A DNA stretch of 64,000 nucleotides, from NCBI GenBank assembly GCA_030062745.1, contig CP099846.1:18943621-19007620 (forward strand), read 5' to 3'. Within the stretch, counting starts at the first letter, position 1, and each line of letters starts with the position of its first letter. A program made the translations under genes and the position numbers. The notes below the pieces were generated by a model. It saw only the letters and a program-made list of their open reading frames with translations, had not been told where the DNA came from and ran no database searches. This DNA comes from Capitulum mitella. Its lineage: Eukaryota; Arthropoda; Thecostraca; Pollicipedomorpha; Pollicipedidae. Shown here piece by piece: positions 1-64,000 of the stretch.

Positions 1-3000
1 TTGAGCATCCGTATCATAGTCGTAGCATTAAGCAATATTGTGACTGAGTAATTTTAGCAAAATGAAGCCCTTGCTCCATAAGTGTCCTTTTCGTATTCTT
101 GGGGGGAGCAAGGTCCCCTTGTGTTGATTTCGGCACCCCAAAGGGCCGCTTGCCTCCCCCAGAGCTGAAGTGTTAGCAGCGCAGACCGCATCCCTCCACC
201 CCGGGATGACGATGCTGACTGAGAAAAACTACTTCTGTCAAAAAAGGAAAAACAGAATAAGTACCCGAACCCTAAAATAGTGGCCGAAATCAGGGACTGC
301 TGTTGGAAAAAGTGGGCTTGCCCTTCCCAGACTGATTTCACTGAAGGACTTGATTTGATGTACGTAATAGTGCGTAATTAGGAACGAGGCTCCTAATAAC
401 CTACATCTCATTATAAAGCAGCATTTTAGTCCTCGTATCGTTAGCAGTGATCGTTAATCCTAATATTCACTGGAATCGAAGCATTTGCTTCCTAATCGTG
501 CATAACTGGACTATCGGCGGATAAGCAATTTAGTAAAAACAAGCAAAATGTTATAACATGCGGTATTGCATCGGCCATTTCTTGGACAGGATATGGAACA
601 CTTAGTCACATAAGGGATCACGATGACTTTAATAATATGTTTATCGTGTTGGAGCCCATTCCGCGTGATAAAAATATACCGGCGTGCCAAATTTGACGTA
701 ACAGCTGACGAAACACGGCCTTAGGCAGCATCTGTTGCGAGTTGTCTTAACTTCGGGGCATAATCGGGCTCCGTACGTAATACGGACCCTTATCAGGGTA
801 TGGGTAAATGGCGTATAGAAATTGTCGCCATCAGTTTAAACCACGGTCTTTGTTACCAGTGGCTCCGCTTGCGTTTGCTCATTTGAAAAATGGCCCATTT
901 TGTTTGCATAGGAAAAGTAGTTGACCTTTGTTTGATGTTAGGAAAGTCGGTTGCCATTTTGCCGCTAGATGGCAGAATACGATATCAACACGAGATGGAA
1001 TGTGAATTTTGGTGGATAGGCGAATGCTCCGCGGTAATGACACTCTTGTCAAGTAATTTTCGAAAAAAAAGTTTTTTGACGATGAACGATACATCCTTGT
1101 AGTGGACAGTGAACAAAGCGGAGCATGGGGAGGAGTGGGCAGCGAACACACCTGGGAGGTGGAGAGGGGTGGGCAGTGGGCAGAGGACGTATCTAGGAAA
1201 TGCGGAGTTCTGGACGGTGGGCACATCTGGGAAATGGAGAGGGGCGGACGGTGGAAGTGGACACGTTTAAGAAATAGAGAAGTTTGGACACGCCTGGGGG
1301 TGAGAAGGAATGGACATTTAATATGTCTGGTATGATGAGGGTGGACCGTTGAAAACCTAGGAGGTGGGGATGGGTGTGCACACTGCGGTGACGGAGGGGA
1401 ACGGATATACCTGGGGATCAGGAGATTGGTCGCAAGACACAAATAGAAACAGTGGGCTACAAGTCTGGCTCAGTAGAGGCGGGGAGGGTAAAGAGGGTAA
1501 GTGGTTATTTTTGGAATATCCTGGAAATATGTGGCCGTCAGTTGTCAGATGCCTTTCGAAACTGGTTTTGCAAAGCAGTTACTAACTTCAGCCTTCACTA
1601 GGATGCAGGAATGTTTTCAGTTTCGAAGTAAGCAATTGTTAATCCTAGCCATGTAGGCAAAACGATCTTTTTTAACAAACAACGAAAAGCCTGGAGCGCT
1701 CGGCTCCAGCACTCTGCTTCATGGACGGCGCCAGTGTGATGATCCAGGAATGAGAAACGAGGTCCTCGCGACCGTCACGGCGCTCGGCCCATCCTTGGCG
1801 TCACGTGACGTCGTGCTCGCCGCGCTGCGGACAAATCTGTCGGCACTTTTTCCCTGCGACGGCGGCCGGTTCCTCGCGGCGCGGATCAGTGATATTATTT
1901 CATTGTTCTACGACACCCGGTCGGGCCGGCGGAGCGGCGGCGGCGGACAGGCAGGCATCTGCCGCTGCCCGGGCGTGACGCTGGGATCGGAACAAACCCG
2001 GACAGATTGGGTGACGAGGCTTTCGCAAAATAGCTGCCTGATTCCACGTGCCGGCAGCCCAGTGGCGGGCGCTGATATGGAACAGCAACCGGATTTGGTT
2101 TGGGCAGACGGACCTAGTGGAAGTAAACCATTGGAATGGTGAGAGGCAGCCGTTGTCCTGTGTTGGCGTCAGTCTTGAACTTTTATTCGTCTCCCAAGAT
2201 TCCAGGGTGAAATATCGCATGGCAGAATATGAAAAATATGAATATGAAAATATGAAAAATATGAAAAAGAAAATATCGAAAGCAAGATATCGAACGCGAA
2301 ATATTGAACAGGATAAACATCAGCAGGGATAAATGTAAAAGCCAAAAAGTATGAAATGACAAAATTTTGATCAGGTTCGAAGAACGACGTGGAACTAACA
2401 AGGGTGTAAAATCGAGGAACAAAATATCGTGGTGGGTCTAATAACGGACCGGATAATCGTCGAAACGAAAAATATTGCAGGGGCAAATGGTACCTCATGA
2501 CGGTGGATACGGATACGGTGGACACGGGGCGTCTGGCTGTCGGAGAGCGTCCGGGGCGTTCCGGCAGCCTTGTTGCCAGGCCTCCCCGGAGGGTTCAGGC
2601 GAAATCCCGCGAAAATCTCCACGGTTTACTCTTATTCCGGACAATTAGTATTCCGGGGGTCCATGATGTTGCAAGGGTTGATTGCGTGGCGGAAGGCCCA
2701 GAAAAATTCTGGATGGTTCACTGGACCTCACGGTATGATTGCCGACGTGCCGAAATTTTGCGCATCGGTACACCTGGGGCTGGAACCCGGGGTGCCCAAA
2801 CTTGCACCTTCCTCATTTTAATAAATACGAGTAGCTTTACGATCTTCTCAAAAGCCGTATGCACAGGCTACACCGCCATTCTTTGGCCAAGGCCCCTCCC
2901 TGGTTATGACCTTATCAACGGCCAACAACGGTCAGAGCTCGCCCCCAACGAATCACTGGGGTAGAAAGACGGGAAAAACGTTGGGCGATCGGAACTTGGC

Positions 3001-3345
3001 TTTCCTTCGTGGTCTTGACATTTGACAGTCTTGACCATTTTAGTGTCAGTGAAATGGTACGCATACCTGTGCACCCGCTTAGTACCGGTATTATCATGAC
3101 GCGTCAGTAAACGATGTTTGCAAGCAAGGCGCAGGATACGGGAACAAGTCATACTACCATTTATGCAACGGCACATTTCAACAGCAGCCAGACACTATGA
3201 CCATTAGAACACGTTTTAAGAGTATTAAAGCACTGTCTGGGATAGGATCAGGTAGGATAGGATAGGATCAAGTAAACTGCACTGCTGGCGTCTGGTAACG
3301 GGTCCTTGAAAAGAGTTGCAGGCGCGCTGCAACCCTTTTTTACGA
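1..3345. other. Spacer, no gene recognised
   Basis: I see no conserved protein or RNA gene. A CpG-rich patch lies at about 1730-2060 and a low-complexity run built on ATATGAAAA words at about 2220-2340. Short open frames here lack recognisable domains and do not join through convincing splice sites. It may be intron or 5' flank of the Piezo gene that follows on the plus strand. Confidence 0.5.
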
Positions 3346-3349
3346 CCGT

Positions 3350-5278
3350 TAGGACCCTGCCCATAATATGGGGTACCGTTGGGTAGTCCATGTGGTGGTC
3401 TGCCTACCCACCAAGTGTGAGCCGCCTGGGTCACTGCTTGTGGTCTGGGAGGTGTCCGAGTCCAACTCGAAACACGTTTCTACGGATCGCCACGCGAATC
3501 CCTCGTGGGTGCCGACTAAAAAACAAGCACCCGCGAATGAGGCCCATATTGCCACCACGTCTTGAGTCAGCAGCACCCGTCGTTTGACCTGCTCCAGTGA
3601 TGAACTGAATTCTGCAGAGGTCCGGCTCGTGCCACGTGGCACGTGCCTCACCACGAATCGCTTCGAAACCTGCACTGCAGTCTGTCCGCCGAGTCGGGGC
3701 ACCCGATGGCGCACCTTGTGCCGCGATCTGCTGGCGCGTTCGGGCGCTGGAGGTTCCGATGCTGGGACCCACGGACACAATGCCAAACACCTCGATCTTT
3801 ACTATTCCGAGCGGCCGCCAGGTATGAAGTCTCACTCGCTAAGAACTCCTTCGATTTGGAAATACGGAGTGTAAAAGAGCCGCACGCGTGCTGCACGTGA
3901 CCTGTTGCACCCTGCCCAGTAGGTAGGGTATCGTTGGATAGCCCTAGTGTTGTTCTATCTACCCACCACATTTCAGCCGCCTAGATCACTGGTTTCGGCG
4001 CTAGAAGGTCCCCGAGTCTAAATAGAACACGTGCTTGTGGATCGCCACATGGATCGCACGTGGATGCCGACCAGAAAAGCACGCACCCGCAAGTAGGGCC
4101 CATGTTAACAACAGGTCTTGAATGAACAGCTTCTCCCACCACCGGTTTCGCGCCTCCAGCATCAGCCATTCCCAGACCAAAGGCCAGAATGGCGGACGGG
4201 TACATCGCAGCACGTGTGTCCCGCACACGCAAGGCAGGAGCTATTGACATGCAAAACAGCCACATATCGACTTCCACATTTACCTGTTCCTGCCCAGCAA
4301 TTTTCAGCATCCCAGCGGTAGTAGTGTTGTTGCGATGAAGGAAGTTTGCTACGTTCTGCTTCACGTGCAAGCTGCACTCCCGTTTCGGTCTGAATCCATC
4401 GAAATTCATCGCTCATCTGTCCGTCCGCCATTCCAAGCCATTATGGCATGGCTTGAGATTTTCAAAAATATTTTGGGAGTCCACATAGATAGAATTTCAG
4501 ACCGTTTCTTCCTAGTCATTGCAATAGGTCTAATGTTAAAATACTTGAATATTGAGGGGGAGGGGGTCCGGACCCTCCCCCAGACCCCCCCCCCCTGGAT
4601 CGCCAGTCGTGCATTGTTGCACCAAACTTGGCCGTTTGCGTCCCGGCAATTGGCCCCATAAGAAACACAGAGGTATAAAAGAGGTGAACGCATCCTGCAC
4701 GTGACCTGTTGTACTCTGCCCATCATATGGGGAACCGTTATTTAGCCCTAGTGCTGATCTATCTACCCACCAGATTCCAGTCGTCTAGATAACTGTTGAC
4801 AGCGTTCTGAGGTCCCCGATTCCAAATCGAACGTTCCAGTTCCAATCCCAAGGTGCTTGTGGATCGCACCTGGGTGCCCACCACAAAAATACGCCTCTGC
4901 AAGTGGGGCCCATGTTGTTGCCAAGTCTTAAGTCAACAGCACCTGTCGTTTGACCTGTACCCGTGATTAGTTAAATTCTGCAGAGGTGCGGCTCGCGCCG
5001 CGTGGTACGCGCCATGAATCGCTTCGAGACCTGCATGCTATTTGTCCGCCGAGTCAGCGCACCCGATGGTGCCATTTGTGTCGCGATCGGCTGGCGCGTT
5101 ACGACGCTAGAGGCTCCGAAGTTTGGACACATACACACGCACACGCACACGCACCGCGATCTGAGGTCATCTTTTCATCTTTCATTTCATCATCTTTTCC
5201 GAATGACTGCCATGTATGAAATGTCAGTTCACTTAAAACGTGCAAGGCACGCTTATACCTCTTTCGATTTTAAATAAA
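3350..5278 (+). repeat. Three diverged direct copies of a 0.55-0.8 kb repeat
   Basis: The same ordered words recur three times: 'ctgcccat.atatggg..accgtt', 'ctacccacca', 'gtcactg', 'ccccgagtc', 'gtggatcgc.ac', 'gggcccatgtt', 'gtcgtttgacctg' and 'attctgcagaggt.cggctcg'. Copy A is about 3350-3900. Copy B starts near 3900, loses similarity near 4110 and may be interrupted by foreign DNA up to about 4680. Copy C is about 4690-5278 and ends in TTTTAAATAAAG. Junctions carry the word 'gcacgtgacctgttg'. Copies are far from identical, so the array is old. No protein is recognisable. Confidence 0.7.
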
Positions 5279-7270
5279 GTCCATCAAAGGCCACATTACT
5301 TAAAGGGACTTTTCATAACGGTTCTTCCCCTTTTTGTTTCTTTCTTACCCCATTGTCTTGTCATGTTACCAACTCAGAAGAATCGGGCATAGTTCATGAG
5401 TTTACCTAAGATCGTACCATTCTACGACATCAGACCTTTTGGCATAATCTGAAACTGACATGACCTGGAGGACCCTCTAACATTGCTGTGACCTCATGTG
5501 ACATTGGTTAAGCTGAAAGTAACCTCAACTTCATAGGCATAACTGAACGTTACAGAACAGTTTTGGGTATTCATGCGAACCTCCGTGGCGGGTTCGATAA
5601 ATCCAGTTTTGGAAATATAGCTGCTGTCGTCAAATTGCTCTAGAGGCTTGTCATCTGCGGGGCGTTGGATGGCCTGACGCACAGCTGTAAAACAAAGGAT
5701 ATTCATGACTTCCCGACGGATTTAAGAAAGATGCGCTTTTTTAACAGCCTTTCAGGCTCGTTTGAAGATGTGAAATGGCATTTGGAGCTGCTTCGCACTG
5801 TACGTGAAGACCCTTGGGAAAGCGCAACTTTGCCCCCCCCCCCCCACTTCCATTGTGTGTAATAAAGTATTACATGTAAGACTACATTCTCCACCACTGG
5901 TTGGCCTTTGCGGGAAGATCTGTCCGTCCCGATCAAATCCTGCCGAACGTTTTTGCTGGCATTTTACGGCAAAATATTGATTGTATTTGTTGGCGCGATT
6001 TATGAAATTAATTGCACGGTGTTTCGTCAGCGGCTTGGGGTTCTCATGAGTTGTGTAGGTGATCAGGCAAGGCCATCGGCATCTGTCTCAATATTCCCGT
6101 AGCGCAACGGCGAGGCGCCTCGCGGGAGACGGTTATCTTTTGTGGGGAATCACGCTGTACGTGACCGCCTCACCATTGAAATGAGTAAGCCTCTCTCAAA
6201 GGAGCGCTTGGCCAACACGTCCGCGTGGGAAAGTCCGATCAACAGGCTAACGGTATGGCCGCCCAAACACCTCGCCGGCCACGCATACGTTTTGGGATCC
6301 CTCAGCTAGCTATTCGCTCACCACACAGCAGACTCGGTCATTTTCGTTTTTAAGAAAGAGCAATGCTGAGCCTCGGGCCTTTTTTACGTTGTCACGTACA
6401 AACAGCATCAGTCTCGCCACCAGAACCCCACTGAGACTTACCCCACGCTCTACCACTGAAACGTTTACCGCAACTCAGATGACCACCCCCCAGTTTGACT
6501 GATGTCCGATACCAAAATGGAAGGGACACCAGAACGTCCGGACTCGACTCGGGCGTGCCAGAGAGCGGAGTGCCTGGATCGCACGCACACCACCAAGCAG
6601 CTCCGCTGTGGCGCGCCACAATCCGCTGATCGAACCCTCGCCGGCCCGTCGGATATCAGGCGTCCTAGCATAACGCAACCCTCATGCATCGTGTACATCA
6701 TCACGCGTCACCAATGAACACACACCATCGGTCGACACCCTATTTTAAATTGTCTTACGTCTTATAGGCTTTTTCCTGCGCACGATATTCATTCGTTGAT
6801 TGTTTGGCGTGTGCATTGTGAGACGTGATAGTTCCCCCGAGGATGGTTTTCGATTCCCTGCTCTGGTTCTGAGAACAAAACTTTGTTCGGGTGTGGCGCT
6901 TGCCGTGGGCCGCGCCGGCGTCTCAGCGACTACAGGCCGGTCTCCGCGCAGTACTGCAGTGATTACCAGGAATAGGTGCCAGGTGGCTCCAGGGGAATGG
7001 TCGCCACACTTCATGAACCAGAGCTGGAAAAGAAGTCTGCGCTGTGCCTAGCTAAATCAAGGAACCCAAAAGTCTCTCGTTGTAAACAGGTTGAACAAAA
7101 CAACAACCAGGCTGAGGTGGTATCCAGGTCTTGCAATTTCTGTATAAAAACGCCTGAACAAGTGACACATTTCACAAATGCTTACAGCGCGGGCAGTCCA
7201 CGACAAATTGAGCAGAGACTAACATCCTGCTCTCGGACTGACGAACATTGACCTCTGGGGTACACCGGAC
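5279..7270. other. Spacer with one dispersed repeat
   Basis: No gene recognised. About 6185-6360 resembles 41823-41990 in the same orientation: both contain 'gcgcttggccaacacgtcc' and 'ggtatggcc', then similar words further on. This is an old dispersed repeat of unknown class. Confidence 0.5.
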
Positions 7271-7279
7271 AAAATAATT

Positions 7280-7835
7280 CCTCTCTCCGATTAAAAGATC
7301 GAGAGTTAAAGCTTGAGAAACTTTGGAGCTATTTGTTGGTAAGGCTATCTTTTACGGTCGATAAAACTGACACATTGTGTCATGGGCATACATCAAAATA
7401 CATTGCCACATTAAAAAATGTTTAGAGAATCCAAATATGAGGTCATTTTACCGAACCTGTGATATTGCCACAGGTGACCTCATGGTCCAATGTCACATAA
7501 CTTGACCTCAAACTAAGCAAAATCCGTACCCCCTTTTGGGTAAAAATAAATGTTTGATCAGTTGCCTTTATATCTAACAGATAAAATTAATGGGGTTTTC
7601 TTCATTGCTGATGTATTGGTGGTTTGTTCAATGCTAACGTAAGCCGTCATTTTTCCAGTGGTAAACAAGGGGCTCGAATGGCAAGCAGTACTGGGAGAAG
7701 TGGCTGCTCAAGCGTAAAAATCCTTCGTGTGCTTCAGAGGTGTTCGTGACTTTCAAGTGCAAGGCAGACGTTTTTACTCGGGCAAAGCTACAAATGTGGC
7801 ACGATAGGACCTGATGCATTTTTAGTCATTGGAGC
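7280..7835 (+). repeat. Dispersed repeat R, copy 1
   Basis: It aligns by eye with 27690-28146 (words 'agttaaagc', 'gaaact.tggagctatt', 'aaactgac', 'aatgtcac', 'cttgacctcaa', 'tagtaaacaa' or 'ggtaaacaa', 'cagagg') and more weakly with 29358-29440, where the second copy appears to resume after a transposon. TGACCT words are present. No coding capacity recognised. Confidence 0.55.
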
Positions 7836-8328
7836 GGTAAAGAAAATAAGTATGTCGACACGTCTTACTACTACATTTGGTCCGAAAATGTCCTTGCGTT
7901 TAATGCTTAAGTGTTGATTTAACGCCAGTGCATCAGAAAATGGAGTTTTAAATTTTGGAGACACATTCAGCCATATTTAAATATTGGATCACATGTGGGG
8001 TAACGTTTAAAACTCGCCGTTGTGAAAATGGCTTATAATGCCATCATAATAGGTCTGTATTGCAAAAACGCTTCCAGTCTCCAGATGTCCAGTGTATGCC
8101 TTTGTGATAAAACATCAGAGGGCAAATGATCGGGAAGTTGAACGATCGCCCTATATCGAAGGACACTACTTTGGGCTTGAAATGTGGAGTCTTGCTGAGA
8201 AAGGCACTCGACATTCGGCCGACGGAACAGGCCTCTACGCTGCCGATGAATGAGGCACTATGCATCCAGGTCTAGTCAAAATGTGAGCTGTGTTGACCAC
8301 CGCAACTTGGACATGACTCGGACCATAA

Positions 8329-9579
8329 CCCGCCCCCGACTCGGGGTTATCTGTTATCTGTCTTAGCCCGCCCCCGACTGGGGGTCGGTTGAACGCCCCC
8401 CTGAGGTTTTTCCAAGATTACGAGAGAACGAACAAACGCAGCGCCACGAAACTTTGTTTACGTTTTTCTTGATCATTTTTACACTTCGTGTCCAATTTTT
8501 GACTTCGGGTCAAGTAAGGTGTCTGATATAGGTCAGGTCAAGTGGATCCATCTCCAAAAAAGTTAAGCGCCCTGTAATTTTTTCGCAAAGCATGATATCA
8601 CAATAAAAGCTCAAACACTTAGAAATTTTGATACATGCGACAAATTTACTATCTCGGATTTTTCGGAAATGTCTGGGTCATTGAGCTAACCGACTTCGAC
8701 TAAAAGACTACTTCAACATAAGTCGTCTGTTTTTCGAAAATTGACGGAATTATTTACAACAGTTTAAGTGTGGGGAAATCCAGACATCCAGTTTCCGTCC
8801 GTGAGCAAAGTTTCAGTGACCTCCGACCACTGATCTGAGGTCAGGTCACGAATAACTGTTATGAGTCAAAATACACTGTCATCAAAATCGGCGATGAATG
8901 GTTCAGATCGGGTAGAAAATGGCAGAACTGACTCACACGATTGCGAATGGTACCAAAAAGTTTCGAAAAATTGCAAATTTTGGAAATAAACAGGCTCTTG
9001 CGAATAAAGCTCCACGAATTGTGTAGATTCATAACCACTCATTTTTTCACCATTTGAGGACGAGAAACCATCACAAGCACCCCTAGCATCAAGAAACAAC
9101 AGTTGGAAAGCCATGTTTCGCGAGAATAAAAGAGCGCTAAAATTAGTTCTCGTTACTTTCGTGCCGCGCTCGCCTATGGCGCCGGCCCAACAGTGGTGCG
9201 AAAATCGCCGTGTCAACGTTTCCGCGTACATATCAAACAAATCAAAGAAATTTGGCGTGTATTGGCATCTGCAGACTTTTACCTGTCCCCTGGTGCCTTT
9301 ATCTAGACTTTATTAGTCACAGCCCTAGAGATCCAGACCGTTTCTCGGTCTCATGCTGGCGGCTCTGACAAAACATATATGGGGCGGAAATGGGTTACGT
9401 ATTACCCAAAAGTAAAAAAAAAAAATGAAACAAATTTCGAACTCTTGTCGTCACGAGCTTTCTAACGGTGTGCTTATTTTTATCGTACGACCAACCGTTC
9501 GTGAGTTATAGGGAGCGGTCAGCCGCCCCCTCCCCCTCCAGTCGGGCGTGCATGGCGCTGACCCACAGTCGACGGCGGG
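8329..9579. mobile_element. TTAA-flanked non-autonomous DNA element, family 2, copy 1
   Basis: The ends are inverted: the left begins CCCGCCCCCGACT and the right ends with the complement-like AGTCGACGGCGGG. It is flanked by ATAA (left, one mismatch from TTAA) and TTAA (right). The 1251-bp body has no transposase frame. Copy 2 at 26305-27516 matches over its length (shared 'cgagagaacgaacaaac', 'aggtcaggtca', 'ggtgtgcttatttttatcgt', 'cagtcgggcgtg'). TTAA targets and CCC-type ends are features of piggyBac-like elements, so a MITE mobilised by such a transposase is the best reading. Confidence 0.65.
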
Positions 9580-9589
9580 TTAAAGCGAT

Positions 9590-10903
9590 AACACTATGGA
9601 TGTGTTTTGCAAAGCCTCAGTGAAACTCCATTTAAAAATGGCTTGAAGAACGCGTCATATGTCAAGGTATGTCATATGTCGAGATGATACGTTATTTTTT
9701 CAGAGGATTTCTTCTCATTCAGCATCAAGATGAATCCCATGAGCTTGATTCTGTCCGTGCAGTGCAATTGTCATCTTTTGCGGTGTATTTTTGTGACAGC
9801 GAGGTATTCTGTCACCACTGCTACTGCAAATGAGATACCAAATCCAGTTGTAATATGATCCATGCGTTCGTTTACACCTGGTCCCAGAGTAAAAAAAATT
9901 GGTTGCCGTTTTCTGTTTCAGACCTTAAAAAGTGCACAGCTTCTCAGTTATCTGTCATCACATAGAATATTTTAGTACCTCTTGTGAGTGGCATTTTTAC
10001 AACTTGCTTTTTAAAGTGCGTCTGATGTGATATATGGAATGGTGAAAAGAGCCATAGGCAACGAAACCTTAACGCAGTAATACATAAATTAGATATCTAC
10101 TTCTCATGCTATGTTAATGCATGGGTATGACGGAAGGGGGTGTCCAGTATCAGTTTTTTTCTTTTCTTTTAGAAAAAGAAAATTATGAGAAGCGGCAAAT
10201 GTGTTGTATCCACACTGCAAAGTCCATCACTATAGAGGGAAACCGGCAATATCAGAAGTCTTTATCGGTGGATTTGTCGACAGCGACAGTGTACATGAAG
10301 TGTGCGGATATATATGTGAAGACTCGGAATATGAATATTACAAGGCAGGCTCATGGAAGGAAAGCATGCCTGAGGACACACCAATGTCTGTTTTGCCTGC
10401 TTCTCGAATATAGTAGTTTATCGTCGTCATAATCGTCGCGGCCCGGCCTATTAGAAAACTTATTTCTGATGGACGCGGCGGATGTTTTTGGACGGAAAAA
10501 GTCCAAGGTCCATGGCAGGTTAAGGACTCTTAAGACACCAACTCTGAAGAGCCGTTTGCTTGTGGGAAAAGTCAGCCTTATTGCCATTGAGATTCTCTTG
10601 AGAATCCCAGTTCTTGCCGGCAAATTGGTGGCATCCGTTCTCACAAGTTTCCGCCCCTGAACTGCATGTCACTTCGGATGACTGTCATTTTCATACGGAA
10701 ATGTAAAAACAAAAGAACCAATTTCTTTCAAGAAATCGCCTAACATTTTTGTTGTTTTAGTTCAGTAATGTGATAATCTTCTGTGCTCCTTGTTCTGGGT
10801 TTGGTTGACAATTTTTTTCGCCTTTGCTGTGAACCGTCAGTGAGTTTTACCGTGAACAAAACTCGTAAAATCCCGTGATGGGTCGTTGCCGTACTCGATG
10901 AAG
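9590..10903. other. Spacer, no gene recognised
   Basis: Open frames near 10121-10660 have no recognisable domain, no aligned splice sites and no repeat partner I could confirm. Nothing else is supported here. Confidence 0.4.
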
Positions 10904-11036
10904 CATCACTGTGTCAACTGCTGTCTGTCCTGAACAATCACTGTGTCAACTGCTGTGTCTCCTGAACAATCACTGTGTCAGCTGTTGTCTCTCCTGAACA
11001 ATCACTGTGTCAGCTGTTGTCTCTCCTGAACAATCG
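10904..11036 (+). repeat. 32-bp tandem repeat, about four copies
   Basis: AACAATCACTGTGTC words begin at 10933, 10965, 10997 and (as AACAATCGCTG) 11029, an exact 32-bp period, with a partial unit before the first. The unit continues with (A/G)CTG(C/T)TGT. Copies differ at only a few bases, so the array is relatively young. It ends about 380 bp before the first Piezo exon seen. Confidence 0.9.
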
Positions 11037-11416
11037 CTGGCCGCTCTGTGAGGGATGCTGATAACACTGAATGGCGGTGGTGTTCAGCGCGGGGCATCGT
11101 AGTGGGTGACGTCTCTTCACCGTTATCGATCGTTGCAAGCCTTTTGATATTTTTCCCCTTTGACGTAGGCGGAGCCGTTCACATCGCACACTCACGTTGC
11201 GAGAACGACCTTCGAAACCTCCCGTATTAAAAAGCTCCTGTTCAGTAGCAAACAAGCTGCACACCGTACGTGACATTCGCTGCACAGTTCCACATTGGAT
11301 CATCATGATCTATTCCGTGGACTGCCACGGTCGGCCACGGCCGTCACGACGCTGCATGGTCGGCCACCGTGACGACTTGTGACGCCGTGTGACGGTGGAC
11401 ATGTCGCCTCCGACAG

Positions 11417-11536
11417 GGCAAGGCCAGCCTGGCCAGCGAACTGGTGGAGACGACGGCCAAGGACTCCGAGTCAGGCTGGCGGAAGCTCAACCTCACGCTG
11501 ATGCGCGACAACGAGACGGAGGTGGAGTGGTGGGAG
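11417..11536 (+). CDS. Piezo: Piezo exon A (cap domain, C-terminal part)
   Basis: It encodes 40 residues ([11 protein letters not shown] ... ETEVEWWE). The acceptor is CCTCCGACAG before 11417 and the donor GAG/GTAGGC after 11536; phase is 0 at both ends. The terminal EWW is the conserved word that leads into the last membrane helix of Piezo proteins. The cap domain sits outside the cell above the pore and diverges quickly, which explains why its upstream part is hard to spot. Confidence 0.85.
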
Positions 11537-14500
11537 GTAGGCACTTCACCGGCGGCAGGAGCTCTGTCACGAGTCTCGTAGCACGGAAGCTGAATAGGCT
11601 GAAATATGCGCTGAAGAAACAGGCAAACTCAGCTCGTTGGCCTCCGGAGTTAGATTAACTGTACGACAATGGAACCGCCGGAGCTCGAGTAGTTTGAGCC
11701 CTCTGACTAGCCATGGTTACGCCTCTGCACAACCGCATTGCACCGTGTCGCGCTGCAGTCAATCGTAAACCGATGAAAGGGCATTTGGCATCTGTCAGCA
11801 ACTTCAAACAGAGCGTGACTTGCATCTTACTTACGGCATGTTGATTCAGACTCAGGGAGAGGCGTGTCGGCGCGGAATGTCGTGCGGTCTGCGAGACAGC
11901 GCCAGCGTGACGTGTTCTCGCCGGCACCCGCAGGTGGAGGAGGACTGTCAGGACGGCCTGTACCTCTGGCTGCCGTACGCCACCTGCGGCCTGCTGGTGA
12001 TGGTCTCCTTCAGCCAGCGCTCGTTCCCCAGCACGCTGACGTTCTTCACTGGCGCTGGGTAAGCGTTGTCCCCCCCCCCTTTCGAGTCTCACAGCAGACC
12101 TGAGAAAAACCCAACTAATTAGGGTTGGCTCTGCGGTACTATTCATTACCGCAGATTGTCGCTAACGAACTTTATGGACTGGGCGGCTTCTATTGATGCG
12201 CTGCGGGATGTGGTCTGTGGTGTTTTTTTTTCGGGAGGGTGAAAGGTCACCAAGACCACTGCGTCGTGTCGTGGACTAGCGGCAAGTAAAAGGCCCTTCT
12301 GCGCCATCTGGTCGGTTGCCTGAGGCAACATGACACCAACTTCTTGTCCACGAGGGTGGTGGAGTCTGGGTCTGCGAAAACTCGGCGTCTTAGGATAGGA
12401 TAAGCCTAATCTTTCCCAAAATTGAATTTTCCGCAGATTTTGGCCGCGTTTTTATTTTCCGGAATTTGTATGCGCTATCATTTGAGCGCGTGCAGGAACG
12501 TCAGCTTTCACCCCCCCCCCCCCATGGCTCCCTTGGTCTTCCTTGGCTACGCTCATGCGCTGATCCCAAAGCAGGGTCAGAAACCCGCTGTTCGTCAAGT
12601 CCGCCCGGGCCTATCGTTCTGGCCTGGCATCAATCGTGTGGCCGAGACCGTATACCGGGGCCGACTTCGGGGCCGGCGCGGGTGGGTTGTGGCCTCCCCC
12701 GCGCGCCGGCCGCCGACTGGACAGCGCGCCCCTCTCTCCGTCCGCCGCTGCAGCCCTCGAGCGGCGGCCGCCGGCCGGTGACAGTGGTGACGTCGCTTTG
12801 TCACCGGTGGTGAGGGGCCGGCTGACGGCGGCCGCGCTGACAGGCCGGCGGACAGGCTCCGGTCGCCCCCTCCCGTTCGCCTGTCAGACGGAGCCGGTCC
12901 GCTCCCCTCTCCCCGTCCGTCCATCGTCCGTCCCCCCTCCCGTCCCCCCGCTGTCCGGTGTCCACCCACCAGCCTCGACCGGACTCGCGCGGACACCGCC
13001 GGCCGCCGGTCTGCTCAGTGGAAGACGTCTACCTCTGGTGGAGCTCTGGAGTTTCCGCTCGAAAATGTGTGGAAGCGTCTATCTGCTTGTACTTGGTTAT
13101 CAGCAGGTTAAAGGGAATAGTTCACCTTGGTGAATCCAACAAGCAGCATGAAATGGTTAAACACAGTACGCAGATACCGACCCCATTTTATTTCCGTCAT
13201 GAAACCCTGGAATTGTAAAAGTTTTCATGAATAATGTATCCAACACCATGACATCATTTTGAGGAGCGACGACCGACACGCAGTGATGTAACGTCATGCC
13301 TCCAGTAGTTACAGTGAACCACATACAGGCAGCCGATGTGTTTCAATGACAATTCATGCAACATCACACTGACATCTGCATCTGCACTGACATCTGGGTC
13401 ATTCCATGTCAGATTGCACAAGAATCCACCGGACCCCTTTTGATATTGATGAAATTTGGTACGCTCACAGTACCTATCGAAATAAAGCCAGTCAGGTATT
13501 TTTGGCTCTTGGTGACCTCTGAGATCAAAATTAAAGGTCATGAAAAGTCACCGATTTTCACAGACATTGCACGATTCAAGAACCCATAACTCGTTGCAGA
13601 TTTCGACAAAATGGTGCAATAAGCGCCATTCAAAAGAGAACTCTTCCAGCTTTCATGAATAGGTTCATTACATAAACATTCTCAGTTTTAACAATATTTG
13701 CCTACCGTGATCTTCGCAAAAATGTACTGCAGTATGTCCCGAAGTATGTATAGTAAGTGTGGCAAAAAACATTTTTGGGGAAATCAAAACGTTCTCTGAT
13801 GTCTTGAATTTAGCGTTGCTAAGTGGGTGCTTGAGAAACATACTCTGAGACTATTTGACGAAAATTGATTTCGTGCCTTTCGTTTCTTCGATTATTCTGC
13901 GATTTCGTGTGCCGTGTCCTGCGTGCCTGCGATACATCAGCTGAGGTTTAAATTGCTTGACCAGAGAGGACAAAGTTCATGACATCCTACTATCAGTTGA
14001 CCCTTGCCATCCAGATCTGACATACCTGTGCTTCTTATTTCCACGGAACTGAGTCTGTCGGGTGTTCTTAGTCCTTTAACCCTATTCCCGGAGGGCTAGA
14101 CGGTAAAGTCGATTCCCGGCAGGGGGACGGATTGGGCCGCCCCCCGAGATCTCGAGAACTACTTGTCCGATTTCATTGCAACAAACGGCAATCGATTTGC
14201 CGTGACGTGAACTACATTTTTATAAAAAGAAATTTTCAAAATTTTGAAATTTGTGGATACAGGGGGGCAAAAATGTCAAAATGGGGGGAACATTTCGACT
14301 TCTTATAACTCCGTTGTTTACCGACCGATTTCGATGAAAACTGGCATGAATCGAGAGATTATGGATAGGGCTTTTACCATGGGTCCGCAAATCTCAAATT
14401 TTGAGAAAATTCATGGGCGTTCACAGGGTTTCAAAAATAGGAGGATTAGCTTTCTAACAAATGAACGAACAAAAGAGGCAAACACCTTTTTTTGGCTTCT

Positions 14501-15751
14501 GCTAGCCATGTTAAACTAAAGAAGTACAAATCGCATTACAGTGTTCGTATTTTGTTAGCATAGGCGGTGCCAAGGACATGAAAAAGGGGGAACTATCATG
14601 GTCACACGTTTCTCAGATCAACTTGTGACCTTTGGCCTTAAATGACCTCCAGTGACCTTGGGGTCACTTGGAATGATCTCGTGTGCATTTAATATTATCT
14701 GTAAACGTTTTCAATCATTTGAATTCACTCTATTTGAAAAATTCCATTTTATGGCTATTGCGATATAGGGTACGCGCAATGACATTTTAGGTCATAGCTC
14801 CGTGACCCTACCTGATATCAAGCTGAAACTTGGTGCAAAAGTAGAAGGCACCGTTCTACGTCATATATATTCCGGGTTTGGCATTCGAAAAAACAGCGCC
14901 GAAATTATAGCGAAAAAACAAATTTTGACTTTTCACCTTGACCTGACCTTGTAAAGTGACCTTAGGTAAACAAAATTACATCTGCACATTGCCCAACTAT
15001 TTAGCTATATATCCATATAAAGTTTTAAGTTCTATCTTAAAAACTCTGTTTTTGGCAGGCATTTTCCTTTTGCCCTGAACATGGCCAAAAATGGCATGAG
15101 GTGCCTCCCAAAAAACGTTACCTGGCTCCGTCCCTCAGCAAAGTAGAATTTTGAAAAAACGTAGAAAGAATAGCTAGGAAAAGTCACCAAGTTTTGTGAA
15201 GCTGCGTTAAAAAAACCTGGAATTGGCAAGCAAAAAACCCGAGGGGGGGCGGATTCAGCCCCCCTGCCGGTAATAGGGTTAAGCGAACTGAGACAATCTT
15301 TGTCGAGCCTCGGGGTCTTTTGGAAGTTAACCGAGGCCATTGAGCTCGACTGACGTTGGATAATCTGGTGGTCTGGGGCCATTCATTCTTTTTTTAGGGC
15401 GCTGATTCCGAATTTCGCATATCACATCACTCATCTATCGTATCATATTATCATACCCATATTATTAACATATCATTCAATGTCATATCATTCATATCTC
15501 ACGTATCTGAGTTGACGCCAATCGAAGATTCCATGTCAGTTAGACGGCGATGGCTTTTTGTCATGACGTACTCCCTTGAATCAGAGGTGTCGATTTCTGT
15601 AAATGATTGGGGTCGAGCCGAGGGCCCGACAGCCTAACCTCCCCCAAAATGTGGGTTTCTAAACGGATTTCGCCCACTTTATTTTGACAAACGGAAATTT
15701 ATAAGTTTTTTTAGTTTTAGATTATCATGAGAAATTTCTATTTACTCTCAC

Positions 15752-15792
<41 letters not shown>

Positions 15793-18700
15793 CATATGCA
15801 TATACATACAAAACTTGGGAAGATATACACATCGTTCTAGACTTTATTCTTTACTTTCTGTCTATATCTTATCTATTGCGCCCCTTTTTTCATTATTGTT
15901 ACTCATTCCCTTTAAAACCGGTAGAAAATTTTGGAGGGGGAGCAAAAAAATATTGGGTGGGGCCAACTCAACACTGGGTGGGCCTGGACCCCTTAAAAGA
16001 ATGCAAATCGACACCCCTTGCTTTGAATGTTCGAATAGCTACAAATTAAGTGACAGCTTCGTATAAAAGATGATAAAAGTGGTGATTGAGATAGTGATCA
16101 AAGGTCGAAAAATCAGCTTTAATCCTGGACACGGAATACACGTAAATAAGTTGATGCGTGTAAAATGGACGTGAAATTCGAAATCGGCGCCCAAAAATTA
16201 ATAAATGCTCTGAGATCAAAATAGGCAATCCAAAGTCAACAGATGCTATTGACCTCGGTAGGTCCAAAGATCCCGATGCTCGACTAGGATTATGTCAGCT
16301 GGCTTTAGGCCTAAAAACACCAGATAACTTCAGTTTCGTGAAAATATGAAGAACGGATGTCAGATTTGGATGGTAGGGTTCGTGGTGGGGTGTCATGACC
16401 TTCTCTTTTCTGGTCAAGCAATTTAAAACTAAGCTGATGTGTGTTAGGCACGCAGGGCAATGTGCACACCAAATTCTAGAACGATGAGACAAAAAAAAGG
16501 GCGCAATCAGTTAATATTCATTAAATAGCCTGAGGGTATATCTCTCAAGCGCTGCTTGGCAGCACTTAAATCGTGGTACCTGAAAAGTTTCAGTTTGCTC
16601 AGAAACGTTTTTTGCCACACTTACTGCAGATATTTTGGGACATATTTTGATTCGCTGTTGCGAAGATCGCAGTGGTCAAACATGGTCAAAACCAAAAATG
16701 TTCCATGTGACCTAGTCTTGTGAATGGTTTTCCCGAGTTCACCGGAAAAATGAACCCATTTGTGAAAGCCGGAGCATTTTTCTTTCGGAATGGCGCTAAT
16801 GGCACCATTCTGTGACCATCTGTCACCGGGTTATGGGCATTTGAATCTTGAAACGCCTGGAGAAATCGGTGGCCTTTCATGACCTGTAACTGTGATCTCA
16901 GAGGCCACCTAGGGTCAAAGATTAATTACTGACCATTTTTCAATAGGCACTATGAGCGTGCCAAACGTTATCCAAATCGAAAGAGTTCGGGTTAATTCTT
17001 GTGCGATTTGGCGATTTGGAATGATCCATCCGCATCTTCACAATGACAAATGCCCACGAAAAACGGTCCCCGTGGCAACAGATTTACAACATTTCAGCCG
17101 CCTGACTCAGAACTCAGCCGCCATTATTCCCACGAGTGGCAACCGTTGGCAAACCGCAACAAACTGTTTGTTTTCTGGCTTTTTTTCGACGCATTTGCCA
17201 GGTTTGACCATTAGCGTCCCAGTTGGAAGCAGATTAGTCTCGTTTGGCTGTTTGGCAGGGTCTGTCATTGCATTACGTTCCGTGTTTGCCTGTTACCTAG
17301 AAGTTCATAGCTGGACAAGAGATAATCAAGGGCGCGAGAAGCGGGGGGGGGAGGGAGGCTGTCCCCCAGCTTTTTTCGAATTTCAGATGGACCTTATGGG
17401 AGCTGACTGGAAAGAATTGATCCAAAATGCTTCTTTGTCACCCGTCCCCCAGCATCTGTGGAAGAGCTCCTGCACCCCTGGAGATAATGGTTCTAAACGT
17501 CGTGCCGCATTGGAACCAGTCCCCCTCCCTCGTTAGGGCCCCTCCCTGGCAGCCGTGCCCAACCGCCCGCAGGCGGCAACACTGTCGCACATTTGTTTAT
17601 GCAGCTGCCTCGTACACCGTCAGTCTAGGCGCCTGGTCCCGAACAGCGTCTAAATCTGGCCGTGTTTGGCACCGAAATAGAAGTCCCGGTTTTAAACATC
17701 TAATCATAGAATGTCGTAACAGAATGCGGAGGTAGGTGTGGCGCGTTACTTATGATAGCAGAATATGGGCTGACAGAAGTAAGCGGCGTGGGCACTAGCA
17801 GACGTGACACGAACATGATGGCAAACTTCGGGACAAGTACAGTGAACTCGCCACAAGGAACGTGGTCGTTGGGTCTGGGTTTAATTGCTTAAAACAGGAG
17901 TGTTTCAGACTGATAAAACTAAGCCCGTCAGCATGCAGGTTATGCATGCATATAGCCAGGAGGGGACCAGCCACGATTCAGGACATTCCTTGACTGTGGC
18001 CAGCAAAGTGTGGCGGGTTGTGACGTGGCCGATGACACGTTCACGAAAGACACGACGCGACACGACACAAACACGAAATGTGGCGGCGGCCGGTTTAGTT
18101 GTGGGACGTTGTGATGTCTGCCTGTCACGGTTTGTATGTGCTCCTAGTCGGCGGGAGTGACGGCAGGATTGTCGGTTGGATGTACGCGAAGTCTTTGTTG
18201 TTCGGGAGGGAAATTAAACCTTAACATTCACACTGATGATATTTCTGGGAACCCTGTCCGTTTTTTGTCACCTTCGGACAAACGGCTTTGGCCACATTTG
18301 CCAAATTTCCCAAAAGTTTGGACTGATCGGCTAGAAATTACGAAGATATGTGTCAAATGTCATCTAATTTCGATCAACGGATCAAAAAGTTAGAATGCGG
18401 GTTTCTAGACGCTACCCCCACACCATTACGAAGGTGGTTTTGGTGTCCACCAACACCAGGGTTAAATTGTTCCTGATGGACGCAGCAAATTTTGTGGGGA
18501 AATTTGAAGTTCGGTGTCCTGAAAGGTCGGAGCCCGCTGATCCTTTTTCGTGTGTCTATTTTGGGAGAGTCTTCCTCGCAAAACCCATGCCATGAATGCT
18601 GAGAAGATTACTGTTCTGTTTGTGGCGAAGCCGGCCACCTGTAGCAAGGTATCCACAAAAGGTACGTACCTGCCTGTTTTGCCCGACTGAGAAATAAGAA

Positions 18701-20526
18701 CATGCTGCTGCGCATCGTATTCTCTCATGTGATAACCCCCGTGTACGTGCCTTTCTCAGAAGCGGTGGCGTGTCCCATCACACGTCACTGGCGTTTCGTA
18801 TGTAGCTTCGCGGGGCGTCGCTCATTGCAGAAAACGGCGCCCCGTCGGACGTCAAGTAAACATTCTGCACGTCAATGGGAGCGCCGTGCGGCTCTGGCCG
18901 TAGGTCGCAGGCGTCAGCTGTTCCGGCCGGGGCCGCCTTGGGGACGTCCGCCTGGCAGCGGAGCTGGCCGCTTGTCGGGGGTGGACCGGCCGGCACGCGG
19001 GAGGGGCGATTTCTCTGGGACCAGCCTAAAGTGTGGGACCGTCCGGGGCTCGTGGACCGGCCCGGGCTCGCGGACCGGCGGATACTCTGGGACAAATCGA
19101 AACTTCGGGGCCGGCTCGGACTCTGAGACCGGCTCGGTAGTCTGGGACCAGTCAGTACTCTGGGACCGGTCATGACTCTGGGGCCAGTCAGTACTCTGGC
19201 ACCGGACAAGACTCTGGGACCGGTCATGACTCTGGAACCGGCCATTACTCTGGGACCGGTCAGTACTCTAGGACCAGGCAGTACCCTGGGACCGGTCAGT
19301 ACTCTGGGACCGGTCATGACTCTGGGGCCGGTCATGACTCTGGGACCGGTCATGACTCTGGGGCCGGCTCGGACTCTGGGACCAGTCAGTACTCTGGGGC
19401 CGGACTAGATACTCTGGGACCGGGCAGGACTCTGGGATCGATCAGGACTCTGGGATCGATCAGGACTCTGGGATGGGCCAGGACTCTGGGACCGACTCGG
19501 ACTCTGGTTCCGGCCAGGAATCTGGAACCGGGCAGGACTGTGGGATCGATCAGGACTCTGGGATGGGCCAGGACTCTGGGACCGGTCAGGACTCTGGGAC
19601 CGACCACAACTGACAGACTGGGCGGAGGGAAGTGCCAACGTCTTCCTCGCTGTATATACACTTCGAAATATGTTTACGCTCGCTGAGTTTGCGATCAGTC
19701 CGTCCAGTTCGCCGACTGCCTAATCCACCCTGACGGCAGAGTCGGCCGCACGTCACTCGCCCTGACGTCACTGTATGTGTGACGTCAGGCGCGCGCGATC
19801 TACGCCGCTCGAGCCACCCGGCGGCACACGCAGCCTTGAGACGCTGTCACGTGGTCCGTCGCGGCACGCCGTCTAATGACCGGACGCCGTCGTTGCAGCA
19901 TCATCGGATCGTACACCACCTTCGTGCTGGTCATCGGCCGACTGTGCCGCACGCCGTTCGTCGACATCTCCTTCCACATCATGTTCGACGAGCTGCCCTA
20001 CGTGGACCGGATACTGCAGGTCAGAGCGCCAGCACGTGCGCGTGCCAGACGTCTGCAGTCTGCCGGCACCGTGGTCAGGTTAATCCGGCCGGCTTCGCTT
20101 GGTGCAGGATTTGTGCACCGTTTTTGTAAGGAGAGGCCTCACCCTCGCAGTCGTTCCGTTTAAGGCGTGGACATGATGTGCAAGGCTGTCTGTCGTGGCC
20201 TGGAAACAGCTTTGGCCACGACTGGGTGGATAACCTAGTGCTTTCTTCACTGCGCTGCGGCGGGGCGCGCGAACCATAGTTCAACGTTGCCATGCCCTTT
20301 GGAACATACACAAGCCATGAAGTGGGTATCTGCGTCACTTGTGATATCGATAATCTCCAAGAAGGATATCCCCTGCGTTTAGATCTGCGAGGACATCTAC
20401 CTCGTGCGGGAAAGAGGTAACCTGGCCTTGGAAGAGGAGCTGTTCGCCAAGCTGATCTTCCTGTACCGGTCCCCGGAGATGATGATCAAGTACACGGAGC
20501 CGCCGCGGGAGGACAACAGTCAGTGA
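11417..20526 (+). CDS. Piezo: Piezo-type mechanosensitive ion channel, C-terminal exons (partial gene)
   Basis: Four exons join in frame to give the last 169 residues of a Piezo channel, the homotrimeric plasma-membrane cation channel opened by membrane tension. In order they encode the end of the extracellular cap domain (to VEWWE), the loop to the last transmembrane helix (VEEDC), the pore-lining inner helix ([13 protein letters not shown]), and the intracellular C-terminal domain ([13 protein letters not shown], then [27 protein letters not shown]). The ending [13 protein letters not shown] followed by an 11-residue tail is the family's usual terminus. Piezos are normally over 2,000 residues, so most of the gene lies upstream, beyond or undetected in this window. 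All junctions keep phase (0, 2, 0) and use GT-AG. A plus-strand AATAAA at 21788 is a possible but distant poly(A) signal. Identity rests on recalled family sequence; I am confident of the family. Confidence 0.93.
11934..12058 (+). CDS. Piezo: Piezo exon B (cap-to-inner-helix linker)
   Basis: It encodes [10 protein letters not shown] through STLTFFTGA and two bases of the next glycine codon. The acceptor is CACCCGCAG before 11934 and the donor GG/GTAAGC at 12059. Acidic residues followed by a cysteine just after EWW, and a Phe-rich start of the inner helix, match the family. The intron before it is 397 bp and the one after it is 7840 bp. Confidence 0.88.
12059..13379 (+). other. Start of the 7.8-kb Piezo intron, CpG-rich island
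   Basis: This is intronic. About 12630-13060 is strongly CpG-rich and gives several overlapping long frames on both strands with Arg/Pro/Gly/Ala composition and no domain. It could be a regulatory CpG island; no promoter motif was found there. Confidence 0.5.
13380..13785 (+). repeat. Inverted-repeat arm, left copy
   Basis: Read forward, it matches the reverse complement of 16590-17010: 'acaagaat', 'ttggtacgctca.agt.cctat', 'cctctgagatca', 'ggtcatgaaa', 'accgattt', 'gcgccattc', 'gatcttcgcaa' and 'agtgtggcaaaaaac' occur in the same order. The two arms are separated by about 2.8 kb. Confidence 0.7.
14080..15278. mobile_element. TTAA-flanked non-autonomous DNA element, family 1, copy 1
   Basis: Intact TTAA copies lie on both sides (14076-14079 and 15279-15282). 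Termini are inverted: left CCCTATTCCCGG, right CCGGTAATAGGG. The 1199-bp body has no transposase. The copy at 28151-29353 matches along its full length. CCCTA-type ends with TTAA duplication are diagnostic of piggyBac-like transposons, so this is a non-autonomous derivative. The interior has six TGACCT words (14626, 14643, 14653, 14939, 14944, 14957); that at 14626 reads TGACCTTT, the complement of the NR4A NBRE. It lies in the Piezo intron. Confidence 0.85.
15283..16589. other. Intron sequence with a TA microsatellite
   Basis: (TA)n occupies 15752-15789. The G-rich passage at 15930-16000 resembles the subterminal parts of the TTAA elements but no ends were found. No coding sequence recognised. 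Confidence 0.6.
16590..17010 (-). repeat. Inverted-repeat arm, right copy
   Basis: It is the reverse-complement partner of 13380-13785. Together the arms could be the long inverted ends of one composite element, or two independent insertions in opposite orientation; 1.2 kb of the sequence between them is the family 1 TTAA element. Confidence 0.7.
17011..19014. other. Intron sequence, no gene recognised
   Basis: The open frame at 16952-17536 begins inside the inverted-repeat arm and has no recognisable domain. About 18230-18420 has the style of the other TGACC-containing repeats ('gatttcgatcaacggatcaaaaagtta') but I found no clear partner. About 18830-19010 is CpG-rich. Confidence 0.4.
19015..19610 (+). 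repeat. 18-bp minisatellite, about 29 units in the regular core
   Basis: The unit ACTCTGGGACCGGTCAGT and its variants repeat every 18 bp, regular from about 19085 to 19605 and degraded before that. Later units switch to a GGGATCGATCAGG variant and alternate with GGGATGGGCCAGG, suggesting higher-order amplification. Because 18 is a multiple of three, frames on both strands stay open and translate into six-residue repeats. It lies about 290 bp before Piezo exon C. Confidence 0.93.
19763..19787. promoter_or_regulatory. Pair of consensus CRE sites in the Piezo intron
   Basis: TGACGTCA occurs at 19763-19770 and 19780-19787, 17 bp apart, about 110 bp before exon C. TGACGTCA is the palindromic CREB/ATF site. 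No function is shown; the spacing and exactness make chance less likely. Confidence 0.5.
19899..20019 (+). CDS. Piezo: Piezo exon C (inner pore helix)
   Basis: It completes the split glycine codon, then encodes [18 protein letters not shown] and [21 protein letters not shown]. The acceptor is GTTGCAG before 19899 and the donor CAG/GTCAGA after 20019. The hydrophobic stretch is the pore-lining inner helix; ELPYVDRIL starts the intracellular C-terminal domain and is among the most conserved words of the family. Confidence 0.93.
20383..20526 (+). CDS. Piezo: Piezo last coding exon
   Basis: It encodes [20 protein letters not shown], then [18 protein letters not shown] and the tail EPPREDNSQ, ending at TGA 20524-20526. 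The acceptor is CTGCGTTTAG before 20383. The intron before it is 363 bp. The tail after the conserved MIK(W/Y)T differs from vertebrate Piezos, which end a few residues later. Confidence 0.95.
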
Positions 20527-23500
20527 CGGACGCCGACACCGTCCAGTCGCTCAGGACGCCACGGTGACGGTGTCACGGCCGTACCGTAGACGAGCGACAC
20601 GCTCTGGCACCTCCTGAGGCCGCGGTGGACGCCAGCCGAGTGACGCTGGTGGACCGCCCGCCCGCTTGGGCGCATTTCGCCGGGGAGGCTCAGAGCCGAG
20701 CCGTAGGTGACTCGAGCTGTGCGTGACCGCAGGCGGTAGCAGATGACGCGGGAAGCTGGTTCCCGCCTCTCTCGTGTACCGATTGCGTCGGCACTGTGGC
20801 CGTGGCGTTTTGCGAGCGAGATTTTGCCTGCCGAGCGTGGACGTAGCGGACGTTGCTGCCTGCAGCGAGCCCGAATGTTTTTACTTGCCAGCCTCAAAGG
20901 AGGGCCTTTTCATGAGATGTTAGCTGGACGTCGTGCTGAACTGTTAGTCGCCGGGAGTTGGATCGCTAATGCGAGGAATGTTGTCAAAGCATCGTTTGCT
21001 GGATGTAGAAGCTGCTGGATGCTTGGGTAAAGATAATGTGTCGCTTTGGTGCGATCTCGAGTCCGGCCACTTACGATCTTGCCGGGCATTGTTTCCTACG
21101 AAACCCGACGGGCGTAGAATTCTGTTGAAACCTTCCCAAACAAAATAGCGGCAGTTTGTCTGATGCGCGTGATCTGTACACGTTAGGAATCATGTCACAT
21201 GCTTAGCCTCTTGATTACCTTCAAACTGGTCGTGTGCTATGTGTTTCAGGGACTCTTCTGTTGGTACTAGGCACTGCTATTTATGTTGTCTTTCAGCGTG
21301 GTTCATTTCTGTGTTGCGGAAAGCACAATGCGAAGTGACCACCGCGGCCAAGTATTGACGCCGAGGGAACTGATAGCCCTTCTGCCGTTCCTCGAAGCGA
21401 ACTTGTGTGGCGCGAAATGGACGTCCGTGCTCGCTTGGTTACTCGTTGTCGGCATACAGTCGAGCCCCAGGAGACGATGTGTCAGCGCGTGAACGACGCG
21501 GCCTCGTGCTCCGCGCGGCGGCAGTGCGTCTGCGTCAGTCTCCGCGCTGTGCGTCGGACGGCGTGCGGTGCGCGTACGACTCGCGGCCGCGGACGTCGAC
21601 CGCCGGCTGCGCGTCCTCGGCCGCGGCCTGAGCGGCGCCGGCCGGAGCGCGGTGTCGCCGCTGTCGGCGGCCGGCCGGGCTGTCAGGCGACCGCCGAGCG
21701 GGACGAACAGCTGTCACCGCGGCCGGCGGCGCGCCGGCCGCACCCCGACACCGCCCGCCGCCTGGATTTCCCGCCGGCCGCGGCCGTAATAAACGTGGCC
21801 GCCGAGACGGAGGGTTTCGGCCGCCGGCTGACGGCTGGGCGGCGGCGCCGCGGTCGAGCTCGCCGCCACGTGGCCGCAGCGGCTGACCCGAGCGCGGCGG
21901 ACGGGTGGAGGCCACCGGTGGCGCAACGGAGCGAGGCGCTCCGCACGTGCTTTGTGCTCGGCCTGTCGCGTCGGAATGAGCAACAGAACACACTCATATA
22001 CCCTCCTCCCCACCCTCCGCCAGGCTGTAGGCTGCGGGTGTTGGTACGACAAGCGGAACCAATAATTCTGCGGGTTAATGGTCATCTTGCCGTGGATTTC
22101 GTTCATGCTGCCCTGGCCGCCGAATAACTTCGTGCATCATTTCGACCACCGTGAGGTGCTTCTCACGACGCTGTAAAGTGAGAGACCGCATGAGAGTAAT
22201 GTAGGCTGAGTTCCCCGGCTTTTTTTTTATCTCCAACGCCCTCAAAGTTGGTTACGGTTTTAGCATTTTCCCCCAGTCTCTCGCCACCGTTGTGTTATAT
22301 CTTAGGTTTTCTGGAAAAATTCCTTGATAGCTGGACAATTTCTCTAAGAACGACACACCCCGTCCACCCTCAACTCACCGATTTTGATGAAAATAGTTTC
22401 AGGGGTTATCTGAGACGCAGAAGCCGAATCTAAAAATTTCAGCTCGATCAGGTCAAGGGGTCAAAAGTTATAGCCTGCGGCAATTTGAACTTTGCTCTTG
22501 ACATGGGTTGTTAAAAGTGCGTTTTTCTCCACCATCAAAAGTCGTAAACTAATAAACCCGTATATTTTCTGACACCTTATGGAACGGGAAATCCGATTCA
22601 GGCACTTGTATGACCTTAGGTCATGATTCCAGAAAACGACCCCGTGACCTTAGGTCAGGCGTCATAAGATGACCTTTGGCAGGGGAGAAAGAAATTATTT
22701 TTATTTCGTCAATATAAGGCCTCATGTATCTGCTCCACATGCCATTCATAAAAACTTGGGTACGATTCATCTTCAACCGCAAATCTCGCATCAAGTAGGC
22801 CGTGTTTGGGCTAAAATCGGCTCATTTCATGACTATTGAGCATATACTGTTAGGGGATATAAACGGAGGGTAAAAGGAGCGGTGACGCACTGAATGGAAT
22901 AAGTGGCGTAGTGTATAATGACAGACGGAATATATACCGAGTTTTCAACATCCACTGTAGCACTAGAAAGGGGCTAAAAGCGCTAAGTACCGTAACTAAG
23001 ACATCTTGCCAAAGCGCAGTGAAAACAACGCCTTATAGTTCGCAATGTACTTCTCGACAAGTTCACTGCATAAGCTGATAACTTACATAATCGAAGAGCC
23101 AACAGCGTCGTAAAATAAGGCTAGTCGGCCATGGGATGACCCTATACCTCAAGAACATCTACCATTAGCCCTGCGGTAATGCATGGAAAGGACTGGTTTA
23201 CAACTGGATCACAAACTTCGCCCCCGCTTTTGGAGACAAGTGCCTACGCATCTGTCAGGTAGTTAGTGTGCGATGGGAGAGAGCGCGAGTGAAGGTCAAA
23301 AAGACCCAGCGAAACAAAAGTAGATGCGTTTCACCTCGCGCCGAGGGCGACGCCGGCCGGCAGACGGCGACGGGCGACCGGCGAGTGACGACGCGAGGCC
23401 GGCGGCGTTGTTACCGTGACTGGCGCTGTGCGTGATAATGCTGTATGCGGTCCAGATATGGTCTCTCAACTCGACCATGGGGTTAGGCATGACGAAGGTT

Positions 23501-23540
23501 GCGTGGGCCCCTGAGGCGACATTAGCAAAAGTGTACAAAA
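20527..23540. other. Probable Piezo 3' UTR and start of the intergenic region
   Basis: The sequence directly after the stop is presumably 3' UTR; AATAAA at 21788-21793 is the only plus-strand poly(A) hexamer I found within 1.3 kb. About 21490-21950 is extremely CpG-rich and gives spurious long frames on both strands. About 22360-22840 is an old repeat rich in TGACCT words. Confidence 0.45.
22611..22677. promoter_or_regulatory. Two TGACCTTAGGTCA palindromes and one NBRE word
   Basis: TGACCTTAGGTCA occurs at 22611-22623 and 22645-22657. Each is an everted pair of nuclear-receptor half-sites with one-base spacing. TGACCTTT at 22670-22677 is the complement of AAAGGTCA, the NR4A monomer site. They lie in repeat-like DNA, so origin from a mobile element is likely; occupancy is not shown. 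Confidence 0.4.
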
Positions 23541-25905
23541 GTGCTGTGTGAGATCGAGGACATCCTGACTGATAAGTGCCAGAAACCTAAATGCCTTAGA
23601 GGGCGTTTAATGTGCAAGAACTATTTCAAAGTCGTGCTTGATGAGCGGCACAGAGAAACGTTAAATGATTGTTTCAAGGCACAAGGCAGTGATGTTGGCA
23701 GCGAGTCGCAAACCTCAAGCATGCCAGAATCAGAGGATACATCAGCTTTTGAATCAGATCCACCTAGCAACTCAAGCAAAGTTCTTGAGGCTCTTTGCAT
23801 CGCACCAGTGAAAAAGAATAAGTGATAGATTATTGTCTGATACCGAAAGGATCGGCCAGTTGTTGAATGTCCGTTTGTAACCAAATTTTCTTCTATGCCA
23901 AATGCATGCTTAAGTGTCCCTTTTCATCGGTTAACGACGTTCTGAAGAACATCCGAGATCATTGAATTGTATTATGCTCCGTGATCTTAGCTTGTTACGC
24001 GTTGCCCGCGTGGACAAGAATTTGTACTGAATTTCGATCAGAGACGATTTGAGGTTTGTATTGCTCTGATGACCGAAACTAAAGCTTGTATGTGCAGAGT
24101 AATTTTCCGCCATCAAGCAGACAGGTTCATATAGCCCGGAAGGTCGCCGGGTAGCCTGAAAGGATCAGATTTGGTACCGTTGGGTTTCTGAGGTGTAAAC
24201 TGTGCTAGTTGTTTTCGTTCTTTGGCCATAGTGTATTTAGCGGCCAAGCCGGCTGGGAGCCCCCCCCCCCCCCCTTCATTCCGCACGAGCGAAAGTGCTT
24301 CCGACCGAACACAGCGGAGGAGGGTGTGTCTAGCAGGCTTGAGGGTAATAGCAAAGCAGACGCGCTATTTTAATAGCAAAGGAGACGCGCTGTTTCTGGT
24401 ACGCCACCTGAGACCCACACAACGGGTGTTTGGATTGATAGGAGGCCAAAAAAGTTGTGTTGGTTTTTATGTCACCTCCATGATTTCTAACACATGCGCA
24501 GAAAAGGCAGCGGGGTGCCCAAAAGCTGGTAAAGATCCGGGGGGCAGCGAAACAAAAGTTAGAGTCTCCTTACAACACAACCTTTTCTAGTCCAGAGGTG
24601 ACACCGGAAAAATGAAGTTCTCTCAAGAGAAGAACCTTACACAATGAGTGAGACATTTCTTGTCAAGTTTGTGATGTAGCAACAATAGCCGTAGTTTTCT
24701 TCAGCACTATGAAAAGCGGCTTCATAAAATTTGGTATAGATCTCAGGCGTTGTTGTCGAAGTTCTTCGTTTTGCATCTTAAAATTTTCAATGGCTATCCT
24801 CAAGTTCCTGATTACATGATAACTCTGTGCTTATATAAATTTGACAAATGTGGTTGTGATATCATGGCTATGCATGGGCATTACTTATAAACAAAAGATG
24901 GTAACTGCAGTTTTATGCTTGTCTACAATGTTGGAATTTTGCGACGCCAAAAAATGACATGACAAGCACAATTTAACAACTGCGTTTTTTCAAGTTTAAA
25001 AAAACTGATGTCAGAACTGTAGGAAGCGTCCCAAAACACGTCCAGTTATTGGAGGAAGTTGTCCATCCTTACACTTTCTCCAGTCTCCGCGCGCGAAACC
25101 GTCAAGTTCTTCGGAGCCTCTATGTGCATGGTGAAGAAAAGCAGCAAACTCAAGCAAACGTACGACATCCTCCCTGCATCCCTCTCTGATAAGCAAAGGT
25201 AAAGAAATAAAAAAGAGAGGAAAAAGAGAAAAAAAGAGGAGGAAAAGCAGAAAGTAAGAGCATTCTATGAACAAGACGACTTCAGTCGCGTCTGTCCAGG
25301 TACGCGAGTCTATGTGCCATTTAGAAACAGTGAAGGCGTGATGGTAAAGAGTCAAAAACGTCTGATACTGGACAGCCTGCGAGAGATCTACTTGCTGTTC
25401 AAAGATGACTCCTCGAATCCCCGGGTCGGTTTTCCGACGTTTGCGAAACTGCATCCCAGAAACTGCGTGCTCGCTGGAAGCAGTGGAACTCGCTGTGCTT
25501 GCATATGCACCCGTCATCACAACCCCAAGCTCCAACTGACTGCGGTTGGGGAAAGGGGTCTGTCAAACAAAGATTTGATGCGGCGCGCTGTCTGTGACAA
25601 ACGCCAGAGCGTGCATGATGGGCGAGTGTGAGCGGCGTCCAGGAGAGCAAGGACTTCATGAGTATCTCGAGTCTCTAGAGAGTGTTCAGGCTGCATCTGA
25701 TGAGATCAGTTATCAGCAGTGTGTTTCAACGGATCGCTGCACCCTGGAAACAAAAGTAGAACTGCTGGACGAATACCTCACCTCACTGAGCCGCAGTATT
25801 GTCTCCCTGACTACCCATCATTATGTGGCTGATCATGAAGCTGCATATTTCATTAAACTTAAGGAATCAGTCTCTGAGCATGAGGCTGTGCTGGCTGGAG
25901 ACTAG
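23541..25905 (+). pseudogene. Broken copy of a repeated, probably transposon-related gene
   Basis: Two blocks resemble a protein family that I recall as present in many copies in invertebrate genomes. Block 1 (23541-23825) encodes a Cys/Lys-rich start (LCEIEDILTDKCQKPKCL), an acidic serine-rich linker and VLEALCIAPVKKNK. Block 2 (about 25070-25905) encodes a Lys/Glu helix, FYEQDDFSRVCPGTRVYVPF, then CVLAGSSGTRCACICTRHHN, and in another frame ECERRPG, TTHHYVADHEAAYF. Breaks: an in-frame stop near 25200, a shift between frames near 25590-25620, and a stop at 25903-25905 just where the family usually continues. The 1.2-kb gap between blocks is an intron or insertion. Family function is unknown to me. 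Confidence 0.5.
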
Positions 25906-26300
25906 CAGGGCATTAAAAAGACGGACAGGGCACTAAAGAATGCCACAAGTTTGTACCACTAGATGATAGCAACGTACAGGTCTACTGTATGCCCGAGGGC
26001 AAAGTAGGTCAGACGAAATGTGTGGTAAAGAAGTAAGCATTCTTTAAAGGGTGCAGGTACGCTCGAGTTAGCGTATTTGCTTGCATCGCGAGAGCATGGT
26101 GCACCTTGTATGTGCATAGTGCTTTGTTCGCCACTGGCCGCGCCGTCTTGTGTGTTTCGATGTTGTAAAGAAAACGGAACGTACCTAGTGTCCGTCGGTG
26201 GCGCACAGGCCCTCAAATGCTTGTCTGCGTAACTGCGTAAAGCAGTTAAACTTTTCGCTATGTGTGCGCGCCGGTACACTGTCTTCAGAAAGAAATATTC
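25906..26300. other. Spacer after the broken gene
   Basis: Nothing recognised. It ends at the TTAA of the next transposon. Confidence 0.5.
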
Positions 26301-26304
26301 TTAA

Positions 26305-27516
26305 CCTGCCCCCGACTGGGGGCAGTTGACCACCCTTCTGACGTTTTTCTAGGATCGCGAGAGAACGAACAAACACAGAGCTACGAAACTTTGTGAACCT
26401 TTTGCTTGATCATTTTTACACCTTGTGTCAAAGTTTTGACCTCAGGACAAGTCAGATGTCTGACCTAGGTTAGGTCAAACGGACCTATGTCCAAAAAAGT
26501 TTAGCGCCCTGTAACTTTTTCGCAAAACAAGATATCACAATAATACTTTCAGGGATTAGTAATCTTGATACATTATCTGTTATCTGGTATCTCAGATTTT
26601 TCGGGTATTCTCCGGGTCATTGACCTAAGGTCAAGCCATTTTTAACACATGTCGTTTTTTGAGAATTGGCGTAATTCTTCATAACATTTTCAGTGTGGAG
26701 TGAAGCAGACATCTAGTTACCGTCTTTGGACAAAGTATCAGTAACTTCCAGCCATTGACCCGATGTCAGGTCACGAATAACTGTTGTGAGACAAAATGTC
26801 CCACCGTCAAAATCGGCGATGAATTACTCAGAATGGGTAGAAAATGCAAGAACTGGCTTGCACAGACGTAAGTAATACCAAGAACCCCGAAAAAATGTAA
26901 AAAATTGCATATCCTCGATATAACCAGGCTCTCGCGAATAAATCTCCGCCAGTTATGTAGATTGGTAACTAATGAATTTTTCCAAAATTGAAGCATGAGA
27001 AACCATCGCAAAAACCACTAATATCAATAAAATTTACATGGATAGGGTTATATCGCAAAAAAGGAACTCTTAAGCAAGTTTCCGTTAATTTCTTACTGCG
27101 TACGGCTGCGGCGCCCGCCAACAGCCGTCGTGAACATTGCCGTGTCTTGAACTCAACGTTTCGGCGTATATATTGAACAAATCTTAAAAAATAGACGTGT
27201 ATCGGCATCTGCGGGCCTTTACTTGTGCCCTGGTGCCTTTACCTATGCGTTATTAGTCACAGCCCTTGAGATTCAGGCCGTTTGTAGGTCTCATGCAGTC
27301 GGCTATGAGAAAACATATATGGGACGTAAATTGCTTACATATTACCTGAAACTAAAATTGAGACCAGTTTCGAGCTCTGCTCGCCACAAGCTTTCCAACG
27401 GTGTGCTTATTTTTATCGTGCGACCAACCAACCAACGTTCGTGAGTTAGAGGGGGTGGCCAGCCGCCCCCCCCCCCAGTCGGGCGTGATCGTCGCCGACC
27501 GACGGTCGTGCGCGGG
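26305..27516. mobile_element. TTAA-flanked non-autonomous DNA element, family 2, copy 2
   Basis: The left flank is TTAA (26301-26304) and the right flank TTCA (27517-27520, one mismatch). The left end begins CCTGCCCCCGACTGGGGG. It matches copy 1 (8329-9579) throughout. It holds TGACCTAAGGTCA near 26620, an everted half-site pair lost by mutation in copy 1. No transposase frame. Confidence 0.7.
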
Positions 27517-27524
27517 TTCATAAG

Positions 27525-27526
<2 letters not shown>

Positions 27527-27569
<43 letters not shown>

Positions 27570-27570
27570 C
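27527..27570. repeat. TA/CATA microsatellite
   Basis: (AT)n runs from 27527 to about 27555 and then becomes ATAC-interrupted. It sits just outside the right end of the family 2 element. Confidence 0.9.
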
Positions 27571-27689
27571 ATGAGCATTCCACAGCAGATCGACCAGACC
27601 TTAGCAGCCTGATCTCTTGGATTTTGACAGAAATTGGTATCTACGGCAATCATAGGCGTCAGAAACACATAAAGAAATATTTATTCTCT

Positions 27690-28146
27690 CGCACCGATAG
27701 TTTCTAAGTTAAAGCCTCGGAAACTGTGGAGCTATTGGTTAGTGAGGATGCTTCAACACTGCATAAGACTGACAAAATACGTTGCGGTCGTGCCTCAAAA
27801 CACGCCTTCATCTGAATAAAAAATCTGCAAGGAATGCAAAATGAAGACATTTTTGGACATCTAATAATACTTCTGCTAATGGCCCCGTGACTTAACGTCA
27901 CGTGACTCAATGTCACTTAAGCTTGACCTCAAGGTAAACAAAACTAAAATTCTCCCAGAGAAAACTAAAAGTTCGGCAAACCTGCAAAATAGAACTATTG
28001 GAGTTTCCCTTCATGTATCCTTTGATATTCAGCTCAACGCTAACATACACTGTAGTTTACCAAATAGTAAACAAAGGAAGCGCCAGGCAGGAAACGCTCG
28101 GGAAACGTAGCTGCGCCATCGAAAAATTATTTTGCGCGTCAGAGGT
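27690..28146 (+). repeat. Dispersed repeat R, copy 2, cut by a transposon
   Basis: It matches 7280-7745 in the same orientation. Similarity ends at 'cagaggt', exactly at the TTAA of the family 1 element, and weakly resumes at 29358-29440 with words resembling 7755-7830. This marks the element as a later insertion into the repeat. Confidence 0.5.
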
Positions 28147-28150
28147 TTAA

Positions 28151-29353
28151 CCCTATTCCCGGAGGGCTAGACGGTATGGCCGATTCCCGGCAGGGGGGGC
28201 GGATTCGGCCCCCCTGAGATCTTGAGAACTGCACTTCCAATTTCATCGCAAGAAACGGCAATCGATTGGCCATGACGTGAACTACACTTTGAAAGAAAGA
28301 AGCTTCCAAAATTTTGAAAGGGGTGGATACAGGGGGCCAAAAATACCAAAATGGGGGTACTTTTGGACTTCTTAAAACTTCGTCGTTTATGGACCGATTT
28401 CGATGAAATTGGCATGAATCAAGACATTATAAATGGAATATTTAAAATTGGTGCACATCTTTAGAATTTTGAGAGAATTCATAGTCGTTCACAGAGTTTC
28501 AAATATAGGAGGATTAGTTTTTTGACAAGTAAATGAACAAAAAAGGCAAAAAACACTTTTTTGACTTCTGCTAGTCATGCTAACGAAATACAAATCGTAT
28601 TCCAATGTTTGTATAATGTTAGCATAGGCGGTGCCAGGGACATGAAAAAAGGGAAACTGTCGTAGTCACATGCTCCTCAGATCAACTTGTAACCTTTGAC
28701 CTTAAATGACCTCCAGTGACCTTGGAGTTACTTGGAATGACCTCGTGCGCATTTAATATTATCTGTAAACGTTTTCAATTATTTGAGTTCACTTTATATC
28801 AAAAATTCAGTTTTACGGCTATTGTGATATAGGGTAAGCGCACTGACATTTTAGGTCATAGCTCCCTGACCCTACCTGATATCAAGCTAAAACTTGATAC
28901 AGTAGTAGAGGGCACCCTGGTACGTCACATTATTTCGCGTTTGGTATTTCAGGAAATAATGCGGTAATTATTACTAAAAAAAAACAAATTTTGACTTTTG
29001 ACCTTGACCTGACCTTGTAAAGTGACCTCAGATGAACAAAATTGTATTTGCATATTGCCCAACTATTTAGCTATATATCCATACAAAATTTTAAGTTCTA
29101 TCTCAAAAACGATGTTTTTGACAGTTATTTTTCTTTTACGCTCAACATGGCTAAGAATGCGTGAGTTGCCTCGTAAAAACGTTGCCTGGCTCCGCCCCTG
29201 AGCAAAATGGAATTACGAAATTTTTTCACAGTTTGTAGAAAGAAGAGCTAGGAAAAGGCACCAAGTTTCGTGAAGCTGCACCAAAAACTCTGGAATTATC
29301 AAGCAGAAAACCCGAGGAGGGTGGATTCGCCCCCCCCCCCGCGGGAAATAGGG
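28151..29353. mobile_element. TTAA-flanked non-autonomous DNA element, family 1, copy 2
   Basis: The left flank is TTAA (28147-28150) and the right flank TTAG (29354-29357, one mismatch). Ends are CCCTATTCCCGG and CGGGAAATAGGG, inverted. Length is 1203 bp against 1199 for copy 1. The half-site cluster is partly kept ('TTTGACCTTAAATGACCTCC' near 28696 and a TGACCTGACCT pair near 29005). Small indels and substitutions throughout show the copies diverged after insertion. Confidence 0.85.
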
Positions 29354-29440
29354 TTAGGGGTCGGAAGTCAATAAAAAATAGTCATTTTCACAATAGCGAA
29401 GTTACAGTTTCGATGCGATATGACTCCTGGGTCATTCCAG

Positions 29441-30614
29441 GACAGATCCACGAGTGCCCAACGCTTATCGCTTAGATTTTAATGAAAATTGTTCACATGG
29501 GTAATCTGTGCAGCAAGCACGAATGACAGAATATTTCATCTCTCAGATCAACGGCTCGGAAGTTATGGTTTCGAAATTTTAGACCTGTTGATTGGTATAG
29601 GTATCCTTGGCAATCAGTAAAACTGACAAGATTGGCACATTTCTTGGTTGACCACACGTAACCTTGCAAATATCATTCCTCGTTCTTCAGAAGGGGCAGT
29701 CGAGACATTTACACCAGGGCGGCAGCAAGATCAGTGGCAGCAGCCGTAACGTTCTTTTTTTTTTTGTTTGTTCGTTTGCTTTTCTGTGTGTGTTTGTATT
29801 CTGCATGATTCTTTATTTCGGTGTGCTCATTACAGCTAAGATTCTTGACACCAGCTTGGCCAAGGGGTACGGTGCCCCCTTGCTCACGGAAATAAGGGGG
29901 CGCCCCAGTGCTCCACAGGTACCGCCACCACTGCTGCTCATCGTAACACACCCTATTGCTAACACGCTTCTAATCTACAAAAGCCCAATATACGCCGCTG
30001 TGTAAGAAAAAAGGAAGAACACTGACCAGACGGCGAACGATCCCCTGGTATCAAAAGACACAGCCGTGAGCGTGAACTGCTGATTCTTGTTAGAAAAATA
30101 ACCGGTGTTTGCCGATGGAAGAGGCATTACGGAAGAAATGGTGTCGAGGTATAGCCTCGGTTGTGATGAATGCCGCGACTCGGAGCAAGACCCGGACAGG
30201 AGGCCATCAACATCGTCGGATGTGTCTCACAAAGTCCCCGCGAAACTCCTGAAAAATAGGATTCAAAGACGACGTTATATCAAACAGATGCCATCGTGAC
30301 AGTGTGACGAGCATCCGTGGGCTCACAGCGTCTTGTGCGCTGTGGTCGTTTCTTCCAGTATCACGCCCGACGCCACCGTGAGCCATTAGAAGCGGACCGT
30401 TCCCTTGTGCCATATGTCCGCGGCTGCCATATGGCCACCTGGGCGCCGTGGCTCCTTCGTCAGTCGGCTTTGTCACCGGGGTCGCGGGTGCCTCTGGAGG
30501 CTTCTGGTAGCTTGCAGAGCCAACCGCAGCCGTCGCGGTGTCATTGGTCGACGAGATGCACCGAGCCAGCAATGCACCTCGGCCGTGGCACAAGGGCAGT
30601 CCGCTGTCGGGGTT
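29441..30614. other. Spacer, no gene recognised
   Basis: About 29440-29640 has the repeat style seen around 13.4 kb ('ctgggtcattcca'). The rest shows no domain or repeat I can support. Confidence 0.4.
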
Positions 30615-30616
30615 CT

Positions 30617-30815
30617 CCCCGTTAGCTCAGCGGAAGGAAACTCTGAAACATAATCTGATAATGGACTGATAATCGTTAAGTCGTGAGCTCGGGTTTCGAC
30701 GACGCCATCTCTCGATCAGTGGCAGGCGTGATGTGGATTAGATACCGGACGCCAGAGCCCAAGCGGCTGAGCGCCCTAACCCAAACCAACCAACCAACCG
30801 ACCAACAAACTGTTC
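30617..30815 (+). mobile_element. Probable tRNA-derived SINE
   Basis: The left end has a tRNA box-A-like TTAGCTCAGCGG and, about 60 bases on, a box-B-like GGGTTTCGACGAC; together they resemble an RNA polymerase III promoter. The right end is 'gcggctgagcgccctaaccc' followed by a CCAA repeat tail. A second copy of this tail, in reverse, lies at 57887-57952. Box spacing is longer than in a real tRNA and no cloverleaf is evident. Confidence 0.4.
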
Positions 30816-32079
30816 CCGGGGCTTGAAAGGTGAGGTGCTGCCTCCCGCCGTTCTCTCTACCCCTTCACTGTCCGATGTAAATGGACATTCTCTCTCTTCT
30901 CCCATTCGGTGCTCTTCTCCGCGGTCTGGGGTGCGGGCGGCTCCTTTCGTGAATTGTTCTGTACCGCATCTCAGTACGTCTCGTCTCACCTCAGCGTCTG
31001 AATGTTTGTGGACATGCTTTGATGTGTCTCTGACTCATTACTCTAGCGAATAGAGGCAACTTTCGGTGCAACGTTTTCTTTACAGGACTAAGCGAAGAAA
31101 ACGGACAGAAACGGACAGGCCCGTGAGGAAGGCGTCTTTCATTTAGGATTATCTGCAAAGGATAGATTTTTTGGAAATTTTCCATTCAACGCGCAGATGA
31201 AGACCAAGGGGCTCATTAGAGTTCTGTGCAATGCAAACCGGGCCACTTTGTGATGCATCGGCGGACAGCAGGACATTTCGTCATCATTTTGCTACTGTGT
31301 TAGGTCCATGGTACCAAATGTCGTGCAAATCTGGTGCATGCATTTCTCAAGCGTCTGGTTGCAGAGCCCATCCCAAACCTAACAACGTGCAGTGTTTATT
31401 TAGACGGTTGCGTGGCCCAGTTTGAAGTCAAGATTACGTGTATGATGTGTCATCACATCGAAGACTGATATCTCTTATAAATGACCTTTTTTGCAATTCC
31501 GCTCGACAAAAGCGCTTGTGATGAGACAGACTGGACTGGGAAAGAACCATAGACAAGCAAAGTCTCATGCGACAGCACCTGAACTAGATCTCTTTGCCTC
31601 AGGCCATGTCCACGGGAATACTTGGCGACAAAGTGACGTCTAGCATCTGATTCGTTTGTGGGAACTAATTATTATTATTATTGTTATTAATTTTGGGGAA
31701 AAATAAGCGGCAGGCGTCGTTCCCACGCTTTGCAGTGACGATCGCGATAAAGCAAAGCCGACCGTGTGTGTGTATCGGTGGAGTCATCGACCGCGCAGTG
31801 CACGAAGTGAACGAATGCATGAGGGGCGTGGCATCCGTATGTCAAAACAGGGACGGATCCAATATTTTTTCCTAGGATATGAAAGCGTCTTGATTTATTC
31901 GGGTTCGGGGAAAATATTTGATCTAATTATGAGTTTTGTTCCATTTAAAGTAACCGAAAAATTTAAGTGCGCCACCTCATGTCAGAAAATTTTGCGTTTT
32001 GTCCCCCTACAAAGTGGCCGAAATATGACAACAGCGGTGGGATTTTAGACGATTGTGTCCCTTCCTCTATTCGCAATGT
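30816..32079. other. Spacer, no gene recognised
   Basis: No domain, element end or promoter supported. Confidence 0.4.
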
Positions 32080-32815
32080 GTCTGTGTCTGGTCCTGGAGC
32101 CCCTCTGCCCCCTCGTAATCCCTGGAGACTTTTGCTGGCTTAAGTCAGGTTCCCTCTTGCATTTACAGAGGAACTTTTGGTGGTCTAGGGCTGTCTGCCA
32201 TATCAGGGCCCTCTAGTGGTCTCAGGTTCCTTTCACAGTTTCACGTGTCCCTTGGAGCGTCTAAGGCAGCGCCTTTGGTAGTTTCAGGGGCACCTCGGGC
32301 AGCATGATGGAGCCACGTGGCAGTTTCAGGAACACCTAAGCCATCTCGGGTTCCTTCCTCTCGTTCCTGTTTTTTTGCCTTTTAACGAGCCCCTCCGGCA
32401 GTAACAAGGGCCGTTTACAAGTATCTCTCTGCCGTGACAGAGGGTCGTCTGGTGGTGCTCTAGGTCGTTTGGCCGTTTCAAAAGACGTCTCACGGTTTAG
32501 CAGTTTCAGAAGCCCCTCCGGTCATCTCAGGGTCCCTACCTAGCAGGCCCAGTGGATCCCCTGTTGTCCTAAGTGCCCGCTTGTCGTCTTTGGAGGACAT
32601 TTTTGCCATCTCAGGGACTCTCTGGCAGGTATAAATTTTTTTGGCGCTTTCAGGGCCCCTGTGTAGTGTTACAAACCTTCTGAACGTCTCCGATAGTCTC
32701 CATGGCTGTCTGACAGTCTCAGGGCCTCTTTAGTCAAATCAAGAATCTTTGTTGGCACTTCAGGGGCCTCGCTGACAGTCTCAGGGGGACCTTTTCCGTG
32801 CCAGGAATCCATTCA
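32080..32815 (+). repeat. Degenerate minisatellite built on 'GCAGTTTCAGGG(C)CCCT'
   Basis: Variants of CAG(T)TTCAGGG or CATCTCAGGG followed by CCCCTC recur every 30-40 bases across about 730 bp. The units are heavily diverged. It ends in a C homopolymer run at about 32827-32845. Confidence 0.65.
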
Positions 32816-32845
32816 GCCTGTTCAGCCCCGCCCCCCCCCCCCTCC

Positions 32846-35345
32846 CTTTAATGTTCGCAAACCTCCAGCCACGCCCAAATTATTCCACCCACAAAAATCA
32901 AGGATCATTCCAAACAAAGCTCTTGTCTAGACCAAGCGCTGGGTGGGACTCAAATTCAGCTCCATGTCTCGTGGTGATCTGCAGCCCGGGCTAATCTCGG
33001 ATACCGAGAAACTTTAAACGTTTTAAGTCTCGATCCCTACTTTTGCTCTTCGTCGAAACCCGTCCTTTGTCGGATTCCATTGGTGGTATATTTGATTACT
33101 TTTTCTTATTAATGTGTTTTTGGAAAACAACAGAAGAACAACTATAGATTACAAAGATTACGAAGATCACAGAAAGCATACACAACGCATAAAACGGAAA
33201 CCTTAGTTTTAGCATGGGAAAGGTCAGAATAAAAGAATCAAAGTTGGTGATGACAGAGTTAGTACGGTCAGGATTTAAGGTCTGATGGGTTTGGCGGTGC
33301 GAACGCAATACAAATACAGTTACAATTACAAATACAGTTAAAATGGCGTCGTTTGCTGATCGGTCGCCACCGGGACATAAAAACCTAGGGCTAGGTTCAG
33401 GACCAGCTCCGGGTCCCTGTAGTGGGCAGCGGCGGCGTCCGCGGCCGATCACTGGCGGCCTCGGTCAGGCCGCGGGCCGCCGGCCGGCGGGCTGTCGGGG
33501 CCGCCCGCAGCAGGAGGCCGCCCTGGAGCGGCAGCAGATGGGCGCGGCAGCCGGCGGCACGGTGAGGCTGAAGCCATGCGCCAGCCGCCGCAGTTGGCCG
33601 AAAGGCCGGACGACGGCAACGCAGCGGCGGGCAGAGCCGTCCTGATGAAAACAGTGACCTCTGCGATCATTATCGCAAGACTTCTGACCTAACTGGAGTT
33701 AGCGTTTGGCCTTGACCTCCACTTAACGTGTCTCACACCGTTCATCACCCTGAGCACGAAATTTGATATTGGTTGCAACCCATCCACGTGAAAACTGGAT
33801 GCCGGGCATTATTCACGCAATGAAAACGTTCGTACACTGACGACTCCGTCCAAAGATTGGCGTTGGCAAAAGCTTTCTTTCGAGTGGTGTTTGATATTAT
33901 TTATATATGCGAGTTTTCCGTTGGCTACCGCTTCTTTTTCCCACGGCCACCGGGGTATGTTTTTCTCAACCGCATTTGAAAAGCGAAAACAAAGACCAAA
34001 ACAGAAACCACAAACATAATCCAACAAAAACATGTGTGCACGCATGCACGCACGAAAAAGCGCCGACAAAAAAACGAGAAAGTCATTACAAAAACTTAAG
34101 TATAGAAGGTGGCCATAGTAGAACAGAAAAGCAAATCAACCGTACGGACTCACATACCGCCATATGCCTAGCTAAGTGGCCATAAAAACCGGGAACGTTT
34201 TCTGGATTCCATTCTCAATGGATTGCCAGGCACGTCATTGCCCAGAAGCATCTCGACGTCCATACATCCCGTTTAACTACAGGCACCCGCGATCCCAAAC
34301 ATGGTGACACGCACTAGTGGCGAAACAAAATTATCGTCGTATACGTCAAATCATGGCTTCTAATATAGTGATTCATCACTCATGGTGTCACATTCACCAC
34401 CTTTTCGACGCACAATGCGCGATGGACAGCCACACCCTGCCTGACAGTGCTACGCCAGGCGGCGCCGTGGAACGACCGCCCACAGAACCAACGGTTCCGG
34501 GCGCGGCCGGCGCCCTGGTCCACAGCCCGAGCTTTGACAGCGGCAGCCCTCTGCGCTGACGTGCCGGCGGCTGTCTGCATCCCGCCGGGCGTGGCACAGG
34601 CCGCTGTTTTAAAACTCGCGTACCAGGTCGGCGAGGCCCAGTTAGTGCGGCAGGCGGAGTTTCGGGGTACGCGGACACACTGCGACAGGTGTGTGTGTCG
34701 CAGTGTTGCGCAGTCGGCGGAGTTGATCGAGGGTCCTCCCTGTAGTGATGTGTAGTGATGTCCTCCCTGTGGTGACGGGCTCAGTGAGACCCAGGCAGAG
34801 GAGGGCAACACGCTCTTGAAGTACCTGCTCTAAACACGGCTGACAAAGGACGCCGACGGCATCACTTAGAGTTTGCATCGTAAGGTAGAGCTGCCACTTT
34901 TTGGAAGTTTGAAAAGCCCACCCCAGAAACTAGAGCTGAAAGCCCACATCTGCCATGCACAAGTTTTCCAACTAGAAATGCCCGCGCTGGCCCGCAGCCC
35001 AAAGTTTTTTTTTGAATCCCAAGGGAAGGTCTAGACATAATTAATCTTTCCTTTTCTTTACTTTACGGGTTACTTTCAAAGTTCCAGAACACTTTGCAGC
35101 GTCACTGATAAAGGTCTATAGACCTGTTGTATGAAATCCGTGCTTACTCAATACCCAATACACTACAATTAATGCGCAGAAAACTTATGCACTCCTCCAC
35201 TTGTGAAACACTCATGCATATATGACTATGAAGAGTGAGGTAGGTGGACCAGGAAGAAGCTGATTACGTATGTGTAATCATACCTCAGTCCAAAGAACAT
35301 CTTAAAATAAAAAGTAAGTAGTCATGTTTGTAACCATCGCTTTTC
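32846..35345. other. Spacer with two CpG-rich patches
   Basis: CpG-rich patches lie at about 33410-33650 and 34440-34640. Frames within them (for example 33343-33645) are low-complexity and lack splice support. No gene recognised. Confidence 0.4.
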
Positions 35346-35705
35346 AAGCAGAAATCCGTCAGACTTTAATTCGAAGGACAATAGTTCTTCGGGAAATAGT
35401 TCGCAAGAACAAAAGTTCGTCTGGGGCGAAGGTTCATCACGCGAAAGTTCGTATGGACAAAGTCTGTCCAGGACAAACGTTCGTCTAGGGCAAAAGTTCG
35501 CCTGGCTAAAGTTCGTATGGAACAAAAATTCGTCTTGGACAAAAGTTCGTCCAACAAAAGTTTGTATAGGACATACGTTCCGTCTAGAACAAAAGTTCTT
35601 CAAGGAGAAAAATTCGCCTCGCAGGAATTAGTCTAAGGGCAAAAGTTTGCCTGGGAAAAAAGTTCGCCTAAGGCAAAAATTCGTCCAGGAAAAAAGCCTT
35701 TCCGT
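35346..35705 (+). repeat. Degenerate 15-18-bp repeat (AAAGTTCGTCTGGAC), block 1
   Basis: About 20 variants of AAAAGTTCGTC plus GGGC or GGAC follow each other at 15-18-bp spacing. On the opposite strand they give pentapeptide-like frames (TNFC..RTF), a by-product of near-15-bp periodicity rather than evidence of a protein. Confidence 0.85.
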
Positions 35706-35990
35706 CTCATATGGCTCTCGCACGAAAGTCCTTGAGGATAACGTATGTGTAGTCATGAAAAATTGCCAGCTGCCAGACGACAGTGGAATCATGCTGGTGA
35801 ATGAGGCTCTGATTCCCCACGGCCGTATCCGGAACTGGTCCCATTCCAACCCGTGCATATTCAACTTTAGACACTGTGCAATGCGCACAAGTTGCCTTTG
35901 TGAGCGCAACTTGGACAGCATAGTAATACTGTCCACCAGATCAGCTCTTGCGCACCGTATTGACCTTTCCGATTCACCGGCGAATGGGTA
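35706..35990. other. Unique island between the two repeat blocks
   Basis: About 285 bp with no GTTCG repeats, open on the plus strand from 35647 to 35991 and with balanced composition. I recognise no domain. Either the array was interrupted by an insertion or the island is part of a higher-order unit. Confidence 0.5.
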
Positions 35991-36275
35991 ACCGGACCAA
36001 GGTTCGTAAAGCAAGGGTTTGTATGGGAAAAGATTCATGGCCAAAGGTTCATATGCATAAGGCTCGCATGGCCGTATTGGAAAAAGTTCGTCACGCTGAA
36101 AGTTCGAGCTGCAAAAGATTCGCATGGAAAAAGTTCGTAGCAAAAAGGTTCGTAAGGGAAAAAGTTCGTGAGGAAAAAGGTTCGTAGCCAAAGGTTCGTA
36201 AACATAGGCTCGTGTCCGGAACAGATTCATATCGGGCAAGGTTCGTATCAGAAAAGGTTCGTGCCGGATTTGCGC
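35991..36275 (+). repeat. Degenerate AAAGGTTCGTA repeat, block 2
   Basis: The same family as block 1 but with AAAAAGGTTCGTA(T/G)(C/G) as the dominant variant. It is followed by the TA microsatellite at 36307-36352. Confidence 0.85.
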
Positions 36276-36306
36276 CCAAGCCGTAACCCTGCACCGAAGG
36301 CATGGT

Positions 36307-36308
36307 AT

Positions 36309-36352
<44 letters not shown>
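36307..36352. repeat. TA microsatellite
   Basis: Nearly pure (TA)n, placed between the GTTCG array and the Penelope-like element. Confidence 0.95.
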
Positions 36353-36356
<4 letters not shown>

Positions 36357-36528
36357 TTATACCTTAGGAGCAGATTCTCATTAATGCAAGTTTGACTGAA
36401 TATGGCGGACGAATTATTTGTTATTATTTCTTTCCTTAAGCTTTCTGTTCTTCGTACAAGCTTTCGCTCTTTTTCCTCCAGGCGAAAAAGCAGTCATTTA
36501 AAATCATGCAACGTTTCGTTTCTTTCCC

Positions 36529-37763
36529 ATGATCATCATTAGACAAACATTAATTTCACAAACACCGTTCACCTATTGTCGCTACATCGATGATATCTTT
36601 GTCGACTTCAAAGATGAAGAAACGCTTCCGACACTGAAAATGAAACTAGAACAAATGTCACGTCTTACTTTCACCGTCGGAAACAGCACCAGCAACAGAC
36701 TCCCATTCCCCGGACATAGACATCGACGTCTCTGAGAGACCATTCACCGCTAAGGTCTACAGAAAAGCCGCCAACAGCTGGCATTGTTTGAATGAACGCA
36801 GAGAATGCCTTGACCGCTACAAAAGAAGCGTTATCAGAGCTTATGTCCATCGCGCCTTCAAACATTGCTCTTCTTGGCAGTTCGTCCACCAAGAACTTCA
36901 AAGAGTCCGGAAAATACTGGTGAATAACAACTACGCCCTCACAGACATTGGACGACGAAATCAAACTCATGCATCGTCATCCGTCTCGATAATGAAGTCG
37001 TGGTATGACCGATGTATGATGAGTTTGGACGACGCGCGCGGTCACCGCTAGGGCATTTGAACTCGTATACGACGTTACAGTAGGGAGTTGTCTCTTGATC
37101 GGCTGTTGTTCATCATCAGGCCCGATACTCTGGGATTTTTGTAGTAAATTATGAGTTTGTTTTTTTCATGAAAATTTGATGGGATACAGTTTCTGGCTAC
37201 TATGTCGCGGATAGCTTTCTCTTCAACCTCATATGCAGCTGACATGCTATTATGATAGTATATTTGTACGTCAGTTCTTACTATTTTGTCATCGCCTACG
37301 GTTGACAAAGCGATAAGAATCCTCGCGACAACATCAAACTCGCAATTTACTGGAAAAGTCCCAGCGTATAGGGTCTGATTACGAACAACAACCTATCAAG
37401 AGATATCTCCCTACTGAAAATGGCTAACGTCGTATACGAGCTCAAATGCCCTACGGTGACTGCGCGCGTCGACCAAACTCGTCATACATCGGTCATAGCA
37501 CGACTTCACTATCGAGACGGATGACGACGCATGTACAGGATGGTGCACCGAAGCGGCACATGAGATCCACTCATGGACCTCCACTGACAAGAGCTGAACC
37601 GGTGGACAGTACTACTATACTGGCCAAGTGCGCTCATAAAGGCAGGCTGGGGGTGCTGAAAGCCGTTTACATCCGAAATGAGGATCCCACCATTAATCGG
37701 CAGATGGGCATGCGGGCCACACTGGGGCTGTGTGACGGCCAGCCTCTGGCACCCAGAATGTAA
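36529..37763 (+). mobile_element. Penelope-like retroelement, truncated and internally inverted
   Basis: The plus strand first encodes the end of a reverse transcriptase: FTYCRYIDDIFVDF carries the catalytic YxDD (YIDD), followed after a one-base shift in a C run near 36710 by AKVYRKAANSWHCLN, YKRSVIRAYVHRAFKH, ELQRVRKILVNNNYAL. From about 36966 to 37315 the linker and the start of the endonuclease are on the minus strand (KLIIYYKNPRVSG, SSYIGHTTTSLSRRMTMH). From about 37317 the same segments occur again on the plus strand, ending with the GIY-YIG-type domain (SSYIGHSTTSLSRRM, AKCAHKGRLGVLKAVYIRNE) and TAA 37761-37763. RT plus GIY-YIG is the Penelope signature. Several frameshifts make it dead. 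Confidence 0.85.
36966..37535. repeat. Inverted repeat inside the Penelope-like element
   Basis: Left arm 36966-37160 and right arm about 37330-37535 are near-perfect reverse complements, with words such as 'gtcgtatacgagctcaaatg' on the right and its complement on the left. The loop between them (about 37165-37325) carries the upstream part of the linker on the minus strand. Confidence 0.85.
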
Positions 37764-38126
37764 GGTAAATGAAAAAGTATGGGGTAATGGCAATTCCGAC
37801 GTTGATCATTATCAGAAGTGCCCACAAGTATGTACTGTGCTTGACTTTAGATATTTCATGAAATCAGATGACTCACTTGAGCCCAAAAATGCGAAGATGG
37901 GATTTTGACCTGGCACGACCACGAATGTTTTGCATCTTATTGCTGCGTACAATTGTGCCTATGTTGTCTATGATGTTGGCAGAACCAGCGAAACGTTACG
38001 GAGTGATATAGGCACACTTCTGAACAGTTTTCCCGACGAAGGAAAACGACTGATTCGTAGCATTGAATCAATATCCGAGAAGCATATCAAGCCAGATATC
38101 CTGGCATTTGCAAGATAATATACAAG

Positions 38127-38170
<44 letters not shown>

Positions 38171-38460
38171 GTTTATATATATCGGCTCGTTTAATATATG
38201 GACGTATATGCAAGTTTATATATATATATATATACAAGTTTGTTATTTTACATGTATATTTTACAAGTTAACCACCATGTCCCCGAATTCTTTGCAAATT
38301 GCCAAATATGCAGTGTAGACTAGAGGTGTCAATCTTGGAGAATTTTCGGGGCCGGTAGAGAGCGATGACCCACCATCCACGACGAGGTCCGGCTCAGGCC
38401 CAGTTTTTTGACGGGTGTTAACAGGAAAGAAAAGAAATATGAACAAATATCCCAGAAGCG
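37764..38460. other. Spacer with TA microsatellites
   Basis: (TA)n at 38131-38166 and 38217-38234. The short frame at 37930-38118 has no recognisable domain. Confidence 0.6.
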
Positions 38461-38461
38461 G

Positions 38462-38515
38462 CCTGGTTTGGGCCCAGCTGGGCCCAAACCAGGGCCCAGC
38501 TGGGCCCAAACCAGG
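38462..38515. repeat. Perfect 32-bp palindrome plus a partial third half
   Basis: 38462-38493 is CCTGGTTTGGGCCCAG followed by its exact reverse complement. 38494-38515 repeats the right portion (GCCCAGCTGGGCCCAAACC then AGG). Such a sequence can form a cruciform. Confidence 0.95.
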
Positions 38516-38635
38516 CTCGTCGTCGTTGTCGTTGTTGGCGTCGGAGTACAAATATTGTTTTTGAATATAACATATTTGGGTCTGTTACGGTGTGTTGCGT
38601 TTTTATGGCACTGCGCATAACAAGGAAAAGACATA

Positions 38636-39470
38636 CCTACACGTACACGCAGTTAAATGTTCCAAAACGACGTTTATTGCCTCCGCTATTGGTTTCTACT
38701 TTTAGGTAATCTGGCATGTTTCTTCGTGTGTAAATATTTTTCAGTGACATGCCACTCCGGTGTTCCAGAATCCTCCCAGAGGTATATTGCCACATCCAGA
38801 AACAGCTAACCTTATCAGAACATGAAGTCCTGTTCGTAGGAAGAGACCCACCTGACAACGATTGACTGACAACATATCAAGGCTGCAGCGATTAGCTGAT
38901 TTCATGAAAATAAATGCCACACATTTCCAACGAAAATTTGGTTCGCCGTTCGCTTTGTTCAAGAGCCCTGGTCTTAAGTATTCCAACTGCCATTGTCAAA
39001 GGTCAGGGTCAAAATGGCGTGACTTGTCGTGAAGCAGACGTGACTTCGACATACATGTCGAGCAGCTGAACAGAATGGTCAACATACGCGTCGACGACTT
39101 ACTCACACGGGACCACAAACACTGCCGCTGAACACACCTCTCCCAAAGTCTGGGGAGGTGTGTTCGGGGCATTGTTTGTGTTCGGGACACACTCCAATCC
39201 TCCGGCGTTAAGGACTGCGGATCAGTATTGGACAACCTAGCGACAGACGGCGGCCTACGCCCTCACAATCCACGGGCAAATAATTTTCGGCATCGCGCCA
39301 CCCCTTGTAAAGATCACCAGCGGTCTGAGCTGCCTACACTGATGATGCAAGTCGTCTGTCACATACCCGCCGCAAACACTGTCTCAGTCCTCAAACGCAC
39401 TTGGGGTACCTCTCTTGTCGGTGGCAGACGTGAATGAATCCACGAGTGACATGACTGGGCGGACGTGGCC
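38636..39470. other. Spacer with an imperfect hairpin
   Basis: No gene recognised. At about 39105-39190 'gaacacacctctccc' is followed after a short loop by 'ggggaggtgtgttc', and the flanking 'accacaaacactgccgctg' pairs imperfectly with 'cggggcattgtttgtg'. Confidence 0.6.
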
Positions 39471-39655
39471 CCTGCGGCTGAAACCGTGGAGGCACAGGCA
39501 GAACGGCACGATCCAGCTGACGTGGCCCGCCGTGGCCGACACGGTAGCGACACAGGCAGAACGGCACGGACCGGTTGCCGAGTTCCGCCGCGGCCGACAT
39601 GGTGGCGACTGGGAGAACGGCATAATCCGGTTGATGTGGCACAGCGACGCAGTGA
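39470..39655 (+). repeat. About 59-bp tandem repeat, three units
   Basis: 'GGCAGAACGGCACG' recurs at about 39498 and 39556 and, as 'GGGAGAACGGCATA', near 39612, with 'cgtggc' and 'gccgacacggt' between. It is GC-rich and open in several frames; repetition explains the frames. Confidence 0.75.
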
Positions 39656-40644
39656 CGGTACAAATACCATGGTACGTCTCGGTCGACAAAAAATGTTCCG
39701 ACACGGCCGACACGATGACAGGGAAGGATGTCACTGGATTCATGTGCACACTGAACTCAAAAATCATGCCTCTTCCCAGATTCCCAAATAGCACCAATTC
39801 TTAACTGTTAATTATTAATCCTAGTTCCTACCTGGAACTCTTAACCAGGTCCAGCATTATAAGAAAAGCTCTTCTCATGGCTGTCTATGTTAAACCTGCC
39901 CTGAACTATGGAAGAATGCAGTCTGTGTAAATAAAGGAAACAAAAACAGGAAAAGTAACGGCATGAAACATGGAAATGGACAGCCATATACTTTCATCCA
40001 ACAAAATAGGCAAAATGTTGGCTCACATTGCCCCAGAAATATAAACGTTGAACAGTGGTCATTATCATACGGTACCAATATAAGTTAAATAGTTTGTGGG
40101 AAATGACATGGTATGACATGGGAATGACAATGAAATAATATGGAAAAAGTATAATCCTAAGCATTTTAGGGGAAATACGTATTTTAAGGGAAAATGGCAC
40201 GGCTTGCAGAGCGCAGACTGGCACATCAAATAGTAAAACAGATTTGTAGATATCGTATGCATATAGCAGCTATCTGCACATCAGACCATCATTGTTCATG
40301 TCCTGGCGGAATGTACAGTTAAGAATTCAAAGGCACAGGAAAATATAAATGTCATGTCAGTCGTCGTCGTATGTCATGCCAGTCGCCAACAATCCCAAGG
40401 AATGCAAGGAACGAGGCAGATGTGCGAGATGTGCAAGATTCTTCTTTTGCATGGACAAAAAATATGCAGAAATCACTAATACACTTAGTGTTCATAAATA
40501 GGGAAATAATGAATAAATAATATGAAGCGCTAAGTATAGAAGAATAAGCAAAATGAAATTTCCAATTGAAAAATTATCCTTTCCTAGCGCCAATATTTTG
40601 ACATCCTTTTTTTGAATTCATGAATATATTTATGACGAAAACAA

Positions 40645-40850
40645 TGAACCAGACCTGGGCCCTGAACCAGACCTGGGCGCCGCTTTTGTGACTGCCGTCT
40701 GATCCAGACCTCGCACGCCTCCGTGACTGCCGCCTGATCCAGACCTGGGCGCCGCTCCTGTGACTGCCGCCTGATCCAGACCTGGGCGCCGCTCCTGTGG
40801 TTGCCCGTGCCACCCGATCCAGACCTCTGCATCGCTCCTGTGATGTCGTT
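40645..40850 (+). repeat. 37-bp tandem repeat, about four units
   Basis: 'GATCCAGACCTGGGCGCCGC' followed by 'TCCTGTGACTGCCGCCT' repeats, with the first and last units diverged. It translates on the minus strand into a Ser/Gly/Arg repeat, explained by the array. Confidence 0.8.
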
Positions 40851-40891
40851 CCCTGATACCCCAGTGAGAGTCGCTGAATCTATCCCAGTTC

Positions 40892-41012
40892 GTTGACCGA
40901 TGGCCCGGTGGATCAGTGGCAAGTGGGAGGCTTAGACGAAGCCCTTGCGGGCCGCTAGCGCCTGTGGCTTGGAAGTATATGTTGAACTGTTCGAGTACTC
41001 TGCCTAAGAATT
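40892..41012 (+). other. Possible tRNA-like (polymerase III) sequence
   Basis: GGCCCGGTGGATCAGTGGCA resembles box A (TRGYNNARNNG) and CTGTTCGAGTACTC resembles box B (GGTTCGANTCC), about 70 bases apart. No paired tail or second copy was found. Confidence 0.2.
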
Positions 41013-41822
41013 GCGACCAAGGCCATGGGTAAAGCGTCTCTAAAATCATTGTCATGGCACTGACTTTGAGTGAATTTTTGCGGTGTGCAGTCGACTTGAG
41101 CTAGTGCTCACTATTACATATCTAATGTTAACTGAAAGTGTTTGGAAGGCTGTGGCCCTCAGACACATAAACGAAGCTGCATCTTTGTAAAAGGCGTATA
41201 TTGAAATGGAGGTAATAAAATGTATCCGACTTGTTACTCAGTATTCTTCTTTGGCATTCTCCGAACCCGATGTCTTTCATGAGCTCTTGGGACTGGGTAG
41301 CCGTGACTGGCCAGATGCATCGAACCATTTGATCAATATTGGATGGGCCTTGCGCAAAATGGAGCGGAAATGTTCATTTTTCCCATGTTATTCTATAGCT
41401 TATTCCGGGCCCAACACTGGGTACTCGACACCGGCCTGCGAGCCGGGCTCAACGTGTTCCAACATTGACACCTCTGGTGTCTTTCGCACCCTTTAATCCC
41501 TTTAATGCAAGTTCTCCGCCTCTTGCATAAATCATTAAATCCTGAACATTGACTTCGAAGCCAGTTGAAGCTGACTGTCCCGTTCCGTAACTGACAGGGC
41601 GTGATAGCTAACGAGGGCTATGATTATTCAACTCGCTGAGGAGGACAAGGAGATATAACAAATAAGCCACACGTCATCACTTTAACGTTTCGTGCATTGT
41701 ATAAAAGAGAAACCCTCTGGTATTGGAAACTGAAGTGGTCTTAATCCGGTGCGTTTTTTCTCTGTTTTGGGAGGGGTAAGCTTGAAAATAGCACCACATG
41801 AGAGTTTTCAAAACTCCACCCA

Positions 41823-41990
41823 TGGCTCTCTCAGAATGGCGCTTGGCCAACACGTCCTTGCGAGAGTCCAAACAACAGGCTTACGGTATGGCCACCGAAA
41901 CGCCTCGCCTACCACGCATGAGTATGGACAGTCTGCAGACAGCCGCTGTTCACTGCGCAACAAACTCCGTCACTCCGCTCTCCAAGCTGG
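41823..41990 (+). repeat. Dispersed repeat, partner of 6185-6360
   Basis: It shares 'gcgcttggccaacacgtcc', 'ggtatggccaccgaaacgcc' and following words with the region near 6.2 kb. Confidence 0.6.
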
Positions 41991-42464
41991 GCAGAATTCT
42001 GCGTTTCGGACCCAGTCCGTTAATCCTTACGTCTTCACAAATAACTAGACTAATCAATGTCCAGCTCACAAATAACTGACCAATACAGACAACAGGAGAT
42101 CCGAGACAGTACCAAGGGACGCCACGCGGCGGGGCACGACTTCCAACGACGTCGCGCGCAGGCCCGCCGAAGAATGCCGGCCAGCGTTAATATCCCTCGT
42201 GCCAGCATCCATACCTGCTCGGCTCACGGCCGCGTTGGTCTTTGTTATCTGCAAGAAAATGCTGTCTGGCTGTCCAGTGATTTCGTCTGTTCCATGTCGT
42301 GTCATGCTTAATTATTACAATATATGGTTCCAGCTTTGTCTTCAGGAGCCGCGTTTTCAGCCAAACAGCCTGTGCAAAACATCCTCCTGGGAAATTAATT
42401 GCGGAACTCACTGCAAACAGGTTTTGCTGCCGTGGCCGCAGACTTGTGCTTGACTCTGGTCCGG

Positions 42465-42600
42465 ATTTGATCCGGACTAAGAATCGGTTGTATTTTCAGA
42501 CGAATCGCACTGGATGCGGATTAATTCTGAAAACACAGCCGTGAATCACGTTTGATTTGGATTAAATTTGAAACACAGCCGTGATGAAATGCTGATCCGG
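42465..42600 (+). repeat. Short duplicated unit
   Basis: 'GGATTAA.T..GAAA(A)CACAGCCGTGA' occurs twice, 55-60 bp apart, with related GATCCGGA words on both sides. Confidence 0.6.
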
Positions 42601-42945
42601 ATCCAAGTGTTGTGATACTGATTTTGATCAGCTTCACCATCAATCCGATTTAATGCGACCAAATTATATATGTAAAGCAGGGTGATAAAATGACATGACA
42701 ATATGCTAATGGAGAATGCATCCAACTAGTAATCCGCCAGGCCAAACTACATTTAAGAGGATGGCAAGTGGGCCAGATAAGCAACTCTGTTTCACAGCCC
42801 CATATTTATTATGCCACATTCCTGCCTATTATCTCAGTGAAGTATCAGGGAAGCAGAGCCTACCTACTTGTATGCGGTATTCCATGCATTTTGTGAACTT
42901 AAGTTCCATATTATATAGTAATGAAATAGTAAAGGAACGCGTATA

Positions 42946-42967
42946 TGTGTATATATATGTATATATA

Positions 42968-43013
<46 letters not shown>
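42946..43013. repeat. TA/TGTA microsatellite
   Basis: Long (TA)n with TATG interruptions. A (TTCAG)n run of five to six copies follows at 43264-43292. Confidence 0.95.
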
Positions 43014-43016
<3 letters not shown>

Positions 43017-43292
43017 CAACGAAGAGCTTGCGAACCATGGTTTGATCCTGGGGTTTTGATTGATTGTTTGATCCTGGGGTTTTGATTGATTGTTTGATCG
43101 TTTTACCAATGTCGTATTTAGGACACCCAAAAGTACGAATTATGACTATCAATGTAAGACATCTTAAATATCCACCTTTGCCAGACGCCCAAATGTCATT
43201 TTAAGGACAGCGTATTTTTGCACAGTGTCCTATGCCGAAATGAGCAAGTATCATAAATAAACTGCTTCAGTTCAGTTCAGTTCAGTTCAGTT

Positions 43293-46200
43293 TCTCTGCG
43301 AATCTTTCCACCGCGTGGATTACTGTTTGATTCTAGTCATTACAGTACAGCACATGCGCAATAGTCATATAGATAAAACTAGACAGTCAGACAAATTATT
43401 AAATTGCTTGCTGATTAGTAAACCTGGAAAAAACAATGCAGACGTTGATCGAGATAACGCTATGTGCGTTATATATATATGTTATATATATATGCTAATA
43501 ATAAATATTTTTCCAATCAGTTTTGTATTAAAAATTTGTTTATTCAGTGCTATTTTTTTACGACCGTTTCATTAACAATAGTCTTGTGTAAAAACAGCCG
43601 GACAGAAGTAAGCAAAGTTGCAGACAGTGAATGGTGGACTTTATCCGTAATTAATGACAAAAGGCAAAGGGGAAACGCTATGCAGTTCAATTTTAGAGTC
43701 AGCCTTCGCGTTCCTAATCGACAATGGGATTTAGTGAAGAAAAATGGAAAAAGAAGACAGAAGTGTTTCGGTATGCCCAGGAAAACAAAAAGGTAGGTGA
43801 TTATTAAAAACTGTTTGTGTAGCACGTCGGCCGTTTTTGCGGTATTTCAGGGTGAATATGGGCATAGGCGCACCCAGTATTTTGCCGAGGTCGGGTGGGG
43901 GAATTTTTAATTGTGTAAATTACGATTTCATTCCAGAGCTATCAGAAAGGGGGAAATGCCTTTTTGGACATAAGCTCACGAAAACTGATCTAAGTGACAG
44001 ATCTGACTTGAACGTAAGTCGAGACGTTGGCACAAGGCGTGAAAACGGCCAAGACAAAATACTCTCAGTTTTGTGGAGTTGCGTTTATGCATTCTTTGTG
44101 AACGCATGTTTGAAAAACCACAGGGAGGCTGTCAACACCCCCCCCCCTGCCCCATTCGGGCGCGAAGTTTCCATTTCTCAACCACTAACGTACGGTTAAT
44201 CCTGAATGTCAATTCAAAGCTGACATAGTCCATTGTAGTGATTGCTTTTTCAAGCACTGTTTGGAAAACTTTACGGCGCCGGCGCTGGCCGTGTCCGTGC
44301 CCAGAAATGGAAAGAAGTTAAAAACAAGGCTGTGGAGCTGGGGCTGTTGCCTCAAAGTACACGTTGGCAGATTGTTCAGAAAAATTTGGTGGGCAAGCAA
44401 TTAAGATCAGCCACGGTAAGCAAATGTTAAGCTAAATTATCCAACGATCCAATAAAAAAACAAACAAAAATGACGGTACGTCAGTTACTGCTTCGCGGTG
44501 GCTTAGCCCTACGATTCGGTACAAGGGGCAATTCAAATTTAGGGCCCTTAACCAACTCCATTACGGTGATGATATATTGTAAGTACAGTTTTGGCAAGTC
44601 ATGGTAATGGTATTTACCATGACTTGTGGTAGGTCATGACCATGGTAAGTTAAGCTTACCAGTATGCGCTCATTCCAGAGAAAAGGGACGCCCAGCGAAA
44701 GACGGGTAACGGACACATGCCGGCGCTCGATAAATTAGATACAACGGCCCTTCTCTCCGGTATCTCCGGTATCCCTGGTAAGCTGCTAAGCTGCCGGCTC
44801 GTTGCAATCCCTACCGACCTGTTAAGGGACCGCTGCCGGCCTATAAGGAGGATCTGCGTCGCCCTGTTGGTGGCCCACTCTGTACAGGCCCTGTTGATGG
44901 CCTGTACAGAAGCCGTATAAAGGCTTCCCTTCTTGGCTCTTGAAAGACTCCCTGTTAGCTCACAGAGGGGCGCCTTGCAGGCCTGCAAAAAATCCGCTTA
45001 CGGGCCTATAGATGGCCCCGCCGACCTGTCCAACGCTAGTGCTAGACGTTAATATCAAGTGCATTCATTATGGATTCCAACGCCGAGGGGCCGTCAGTGG
45101 TCTTGAGGTGGGCGAGGCGGTACACGTTCTGTCTTCATGCCAACGTGCTTGTGTCTTCTGTCTTCATGGCGGTACACGCGCTGTCTTCATGCACGCCACA
45201 TGACGCATTACGTCATGTTAACGAACGATCGCGGTGCTCTGCGAAAACCAGGAACAATCCAAATGCAGAAAAAGCACCCAGGCTCGAGCCTACGTGCTTT
45301 TCAGGTCAGCACGACAGTGCGCTGATATCTGGTGCCTTATCTTCATTGTCAGCATCCGGCATGGAGGACTGGGACGGCAAATTTGGTGGGCTCGTCAGCA
45401 ATGTATGAAATTATTTGGCCACTCCCACCAGAGCTCTTTTCTGAACCGGACATCGGTGCGCCTGAAGCGTCGTCGGCCGGTGTCGCCGCCGGTCCGTCGG
45501 CCATGCGTAATGAGGGGCTACTGGATAGCCGGCGACGGGCAATTCAGGCCCACACCCCCGCCCTCCTGGCGCTCCCAATGTCGGTCCTCACGTCCTAGGA
45601 GCGCCAGGACGAAAGTGAATACCACAAAACTTGTGGTATTGGGAAACATTGCCGCTTGTGTTGATTTGGTCGAATTCAGACAGATCCTGCGGTCTGTCGT
45701 CTGAAGCTGTCTGCTGCAAAGGCTCGGGCAAGGTCATTTTGTTTTGTTGCAAATTTTCGTAGATTTTTGTTGCAGATGCTGTTGTTAGTACTGATATTTG
45801 TGGTTTTAACCTTCACTCACGCGGGGGAGGGGTTCTCTAGGACTCCCCCTCCCCAACTGGGGTGCACTGAGAAAGGAAGTGAAGTCTTTGGAACCCAACA
45901 ACATGTCAAGACCGTCTCTTTGTGTTTTGCGTAACGCTCATTGTGGTATGTTCATGATACTGCATCTGCCTTGCTCAAATAAACTACAAAATAAACCATG
46001 CAAAATCATTTTTGCACACCCAAGCAGGGAAGTTTCCTTCCTCCCATCGTAATAAAGATTTGAAATAAAAAAGATGTCAACGCACGTCACGTCACGTTCC
46101 GACTTTGCTCGAAGTTTTGTTCTGCATGTCATACAAATCCTGGGGCTACTGTGACACTATTCCTCGCGACTTTTAGGAAAACATAGAACCAGAAACGTGC

Positions 46201-46650
46201 AATAATGGTCTTAAACAAAATGAAATGTAGCGGATTTTTTTTCAAATATTTGCACTAATACACTTAGTTCCATGATGCACCTTACCGAACTCATATATTT
46301 CTACAACAATAAATCTACGACAATGGCAAATAAATTACAGTTCCACAGTTCACGAACGAGTCAATCGCGGACATCGTCAATGGTTTCATTCATGTGTTGA
46401 ATAATGGGCGCAAAATAATATTTGCTGTCAGCGTGCCCTAAAATACCAATCAGCAACAATTGATACGGTGGATAGAGTTTATGCAGTGATCGCGATGTGC
46501 AGTAGTGGCTGGACACATCGCAGCGAATGGCGCTCAGTCCCACCCACCGCCATCCGCAGATCAACTCGCACTAGATTCATCGATATTTACATTTACCTAC
46601 AGTCAGAAGCACAGCCAAGGGGGCTAAGAGAACTAAAGCCCCTCTCGTCA
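43293..46650. other. Spacer, no gene recognised
   Basis: A perfect 13-bp hairpin is listed separately at 44595-44626. 45808-45865 starts with TTAACC and holds a GGGGGAGGGG/CCCCCTCCCC hairpin like the ends of the TTAA elements, but no right end was found. No conserved protein recognised. Confidence 0.4.
44595..44626. repeat. Perfect 13-bp inverted repeat
   Basis: CAAGTCATGGTAA, a six-base loop, then TTACCATGACTTG. Nearby words (GGTCATGACCATGG, TAAGTTAAGCTTACC) are also palindromic, so the palindrome-rich stretch extends to about 44660. Confidence 0.9.
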
Positions 46651-46719
46651 GGATTTCTGGGGTCTCAGCGAGCCGCAAGCCTGAAGAGCGCCTGACCACC
46701 AAGACCATGAACCCGTGCT

Positions 46720-47275
46720 CCTGGGGCTCTGGCTTACAGGGGAACAGGCGCCCTGGCAAAGTACTGTAATGATGCCCAGGGGCCTCAAACGCCCTTGGTT
46801 GTATTTATCGTCGCCTTGGCCTTTATTTTTTTTTAAATGTGCGGTAAAAAAAGACCAGGAGTGCAGCCAGAATTTTGCTTACGACATTGCGACGGATGAA
46901 AAGGGGCCATTTATGGGTGAAAAAGGCGCCATTTCCCGGGCAAAAGGTCCATTTTTGAGCAACAAGGGCCCTGGCTCACCGGGGCCCTGAGATGGGGCCC
47001 CTAGGTCTGGCTCACCGGGAAAGCGGGCCCCCCTGCGGCAGTGCTGTAATGTGAAGCAGGGGGTCGAAGGGCCCTGGGCCACATCGCTTTATTTATTTCA
47101 ACGTTCTGAGAAAAAAAATATTGAAAAGGTCAGGTGGATGCTCGGAGCCTTTGGTCATAAAAATAAGGCGAAAAATAGGAATCCGTTTTTTGGTTAAAAG
47201 GACCCCAAAAGAGCTCGTTTCTGGGCAGAAAACTATGAGTTAAAGGAGAAAAGCACACGAAGATTGTCTTTGGGA
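46720..47275 (+). repeat. Two diverged units of about 280 bp
   Basis: 'CTCTGGCTTACAGGGGAACAGGC ... AGTACTGTAATGATG.CCCAGGGG' near 46730 matches 'GTCTGGCTCACCGGGAAAGCGGGC ... AGTGCTGTAATGTGAAGCAGGGGG' near 47005, and both are followed by a T-rich stretch and an AAAAA.GA.CAGG word. (Interrupted here; dots mark differing bases.). Confidence 0.55.
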
Positions 47276-47562
47276 CAACAACGGCCCATTTTCGAACAGA
47301 AAACGACTTAGTTTCCAGGAAAGGACCTCGTTTTTGGCAAGAAGTGGCTGCTACCAGGCAGACCCCTTTTAAAAAACTCGGGCCCTTTTAAAATATAGGG
47401 CTCTACTTCATAATCATAATGGTTCTAATACAAACACAGGACTCCATTTGAAAGCTCAGGGCCCTTTCAAGGCCTGGTGGTCTTTAATGGATCAACGCAG
47501 AGTCCTTGACCTCCGAAAAGTATACTGACAGGAAACGCTTTTGATAGCTCTTGGCGCTTTAA

Positions 47563-48774
47563 CCTTCGCCCAACCTGGCACCCTGACGTGGGCGACCGGA
47601 GAGGGGGGGGACGTTTTGACGCCCCCCTCTATCTCGCGAACGGAACATCGAAGAAAAATGAAACTTATATCAAAGGAAAGCCCACACAGAATGTTTGGAA
47701 AATATTGCAAAATAATGCAACGTTTTCGCATACATATGTAAAAATGGGACTAACTGAAACAGTTTCTCCGTCCCTAATAAAGCTAGAGCAATTCTGAGCA
47801 TGAGAAGCCAATGGAATGCAAATCACCGTGACATATAAATTCGGACATCCATACAACCACATGTCGGCATCAGGTATCCTGACATAATGCCATCTTTAAT
47901 TTTGCTATATTTGTGAGGTTTTTCAACGATGCTGGCGAGTTATTGTTCGTGTTTGCTTCTAAAACGGTAGATATGATTTATACGGGCCTTTTTTAATGCC
48001 GACAGACAAAAACGCTAATAAGTCTAATGTTCAGCCGTTTTCTTGTCTTCATTTCGTGTTATGTCGAGGATCAGTAACAAGGTAAACAAAAGGGCAACAA
48101 GGATCTTTGGATCAAAACTCCGTGGGTGATCTCCTAACTATGATCAATAGGGTGCTATATGAGGTCGGTCATATGACCTGACCTGACGTAGGATTATGAC
48201 CTGATTTGAAGCACGCTTGGGTTTCATCTTTTTATGCCTAGATTTGCCATTGGCTTTTGAAATAAACCAGAAATATTAACCTGGGCAGCTAAATGTCAAC
48301 TTTGCTTCTACCGCGATGACCTCGCTATCGGATAACCTCAGGTGACCTGAGGTCGTTTCAGAGCTTGGAAGTGTTTTGGTGTAATGCTGAATTGCGTAAT
48401 CGACTTATGTGCCTATTTTGCCTCAGAGGTCATTAAAACGGGGTTTAAGTCTCCTGTTTGCTTGTTCACCCAAAATGTTGCCCGACCTGACCTCATGACC
48501 CTTTATGTGGGCCCGCATTATTTGTCGTTTTAAGTGACTTCCTTGCTCCAGAAATGTATTTCAGGCATCAGCAAACCGACATCGGGGGTTGATCTCTTTT
48601 TCGTGACCTTGGCCAGTGACCTAACACAACCAGAAGGTGAAAATTCCACAGGACTTGCGCAAAGGATGCAAAAAAGGGCATGGATATTTTCAGCGCGCTG
48701 CGCGCGCCGTTTTTTGCCATCATTAAAAGTCCTGGAGGCGTCGAAAAGCCCCCCCCCTTCCGTTTGGGCGAGGG
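47563..48774. mobile_element. TTAA-flanked non-autonomous DNA element, family 3
   Basis: TTAA lies on both sides (47559-47562 and 48775-48778). Ends are inverted: left CCTTCGCCCAACCTGG, right with complement CCCTCGCCCAAACGG. Length is 1212 bp, as in families 1 and 2, and a G-homopolymer GGGG(G)GCGT block lies near each end. No transposase. The interior has several TGACCT words (TGACCTGACCTGACG near 48175, AGGTGACCTGAGGTC near 48340, GACCTGACCTCATGACC near 48485). Confidence 0.75.
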
Positions 48775-48799
48775 TTAAAGCCCTCAAAAGTTTTGGATA

Positions 48800-51159
48800 T
48801 CCCGTGGACCCTCTGGATAGATCAGTAAGCTTTTTTAAATCTTTGCCATCCTACAACTTCTTCAGCTCGGTTGTGGAGGAGAACCGTTCAGAGCATCATG
48901 GAGGCGAACATTGTCACTGTTGGGCGTCACATATAATGGCTCGGCAATTTAAACCAAAAAAGAAGTTTGGCCAAGACACCAGGACATTTTAACTCTTTAG
49001 ACGTCCAAGAATAACCTTCGTTTGTTTCAGCAGTCTAATTGCAGGCGCTCTTTTGTGGGCCTGAAGACCTTTACAAAGACCTGAAGTTCTTTACAAAGAC
49101 CCCAAAAGATCTGAAAGATCCTGAAATGTCCAGAGGGAGATTGTGTTCATGCCACGATTTTCATCTAGATCTCGATGGGCCCTTGAGGAGATCTAAGGGA
49201 CATTGAAAGCATCTGCGGGTTCTCCTGAAGGTCTGAAAGGGCATCGAAAGGTCTTGAAGGGCTTCATAATGGTGTAAGGATCTCACCTAGATCACATAGC
49301 ACTGAACAAAATTATTGCTTTAAAGAGCCTCTGAAAAGTTCTAAGCCTGAGGAATAGCCAGCACGGTATTGTGGACCTTCTGATGGTCTAACAAAACTTC
49401 AGGAAATTTAAAGGCCCTCGTAAGAGAAAGAAAGTTCTCAAAAAGGTATGCAAAGGGACTCAGTCTGCCTGGATGTATTTTGCCAGCTCCTCTGCACATA
49501 AAGACTCGTGGAAGTCGAACCGAGGGCAGATACGCAGATTGTGCGACTTTGCAGAACTCGAGATTTTGTTTTCTCGCCCGCCCGGCGAGGATTACAGCCA
49601 AGTTTTGTCTGTAGTATTTATGATGCAAAAGTCGCGGAAACATCTGTAATGAACTGCAGAACATACTTGTAGTTTTCTATACTTTTCTGGGTGCCTTTTG
49701 CACCCTATATTGGTCGGGCACCCTCAAAGGTTTGTGAATTAACAAACGACCCATATGAGATGGGCACCCATAATGATTTGAAGCCCCAATATTGGGTGAA
49801 CGAGTCCAATTCGTTTCAAAAAGTTTCATGTGTGATGTAGAACACTGTTGTTCAGCAGAGGCTGCACGCTACGAATACCACAAAAGCGAAACAAAACAGG
49901 CAAAAGGGCATCATTAGTCTTGAGCGCCTTAACATACATCCATTGTGCTTTGGAGCCAGGAGGGATCATGTATCCATGGTGTATTTCAGTCAGGAGGGAA
50001 GAGGCAGCTCCTCCCCCCGAGAAAAAAAAAACATTTTCAACACCTTATGCGTTTAGGAATTTATAAACATAAATTAAGCTCTAGTTTGTGGGCCTGACCG
50101 GCGTTGAGATCACCATCCATGCTAACGCTGGTGTGTCGTGCGGACTTTGAACCTGTCACCGGCGTGTTCATAAATGGAACAATTTTGCCAAAGCGCTCAA
50201 ATCAGACAGCACTAGAGAGATGACGTTGTACAACAGGGCCGCCGCGGGCTGACCCTTTCGGTCTCCGGCTAGATGCAAGTGCATTTTCTTGCACTCCAAC
50301 CGCGCACGTGCAGCACATCGGAGTACGTTGTCCGACCTCTTATCCACCGGACACAATGCTCATAAAAAATGTCATCCTCACACTATCTATAGTCAAGTCC
50401 ATCTGTGATTCTAATATTCTAATGATCTGTAAAGATGGTACTCTTGCATGAAGTTCTTGATTCCTGGCTTTATTTTTATTCCATCGTTCTTGGTACATAC
50501 ATCTGTGGTTTTACATATGTTTTTCAAAGAGCAGAAAAATATTGGTAAGGTCCAGAGGAGCATTGGTGGAGCTCAAATTATCAAGGGCCATTTAGGATGT
50601 CTGTCTGCATGCTTGTTTCGTCATCGTCGTTAACTATGCTTTTTTTCTTTTGAGCGGAACAACGGCTCGCGCTGAAAACAATTATGAAAAATGTCCTACG
50701 ATTTACCTGATTGTGTTACATTTCTGCAGTCTCGCACTGATGTCGCATTTGTGTTGCTGGATTCTGGCGATGCAGTTGTCAATTATCTCTATGCTTTCGT
50801 TTTTGTGAAAGATTAGCCACATTTAACACCCTTAAAATGAGGTTCATGATCCGTCATATGTGATTTTCTTTCATATTCCGCTTTCACTCCTTTGTACCTC
50901 TCGTCTGTATTCCCTATTCAAAAATCATCGGCGTACTTTGATGCTGCTGAATAGCATACTCTGATACGGATTAAAATCTATTTGGTCAGCTTATTTTACG
51001 ATTAAACGGCAATCAAAGCGAGTACATATCCTCATAAAGCCATGTTAAAAGCGTCCAGTCGGCAGTAAGCCTGGCAGATGTGTATAGCAAAAAGCAAGAG
51101 TTCCAAAACTGTTTCGGTCAAGCCACGCCAAGCATTTTCTTCTGGACGTCTCATTCGAC
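48800..51159. other. Spacer with degenerate repeats
   Basis: About 49050-49300 repeats AAGATCTGAAAGG/CTTGAAGGGC words in a degraded array. The minus-strand frame at 49341-49664 is open for 107 codons but has no recognisable domain. Nothing else supported. Confidence 0.4.
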
Positions 51160-51280
51160 CACCGACACCGCTCACAATCACAGCTCGAACGACAGCCCTG
51201 CTCGCTCCCAGCCGGAGTCGTGCCCACGGCGCGCCCACGCTCGGCGGACGCGCTCAAACAGGCCGTACAACGTGTTGAGA

Positions 51281-51286
51281 TTTATT
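51281..51286 (-). terminator. Candidate Hr38 poly(A) signal
   Basis: AATAAA on the minus strand about 890 bases after the Hr38 stop codon. It lies at the point where the very GC-rich stretch gives way to A/T-rich DNA. Confidence 0.5.
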
Positions 51287-52177
51287 GTTAACAATATATA
51301 TGTAGTGGGTCAACAACGTATGAGTGGTGCCGCATCGTCTGGCCGCAGAGGCGGCGCGGCGCAGCGGGCGCGCGGAAGTACTGGCGACGCTGGAAGCGGG
51401 CAGGCGAGAGACGGAGAGAGCAAGGCTCGCGGCGGCGGCCGGACCGCGCCGGCCCGGCCGCGCCGACGGCGGCAACACCGAGATATGTGACACGACGGCC
51501 CGACGCTCCCGCCGGGCCGGGCCGGCCCCGGACGCACGGCCAGACACGGCGCGCGGGCCGGGCCGGCGGGCGGCCGGCCGCCGCCGCCGCGCCGCCGCGC
51601 CCGACCGCAGGCAAATGAAGGACGTACAACTGACTGCCCGACCGGCGGCCGCTCCGGCTCGCCCCCGGCCGGCCGCGCTCGACGCCGAACGGAACTTATT
51701 GCGCATCAACGTAAACAGATGACACACGAACACGGACACCAATCGAGATTTCAAACCATGTTGAGCCGGTAACACAAAAAGCATGACACCTATATGTACA
51801 CGTATAGAGAAAGGCAGCGGGCGAAAGGGCCGTTCGCAAGTGTGACGCGCCTCACAGCAAACAGGTACGCAAGTCAAGGCTGGCTCGGCACTCCCGGCGG
51901 CTCGGGCGGCCCGGCCGCTCGCGCGCCGCGGCCGCGCCCACCCTCTCTGGCTGTCGCCGTACAAAACCCGTGCGAAAACCCGACATTACGACGGCCCGCC
52001 GTCGGCCGGCCCAGCCGGAGCCCGCCGCGCCGCCGCCGGCCCGCCAGCGCCCGAACGCTGCCGCGATAGCTGTACACGAGCGACGCGTGCCGGCGGCGGC
52101 CGGGCGGCGGCCGCGCCCGGCGCCGCCGCCCGGCCGCCGCCAGACTTTTGATTATGTGGCGCTCTGACCGGCTCGCC
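51287..52177 (-). other. Probable Hr38 3' UTR, extremely CpG-rich
   Basis: Most of 51310-52140 is CpG-rich and gives long overlapping frames on both strands, including one of 236 codons (51254-51964, minus) made of Ala/Arg/Pro/Gly. No domain is present. Position between the stop codon and the AATAAA makes it a likely 3' UTR. Confidence 0.5.
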
Positions 52178-52434
52178 CTAGAACGGCAGGCTCTGGACGA
52201 ACAGGCTCTCGATGAGCGGCGGCGCCGGCACCAGGTCCTGCAGCTTCAGGTAGAACAGGATCTGCAGGCCCTGCAGGCTGAGCGAGCGCAGCTCGGGCAG
52301 CTTGGCCAGCACCTGTGGCATGTAGGTGGGCGAGCGCTTCACGCCGCGGCCGTAGGTGGCGTGATCCCGCAGGCTGTTGATGATGCGGCCCTGGATCGAC
52401 TCAATCTTCTGCGGCTCCCTCACGCCGTGGCGGT
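52178..52434 (-). CDS. Hr38: Hr38 exon 4 (end of ligand-binding domain)
   Basis: It completes codon GAC, then [36 protein letters not shown] and the terminal [12 protein letters not shown] with TAG at 52180-52178. The acceptor is TGTCGCAG at 52435. KLPELRSL and GLQ.(I/L)FYLKL are hallmarks of NR4A helices 10-11. Confidence 0.95.
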
Positions 52435-52487
52435 CTGCGACAGAGAGAGGGACCCCGCACGTCAGGCCCGACTACGACGACGGAGAC

Positions 52488-52524
<37 letters not shown>

Positions 52525-52547
52525 TTATCTATCTATCTATCTATCTA

Positions 52548-52587
<40 letters not shown>

Positions 52588-55500
52588 CGATTATGTATGT
52601 ATGTGTATGTATGTGAGAGAGAGGGGGGGACAAAGACAGAAGGAAAAGAAGAAAGAAGAGAGAGAAAAAGAAAATCGGCTAAAAAAGGCGAACAGCACCC
52701 TTTCGTCAGATGGACACAGTGCTATAGGAAATACATCAAACTGCCATTGTGTTGGATGCCCGATAACCATTCCGGCACCGGGATTAAAAGATGCTGGAAC
52801 TTCCAGTCGTCTTAACGAGTAACGATGTCAACAATTCCCAGAAAGCAGCCTTGTCATAGTTAGATACCGCAGAGGATGCAGACAAAAAATTAATCATATA
52901 AATGCAAAGTAATAAACCCTGCAGACAATAAATTAATCACACCAATGCAAAGTAATAAACTCTGACATTTAGAGACAGAACCTAGGCGATTTAGTGGCAG
53001 CTCTAGTCCCTCCAGAAAGTATTTGGGCTCCTCCAATGTTCTGAAAGTTTATCACGAGATGCAGCATTCCGAAGTTGCCTGCCACATGGAGGGCTTGAAA
53101 GCTTGAGAAAAAACTCTGTTGTGGTGTCTCCTGCAAGCTCTCTGGCCTCTACAGAAAGATTTCGCTATTAGCAATCGATAGGAACCTTCATTTTTTCAGA
53201 CTCACAGCTTCACATCCCCCTCCACTCCTCCGAGGCGGAGGAACTCACCTGTGATGAGGGTAAGTGCAGCCAGACAGGCGAATGACGACACGTCCAGTTC
53301 CATGGCCCGCAGACTGGCCGAAAAGTCAACAATGGGCTGCAGCCAGTTGCGGAAGGTGCGCTCACACTGGAGCCGGTGTAGCACCAGGCCAGTCTCGAAC
53401 ACGAACTTGTCGTCCTGGACGTTGTACCTGCCGCCCAGCAATGTGCGGTCAATGCCGGCCTCGACAATGTTAGGAGAAATGTTGAGGGGAGAGAGGGGGA
53501 AGTGCTGTCGGAGAATTAGACTTTGAAACCTGCGAAGCCTACTTTATGGAACTAGTATCGATGCACGTGAGCAATGAATTTAGTAGCGATTCATACACAT
53601 GGGCAACGAAACTAGTAACGATTTGCGCACATGGGTTGCGAAAATGTTTCCGTCAGTACCTTTAATAATATTCTTATGAATGCAGAATGATGACAACACT
53701 TGAAGGAACAGAACGTGAACTGGGGCGAGGGTCAAACGCCGACCAGCGAATATAGTTCAGAATGCAGTCCAAACGACGAAGCCCCACGGCTAGGTTTTCG
53801 AGCTCACCTGTAGGCCAGCCGCAGGACGAAGAGCTCGAGCGAGGCCGACTGGAACAGCAGCTCGCGGTCCTCGTGGCAGAGCTCCGAGAAGCCCGGGATG
53901 CGGTCGGCGAAGCCGCGGATCACGTCGATGGACGAGGTGACCAGGCTGTAGAAGCGCTGGATGCTGTCCGCCTCGGAGGTGGGCGACTGCGAGCCGTCCG
54001 GCACGCGCAGCTGCGAGAAGTCGTGACTGGCCACGTCCGGCGACGTGTCGACGTGCGCGCGCACCAGCGCCGTCATCAGCGAGACGGGCGGCGACGGCGG
54101 CGGCTCCTGCGGCGACTTGGGCTTGCTGGGCAGACGGCCGCGCCGGCCCTTCAGCGAGTCCGTGCGCACCACCTCGCGCACCATGCCGTTCACCAGACAC
54201 TTCTGGAAGCGACAGAACTGGCAGCGGTTCCGCCGCCGCTTGTCGACCGTGCAGTTCTGGCTGCCCGTGCTGCACACGTACTTGGCGCCCTTCTGCACGG
54301 TGCGCTTGAAGAAGCCCTTGCAGCCCTCGCACGTGCGCACGCCGTAGTGCTGGCAGGCGGCCGTGTCCCCGCAGACGGCGCACAGCAGCGACGGCGACTT
54401 GGGCTTGGGCTCCGTCGGCGAGCCGCGCGTCGACGTCGGCGACGACGTGGCGCTCGGGGTACCGGGCGACGAGCCGCCGATCCTCATCCGCATCATGTCC
54501 AGCCTGCGGGCAGGGCGCCGAGGCCGTCAGGGCGGTGCGAGCGCCTTCGGGTCTTCTGGATGCCCGGACAGAGGCAGCGGCTGGCAGGATTTGTGAAGAG
54601 GGAGAGTGTCAGTATGGGGAGTGTGGCGATGGTGTGACCACGGATGCATGCGAGCGGTCCCTGTCTGTTACCGAAAAGTGTTAAAATTCTCGTCCCGGTC
54701 AGCTAAGGCGGGCAAGTCTTTGGCTTTCGTTCGTACGTCGGGCAGACCGCGGTTGCGCCCGGGGTTTGGACATGACAGATGGATTGCTCTCGTTATGATG
54801 CCAAACATTTCGCCTTTTTCATTGACGACTGTTTGTACTTCCCGCAGTCCCACTGACATCAGTCCGGGGTGGGGGGGAAGAAATTCCACGGCTGTCAATG
54901 ACCGGCCGTGGCGTGCTTGAACTGATAAAGAAAACCTGTTTTTTTTCAACGCCGAAAAGCCACAGCTAGACGCCAGCAGCACCTGACGGGGATTTCCTCC
55001 GGTATGCTTGCCACCCATCCCCCTCCCCCAAAGGCGATCACTACAGAAACGGCCATAACGGCTCCCGCAGCCATCCAGTCGGCCCTCTCTCGGCGCCTGC
55101 TGGCCCCTCCCCCGCGCGCTGGCTCCGCCTCCGACCGGCACTCACCCGTCCTGTCGGCTGAGCGTGAGCGGTAGGCTGGAGCGTCGAGGCTTGCCGCCCA
55201 CGGTCGCCGCGGCCGCCGCGGCCGCCGCCGCCGCCGCCGTGTGCGCGCTGCCTTCGGCCGCCGCCGCCACGGCGTACGGGCCGGCTTGGCCCGGGTACGG
55301 CGGCGGCACGGCCGGCGGGTGCTGCGGGAACGGCGCGTACAGCTCGGCTGGGTAGCGGACCGGCGCGCCGTACGGCTCCGGCGCCGAGAACGCGGCGCCG
55401 CCGCGCTGGTACAGCGGCGCGTACTCGTAGCCGCCGTAGCCGGCGTACTCGGCGGCCGGCTTTTCGGGCCGGTACGGGTACGGCTCGAGGCGCGGCCGCG

Positions 55501-55876
55501 GCGCGTACGTCTCCTCGAAGCTGGGCAGCGTGAGCGGGTCGGCCGGCGGGCTGGCGCGCGTCGGGCCGGCCGCCTCCGGCGGGCTGGCCGCCGGCGAGCT
55601 GTAGAAGGGCGGCGGCTTCAGCTCCGAGGCGGACGCGAACATCTCCGCCTGCAGGATGTCGGCCAGCGACGTCTCGGGCGGCTCGGCGGCCGCGCACGGC
55701 GGCAGCTTGAACTCCTCCTGCTGCGACACGACCGGGTAGCTGCCGTCGAACGAGTACGGGTCGGCGAGACCCTGCTGACTGTGGCCCTGGAACAGCAGCG
55801 TCCGCTCAGACAGACGCCGAGCGACGGCCGCGCCGCACTGGACAAGGCAGCGGCTAGCTCTGTTGCCTTTCGTCAT
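52178..55876 (-). CDS. Hr38: Hr38/NR4A-family orphan nuclear receptor
   Basis: Four exons join in frame to 620 residues. NR4A receptors (Nur77, Nurr1, NOR1; Hr38 in arthropods) are nuclear transcription factors that bind AAAGGTCA as monomers, need no ligand, and are induced rapidly by cAMP, Ca2+ and ecdysteroid signals. Residues 1-244 are a Pro/Tyr/Ala-rich activation region with an 11-alanine tract. Zinc-finger cysteines are at 285, 288, 302, 305 and 321, 328, 338, 341, with the P box CEGCKGFF. The NR4A-specific extension [14 protein letters not shown] follows (about 360-373), then [12 protein letters not shown] and a full ligand-binding domain ending [14 protein letters not shown] (helix 12). 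Odd point: the D box has six residues between cysteines (STGSQN), not five. The start ATG at 55876 follows an in-frame stop by two codons; an upstream spliced start is possible. Confidence 0.96.
52435..53248 (-). repeat. Hr38 intron 3 with compound microsatellite
   Basis: The intron carries (AC)n at 52489-52520, (ATCT)n at 52526-52552 and (TA)n at 52550-52584, then a GA-rich tract to about 52680. The donor is CAG/GTGAGT at 53248. The remainder shows no coding sequence. Confidence 0.9.
53249..53427 (-). CDS. Hr38: Hr38 exon 3 (middle of ligand-binding domain)
   Basis: It completes AGG (Arg), then [20 protein letters not shown] and [17 protein letters not shown]. The acceptor GGCGGCAG/GTACAAC was chosen because it gives the family's exact spacing between LRLAYR and VLHR. 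Phase is 2 on entry and 1 on exit. Confidence 0.93.
53808..54503 (-). CDS. Hr38: Hr38 exon 2 (DNA-binding domain and start of ligand-binding domain)
   Basis: It encodes [10 protein letters not shown], a Ser/Thr/Pro linker, the two zinc fingers ([20 protein letters not shown] to RFQKCLVNG), [19 protein letters not shown], and [20 protein letters not shown] ending at LRLAYR. The acceptor is CCCGCAG/GCTGGAC and the donor CAG/GTGAGC. The whole DNA-binding domain in a single exon is unusual for nuclear receptors in general, where an intron often separates the fingers. Confidence 0.96.
55146..55876 (-). CDS. Hr38: Hr38 exon 1 (N-terminal activation region)
   Basis: It encodes 243 residues and two bases. 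The region is rich in Pro, Tyr, Ala and Glu (for example [48 protein letters not shown]) and ends with an alanine tract and [14 protein letters not shown]. The donor is GG/GTGAGT at 55145. ATG at 55876 is the first in the open frame; CAG acceptors within the first 40 codons (for example at TTCCAG/GGC) could instead join an upstream exon in phase 0. Confidence 0.8.
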
Positions 55877-55990
55877 TTTTCACCACTCCGCTGAACGTAT
55901 TGCGACAGCACAAAAACGTTACAACACAAAGCGCCCCGTACAAGACGGAAAGAGCGGGACTTGCTTCATCCCGCTAACAGAGGAACCTCA

Positions 55991-56018
55991 TGACGTCGGA
56001 CGTCATGACGTGACGTCA
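55991..56018. promoter_or_regulatory. CRE cluster next to the Hr38 start
   Basis: TGACGTCG (55991), CGTCATGACG (56001-56010) and a perfect TGACGTCA (56011-56018) lie within 28 bp, 115-142 bp upstream of the ATG. Vertebrate NR4A promoters contain functional CREs close to their start sites. No TATA box follows, so if this is a promoter it is TATA-less. Confidence 0.65.
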
Positions 56019-57580
56019 TCAGTCGCTCGCCAGTCGGCGTCCAGCCGGCGGCGGCGCCGCCACCTACCTGCGGCTGAAGAAGGAGCATGCTTTGCGTCGG
56101 ACCACTGGTGCTCGGTGACCAGTGGGAAGCGGTAGAGGACTGCAACGACGGTCCTGAAACGACAGACGGCGCTCGTCAGACGGACGCCGGGAGGCGGCCG
56201 CATCACCATCACGCTGCACTCGTCTCTGTTCCCCGCGTCACGGCCGAGCGTCACGTGGCGCGCGCGACGCGGTACGTACGGGCGAAGGCGCTGAGAGCTC
56301 CGGCCGACATGAGCGGGTCCGGGCAGATGAACTGCTCAATGGTGGCGGCGGGGGCGGCGGGCGCCGGCCGCGGCGCACGCACACCAACTCGGGCGGGAGA
56401 CTGCGATGTCCGCCCGGCGCCGGGCGCTAACACCAGGGCGGCGCGGCGGCAGCGGCCGCTGGAGAGGGCTGCAGGATGACGGGACAGGTCCGATTTGGCC
56501 ACGCGCTGGTCTTGACCACGGTCAGTCTGGTGCCGGCAAAGGACGCTTTCCGGACTGAAGTCGGCTGAACGGCGACACCGAACGTTGTGAAGACTGAGAT
56601 CAACGTGGCAGTGAGGGGGCGGCCAAGACGTCGAAAGACGATGCTGGTCCCCGACCCTGGAGCAGATGATCACAGGAAAGATTCAGGCTGGAAATACGTG
56701 ACGGAGATGCGATAGAGAGCGCGGTTCTGGTGGCCGTGTGAGAGGGACAGGAGTTGCACAGGTTGTTGACCTGACTGGTCGGGGTCCAGGCAGGGTTCAG
56801 ACAGCGCCTAGGCAGAGTGTGGGAGGATCTGGCCGGGGACTGGGCAGGGTCTAGGCAGGGTCAGAGCAGCCAGCGCAGGGTCCGGGCAGGGTATCACAAA
56901 GGCCAGGAGGATCCGGACAGGGTCCGGCCAAACTGCGACCAGAGACTAGGCAGGTTCCGGGCACGGTCTGGCCGGGGGTAGGCGCAGTGTCCGGACGGCG
57001 CCCGGGCAGTATCCGGAGGGGATCCGGGCCGGATCGGGCGGAGTCTGGCCGGGGCGGTGCTGCGGACGGCGCGAGCTCGGCTGCTCGACTGAGTCGGCCG
57101 GTGCCGCGGCCGACGCCGGCTGACAGGCCGACAGGTGAGTCAGGGCGGCCGGGCCACAAAAGCGGCGCGACAGCCGGCGCCCGGCCCGTGGGTGGCGCGC
57201 TGTCAGTCTTTGTGGCGGGACGCGCCCGGGCCGCGCCTCCCCCTCCCCTGCCGTCGACAGCAGGGTCCGGGAGGGAGCACGGCGCCGGCGGCCGCCGCGG
57301 ACCGGCGCCGGCACCCCTTCGGGCAGACGGGGCACGTCCGCTGCGGCTCCGTCCCGCCACGGCCGGCCGGGGTCTGGATGCCGTCAGACGACCGGGCCTC
57401 CCCGCCAGCCAGAGGCGTAAGCTGATCACGGACCCACGTAGTACAGCGTCATCAGACCCACCCCGCTGGTCTTCACTGCGTCCCCGTGACAGAGTGTATA
57501 AGTCTATAGGAGAAGACGTGGAGGGCTGCTCTGCTGGCGGTCAGGCTTAGGTCAGGAGGCGGAAGTATTTTGTGGAACAC
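56019..57580. other. CpG-rich island upstream of Hr38
   Basis: Dense CpG, with runs of GGCCGG/CCGGCC and a degenerate array of CCGG(G/A)CAGGGT(C/T) words at about 56760-57050. Long frames on both strands are compositional. It probably contains 5' UTR and/or regulatory DNA of Hr38. Confidence 0.5.
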
Positions 57581-57886
57581 TTTGTGAAAGATCCGGCATG
57601 TATAATGACAGCGAGCATTTTGACGAATAAAAATGCCTTTGCAGGCAAGTCTTTGTCTTTTCGTACATCTGCACCGGCGTACCCAGCCATCTCACTCTGA
57701 CCAGAATAAGGGAAGGAAATGATGATAGTCGTCTAGCAGCCGCATTGCACGTTCTACGTGCAGCTAGCTACGTTTTGAAGACCACGTCGTACTTTTGAAT
57801 CGTGTGCGTATAATGAGACCAAAATCACGTCCTTGATGGTGGCTTCGCAATCGCAGCTTGGTCGTGTCGCATGGTCAATCGCATGG

Positions 57887-57952
57887 TCGGTTGGTTGGTT
57901 GGTTATTGGGGCTTAGGAGCGCACCGACTGCAGGGTCATTCGGCGCCCACAA
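57887..57952 (-). mobile_element. SINE tail fragment
   Basis: GGTTGGTTGGTTGGTTATTGG and the following 'ggcttaggagcgcaccgactgc' are the reverse of the tail of the SINE at 30617-30815. Only the 3' portion is recognisable. Confidence 0.45.
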
Positions 57953-59360
57953 TCGCATGGTCATGACCATGACACCGCAATATCTTGGCTTGGCTCATTA
58001 CTTGTCATAAGGACAGCAAGAATTTCATCTGATCTAAGTTTCATAGCCCGTGGCAAAAAAGTTTTGTATTTATCTTCCGGAAACCGCACTTCCAACACCA
58101 CCAGCTTTTCCGTAACGACTCTTATTTCAGTGGTAAAGCTGATGGCATCTTTTCCGGGCTTAAGGCAGAACGTTCGCCTACACTGCACGAAAAGGTCGCA
58201 CGAAACAATCAACGGGCATTGGGTACGGTTATCCGCCGTCAATGACGTGCAACGGACGACCAAAGCTCCTGACCACAGCACGGGGCCCAAACAGCACGAC
58301 ACGCCAGCTTCCAGACGCCAGCCACTTCGACCAGCCCCGGCGCCCGTGTGCCCCCGAGAACCCCGTGTCGGCCGCCGCCGGGCGCTGGCGTGAGAACGGG
58401 GCGTGCCGGCCGGCCGCGCGGCCGTCGCCCCGGCCGATCGATGAGCGTCGGCGCGCGCGCGTGCGCCGGCCGCCGGCCGCGGCACGTGCGCTGCAGTGAG
58501 TGGCGGCCGATGGAGGGGCAGTGTCGCCGCGGCGGCCGCGTCCCGCGGGCGGCAGCTAATGGCCGGCCGCGGCCGCCGCGTCAGCGGTCGCCGTCCCAGC
58601 AGAGCCGCCGCTGCCACCCCGGCCACCCCCGGCTAATGGAGTCAGAGTGCGCCGTGATTGGGGCTGAGGTGCGGCCAGACGGACGGCGGCTCGCCTGGGA
58701 GTCGCTCGCAAATGACAGGCTTCGTGACATTTTCCAAATGTAGCTCATTGCCAGGGGAGGAGCGTGAACATGCCTTCACACTCGCCTGTGATAAGGGCAG
58801 CTGTGCTGTGTTGAACGGAAGTGAAAATGTGGCTTTGGCGTCGTTTTTTTGCGCCATTTGTATAGGTAACGACCATTAGGGTTCATAACTTCAATGTGCG
58901 TGGAATTTGACAAGCAATGTAAAATTTGATCTGTGTATGCATATTATTTGTCATTATCTGCCACCATATTTAACGCCGATGTAGAAAGCTGCAAAAGTAG
59001 CCTGGCCACAACTTAAGTTACCTGAATCAATGTTAATCACCAGAAGTCAAAGCGCACATGTTGTTTTATTGCGTAATGTTTGGCCGAGACCAGAGGTGCG
59101 TCCAAAAAACGCAAAGTCCGCGTCACACCCAAAGATGGAGATTTTCACTCTTAGCCCGTCGAACGGAACGAGGGACACCATCCTTACAATAAATACCATC
59201 TTAATTAAGCCACAAATGGACTTCAACGGCTCCCGGTCATTCCACATTATCATAAAAACAAATAACATATTTTATGTCAGTAGAAGCTTCTTTTTACACG
59301 CAAAGATATACACCAATAGTTTACACAATACTTATATTAACGTTTTTTATATATGTAAGG

Positions 59361-59403
<43 letters not shown>

Positions 59404-60120
59404 AAATATATTGGGTGCGGGTGTGGGTGTGGGCGTATGGGTGCGCGTGTGTGTGTGTGTGTGTGTGCGCATGTGTGTGTGCGTGTGTGTGTGTGTCAAA
59501 ACTGCAGTTGGCCGAATCAGGCGACTAAATACTGCTCGAAGTGTGTAATTCCGGTTTCCGCTGGTGAGGTGAGAAAAACAGCGTCTGATTAACCTCATGA
59601 CCACAAATGAAAGAAGGTGCCGTATTAAACATTACGTCAGCAGCATCTGTCATCGTGAGTACTAGCCAACGAATATTTGCATGCAGGTGGGACATATGAT
59701 CGCATATCACTGCGCTCTACAAGCTGCATTTGAATTGCATCACATGGCAGTGCAAATGGATATGTGACCTTGCTAGGCTCTAAGAATAGCTACCATGGGA
59801 TCAGGTAAGAATGCCCTCAAAGCAGACCAGGACTGCATGCTTATCAGACTGAATTTGCATGCTGAATGTTTATCAACACTGAGTCCGAACATTGGACTCC
59901 CTCATAGTTCGAGAGTTTTTAAATCATGCCAGTTGTTTTGCTTTATTTTTTTCTTCTATCACACAGAAAGAAGCCAAATTCCGCAAATGCTGACAGGAAA
60001 ACAAAATTTAGCAGTGGTGGTACCCACCATCGTAGCCACTCATCTACATATACGTTTCAAAATCTTAACTGAAATCTGATTTATGAACAGGAGACAAACA
60101 CCGCGAAACAATTCCGGGCT
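57953..60120. other. Upstream region with CpG patch and microsatellites
   Basis: About 58320-58630 is CpG-rich. (TA)n lies at 59369-59400 and (GT)n with GC interruptions at 59446-59497. No gene recognised. Confidence 0.5.
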
Positions 60121-60358
60121 CATCCGCCTAAAAGGCAGCCGATCGCCCGCCACGGCATCACCTGCTCTCACCTGAAGGCAATGCGCCCAGGCTGGCGCCA
60201 ATTCCGTGACGACCGGCAACCGCCGGCGACCCAGGGCTCAGAGGAACGACCACCGTCACCCAGCGCTGCCTTCGGGCCGGCCTGGCGCAACAGACTAAAC
60301 ACCTTCCTGCGGCGGCCAAGACGGCACCGGTAGCCCCGCCTCCTCCTCCGACGCGGTG

Positions 60359-60444
60359 TGACGTCACATCTGCAGTGTGACGTAACAGTTGACGCCCGCC
60401 GCCGCAGCGCCGTCAGGGGCCTTGACGTCATCAGTTTGACGTCA
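60359..60444. promoter_or_regulatory. Cluster of four CRE sites
   Basis: TGACGTCA at 60359-60366, TGACGTAA at 60378-60385, TGACGTCA at 60423-60430 and 60437-60444. Three of the four are perfect palindromes. The cluster lies in a CpG-rich island (about 60130-61110), 4.5 kb upstream of the Hr38 ATG and about 660 bp downstream of the minus-strand promoter at 61.1 kb. Confidence 0.65.
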
Positions 60445-60936
60445 CTCGGAGAATCGATTCTGGCCGGCGTTCGGCGCGGGCGCGGGTGGCGCTGTTGCCA
60501 GGCGCCAGCGGCGCTCGGCCGGCCGCGAGGTCGACCTCGAGGTCACGTCGGCCTGGCCGCGGGGTACGGCCGGCCGTCGGCCGAAAGGCAGGACACCTCG
60601 GACCGGGCCGCGCGCGCCAGCTTCCGTAGTCTGGCCGAGGCTGGCCGACAGATGGTTCCACCGGACGGAGGCCAGGAACATGTGCGAAACGCCAACGTGT
60701 TCCCTCCACCCGAGAACGGAACCGTTGCGGCTGGCCAGCTCCCCGTCCCCGCACAGGAAGCATTGAATCTGCCCCGGCCAAAAGCCGGCCTCGGAGCCTG
60801 ACGCGGGAACACGAGCAAGCAGCCGCGTCACCGCCGGGGAAATGTCACGGACTTTGGTCGCCGTGGAGCACGGGAATCGCCGCGGCCGCGAACGGGCGCC
60901 GCACGGCGGTCCGGCGGACCTCGCGCCAGCACCTAC

Positions 60937-61063
60937 CCTGCTGCCGAACGGCCTCGCCAGCGGTCTCCTGACCTACAGCGGCCATGCCGATCCGCTGAAC
61001 CCTATCGGCCAGCTGCTCCAACTCGTGCAGGAGCAGCGCCAGCTCGCGGGCGCCGGCGTACAT
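60937..61063 (-). CDS. Possible short first exon behind the 61.1-kb promoter
   Basis: The frame opens MYAGARELALLLHELEQLAD and continues RVQRIGMAAVGQE to VRQQG, a plausible amphipathic helix, and meets a good donor (AGG/GTAGGT) at 60936 in phase 1. A competing ATG eight bases upstream opens a different frame. I could not find a phase-1 acceptor joining it to Hr38 exon 1; it may be 5' UTR of Hr38 with an upstream frame, or the start of another gene. Confidence 0.25.
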
Positions 61064-61067
61064 GCGG

Positions 61068-61127
61068 ACATCTGCGGCCGCAGACCGCGGTCGAGTGACT
61101 GCCCGTCCGGTAATCCGCTGATATATA
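61068..61127 (-). promoter_or_regulatory. Minus-strand core promoter: TATA box, initiator and DPE
   Basis: On the minus strand TATATAT (61127-61121) is followed by GGGCAGTCAC with the initiator GCAGTC (A+1 at 61100, five of six matches to TCA(G/T)T(C/T)), and AGATGT lies at exactly +28 to +33 (61073-61068), a full match to the DPE RGWYV. The TATA box starts at -27. It sits at the edge of a CpG island on the upstream side of Hr38 and points towards it. Confidence 0.6.
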
Positions 61128-62295
61128 GGATGGGTGGTTAGAACGGTGGAGGCGGGGCTAACCTGAACGTACTAAAATAGCCACCGGTTTATAGTGCGCT
61201 GCACTCGGCTGAAAACATCCGGCCGGGGTTTATTGCGGTCAAGGTCGCAACTGGGAAGTCCGAGTGGTAGAGGCGATGTCTTCCAGAGGAAGGATGAACC
61301 TGACAACACCATGGCGAATGGCTTCATAATTTGTTTGTAACCCCCATTCTGGAAACTCATCACCATCGGCTGCCTGGTGGCTTGGGCGCGTCAGTAAAGA
61401 TCTACGGAACCTTCACGGCGTCTCAGATGCCTTGAAAGTGAGTGGGTTAGCCGATGGTTGCGGTAGGCCGTGTGGGTTTCGGAGGACTGGATAAGCGATT
61501 CCTGGTTTAATGGGAAGGACCGGGTACGCAGGTGCTGGCGATGCTGTGTGGGTGCTTCCGAAAAGTGGTAATCCGTCTACGACGTCGCGGATTTGAAGTT
61601 CGCAATAAAAAGCCGAGGCACCGCATGTTCAAGGAAAACACAGTTTCGGGGAAACATAAAAAAGCTGAGTGACGGCTCCCTGGTTCTCCTTGGTTCTACC
61701 CTTGGCTGCCCCAGACTGCACTGAGACTGAAAATTGCTAGCAAAAACTTTTTCTGAGGAAAGGCTTTTCTAAAATCATTGTGCGTACCCAGTATAACTGT
61801 TGTGCCGTTGAGCCTCAACCAATACACGAAATACGCACTGTTTTAACTAACTCAGGCTATTAGTCCTTCGTTATGCTCAGTTTCAAAAAGGAGCTCTTTA
61901 TATGGGATCGAGATTTTCGCAAAAGTAAACAGTCAGTCGATCTGTGTGGGTCTGTGGCTTTAGGTCTGTGCTCGTGTGGGTCTCGACTTTAGGCCTGTGG
62001 CTACCAAGGCACCCATAGACAACAAAAAACAGTCCTTTGTTTCAGGACAGGAGATGCTCTTGCGATTACTTGTCATCTCTTGTTCTTGTGAAACGGAAAT
62101 TTTACGCTTACGGAGAAGAAACAAGTCGTCTTATTGGAAAACACATAACAAAAGCGTCAAAACATCAAGGCATAAAAATATGGGATGGTTGTCAAAATAA
62201 ATTATTTTATGGCGTCAATTTGTCTCCGGCGACATACCAGTGTCATGACATCCGTTTAGCCGAAGCACTAAGGGCTCTCAGATGAGTCGCCGCGG
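61128..62295. other. Spacer, no gene recognised
   Basis: No coding region, repeat or element end that I can support. Confidence 0.4.
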
Positions 62296-62436
62296 ATGAC
62301 ATCATACATGCTGAAGCGCCTGGCTCGAGACGCACCTGACCGGCCGAGGCAGCACGTGACACGACAACCGCCGCCAGACCGCTGCAGGCCTAATTTCAGC
62401 CGACCGCCGCCGCTGCTCGGCGACCGACCATCAGAG

Positions 62437-62476
62437 TGACGTCAAACAGAGGTGATGACGCCATTGTTTGACGTCA
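62437..62476. promoter_or_regulatory. Cluster of three CRE-type sites
   Basis: TGACGTCA at 62437-62444, TGACGCCA at 62456-62463 and TGACGTCA at 62469-62476, in a CpG-rich island (about 62300-62770), 1.3 kb upstream of the promoter at 61.1 kb. Confidence 0.6.
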
Positions 62477-62779
62477 TCCTCTGCGGCAAGTCGCACGGCA
62501 GCTGGCGCGTAGTGCTCGGAGTAAAGGCGAGCGGCCAGCGACGGCGCGTCGACCTAAAGCCGACGGTCCGGCCCCGATCAGCTGGCCGTCGAGCGTCGAT
62601 TGGCGGCGGCTCGGCCGACGGCGGCCGCCCGCCGTGGCCGACGGCGGCCGCGGCCTGCCGACGGCCCTGCGTCGCCCCGAGCTTCGGCGAGGGCCGGGGC
62701 GGCCTCCGGGCACCTCTGCCCGCGTACGCCGTCGATCTGTTCGTCCGCGGGCAGGCTATCCTCTGTTCGCGCCCGCACT

Positions 62780-64000
62780 GAATCACGGAAGATGGGGGAC
62801 GGGAGCAGGACTGTGAAGAGGTGGGCCTGTTTCAGGCTGGCCTCCTGGTTTTCGGGTCATATGCCCCGAATTATTGAGTGGTTACGCCATCACTCGTTAG
62901 ATGACGCTTCCTGGGCCATGGGTCTCTCCGAGATGCGGAAAAGTTAGGGCTGAGATGATCTGGAGAATCTGCGGCTTTCGTGTTGGATGATGTCTTTGTA
63001 CGCATCGTTCACAGCACCCATTTCCCTCTGACACGACTCCATACTTCACTCTGCCCTCTTCCAGCTTCATGGGTCAGCAGATGGGCCATTGTGCAGCTTG
63101 CTTTTTATTGTGGCCAATATGCCGTGGTAATAACGACAATCTACGAAGCAGCATTGCGTTCTTGTATATCGCCACTTACTAACTATTTAACGCCCAAGAC
63201 TTACTGTGAGCGTCCTTTTTCAAGTACGCATCCCTTTGTATTTAGAAGCACCTTCTGCCAGTGTCGAGTGTGGTTCATTGTCTTTCTTGAGATGCACAGA
63301 TTTTGCGATAGTAGGGAGGCCTAATATGTTTCACGGTATTACGAAAATGAAAAAAACGGAGGTTTTCGAGTCAGCTGATAAATCCTACCATACTTGTATC
63401 TTAAAAAGCATGCCGGGCCCTCCTGAATAAGCTTATCGTGGCTGTTTCAAGCCTGTTATTACAAGCACACATATATCTTCGACTCTGGGACAGGTTGTTG
63501 GCTTTGATCTGCTTTCGTTTTTTCGTTTGTCCACAAACATTATTAGGCACTACATGGCACGAGTCATGCATGCTGCCAAAAACAACTATGTAGCACAAGT
63601 GATGCATGCCACCAAAAACAAATCGTAATATGTGTTTAAAACAGGGTGCTTCGGAGATGAAGCGGCAAATTCGGCTTCTCACGTTCGGAACAGATTCGGC
63701 TTCTGCGTCTCTCACTCCTGAGATCCCTTTCTCACCAGATGGCTAGCAAGAAACGGTGCTGACAGCGGCCGTCTCTTCGGCGTCTACCGGCGCAGATGTG
63801 GAAACGTCTAGCGGTGTACTACGGCTCCCACTTTTCGGCTTTATAAGGCTCGTTTTTTAGCACCTTATCTTAATCATTAAGGAATAATATTCGAGAAGAC
63901 GGTCATTGCAACTTTCTCCCAGGTCTCAGGGCAAAGCTACGCTCTGCTTGCCTGGAAAGTGGGGTCTAGACTAAGGATATACACTAGCACATGGGAAAGA
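62780..64000. other. Spacer, no gene recognised
   Basis: Frames at 62980-63324 and 63401-63715 show no domain. A short tandem duplication lies near 63560-63630 ('catgcatgc.ccaaaaacaa.' twice, about 47 bp apart). Confidence 0.4.

Follow-up and report, generated by a model that had tools for sequence, protein, structure and literature searches.

The window, meaning the whole stretch of DNA analyzed here, comprises 64,000 nt of Capitulum mitella (GCA_030062745.1, CP099846.1, positions 18,943,621 to 19,007,620, forward strand). Five TTAA-type elements lie in it, ending in CC[CT] and bearing blocks of G runs and C runs, as the first-pass annotation had reported; they belong to three families (A, B, and C) and carry repeated TGACCT/AGGTCA words. 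The features are as follows, with coordinates counted from the first base of the window.

8367..9579, minus strand: element A1, family A, 1213 bp; left flank TTAG, right flank TTAA; words at 8530-8540 and 8817-8848
13395..17028, no strand assigned: foldback repeat D, into which B1 inserted; arms in inverted orientation at 13395-14075 and 16307-17028, 68% alike
14080..15278, plus strand: element B1, family B, 1199 bp; TTAA at 14076-14079 and 15279-15282; sits inside foldback repeat D
14626..14658, plus strand: B1 word cluster 1, 3 words
14789..14794, minus strand: B1 word cluster 2, 1 word
14939..14962, plus strand: B1 word cluster 3, 3 words
26305..27516, minus strand: element A2, family A, 1212 bp; left flank TTAA, right flank TTCA; clusters at 26437-26477, 26621-26633, and 26768-26773
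28151..29353, plus strand: element B2, a diverged family B copy, 1203 bp; left flank TTAA, right flank TTAG; clusters at 28697-28743, 28853-28858, and 28999-29028
47563..48774, plus strand: element C1, family C, 1212 bp; TTAA on both sides; words at 48174-48202, 48317-48348, 48427-48432, 48488-48493, and 48604-48622
53804..54526, minus strand: exon of an NR4A-type nuclear receptor (zinc finger and start of the ligand domain), a neighbor outside the system

The start of A1 had been placed at 8329, but homology to A2 begins at 8367, which we take as the true start. After this correction, the lengths are 1213, 1199, 1212, 1203, and 1212 bp (A1, B1, A2, B2, and C1), and the earlier range of 1199 to 1251 bp loses its upper end, becoming 1199 to 1213 bp. 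The flanks had been described as TTAA or near-TTAA; of the five elements, B1 and C1 alone are flanked by TTAA at both ends. What had been called G-homopolymer blocks are present subterminally but are G-run/C-run inverted repeats of mixed hairpin strength (z of −4.0 to −0.8 for five consensus or C1 ends and of +0.4 to −3.0 for ten window ends), and end hairpins were not used as evidence. The arms of foldback repeat D extend past B1, and D has six words of its own. An RNA gene in the elements was considered and rejected, as the window gives no Rfam family at the gathering threshold and no tRNA. Two viral-contig scans returned 0 and 1 match, the single match lying inside a phage-like contig gene and taken as chance.

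To place the elements in a superfamily, we examined their ends, lengths, and copy numbers. The 477-Mb genome contains 13,225 exact B ends, and the B copies number at least ∼6,600. The elements make up about one tenth of the sampled DNA. Among the matches listed (100 ends), all 37 B end pairs span 1164 to 1238 bp, with none shorter (1209 bp; SD, 10.7 bp); given this fixed length, the B interior seems to be required. Of 30 B copies, 28 are flanked by TTAA on both sides, one by CTAG on both sides, and one is truncated; empty sites with a single TTAA were found for two B insertions (B1 and L017), as expected of the TTAA target-site duplication of piggyBac elements. Family A is weaker than B in this respect, with TTAA on both sides in 6/30 copies and matches often stopping short of the element end. 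Kolobok elements use TTAA too. Both B ends carry CCCTATTCCCGG, and the terminal inverted repeats of C1 and B1 match at 12 to 13 of 16 positions. The CC[C/T] terminal motif is described as a piggyBac hallmark (PMC2872659). The elements are noncoding, homogeneous in length, and high in copy number, as in miniature inverted-repeat transposable elements (MITEs). MITEs are short, usually well under 800 bp; because of their 1.2-kb length, we call the present elements non-autonomous elements rather than typical MITEs.

The window holds 84 words (overlaps counted), of which 36 lie inside the five elements, where about 2.4 are expected; the density is 5.9 per kb inside the elements versus 0.83 outside. 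None of 2,000 dinucleotide shuffles reached the observed count for any of the five elements, so that the repeated words claimed for all of them exceed chance by far. Among all hexamers, AGGTCA ranks first in B1 and B2 pooled, in C1, and in all five pooled, and second in A1 and in A2. The words are also present in the reconstructed consensuses (11 in A, 9 in B, and 23 in C, the C consensus being the majority of seven sequences; 43 altogether) and are ancestral in the elements, so that neither result named by the first-pass annotation as a refutation came about. Exact and one-mismatch words number 11 versus 8 in A, 9 versus 14 in B, and 23 versus 21 in C, a ratio so far over the chance value of about 1:18 that the words are sharp and not the halo of a decayed repeat. 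In A and B, the clusters occupy only part of the element, lying between 61 and 89% of the way along it in A and between 45 and 73% in B. AGGTCA is the half-site of many nuclear receptors, and mobile elements have spread such half-sites in other genomes. In the three consensuses, the commonest short arrangements are overlapping TGACCTGACCT (DR-1; 8 cases) and everted TGACCT(N)AGGTCA with a spacer of 0 to 1 (7 cases), which to our knowledge are not usual receptor dimer sites; canonical dimer spacings are not the main arrangement (DR4, 4; IR1, 2; DR0, 2; DR1, 1).

A feature absent from the first-pass annotation is the regular spacing of the word clusters, about 150 bp in the three TTAA families and in a probable fourth (E). 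The 17 intercluster gaps (A, B, the C majority, and E) average 155 bp (SD, 18), whereas random gaps have an SD of about 75, and 0 of 5,000 random sets were as regular. The regularity survives merge thresholds of 25 to 80 and the omission of any single family. Distances between word pairs peak at 120 to 180 and 260 to 340 and are zero at 80 to 100 and 220 to 260. Genome-wide, the pattern TGACCTN{130,150}TGACCT occurs 62,660 times versus 3,285 for its reversed-pattern control, and TGACCTN{210,230}TGACCT occurs 11,409 times versus 2,980. Two hexamers that overlap the word show the same spacing. Single copies contain exceptions (61, 80, 85, 97, 102, 120, 122, 194, 196, 254, 256, 292, 300, and 327), and C1 is less regular, with gaps of 147, 97, 61, and 122. 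A spacing of about 150 bp approximates the DNA length that a single nucleosome wraps. Among literature titles and abstract openings, we found no spaced AGGTCA arrays in TTAA elements, which is not proof of absence.

We see an even chance that these are non-autonomous piggyBac-type elements whose AGGTCA array, spaced by about one nucleosome length, works for the benefit of the element itself, receptor binding being putative. The interior would then be a cis-acting array, with an AGGTCA half-site cluster every ∼150 bp, and not filler, and selection would act on transposing elements. A host AGGTCA-binding protein, most simply one or more germ line-active nuclear receptors, would bind the clusters, and the bound clusters would phase or loosen the intervening nucleosomes. 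Such an opened array could give a trans-supplied piggyBac transposase access to both ends; the same array might also work as an enhancer. Nothing points to NR4A in particular as the binder. The arrangement suggests a parasite with a built-in regulatory or chromatin-opening array.

A less likely reading, though one to be taken seriously, is inert descent, in which ∼150-bp units of an old satellite-like core persist and the words are unbound leftovers. The E units are alike to some degree (59.7 versus 51.2), and L062 and L067, out of six C relatives, contain a ∼250-bp tandem unit, so the lattice may be partly inherited from tandem duplication. Search matches with repeated 742-1017 blocks and the satellite-like cores described for oyster Helentrons (PMC7492417) point the same way. 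Against this, the A, B, and C units have no common content beyond the words, yet the words are exact, and the exact words match or come close to the one-mismatch words in count. A and C have retained about 5% of the other common hexamers but still keep 11 to 23 words each.

The bodies of the three families had been reported not to align by eye; A (reversed) and C do align over their whole length, so the families are not all unrelated, and B, which may or may not belong with them, has its top scores with A and C in matching orientation. The A1-C1 comparison gives an SW score of 404 (shuffles: mean, 128; maximum, 191), which falls to 301 with the words masked (shuffle maximum, 151) and weakens to 181 when G/C runs are masked as well (shuffle maximum, 156). 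Once A/T runs are also masked, the signal is gone (79; shuffle maximum, 99).

To search for a transposase source, we profiled the genome for PF13843, which gave 118 stretches, and inspected seven transposase loci (3.6 to 3.7 kb). None of the seven has A, B, or C ends; in six, the ends match in style and differ in sequence, and the loci hold only 0 to 4 words each. Six transposase domains (DDE_Tnp_1_7) compared with the window and the A and B consensuses gave no match at an E value of 1. The autonomous piggyBac elements of the genome (L068-L070, L071, L072, and L073) resemble the present elements in their TTAA (TTAG in L071) and similar-style CC[CT] ends (CCCATTAACGCCCAG; CC[CT][AT]TTAGTGCCCA), but they encode transposase, have few words, and by protein search have no interior in common with A or B. 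The seven inspected loci, which did not include a partner of A, B, or C, speak against the words being internal sites at which a putative autonomous partner's transposase or accessory protein binds, a reading we consider improbable. In its favor, the constancy of length implies a role for the interior, and a conserved interior has been suggested to aid transposition in a coral TTAA/piggyBac MITE group (PMC2872659).

Returning to an array that serves the element, we asked how the words decay after insertion. Word retention versus that of other hexamers is 0.691 versus 0.660 in A (P = 0.27), 0.856 versus 0.818 in B (P = 0.23), and 0.47 versus 0.37 in C (P = 0.014 by shifts). All three lean slightly above background, with words lost about as fast as other hexamers, and this near-neutral loss does not clearly point to upkeep by the host. 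Together, the ancestry of the words and their near-neutral loss suggest that they persist through the lineages that transpose and not through host retention of individual copies. Selection inferences here draw only on these consensus-based tests. Pairwise retention between diverged copies (234/552 kept in C versus 88 expected; 8/9 versus 0.47 from B to B2) was rejected as proof of selection because a hexamer in one old copy is often derived, whereas almost all of the words date back to the ancestor. The tree of C is star-like in shape (terminal, 1.33; internal, 0.04); for such a family, neutral decay predicts a pairwise retention of about 0.40, and 0.42 was observed. In C, AGGTCA ranks only 14th of 217 hexamers in retention.

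The first-pass annotation had proposed that the elements distribute receptor sites or use a host receptor themselves, and had remarked on the neighboring NR4A gene. AGGTCA half-sites must have been dispersed by these elements in very great numbers, which bears out part of the first proposal. As the words decay near the background rate after insertion, the element's own use of a putative host receptor fits better. A link to NR4A is not supported: with the elements at about one tenth of the sampled DNA and five in 64 kb, the presence of one at 5.0 kb from the NR4A exon is to be expected, and the NBRE-type AAAGGTCA accounts for only 1 of the 43 consensus words, on which ground NR4A was rejected as the binder. 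It is very unlikely that the elements are kept as suppliers of receptor sites to NR4A or to other host genes, the retention excess that favors this being small and significant only in C.

A bolder form of the element-serving reading, doubtful at present, is that of self-chromatin transposons. Each nucleosome would have its receptor cluster, a hormone-receptor pathway would phase an open germ line array and so license transposition, and several diverged families would have kept words and spacing while the interior otherwise changed.

Several known systems are similar in part. The Acropora CMITEs also comprise several TTAA/piggyBac MITE families with different ends and a conserved interior of unknown origin, and they are alike by description in their homogeneous size and CC[C/T] ends (PMC2872659). 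They differ in being about 100 bp long rather than 1.2 kb and in copy number (∼1600 in A. millepora by the authors' estimate, versus at least ∼6,600 B copies), and the sections covered do not mention a spaced AGGTCA array (PMC2872659). Primate Alu DR2 retinoic acid response elements likewise involve a non-autonomous repeat that spreads AGGTCA-type sites, but Alu is a retroelement in which deamination of an earlier motif produced most of the DR2s, whereas the TTAA elements have many exact words each, already ancestral and regularly spaced (PMC1785376). Oyster non-autonomous Helentrons are noncoding mobile elements with a repeated core but belong to another superfamily, and the A, B, and C units lack similarity outside the words (PMC7492417). 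If functional, the array would explain why non-autonomous elements can need a fixed 1.2-kb interior and would connect a selfish element with a receptor pathway of its host. It would also offer natural, highly replicated AGGTCA arrays (exact B ends alone number 13,225) for testing nucleosome positioning by receptor clusters. Even without host use of the sites, the elements would form an enormous sponge for AGGTCA-binding proteins.

All five TTAA elements described in the first-pass annotation are present in the window, and they fall into three families, A, B, and C:

8367-9579, element A1, family A
14080-15278, element B1, family B
26305-27516, element A2, family A
28151-29353, element B2, family B
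47563-48774, element C1, family C

Only the start of A1 had been misplaced; with it set at 8367, the five lengths are 1213, 1199, 1212, 1203, and 1212 bp. The reported repetition of TGACCT/AGGTCA (here called words) was borne out: 36 of the 84 words in the window (animal DNA; G+C, 50%) lie inside the elements. The 5 to 9 words observed per element (shuffle mean, 0.4 to 0.5) were reached in 0 of 2000 shuffles for every element. The rest of the window is also word-rich (48 versus 25 expected; 0/200 shuffles had as many), with the excess lying in part within other repeats.

The assembly searched totals 477 Mb over 16 contigs; a published account of Capitulum mitella gives 16 chromosomes and an assembly of 512 Mb (PMC11331182), and a passage in a paper on another barnacle species describes barnacles as being without a comprehensive repeat library (PMC8917513). 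The best 40 of 9671 first-look candidates for B were mostly 91 to 92% identical to B1, while identity was ∼85% for the best 40 of 8308 for A and ∼70% for the best 40 of 1032 for C. Thirty B copies measured 1199 to 1219 bp, with TTAA on both sides in 28. Exact matches to the B end, TTAACCCTATTCCCGG, number 13,225 in the genome (reversed control, 0). Among the first 100 ends listed, 26 had no partner and 37 adjacent pairs delimited B elements of 1209 bp (standard deviation [SD], 10.7; range, 1164 to 1238), none of these pairs being shorter than 1164 bp. When fused via a single TTAA, the flanks of B1 and of the copy at another locus, L017, match an uninterrupted relative. These empty sites indicate that B transposed as a unit and that it is younger than repeats D (a foldback repeat around B1) and E (discussed below). 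Matches to A, B, or C made up 17.0 kb (9.8%) of 174 kb of flank DNA from 58 loci, a sample taken beside transposon copies that may exceed the genome average in repeat content. Across flanks and window, word density was 5.2/kb in matching DNA versus 1.03/kb elsewhere, and AGGTCA still ranked fifth in enrichment among 2080 hexamers (168 versus 83) over 156.6 kb of the remaining flank DNA.

No piggyBac transposase domain was matched in the window or in the consensus of A or of B. PF13843 stretches number 118 in the genome, and seven of these transposase loci were inspected: six had TTAA or TTAG plus CC[CT] ends, similar in style to those of A, B, and C and different in sequence, and one had no recognizable ends. 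Given this comparison, the CC[CT] ends, and the TTAA/unit-insertion structure, A, B, and C are non-autonomous piggyBac-type elements, assigned from structure and not from a shared transposase. Loci L068 to L073 are piggyBac elements of ∼2.7 to 2.9 kb with open transposase frames, and their ends define two families.

The bodies of the three families had been described as not aligning by eye; with A reversed, A and C align end to end (full-length score, 404; shuffle maximum, 191). The score was 301 with words masked (maximum, 151), 181 with G/C runs masked as well (maximum, 156), and 79 with A/T runs also masked (maximum, 99), at which point no similarity remained. Common to both are TTAACC, a G-run/C-run pair, a ATCTCGCGAAC-like box, and the words. 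The best orientation of B agreed with the A-C orientation in every comparison. With words masked, B scored above all shuffles against L062, a C relative (205; maximum, 173), and not above them against A (172; maximum, 177) or a second C relative, L067 (150; maximum, 156). On these alignments we regard A and C as relatives and B as a possible third.

The words are ancestral, being present in the reconstructed elements (consensus A, 11; consensus B, 9). The majority of seven C sequences (including six relatives of the 40 scored) carries 23, and individual C copies carry 9 to 20. Exact words compared with one-mismatch words numbered 11 versus 8 in A, 9 versus 14 in B, and 23 versus 21 in C, where chance predicts 1:18. 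Survival of words versus other hexamers in copies was 0.691 versus 0.660 in A, 0.856 versus 0.818 in B, and 0.47 versus 0.37 in C (P = 0.014). Words thus decay about like other hexamers after insertion, which suggests that selection, if any, worked mainly on the transposing lineages.

Within the elements, word clusters (words ≤60 bp apart merged) recur about every 150 bp. Cluster centers lie at 748, 890, and 1058 in A; 562, 712, and 866 in B; 349, 513, 685, 833, 980, 1120, 1259, and 1403 in the C majority; and 239, 433, 575, 704, 900, 1065, and 1207 in a single copy of E (L050_r). The 17 gaps average 155 bp (SD, 18; random SD, ∼75), and 0/5000 trials were as regular. The regularity was kept at merge thresholds of 25 to 80 (13/18 or 14/17 gaps within 130 to 175 bp; random, 0.15 to 0.26) and when any single family was dropped. 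In 20-bp bins, word-pair distances gave 23, 45, and 20 pairs from 120 to 180 bp; 7, 2, 0, and 0 from 180 to 260 bp; and 11, 28, 24, and 20 from 260 to 340 bp. Spacing is less clean in individual copies, with exceptional gaps that run from 61 to 327 bp. Genome-wide, TGACCT pairs with 130 to 150 bp between them number 62,660 (reversed control, 3,285) and those with 210 to 230 bp number 11,409 (control, 2,980); both counts take in tandem satellites and probably come mostly from A and B. Sampled DNA outside A, B, C, and E has a weaker peak at 140 to 200 bp (41 pairs in three bins versus 1 to 8 in other bins). E, which lies in flanks of L050, L016, and L017 (L050_r, L016_l, and L017_l), probably represents a fourth TTAA family; its copies are ∼71% alike and have 7 to 11 words per 1.5-kb flank, and two of the three show TTAACC at one end. 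As E was detected via word clusters, the number of words in it does not count as independent evidence, and spacing played no part in detection.

Such an array could arise by duplication. With words and runs masked, 150-bp stretches centered on E clusters were slightly more alike than shuffles (59.7 versus 51.2), and those of A, B, and C were not above shuffles. In L062 and L067, two of the six C relatives, Tandem Repeats Finder reported a ∼250-bp, word-bearing unit that is not in C1; among the C search matches, block 742-1017 is repeated in many other copies. The likeness of E units and the ∼250-bp unit suggest that duplication probably contributed to building the array. In A, B, and C, the word and its spacing are what is left of it.

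Many nuclear receptors use AGGTCA as their half-site. A receptor exon lies in the window:

53804-54526, minus strand, NR4A-type receptor exon (PF00105, 1.5e-27; best solved relative, NR4A2)

Words are arranged mostly as overlapping TGACCTGACCT or as TGACCT(N)AGGTCA; DR4 and IR1 are less frequent. NR4A-type words account for 1/43 and CAAGGTCA words for 5/43 in the three consensuses, and this survey of 43 words singles out no one receptor; a word-reading protein other than a receptor is possible. We favor a reading in which the interior array would act in cis for the element's own transposition, presumably with protein binding, chromatin phasing, and a transposase partner. Four features jointly favor such a role: the fixed 1.2-kb interior of a non-autonomous element, sharp words that persist where the rest of the sequence between clusters does not, near-nucleosome spacing, and near-neutral loss after insertion. 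Among known systems, the coral CMITEs come nearest: these are TTAA/piggyBac MITE families whose ends differ and whose interior is conserved, and their authors suggest that this interior has a role in transposition (PMC2872659).

Repeat D (window 13395-17028; also L053_r and L044_r) has inverted arms of ∼700 bp, carries 6 words of its own, and has an end resembling GGGTCATTCCA; a D-like end sequence lies downstream of B2, near 29431. By eye, a loose module (CTCG.GAAC or AACTCCGT, then CCGATTTC.ATGAAACTTGG) recurs in otherwise dissimilar repeats:

13440-13480, loose module
14150-14190, loose module
14305-14345, loose module
14795-14835, loose module
47630-47690, loose module

TGACCT also recurs in a ∼31-bp tandem satellite (unit, TGACCTTTGTCGTGTCGCCGGCCCGTGATCG) at G000:C1:683534-684571, without kinship to the TTAA elements. 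The window further contains an 18-bp minisatellite of ∼27 copies at 19118-19602 (consensus, GGACTCTGGGACCGGTCA).
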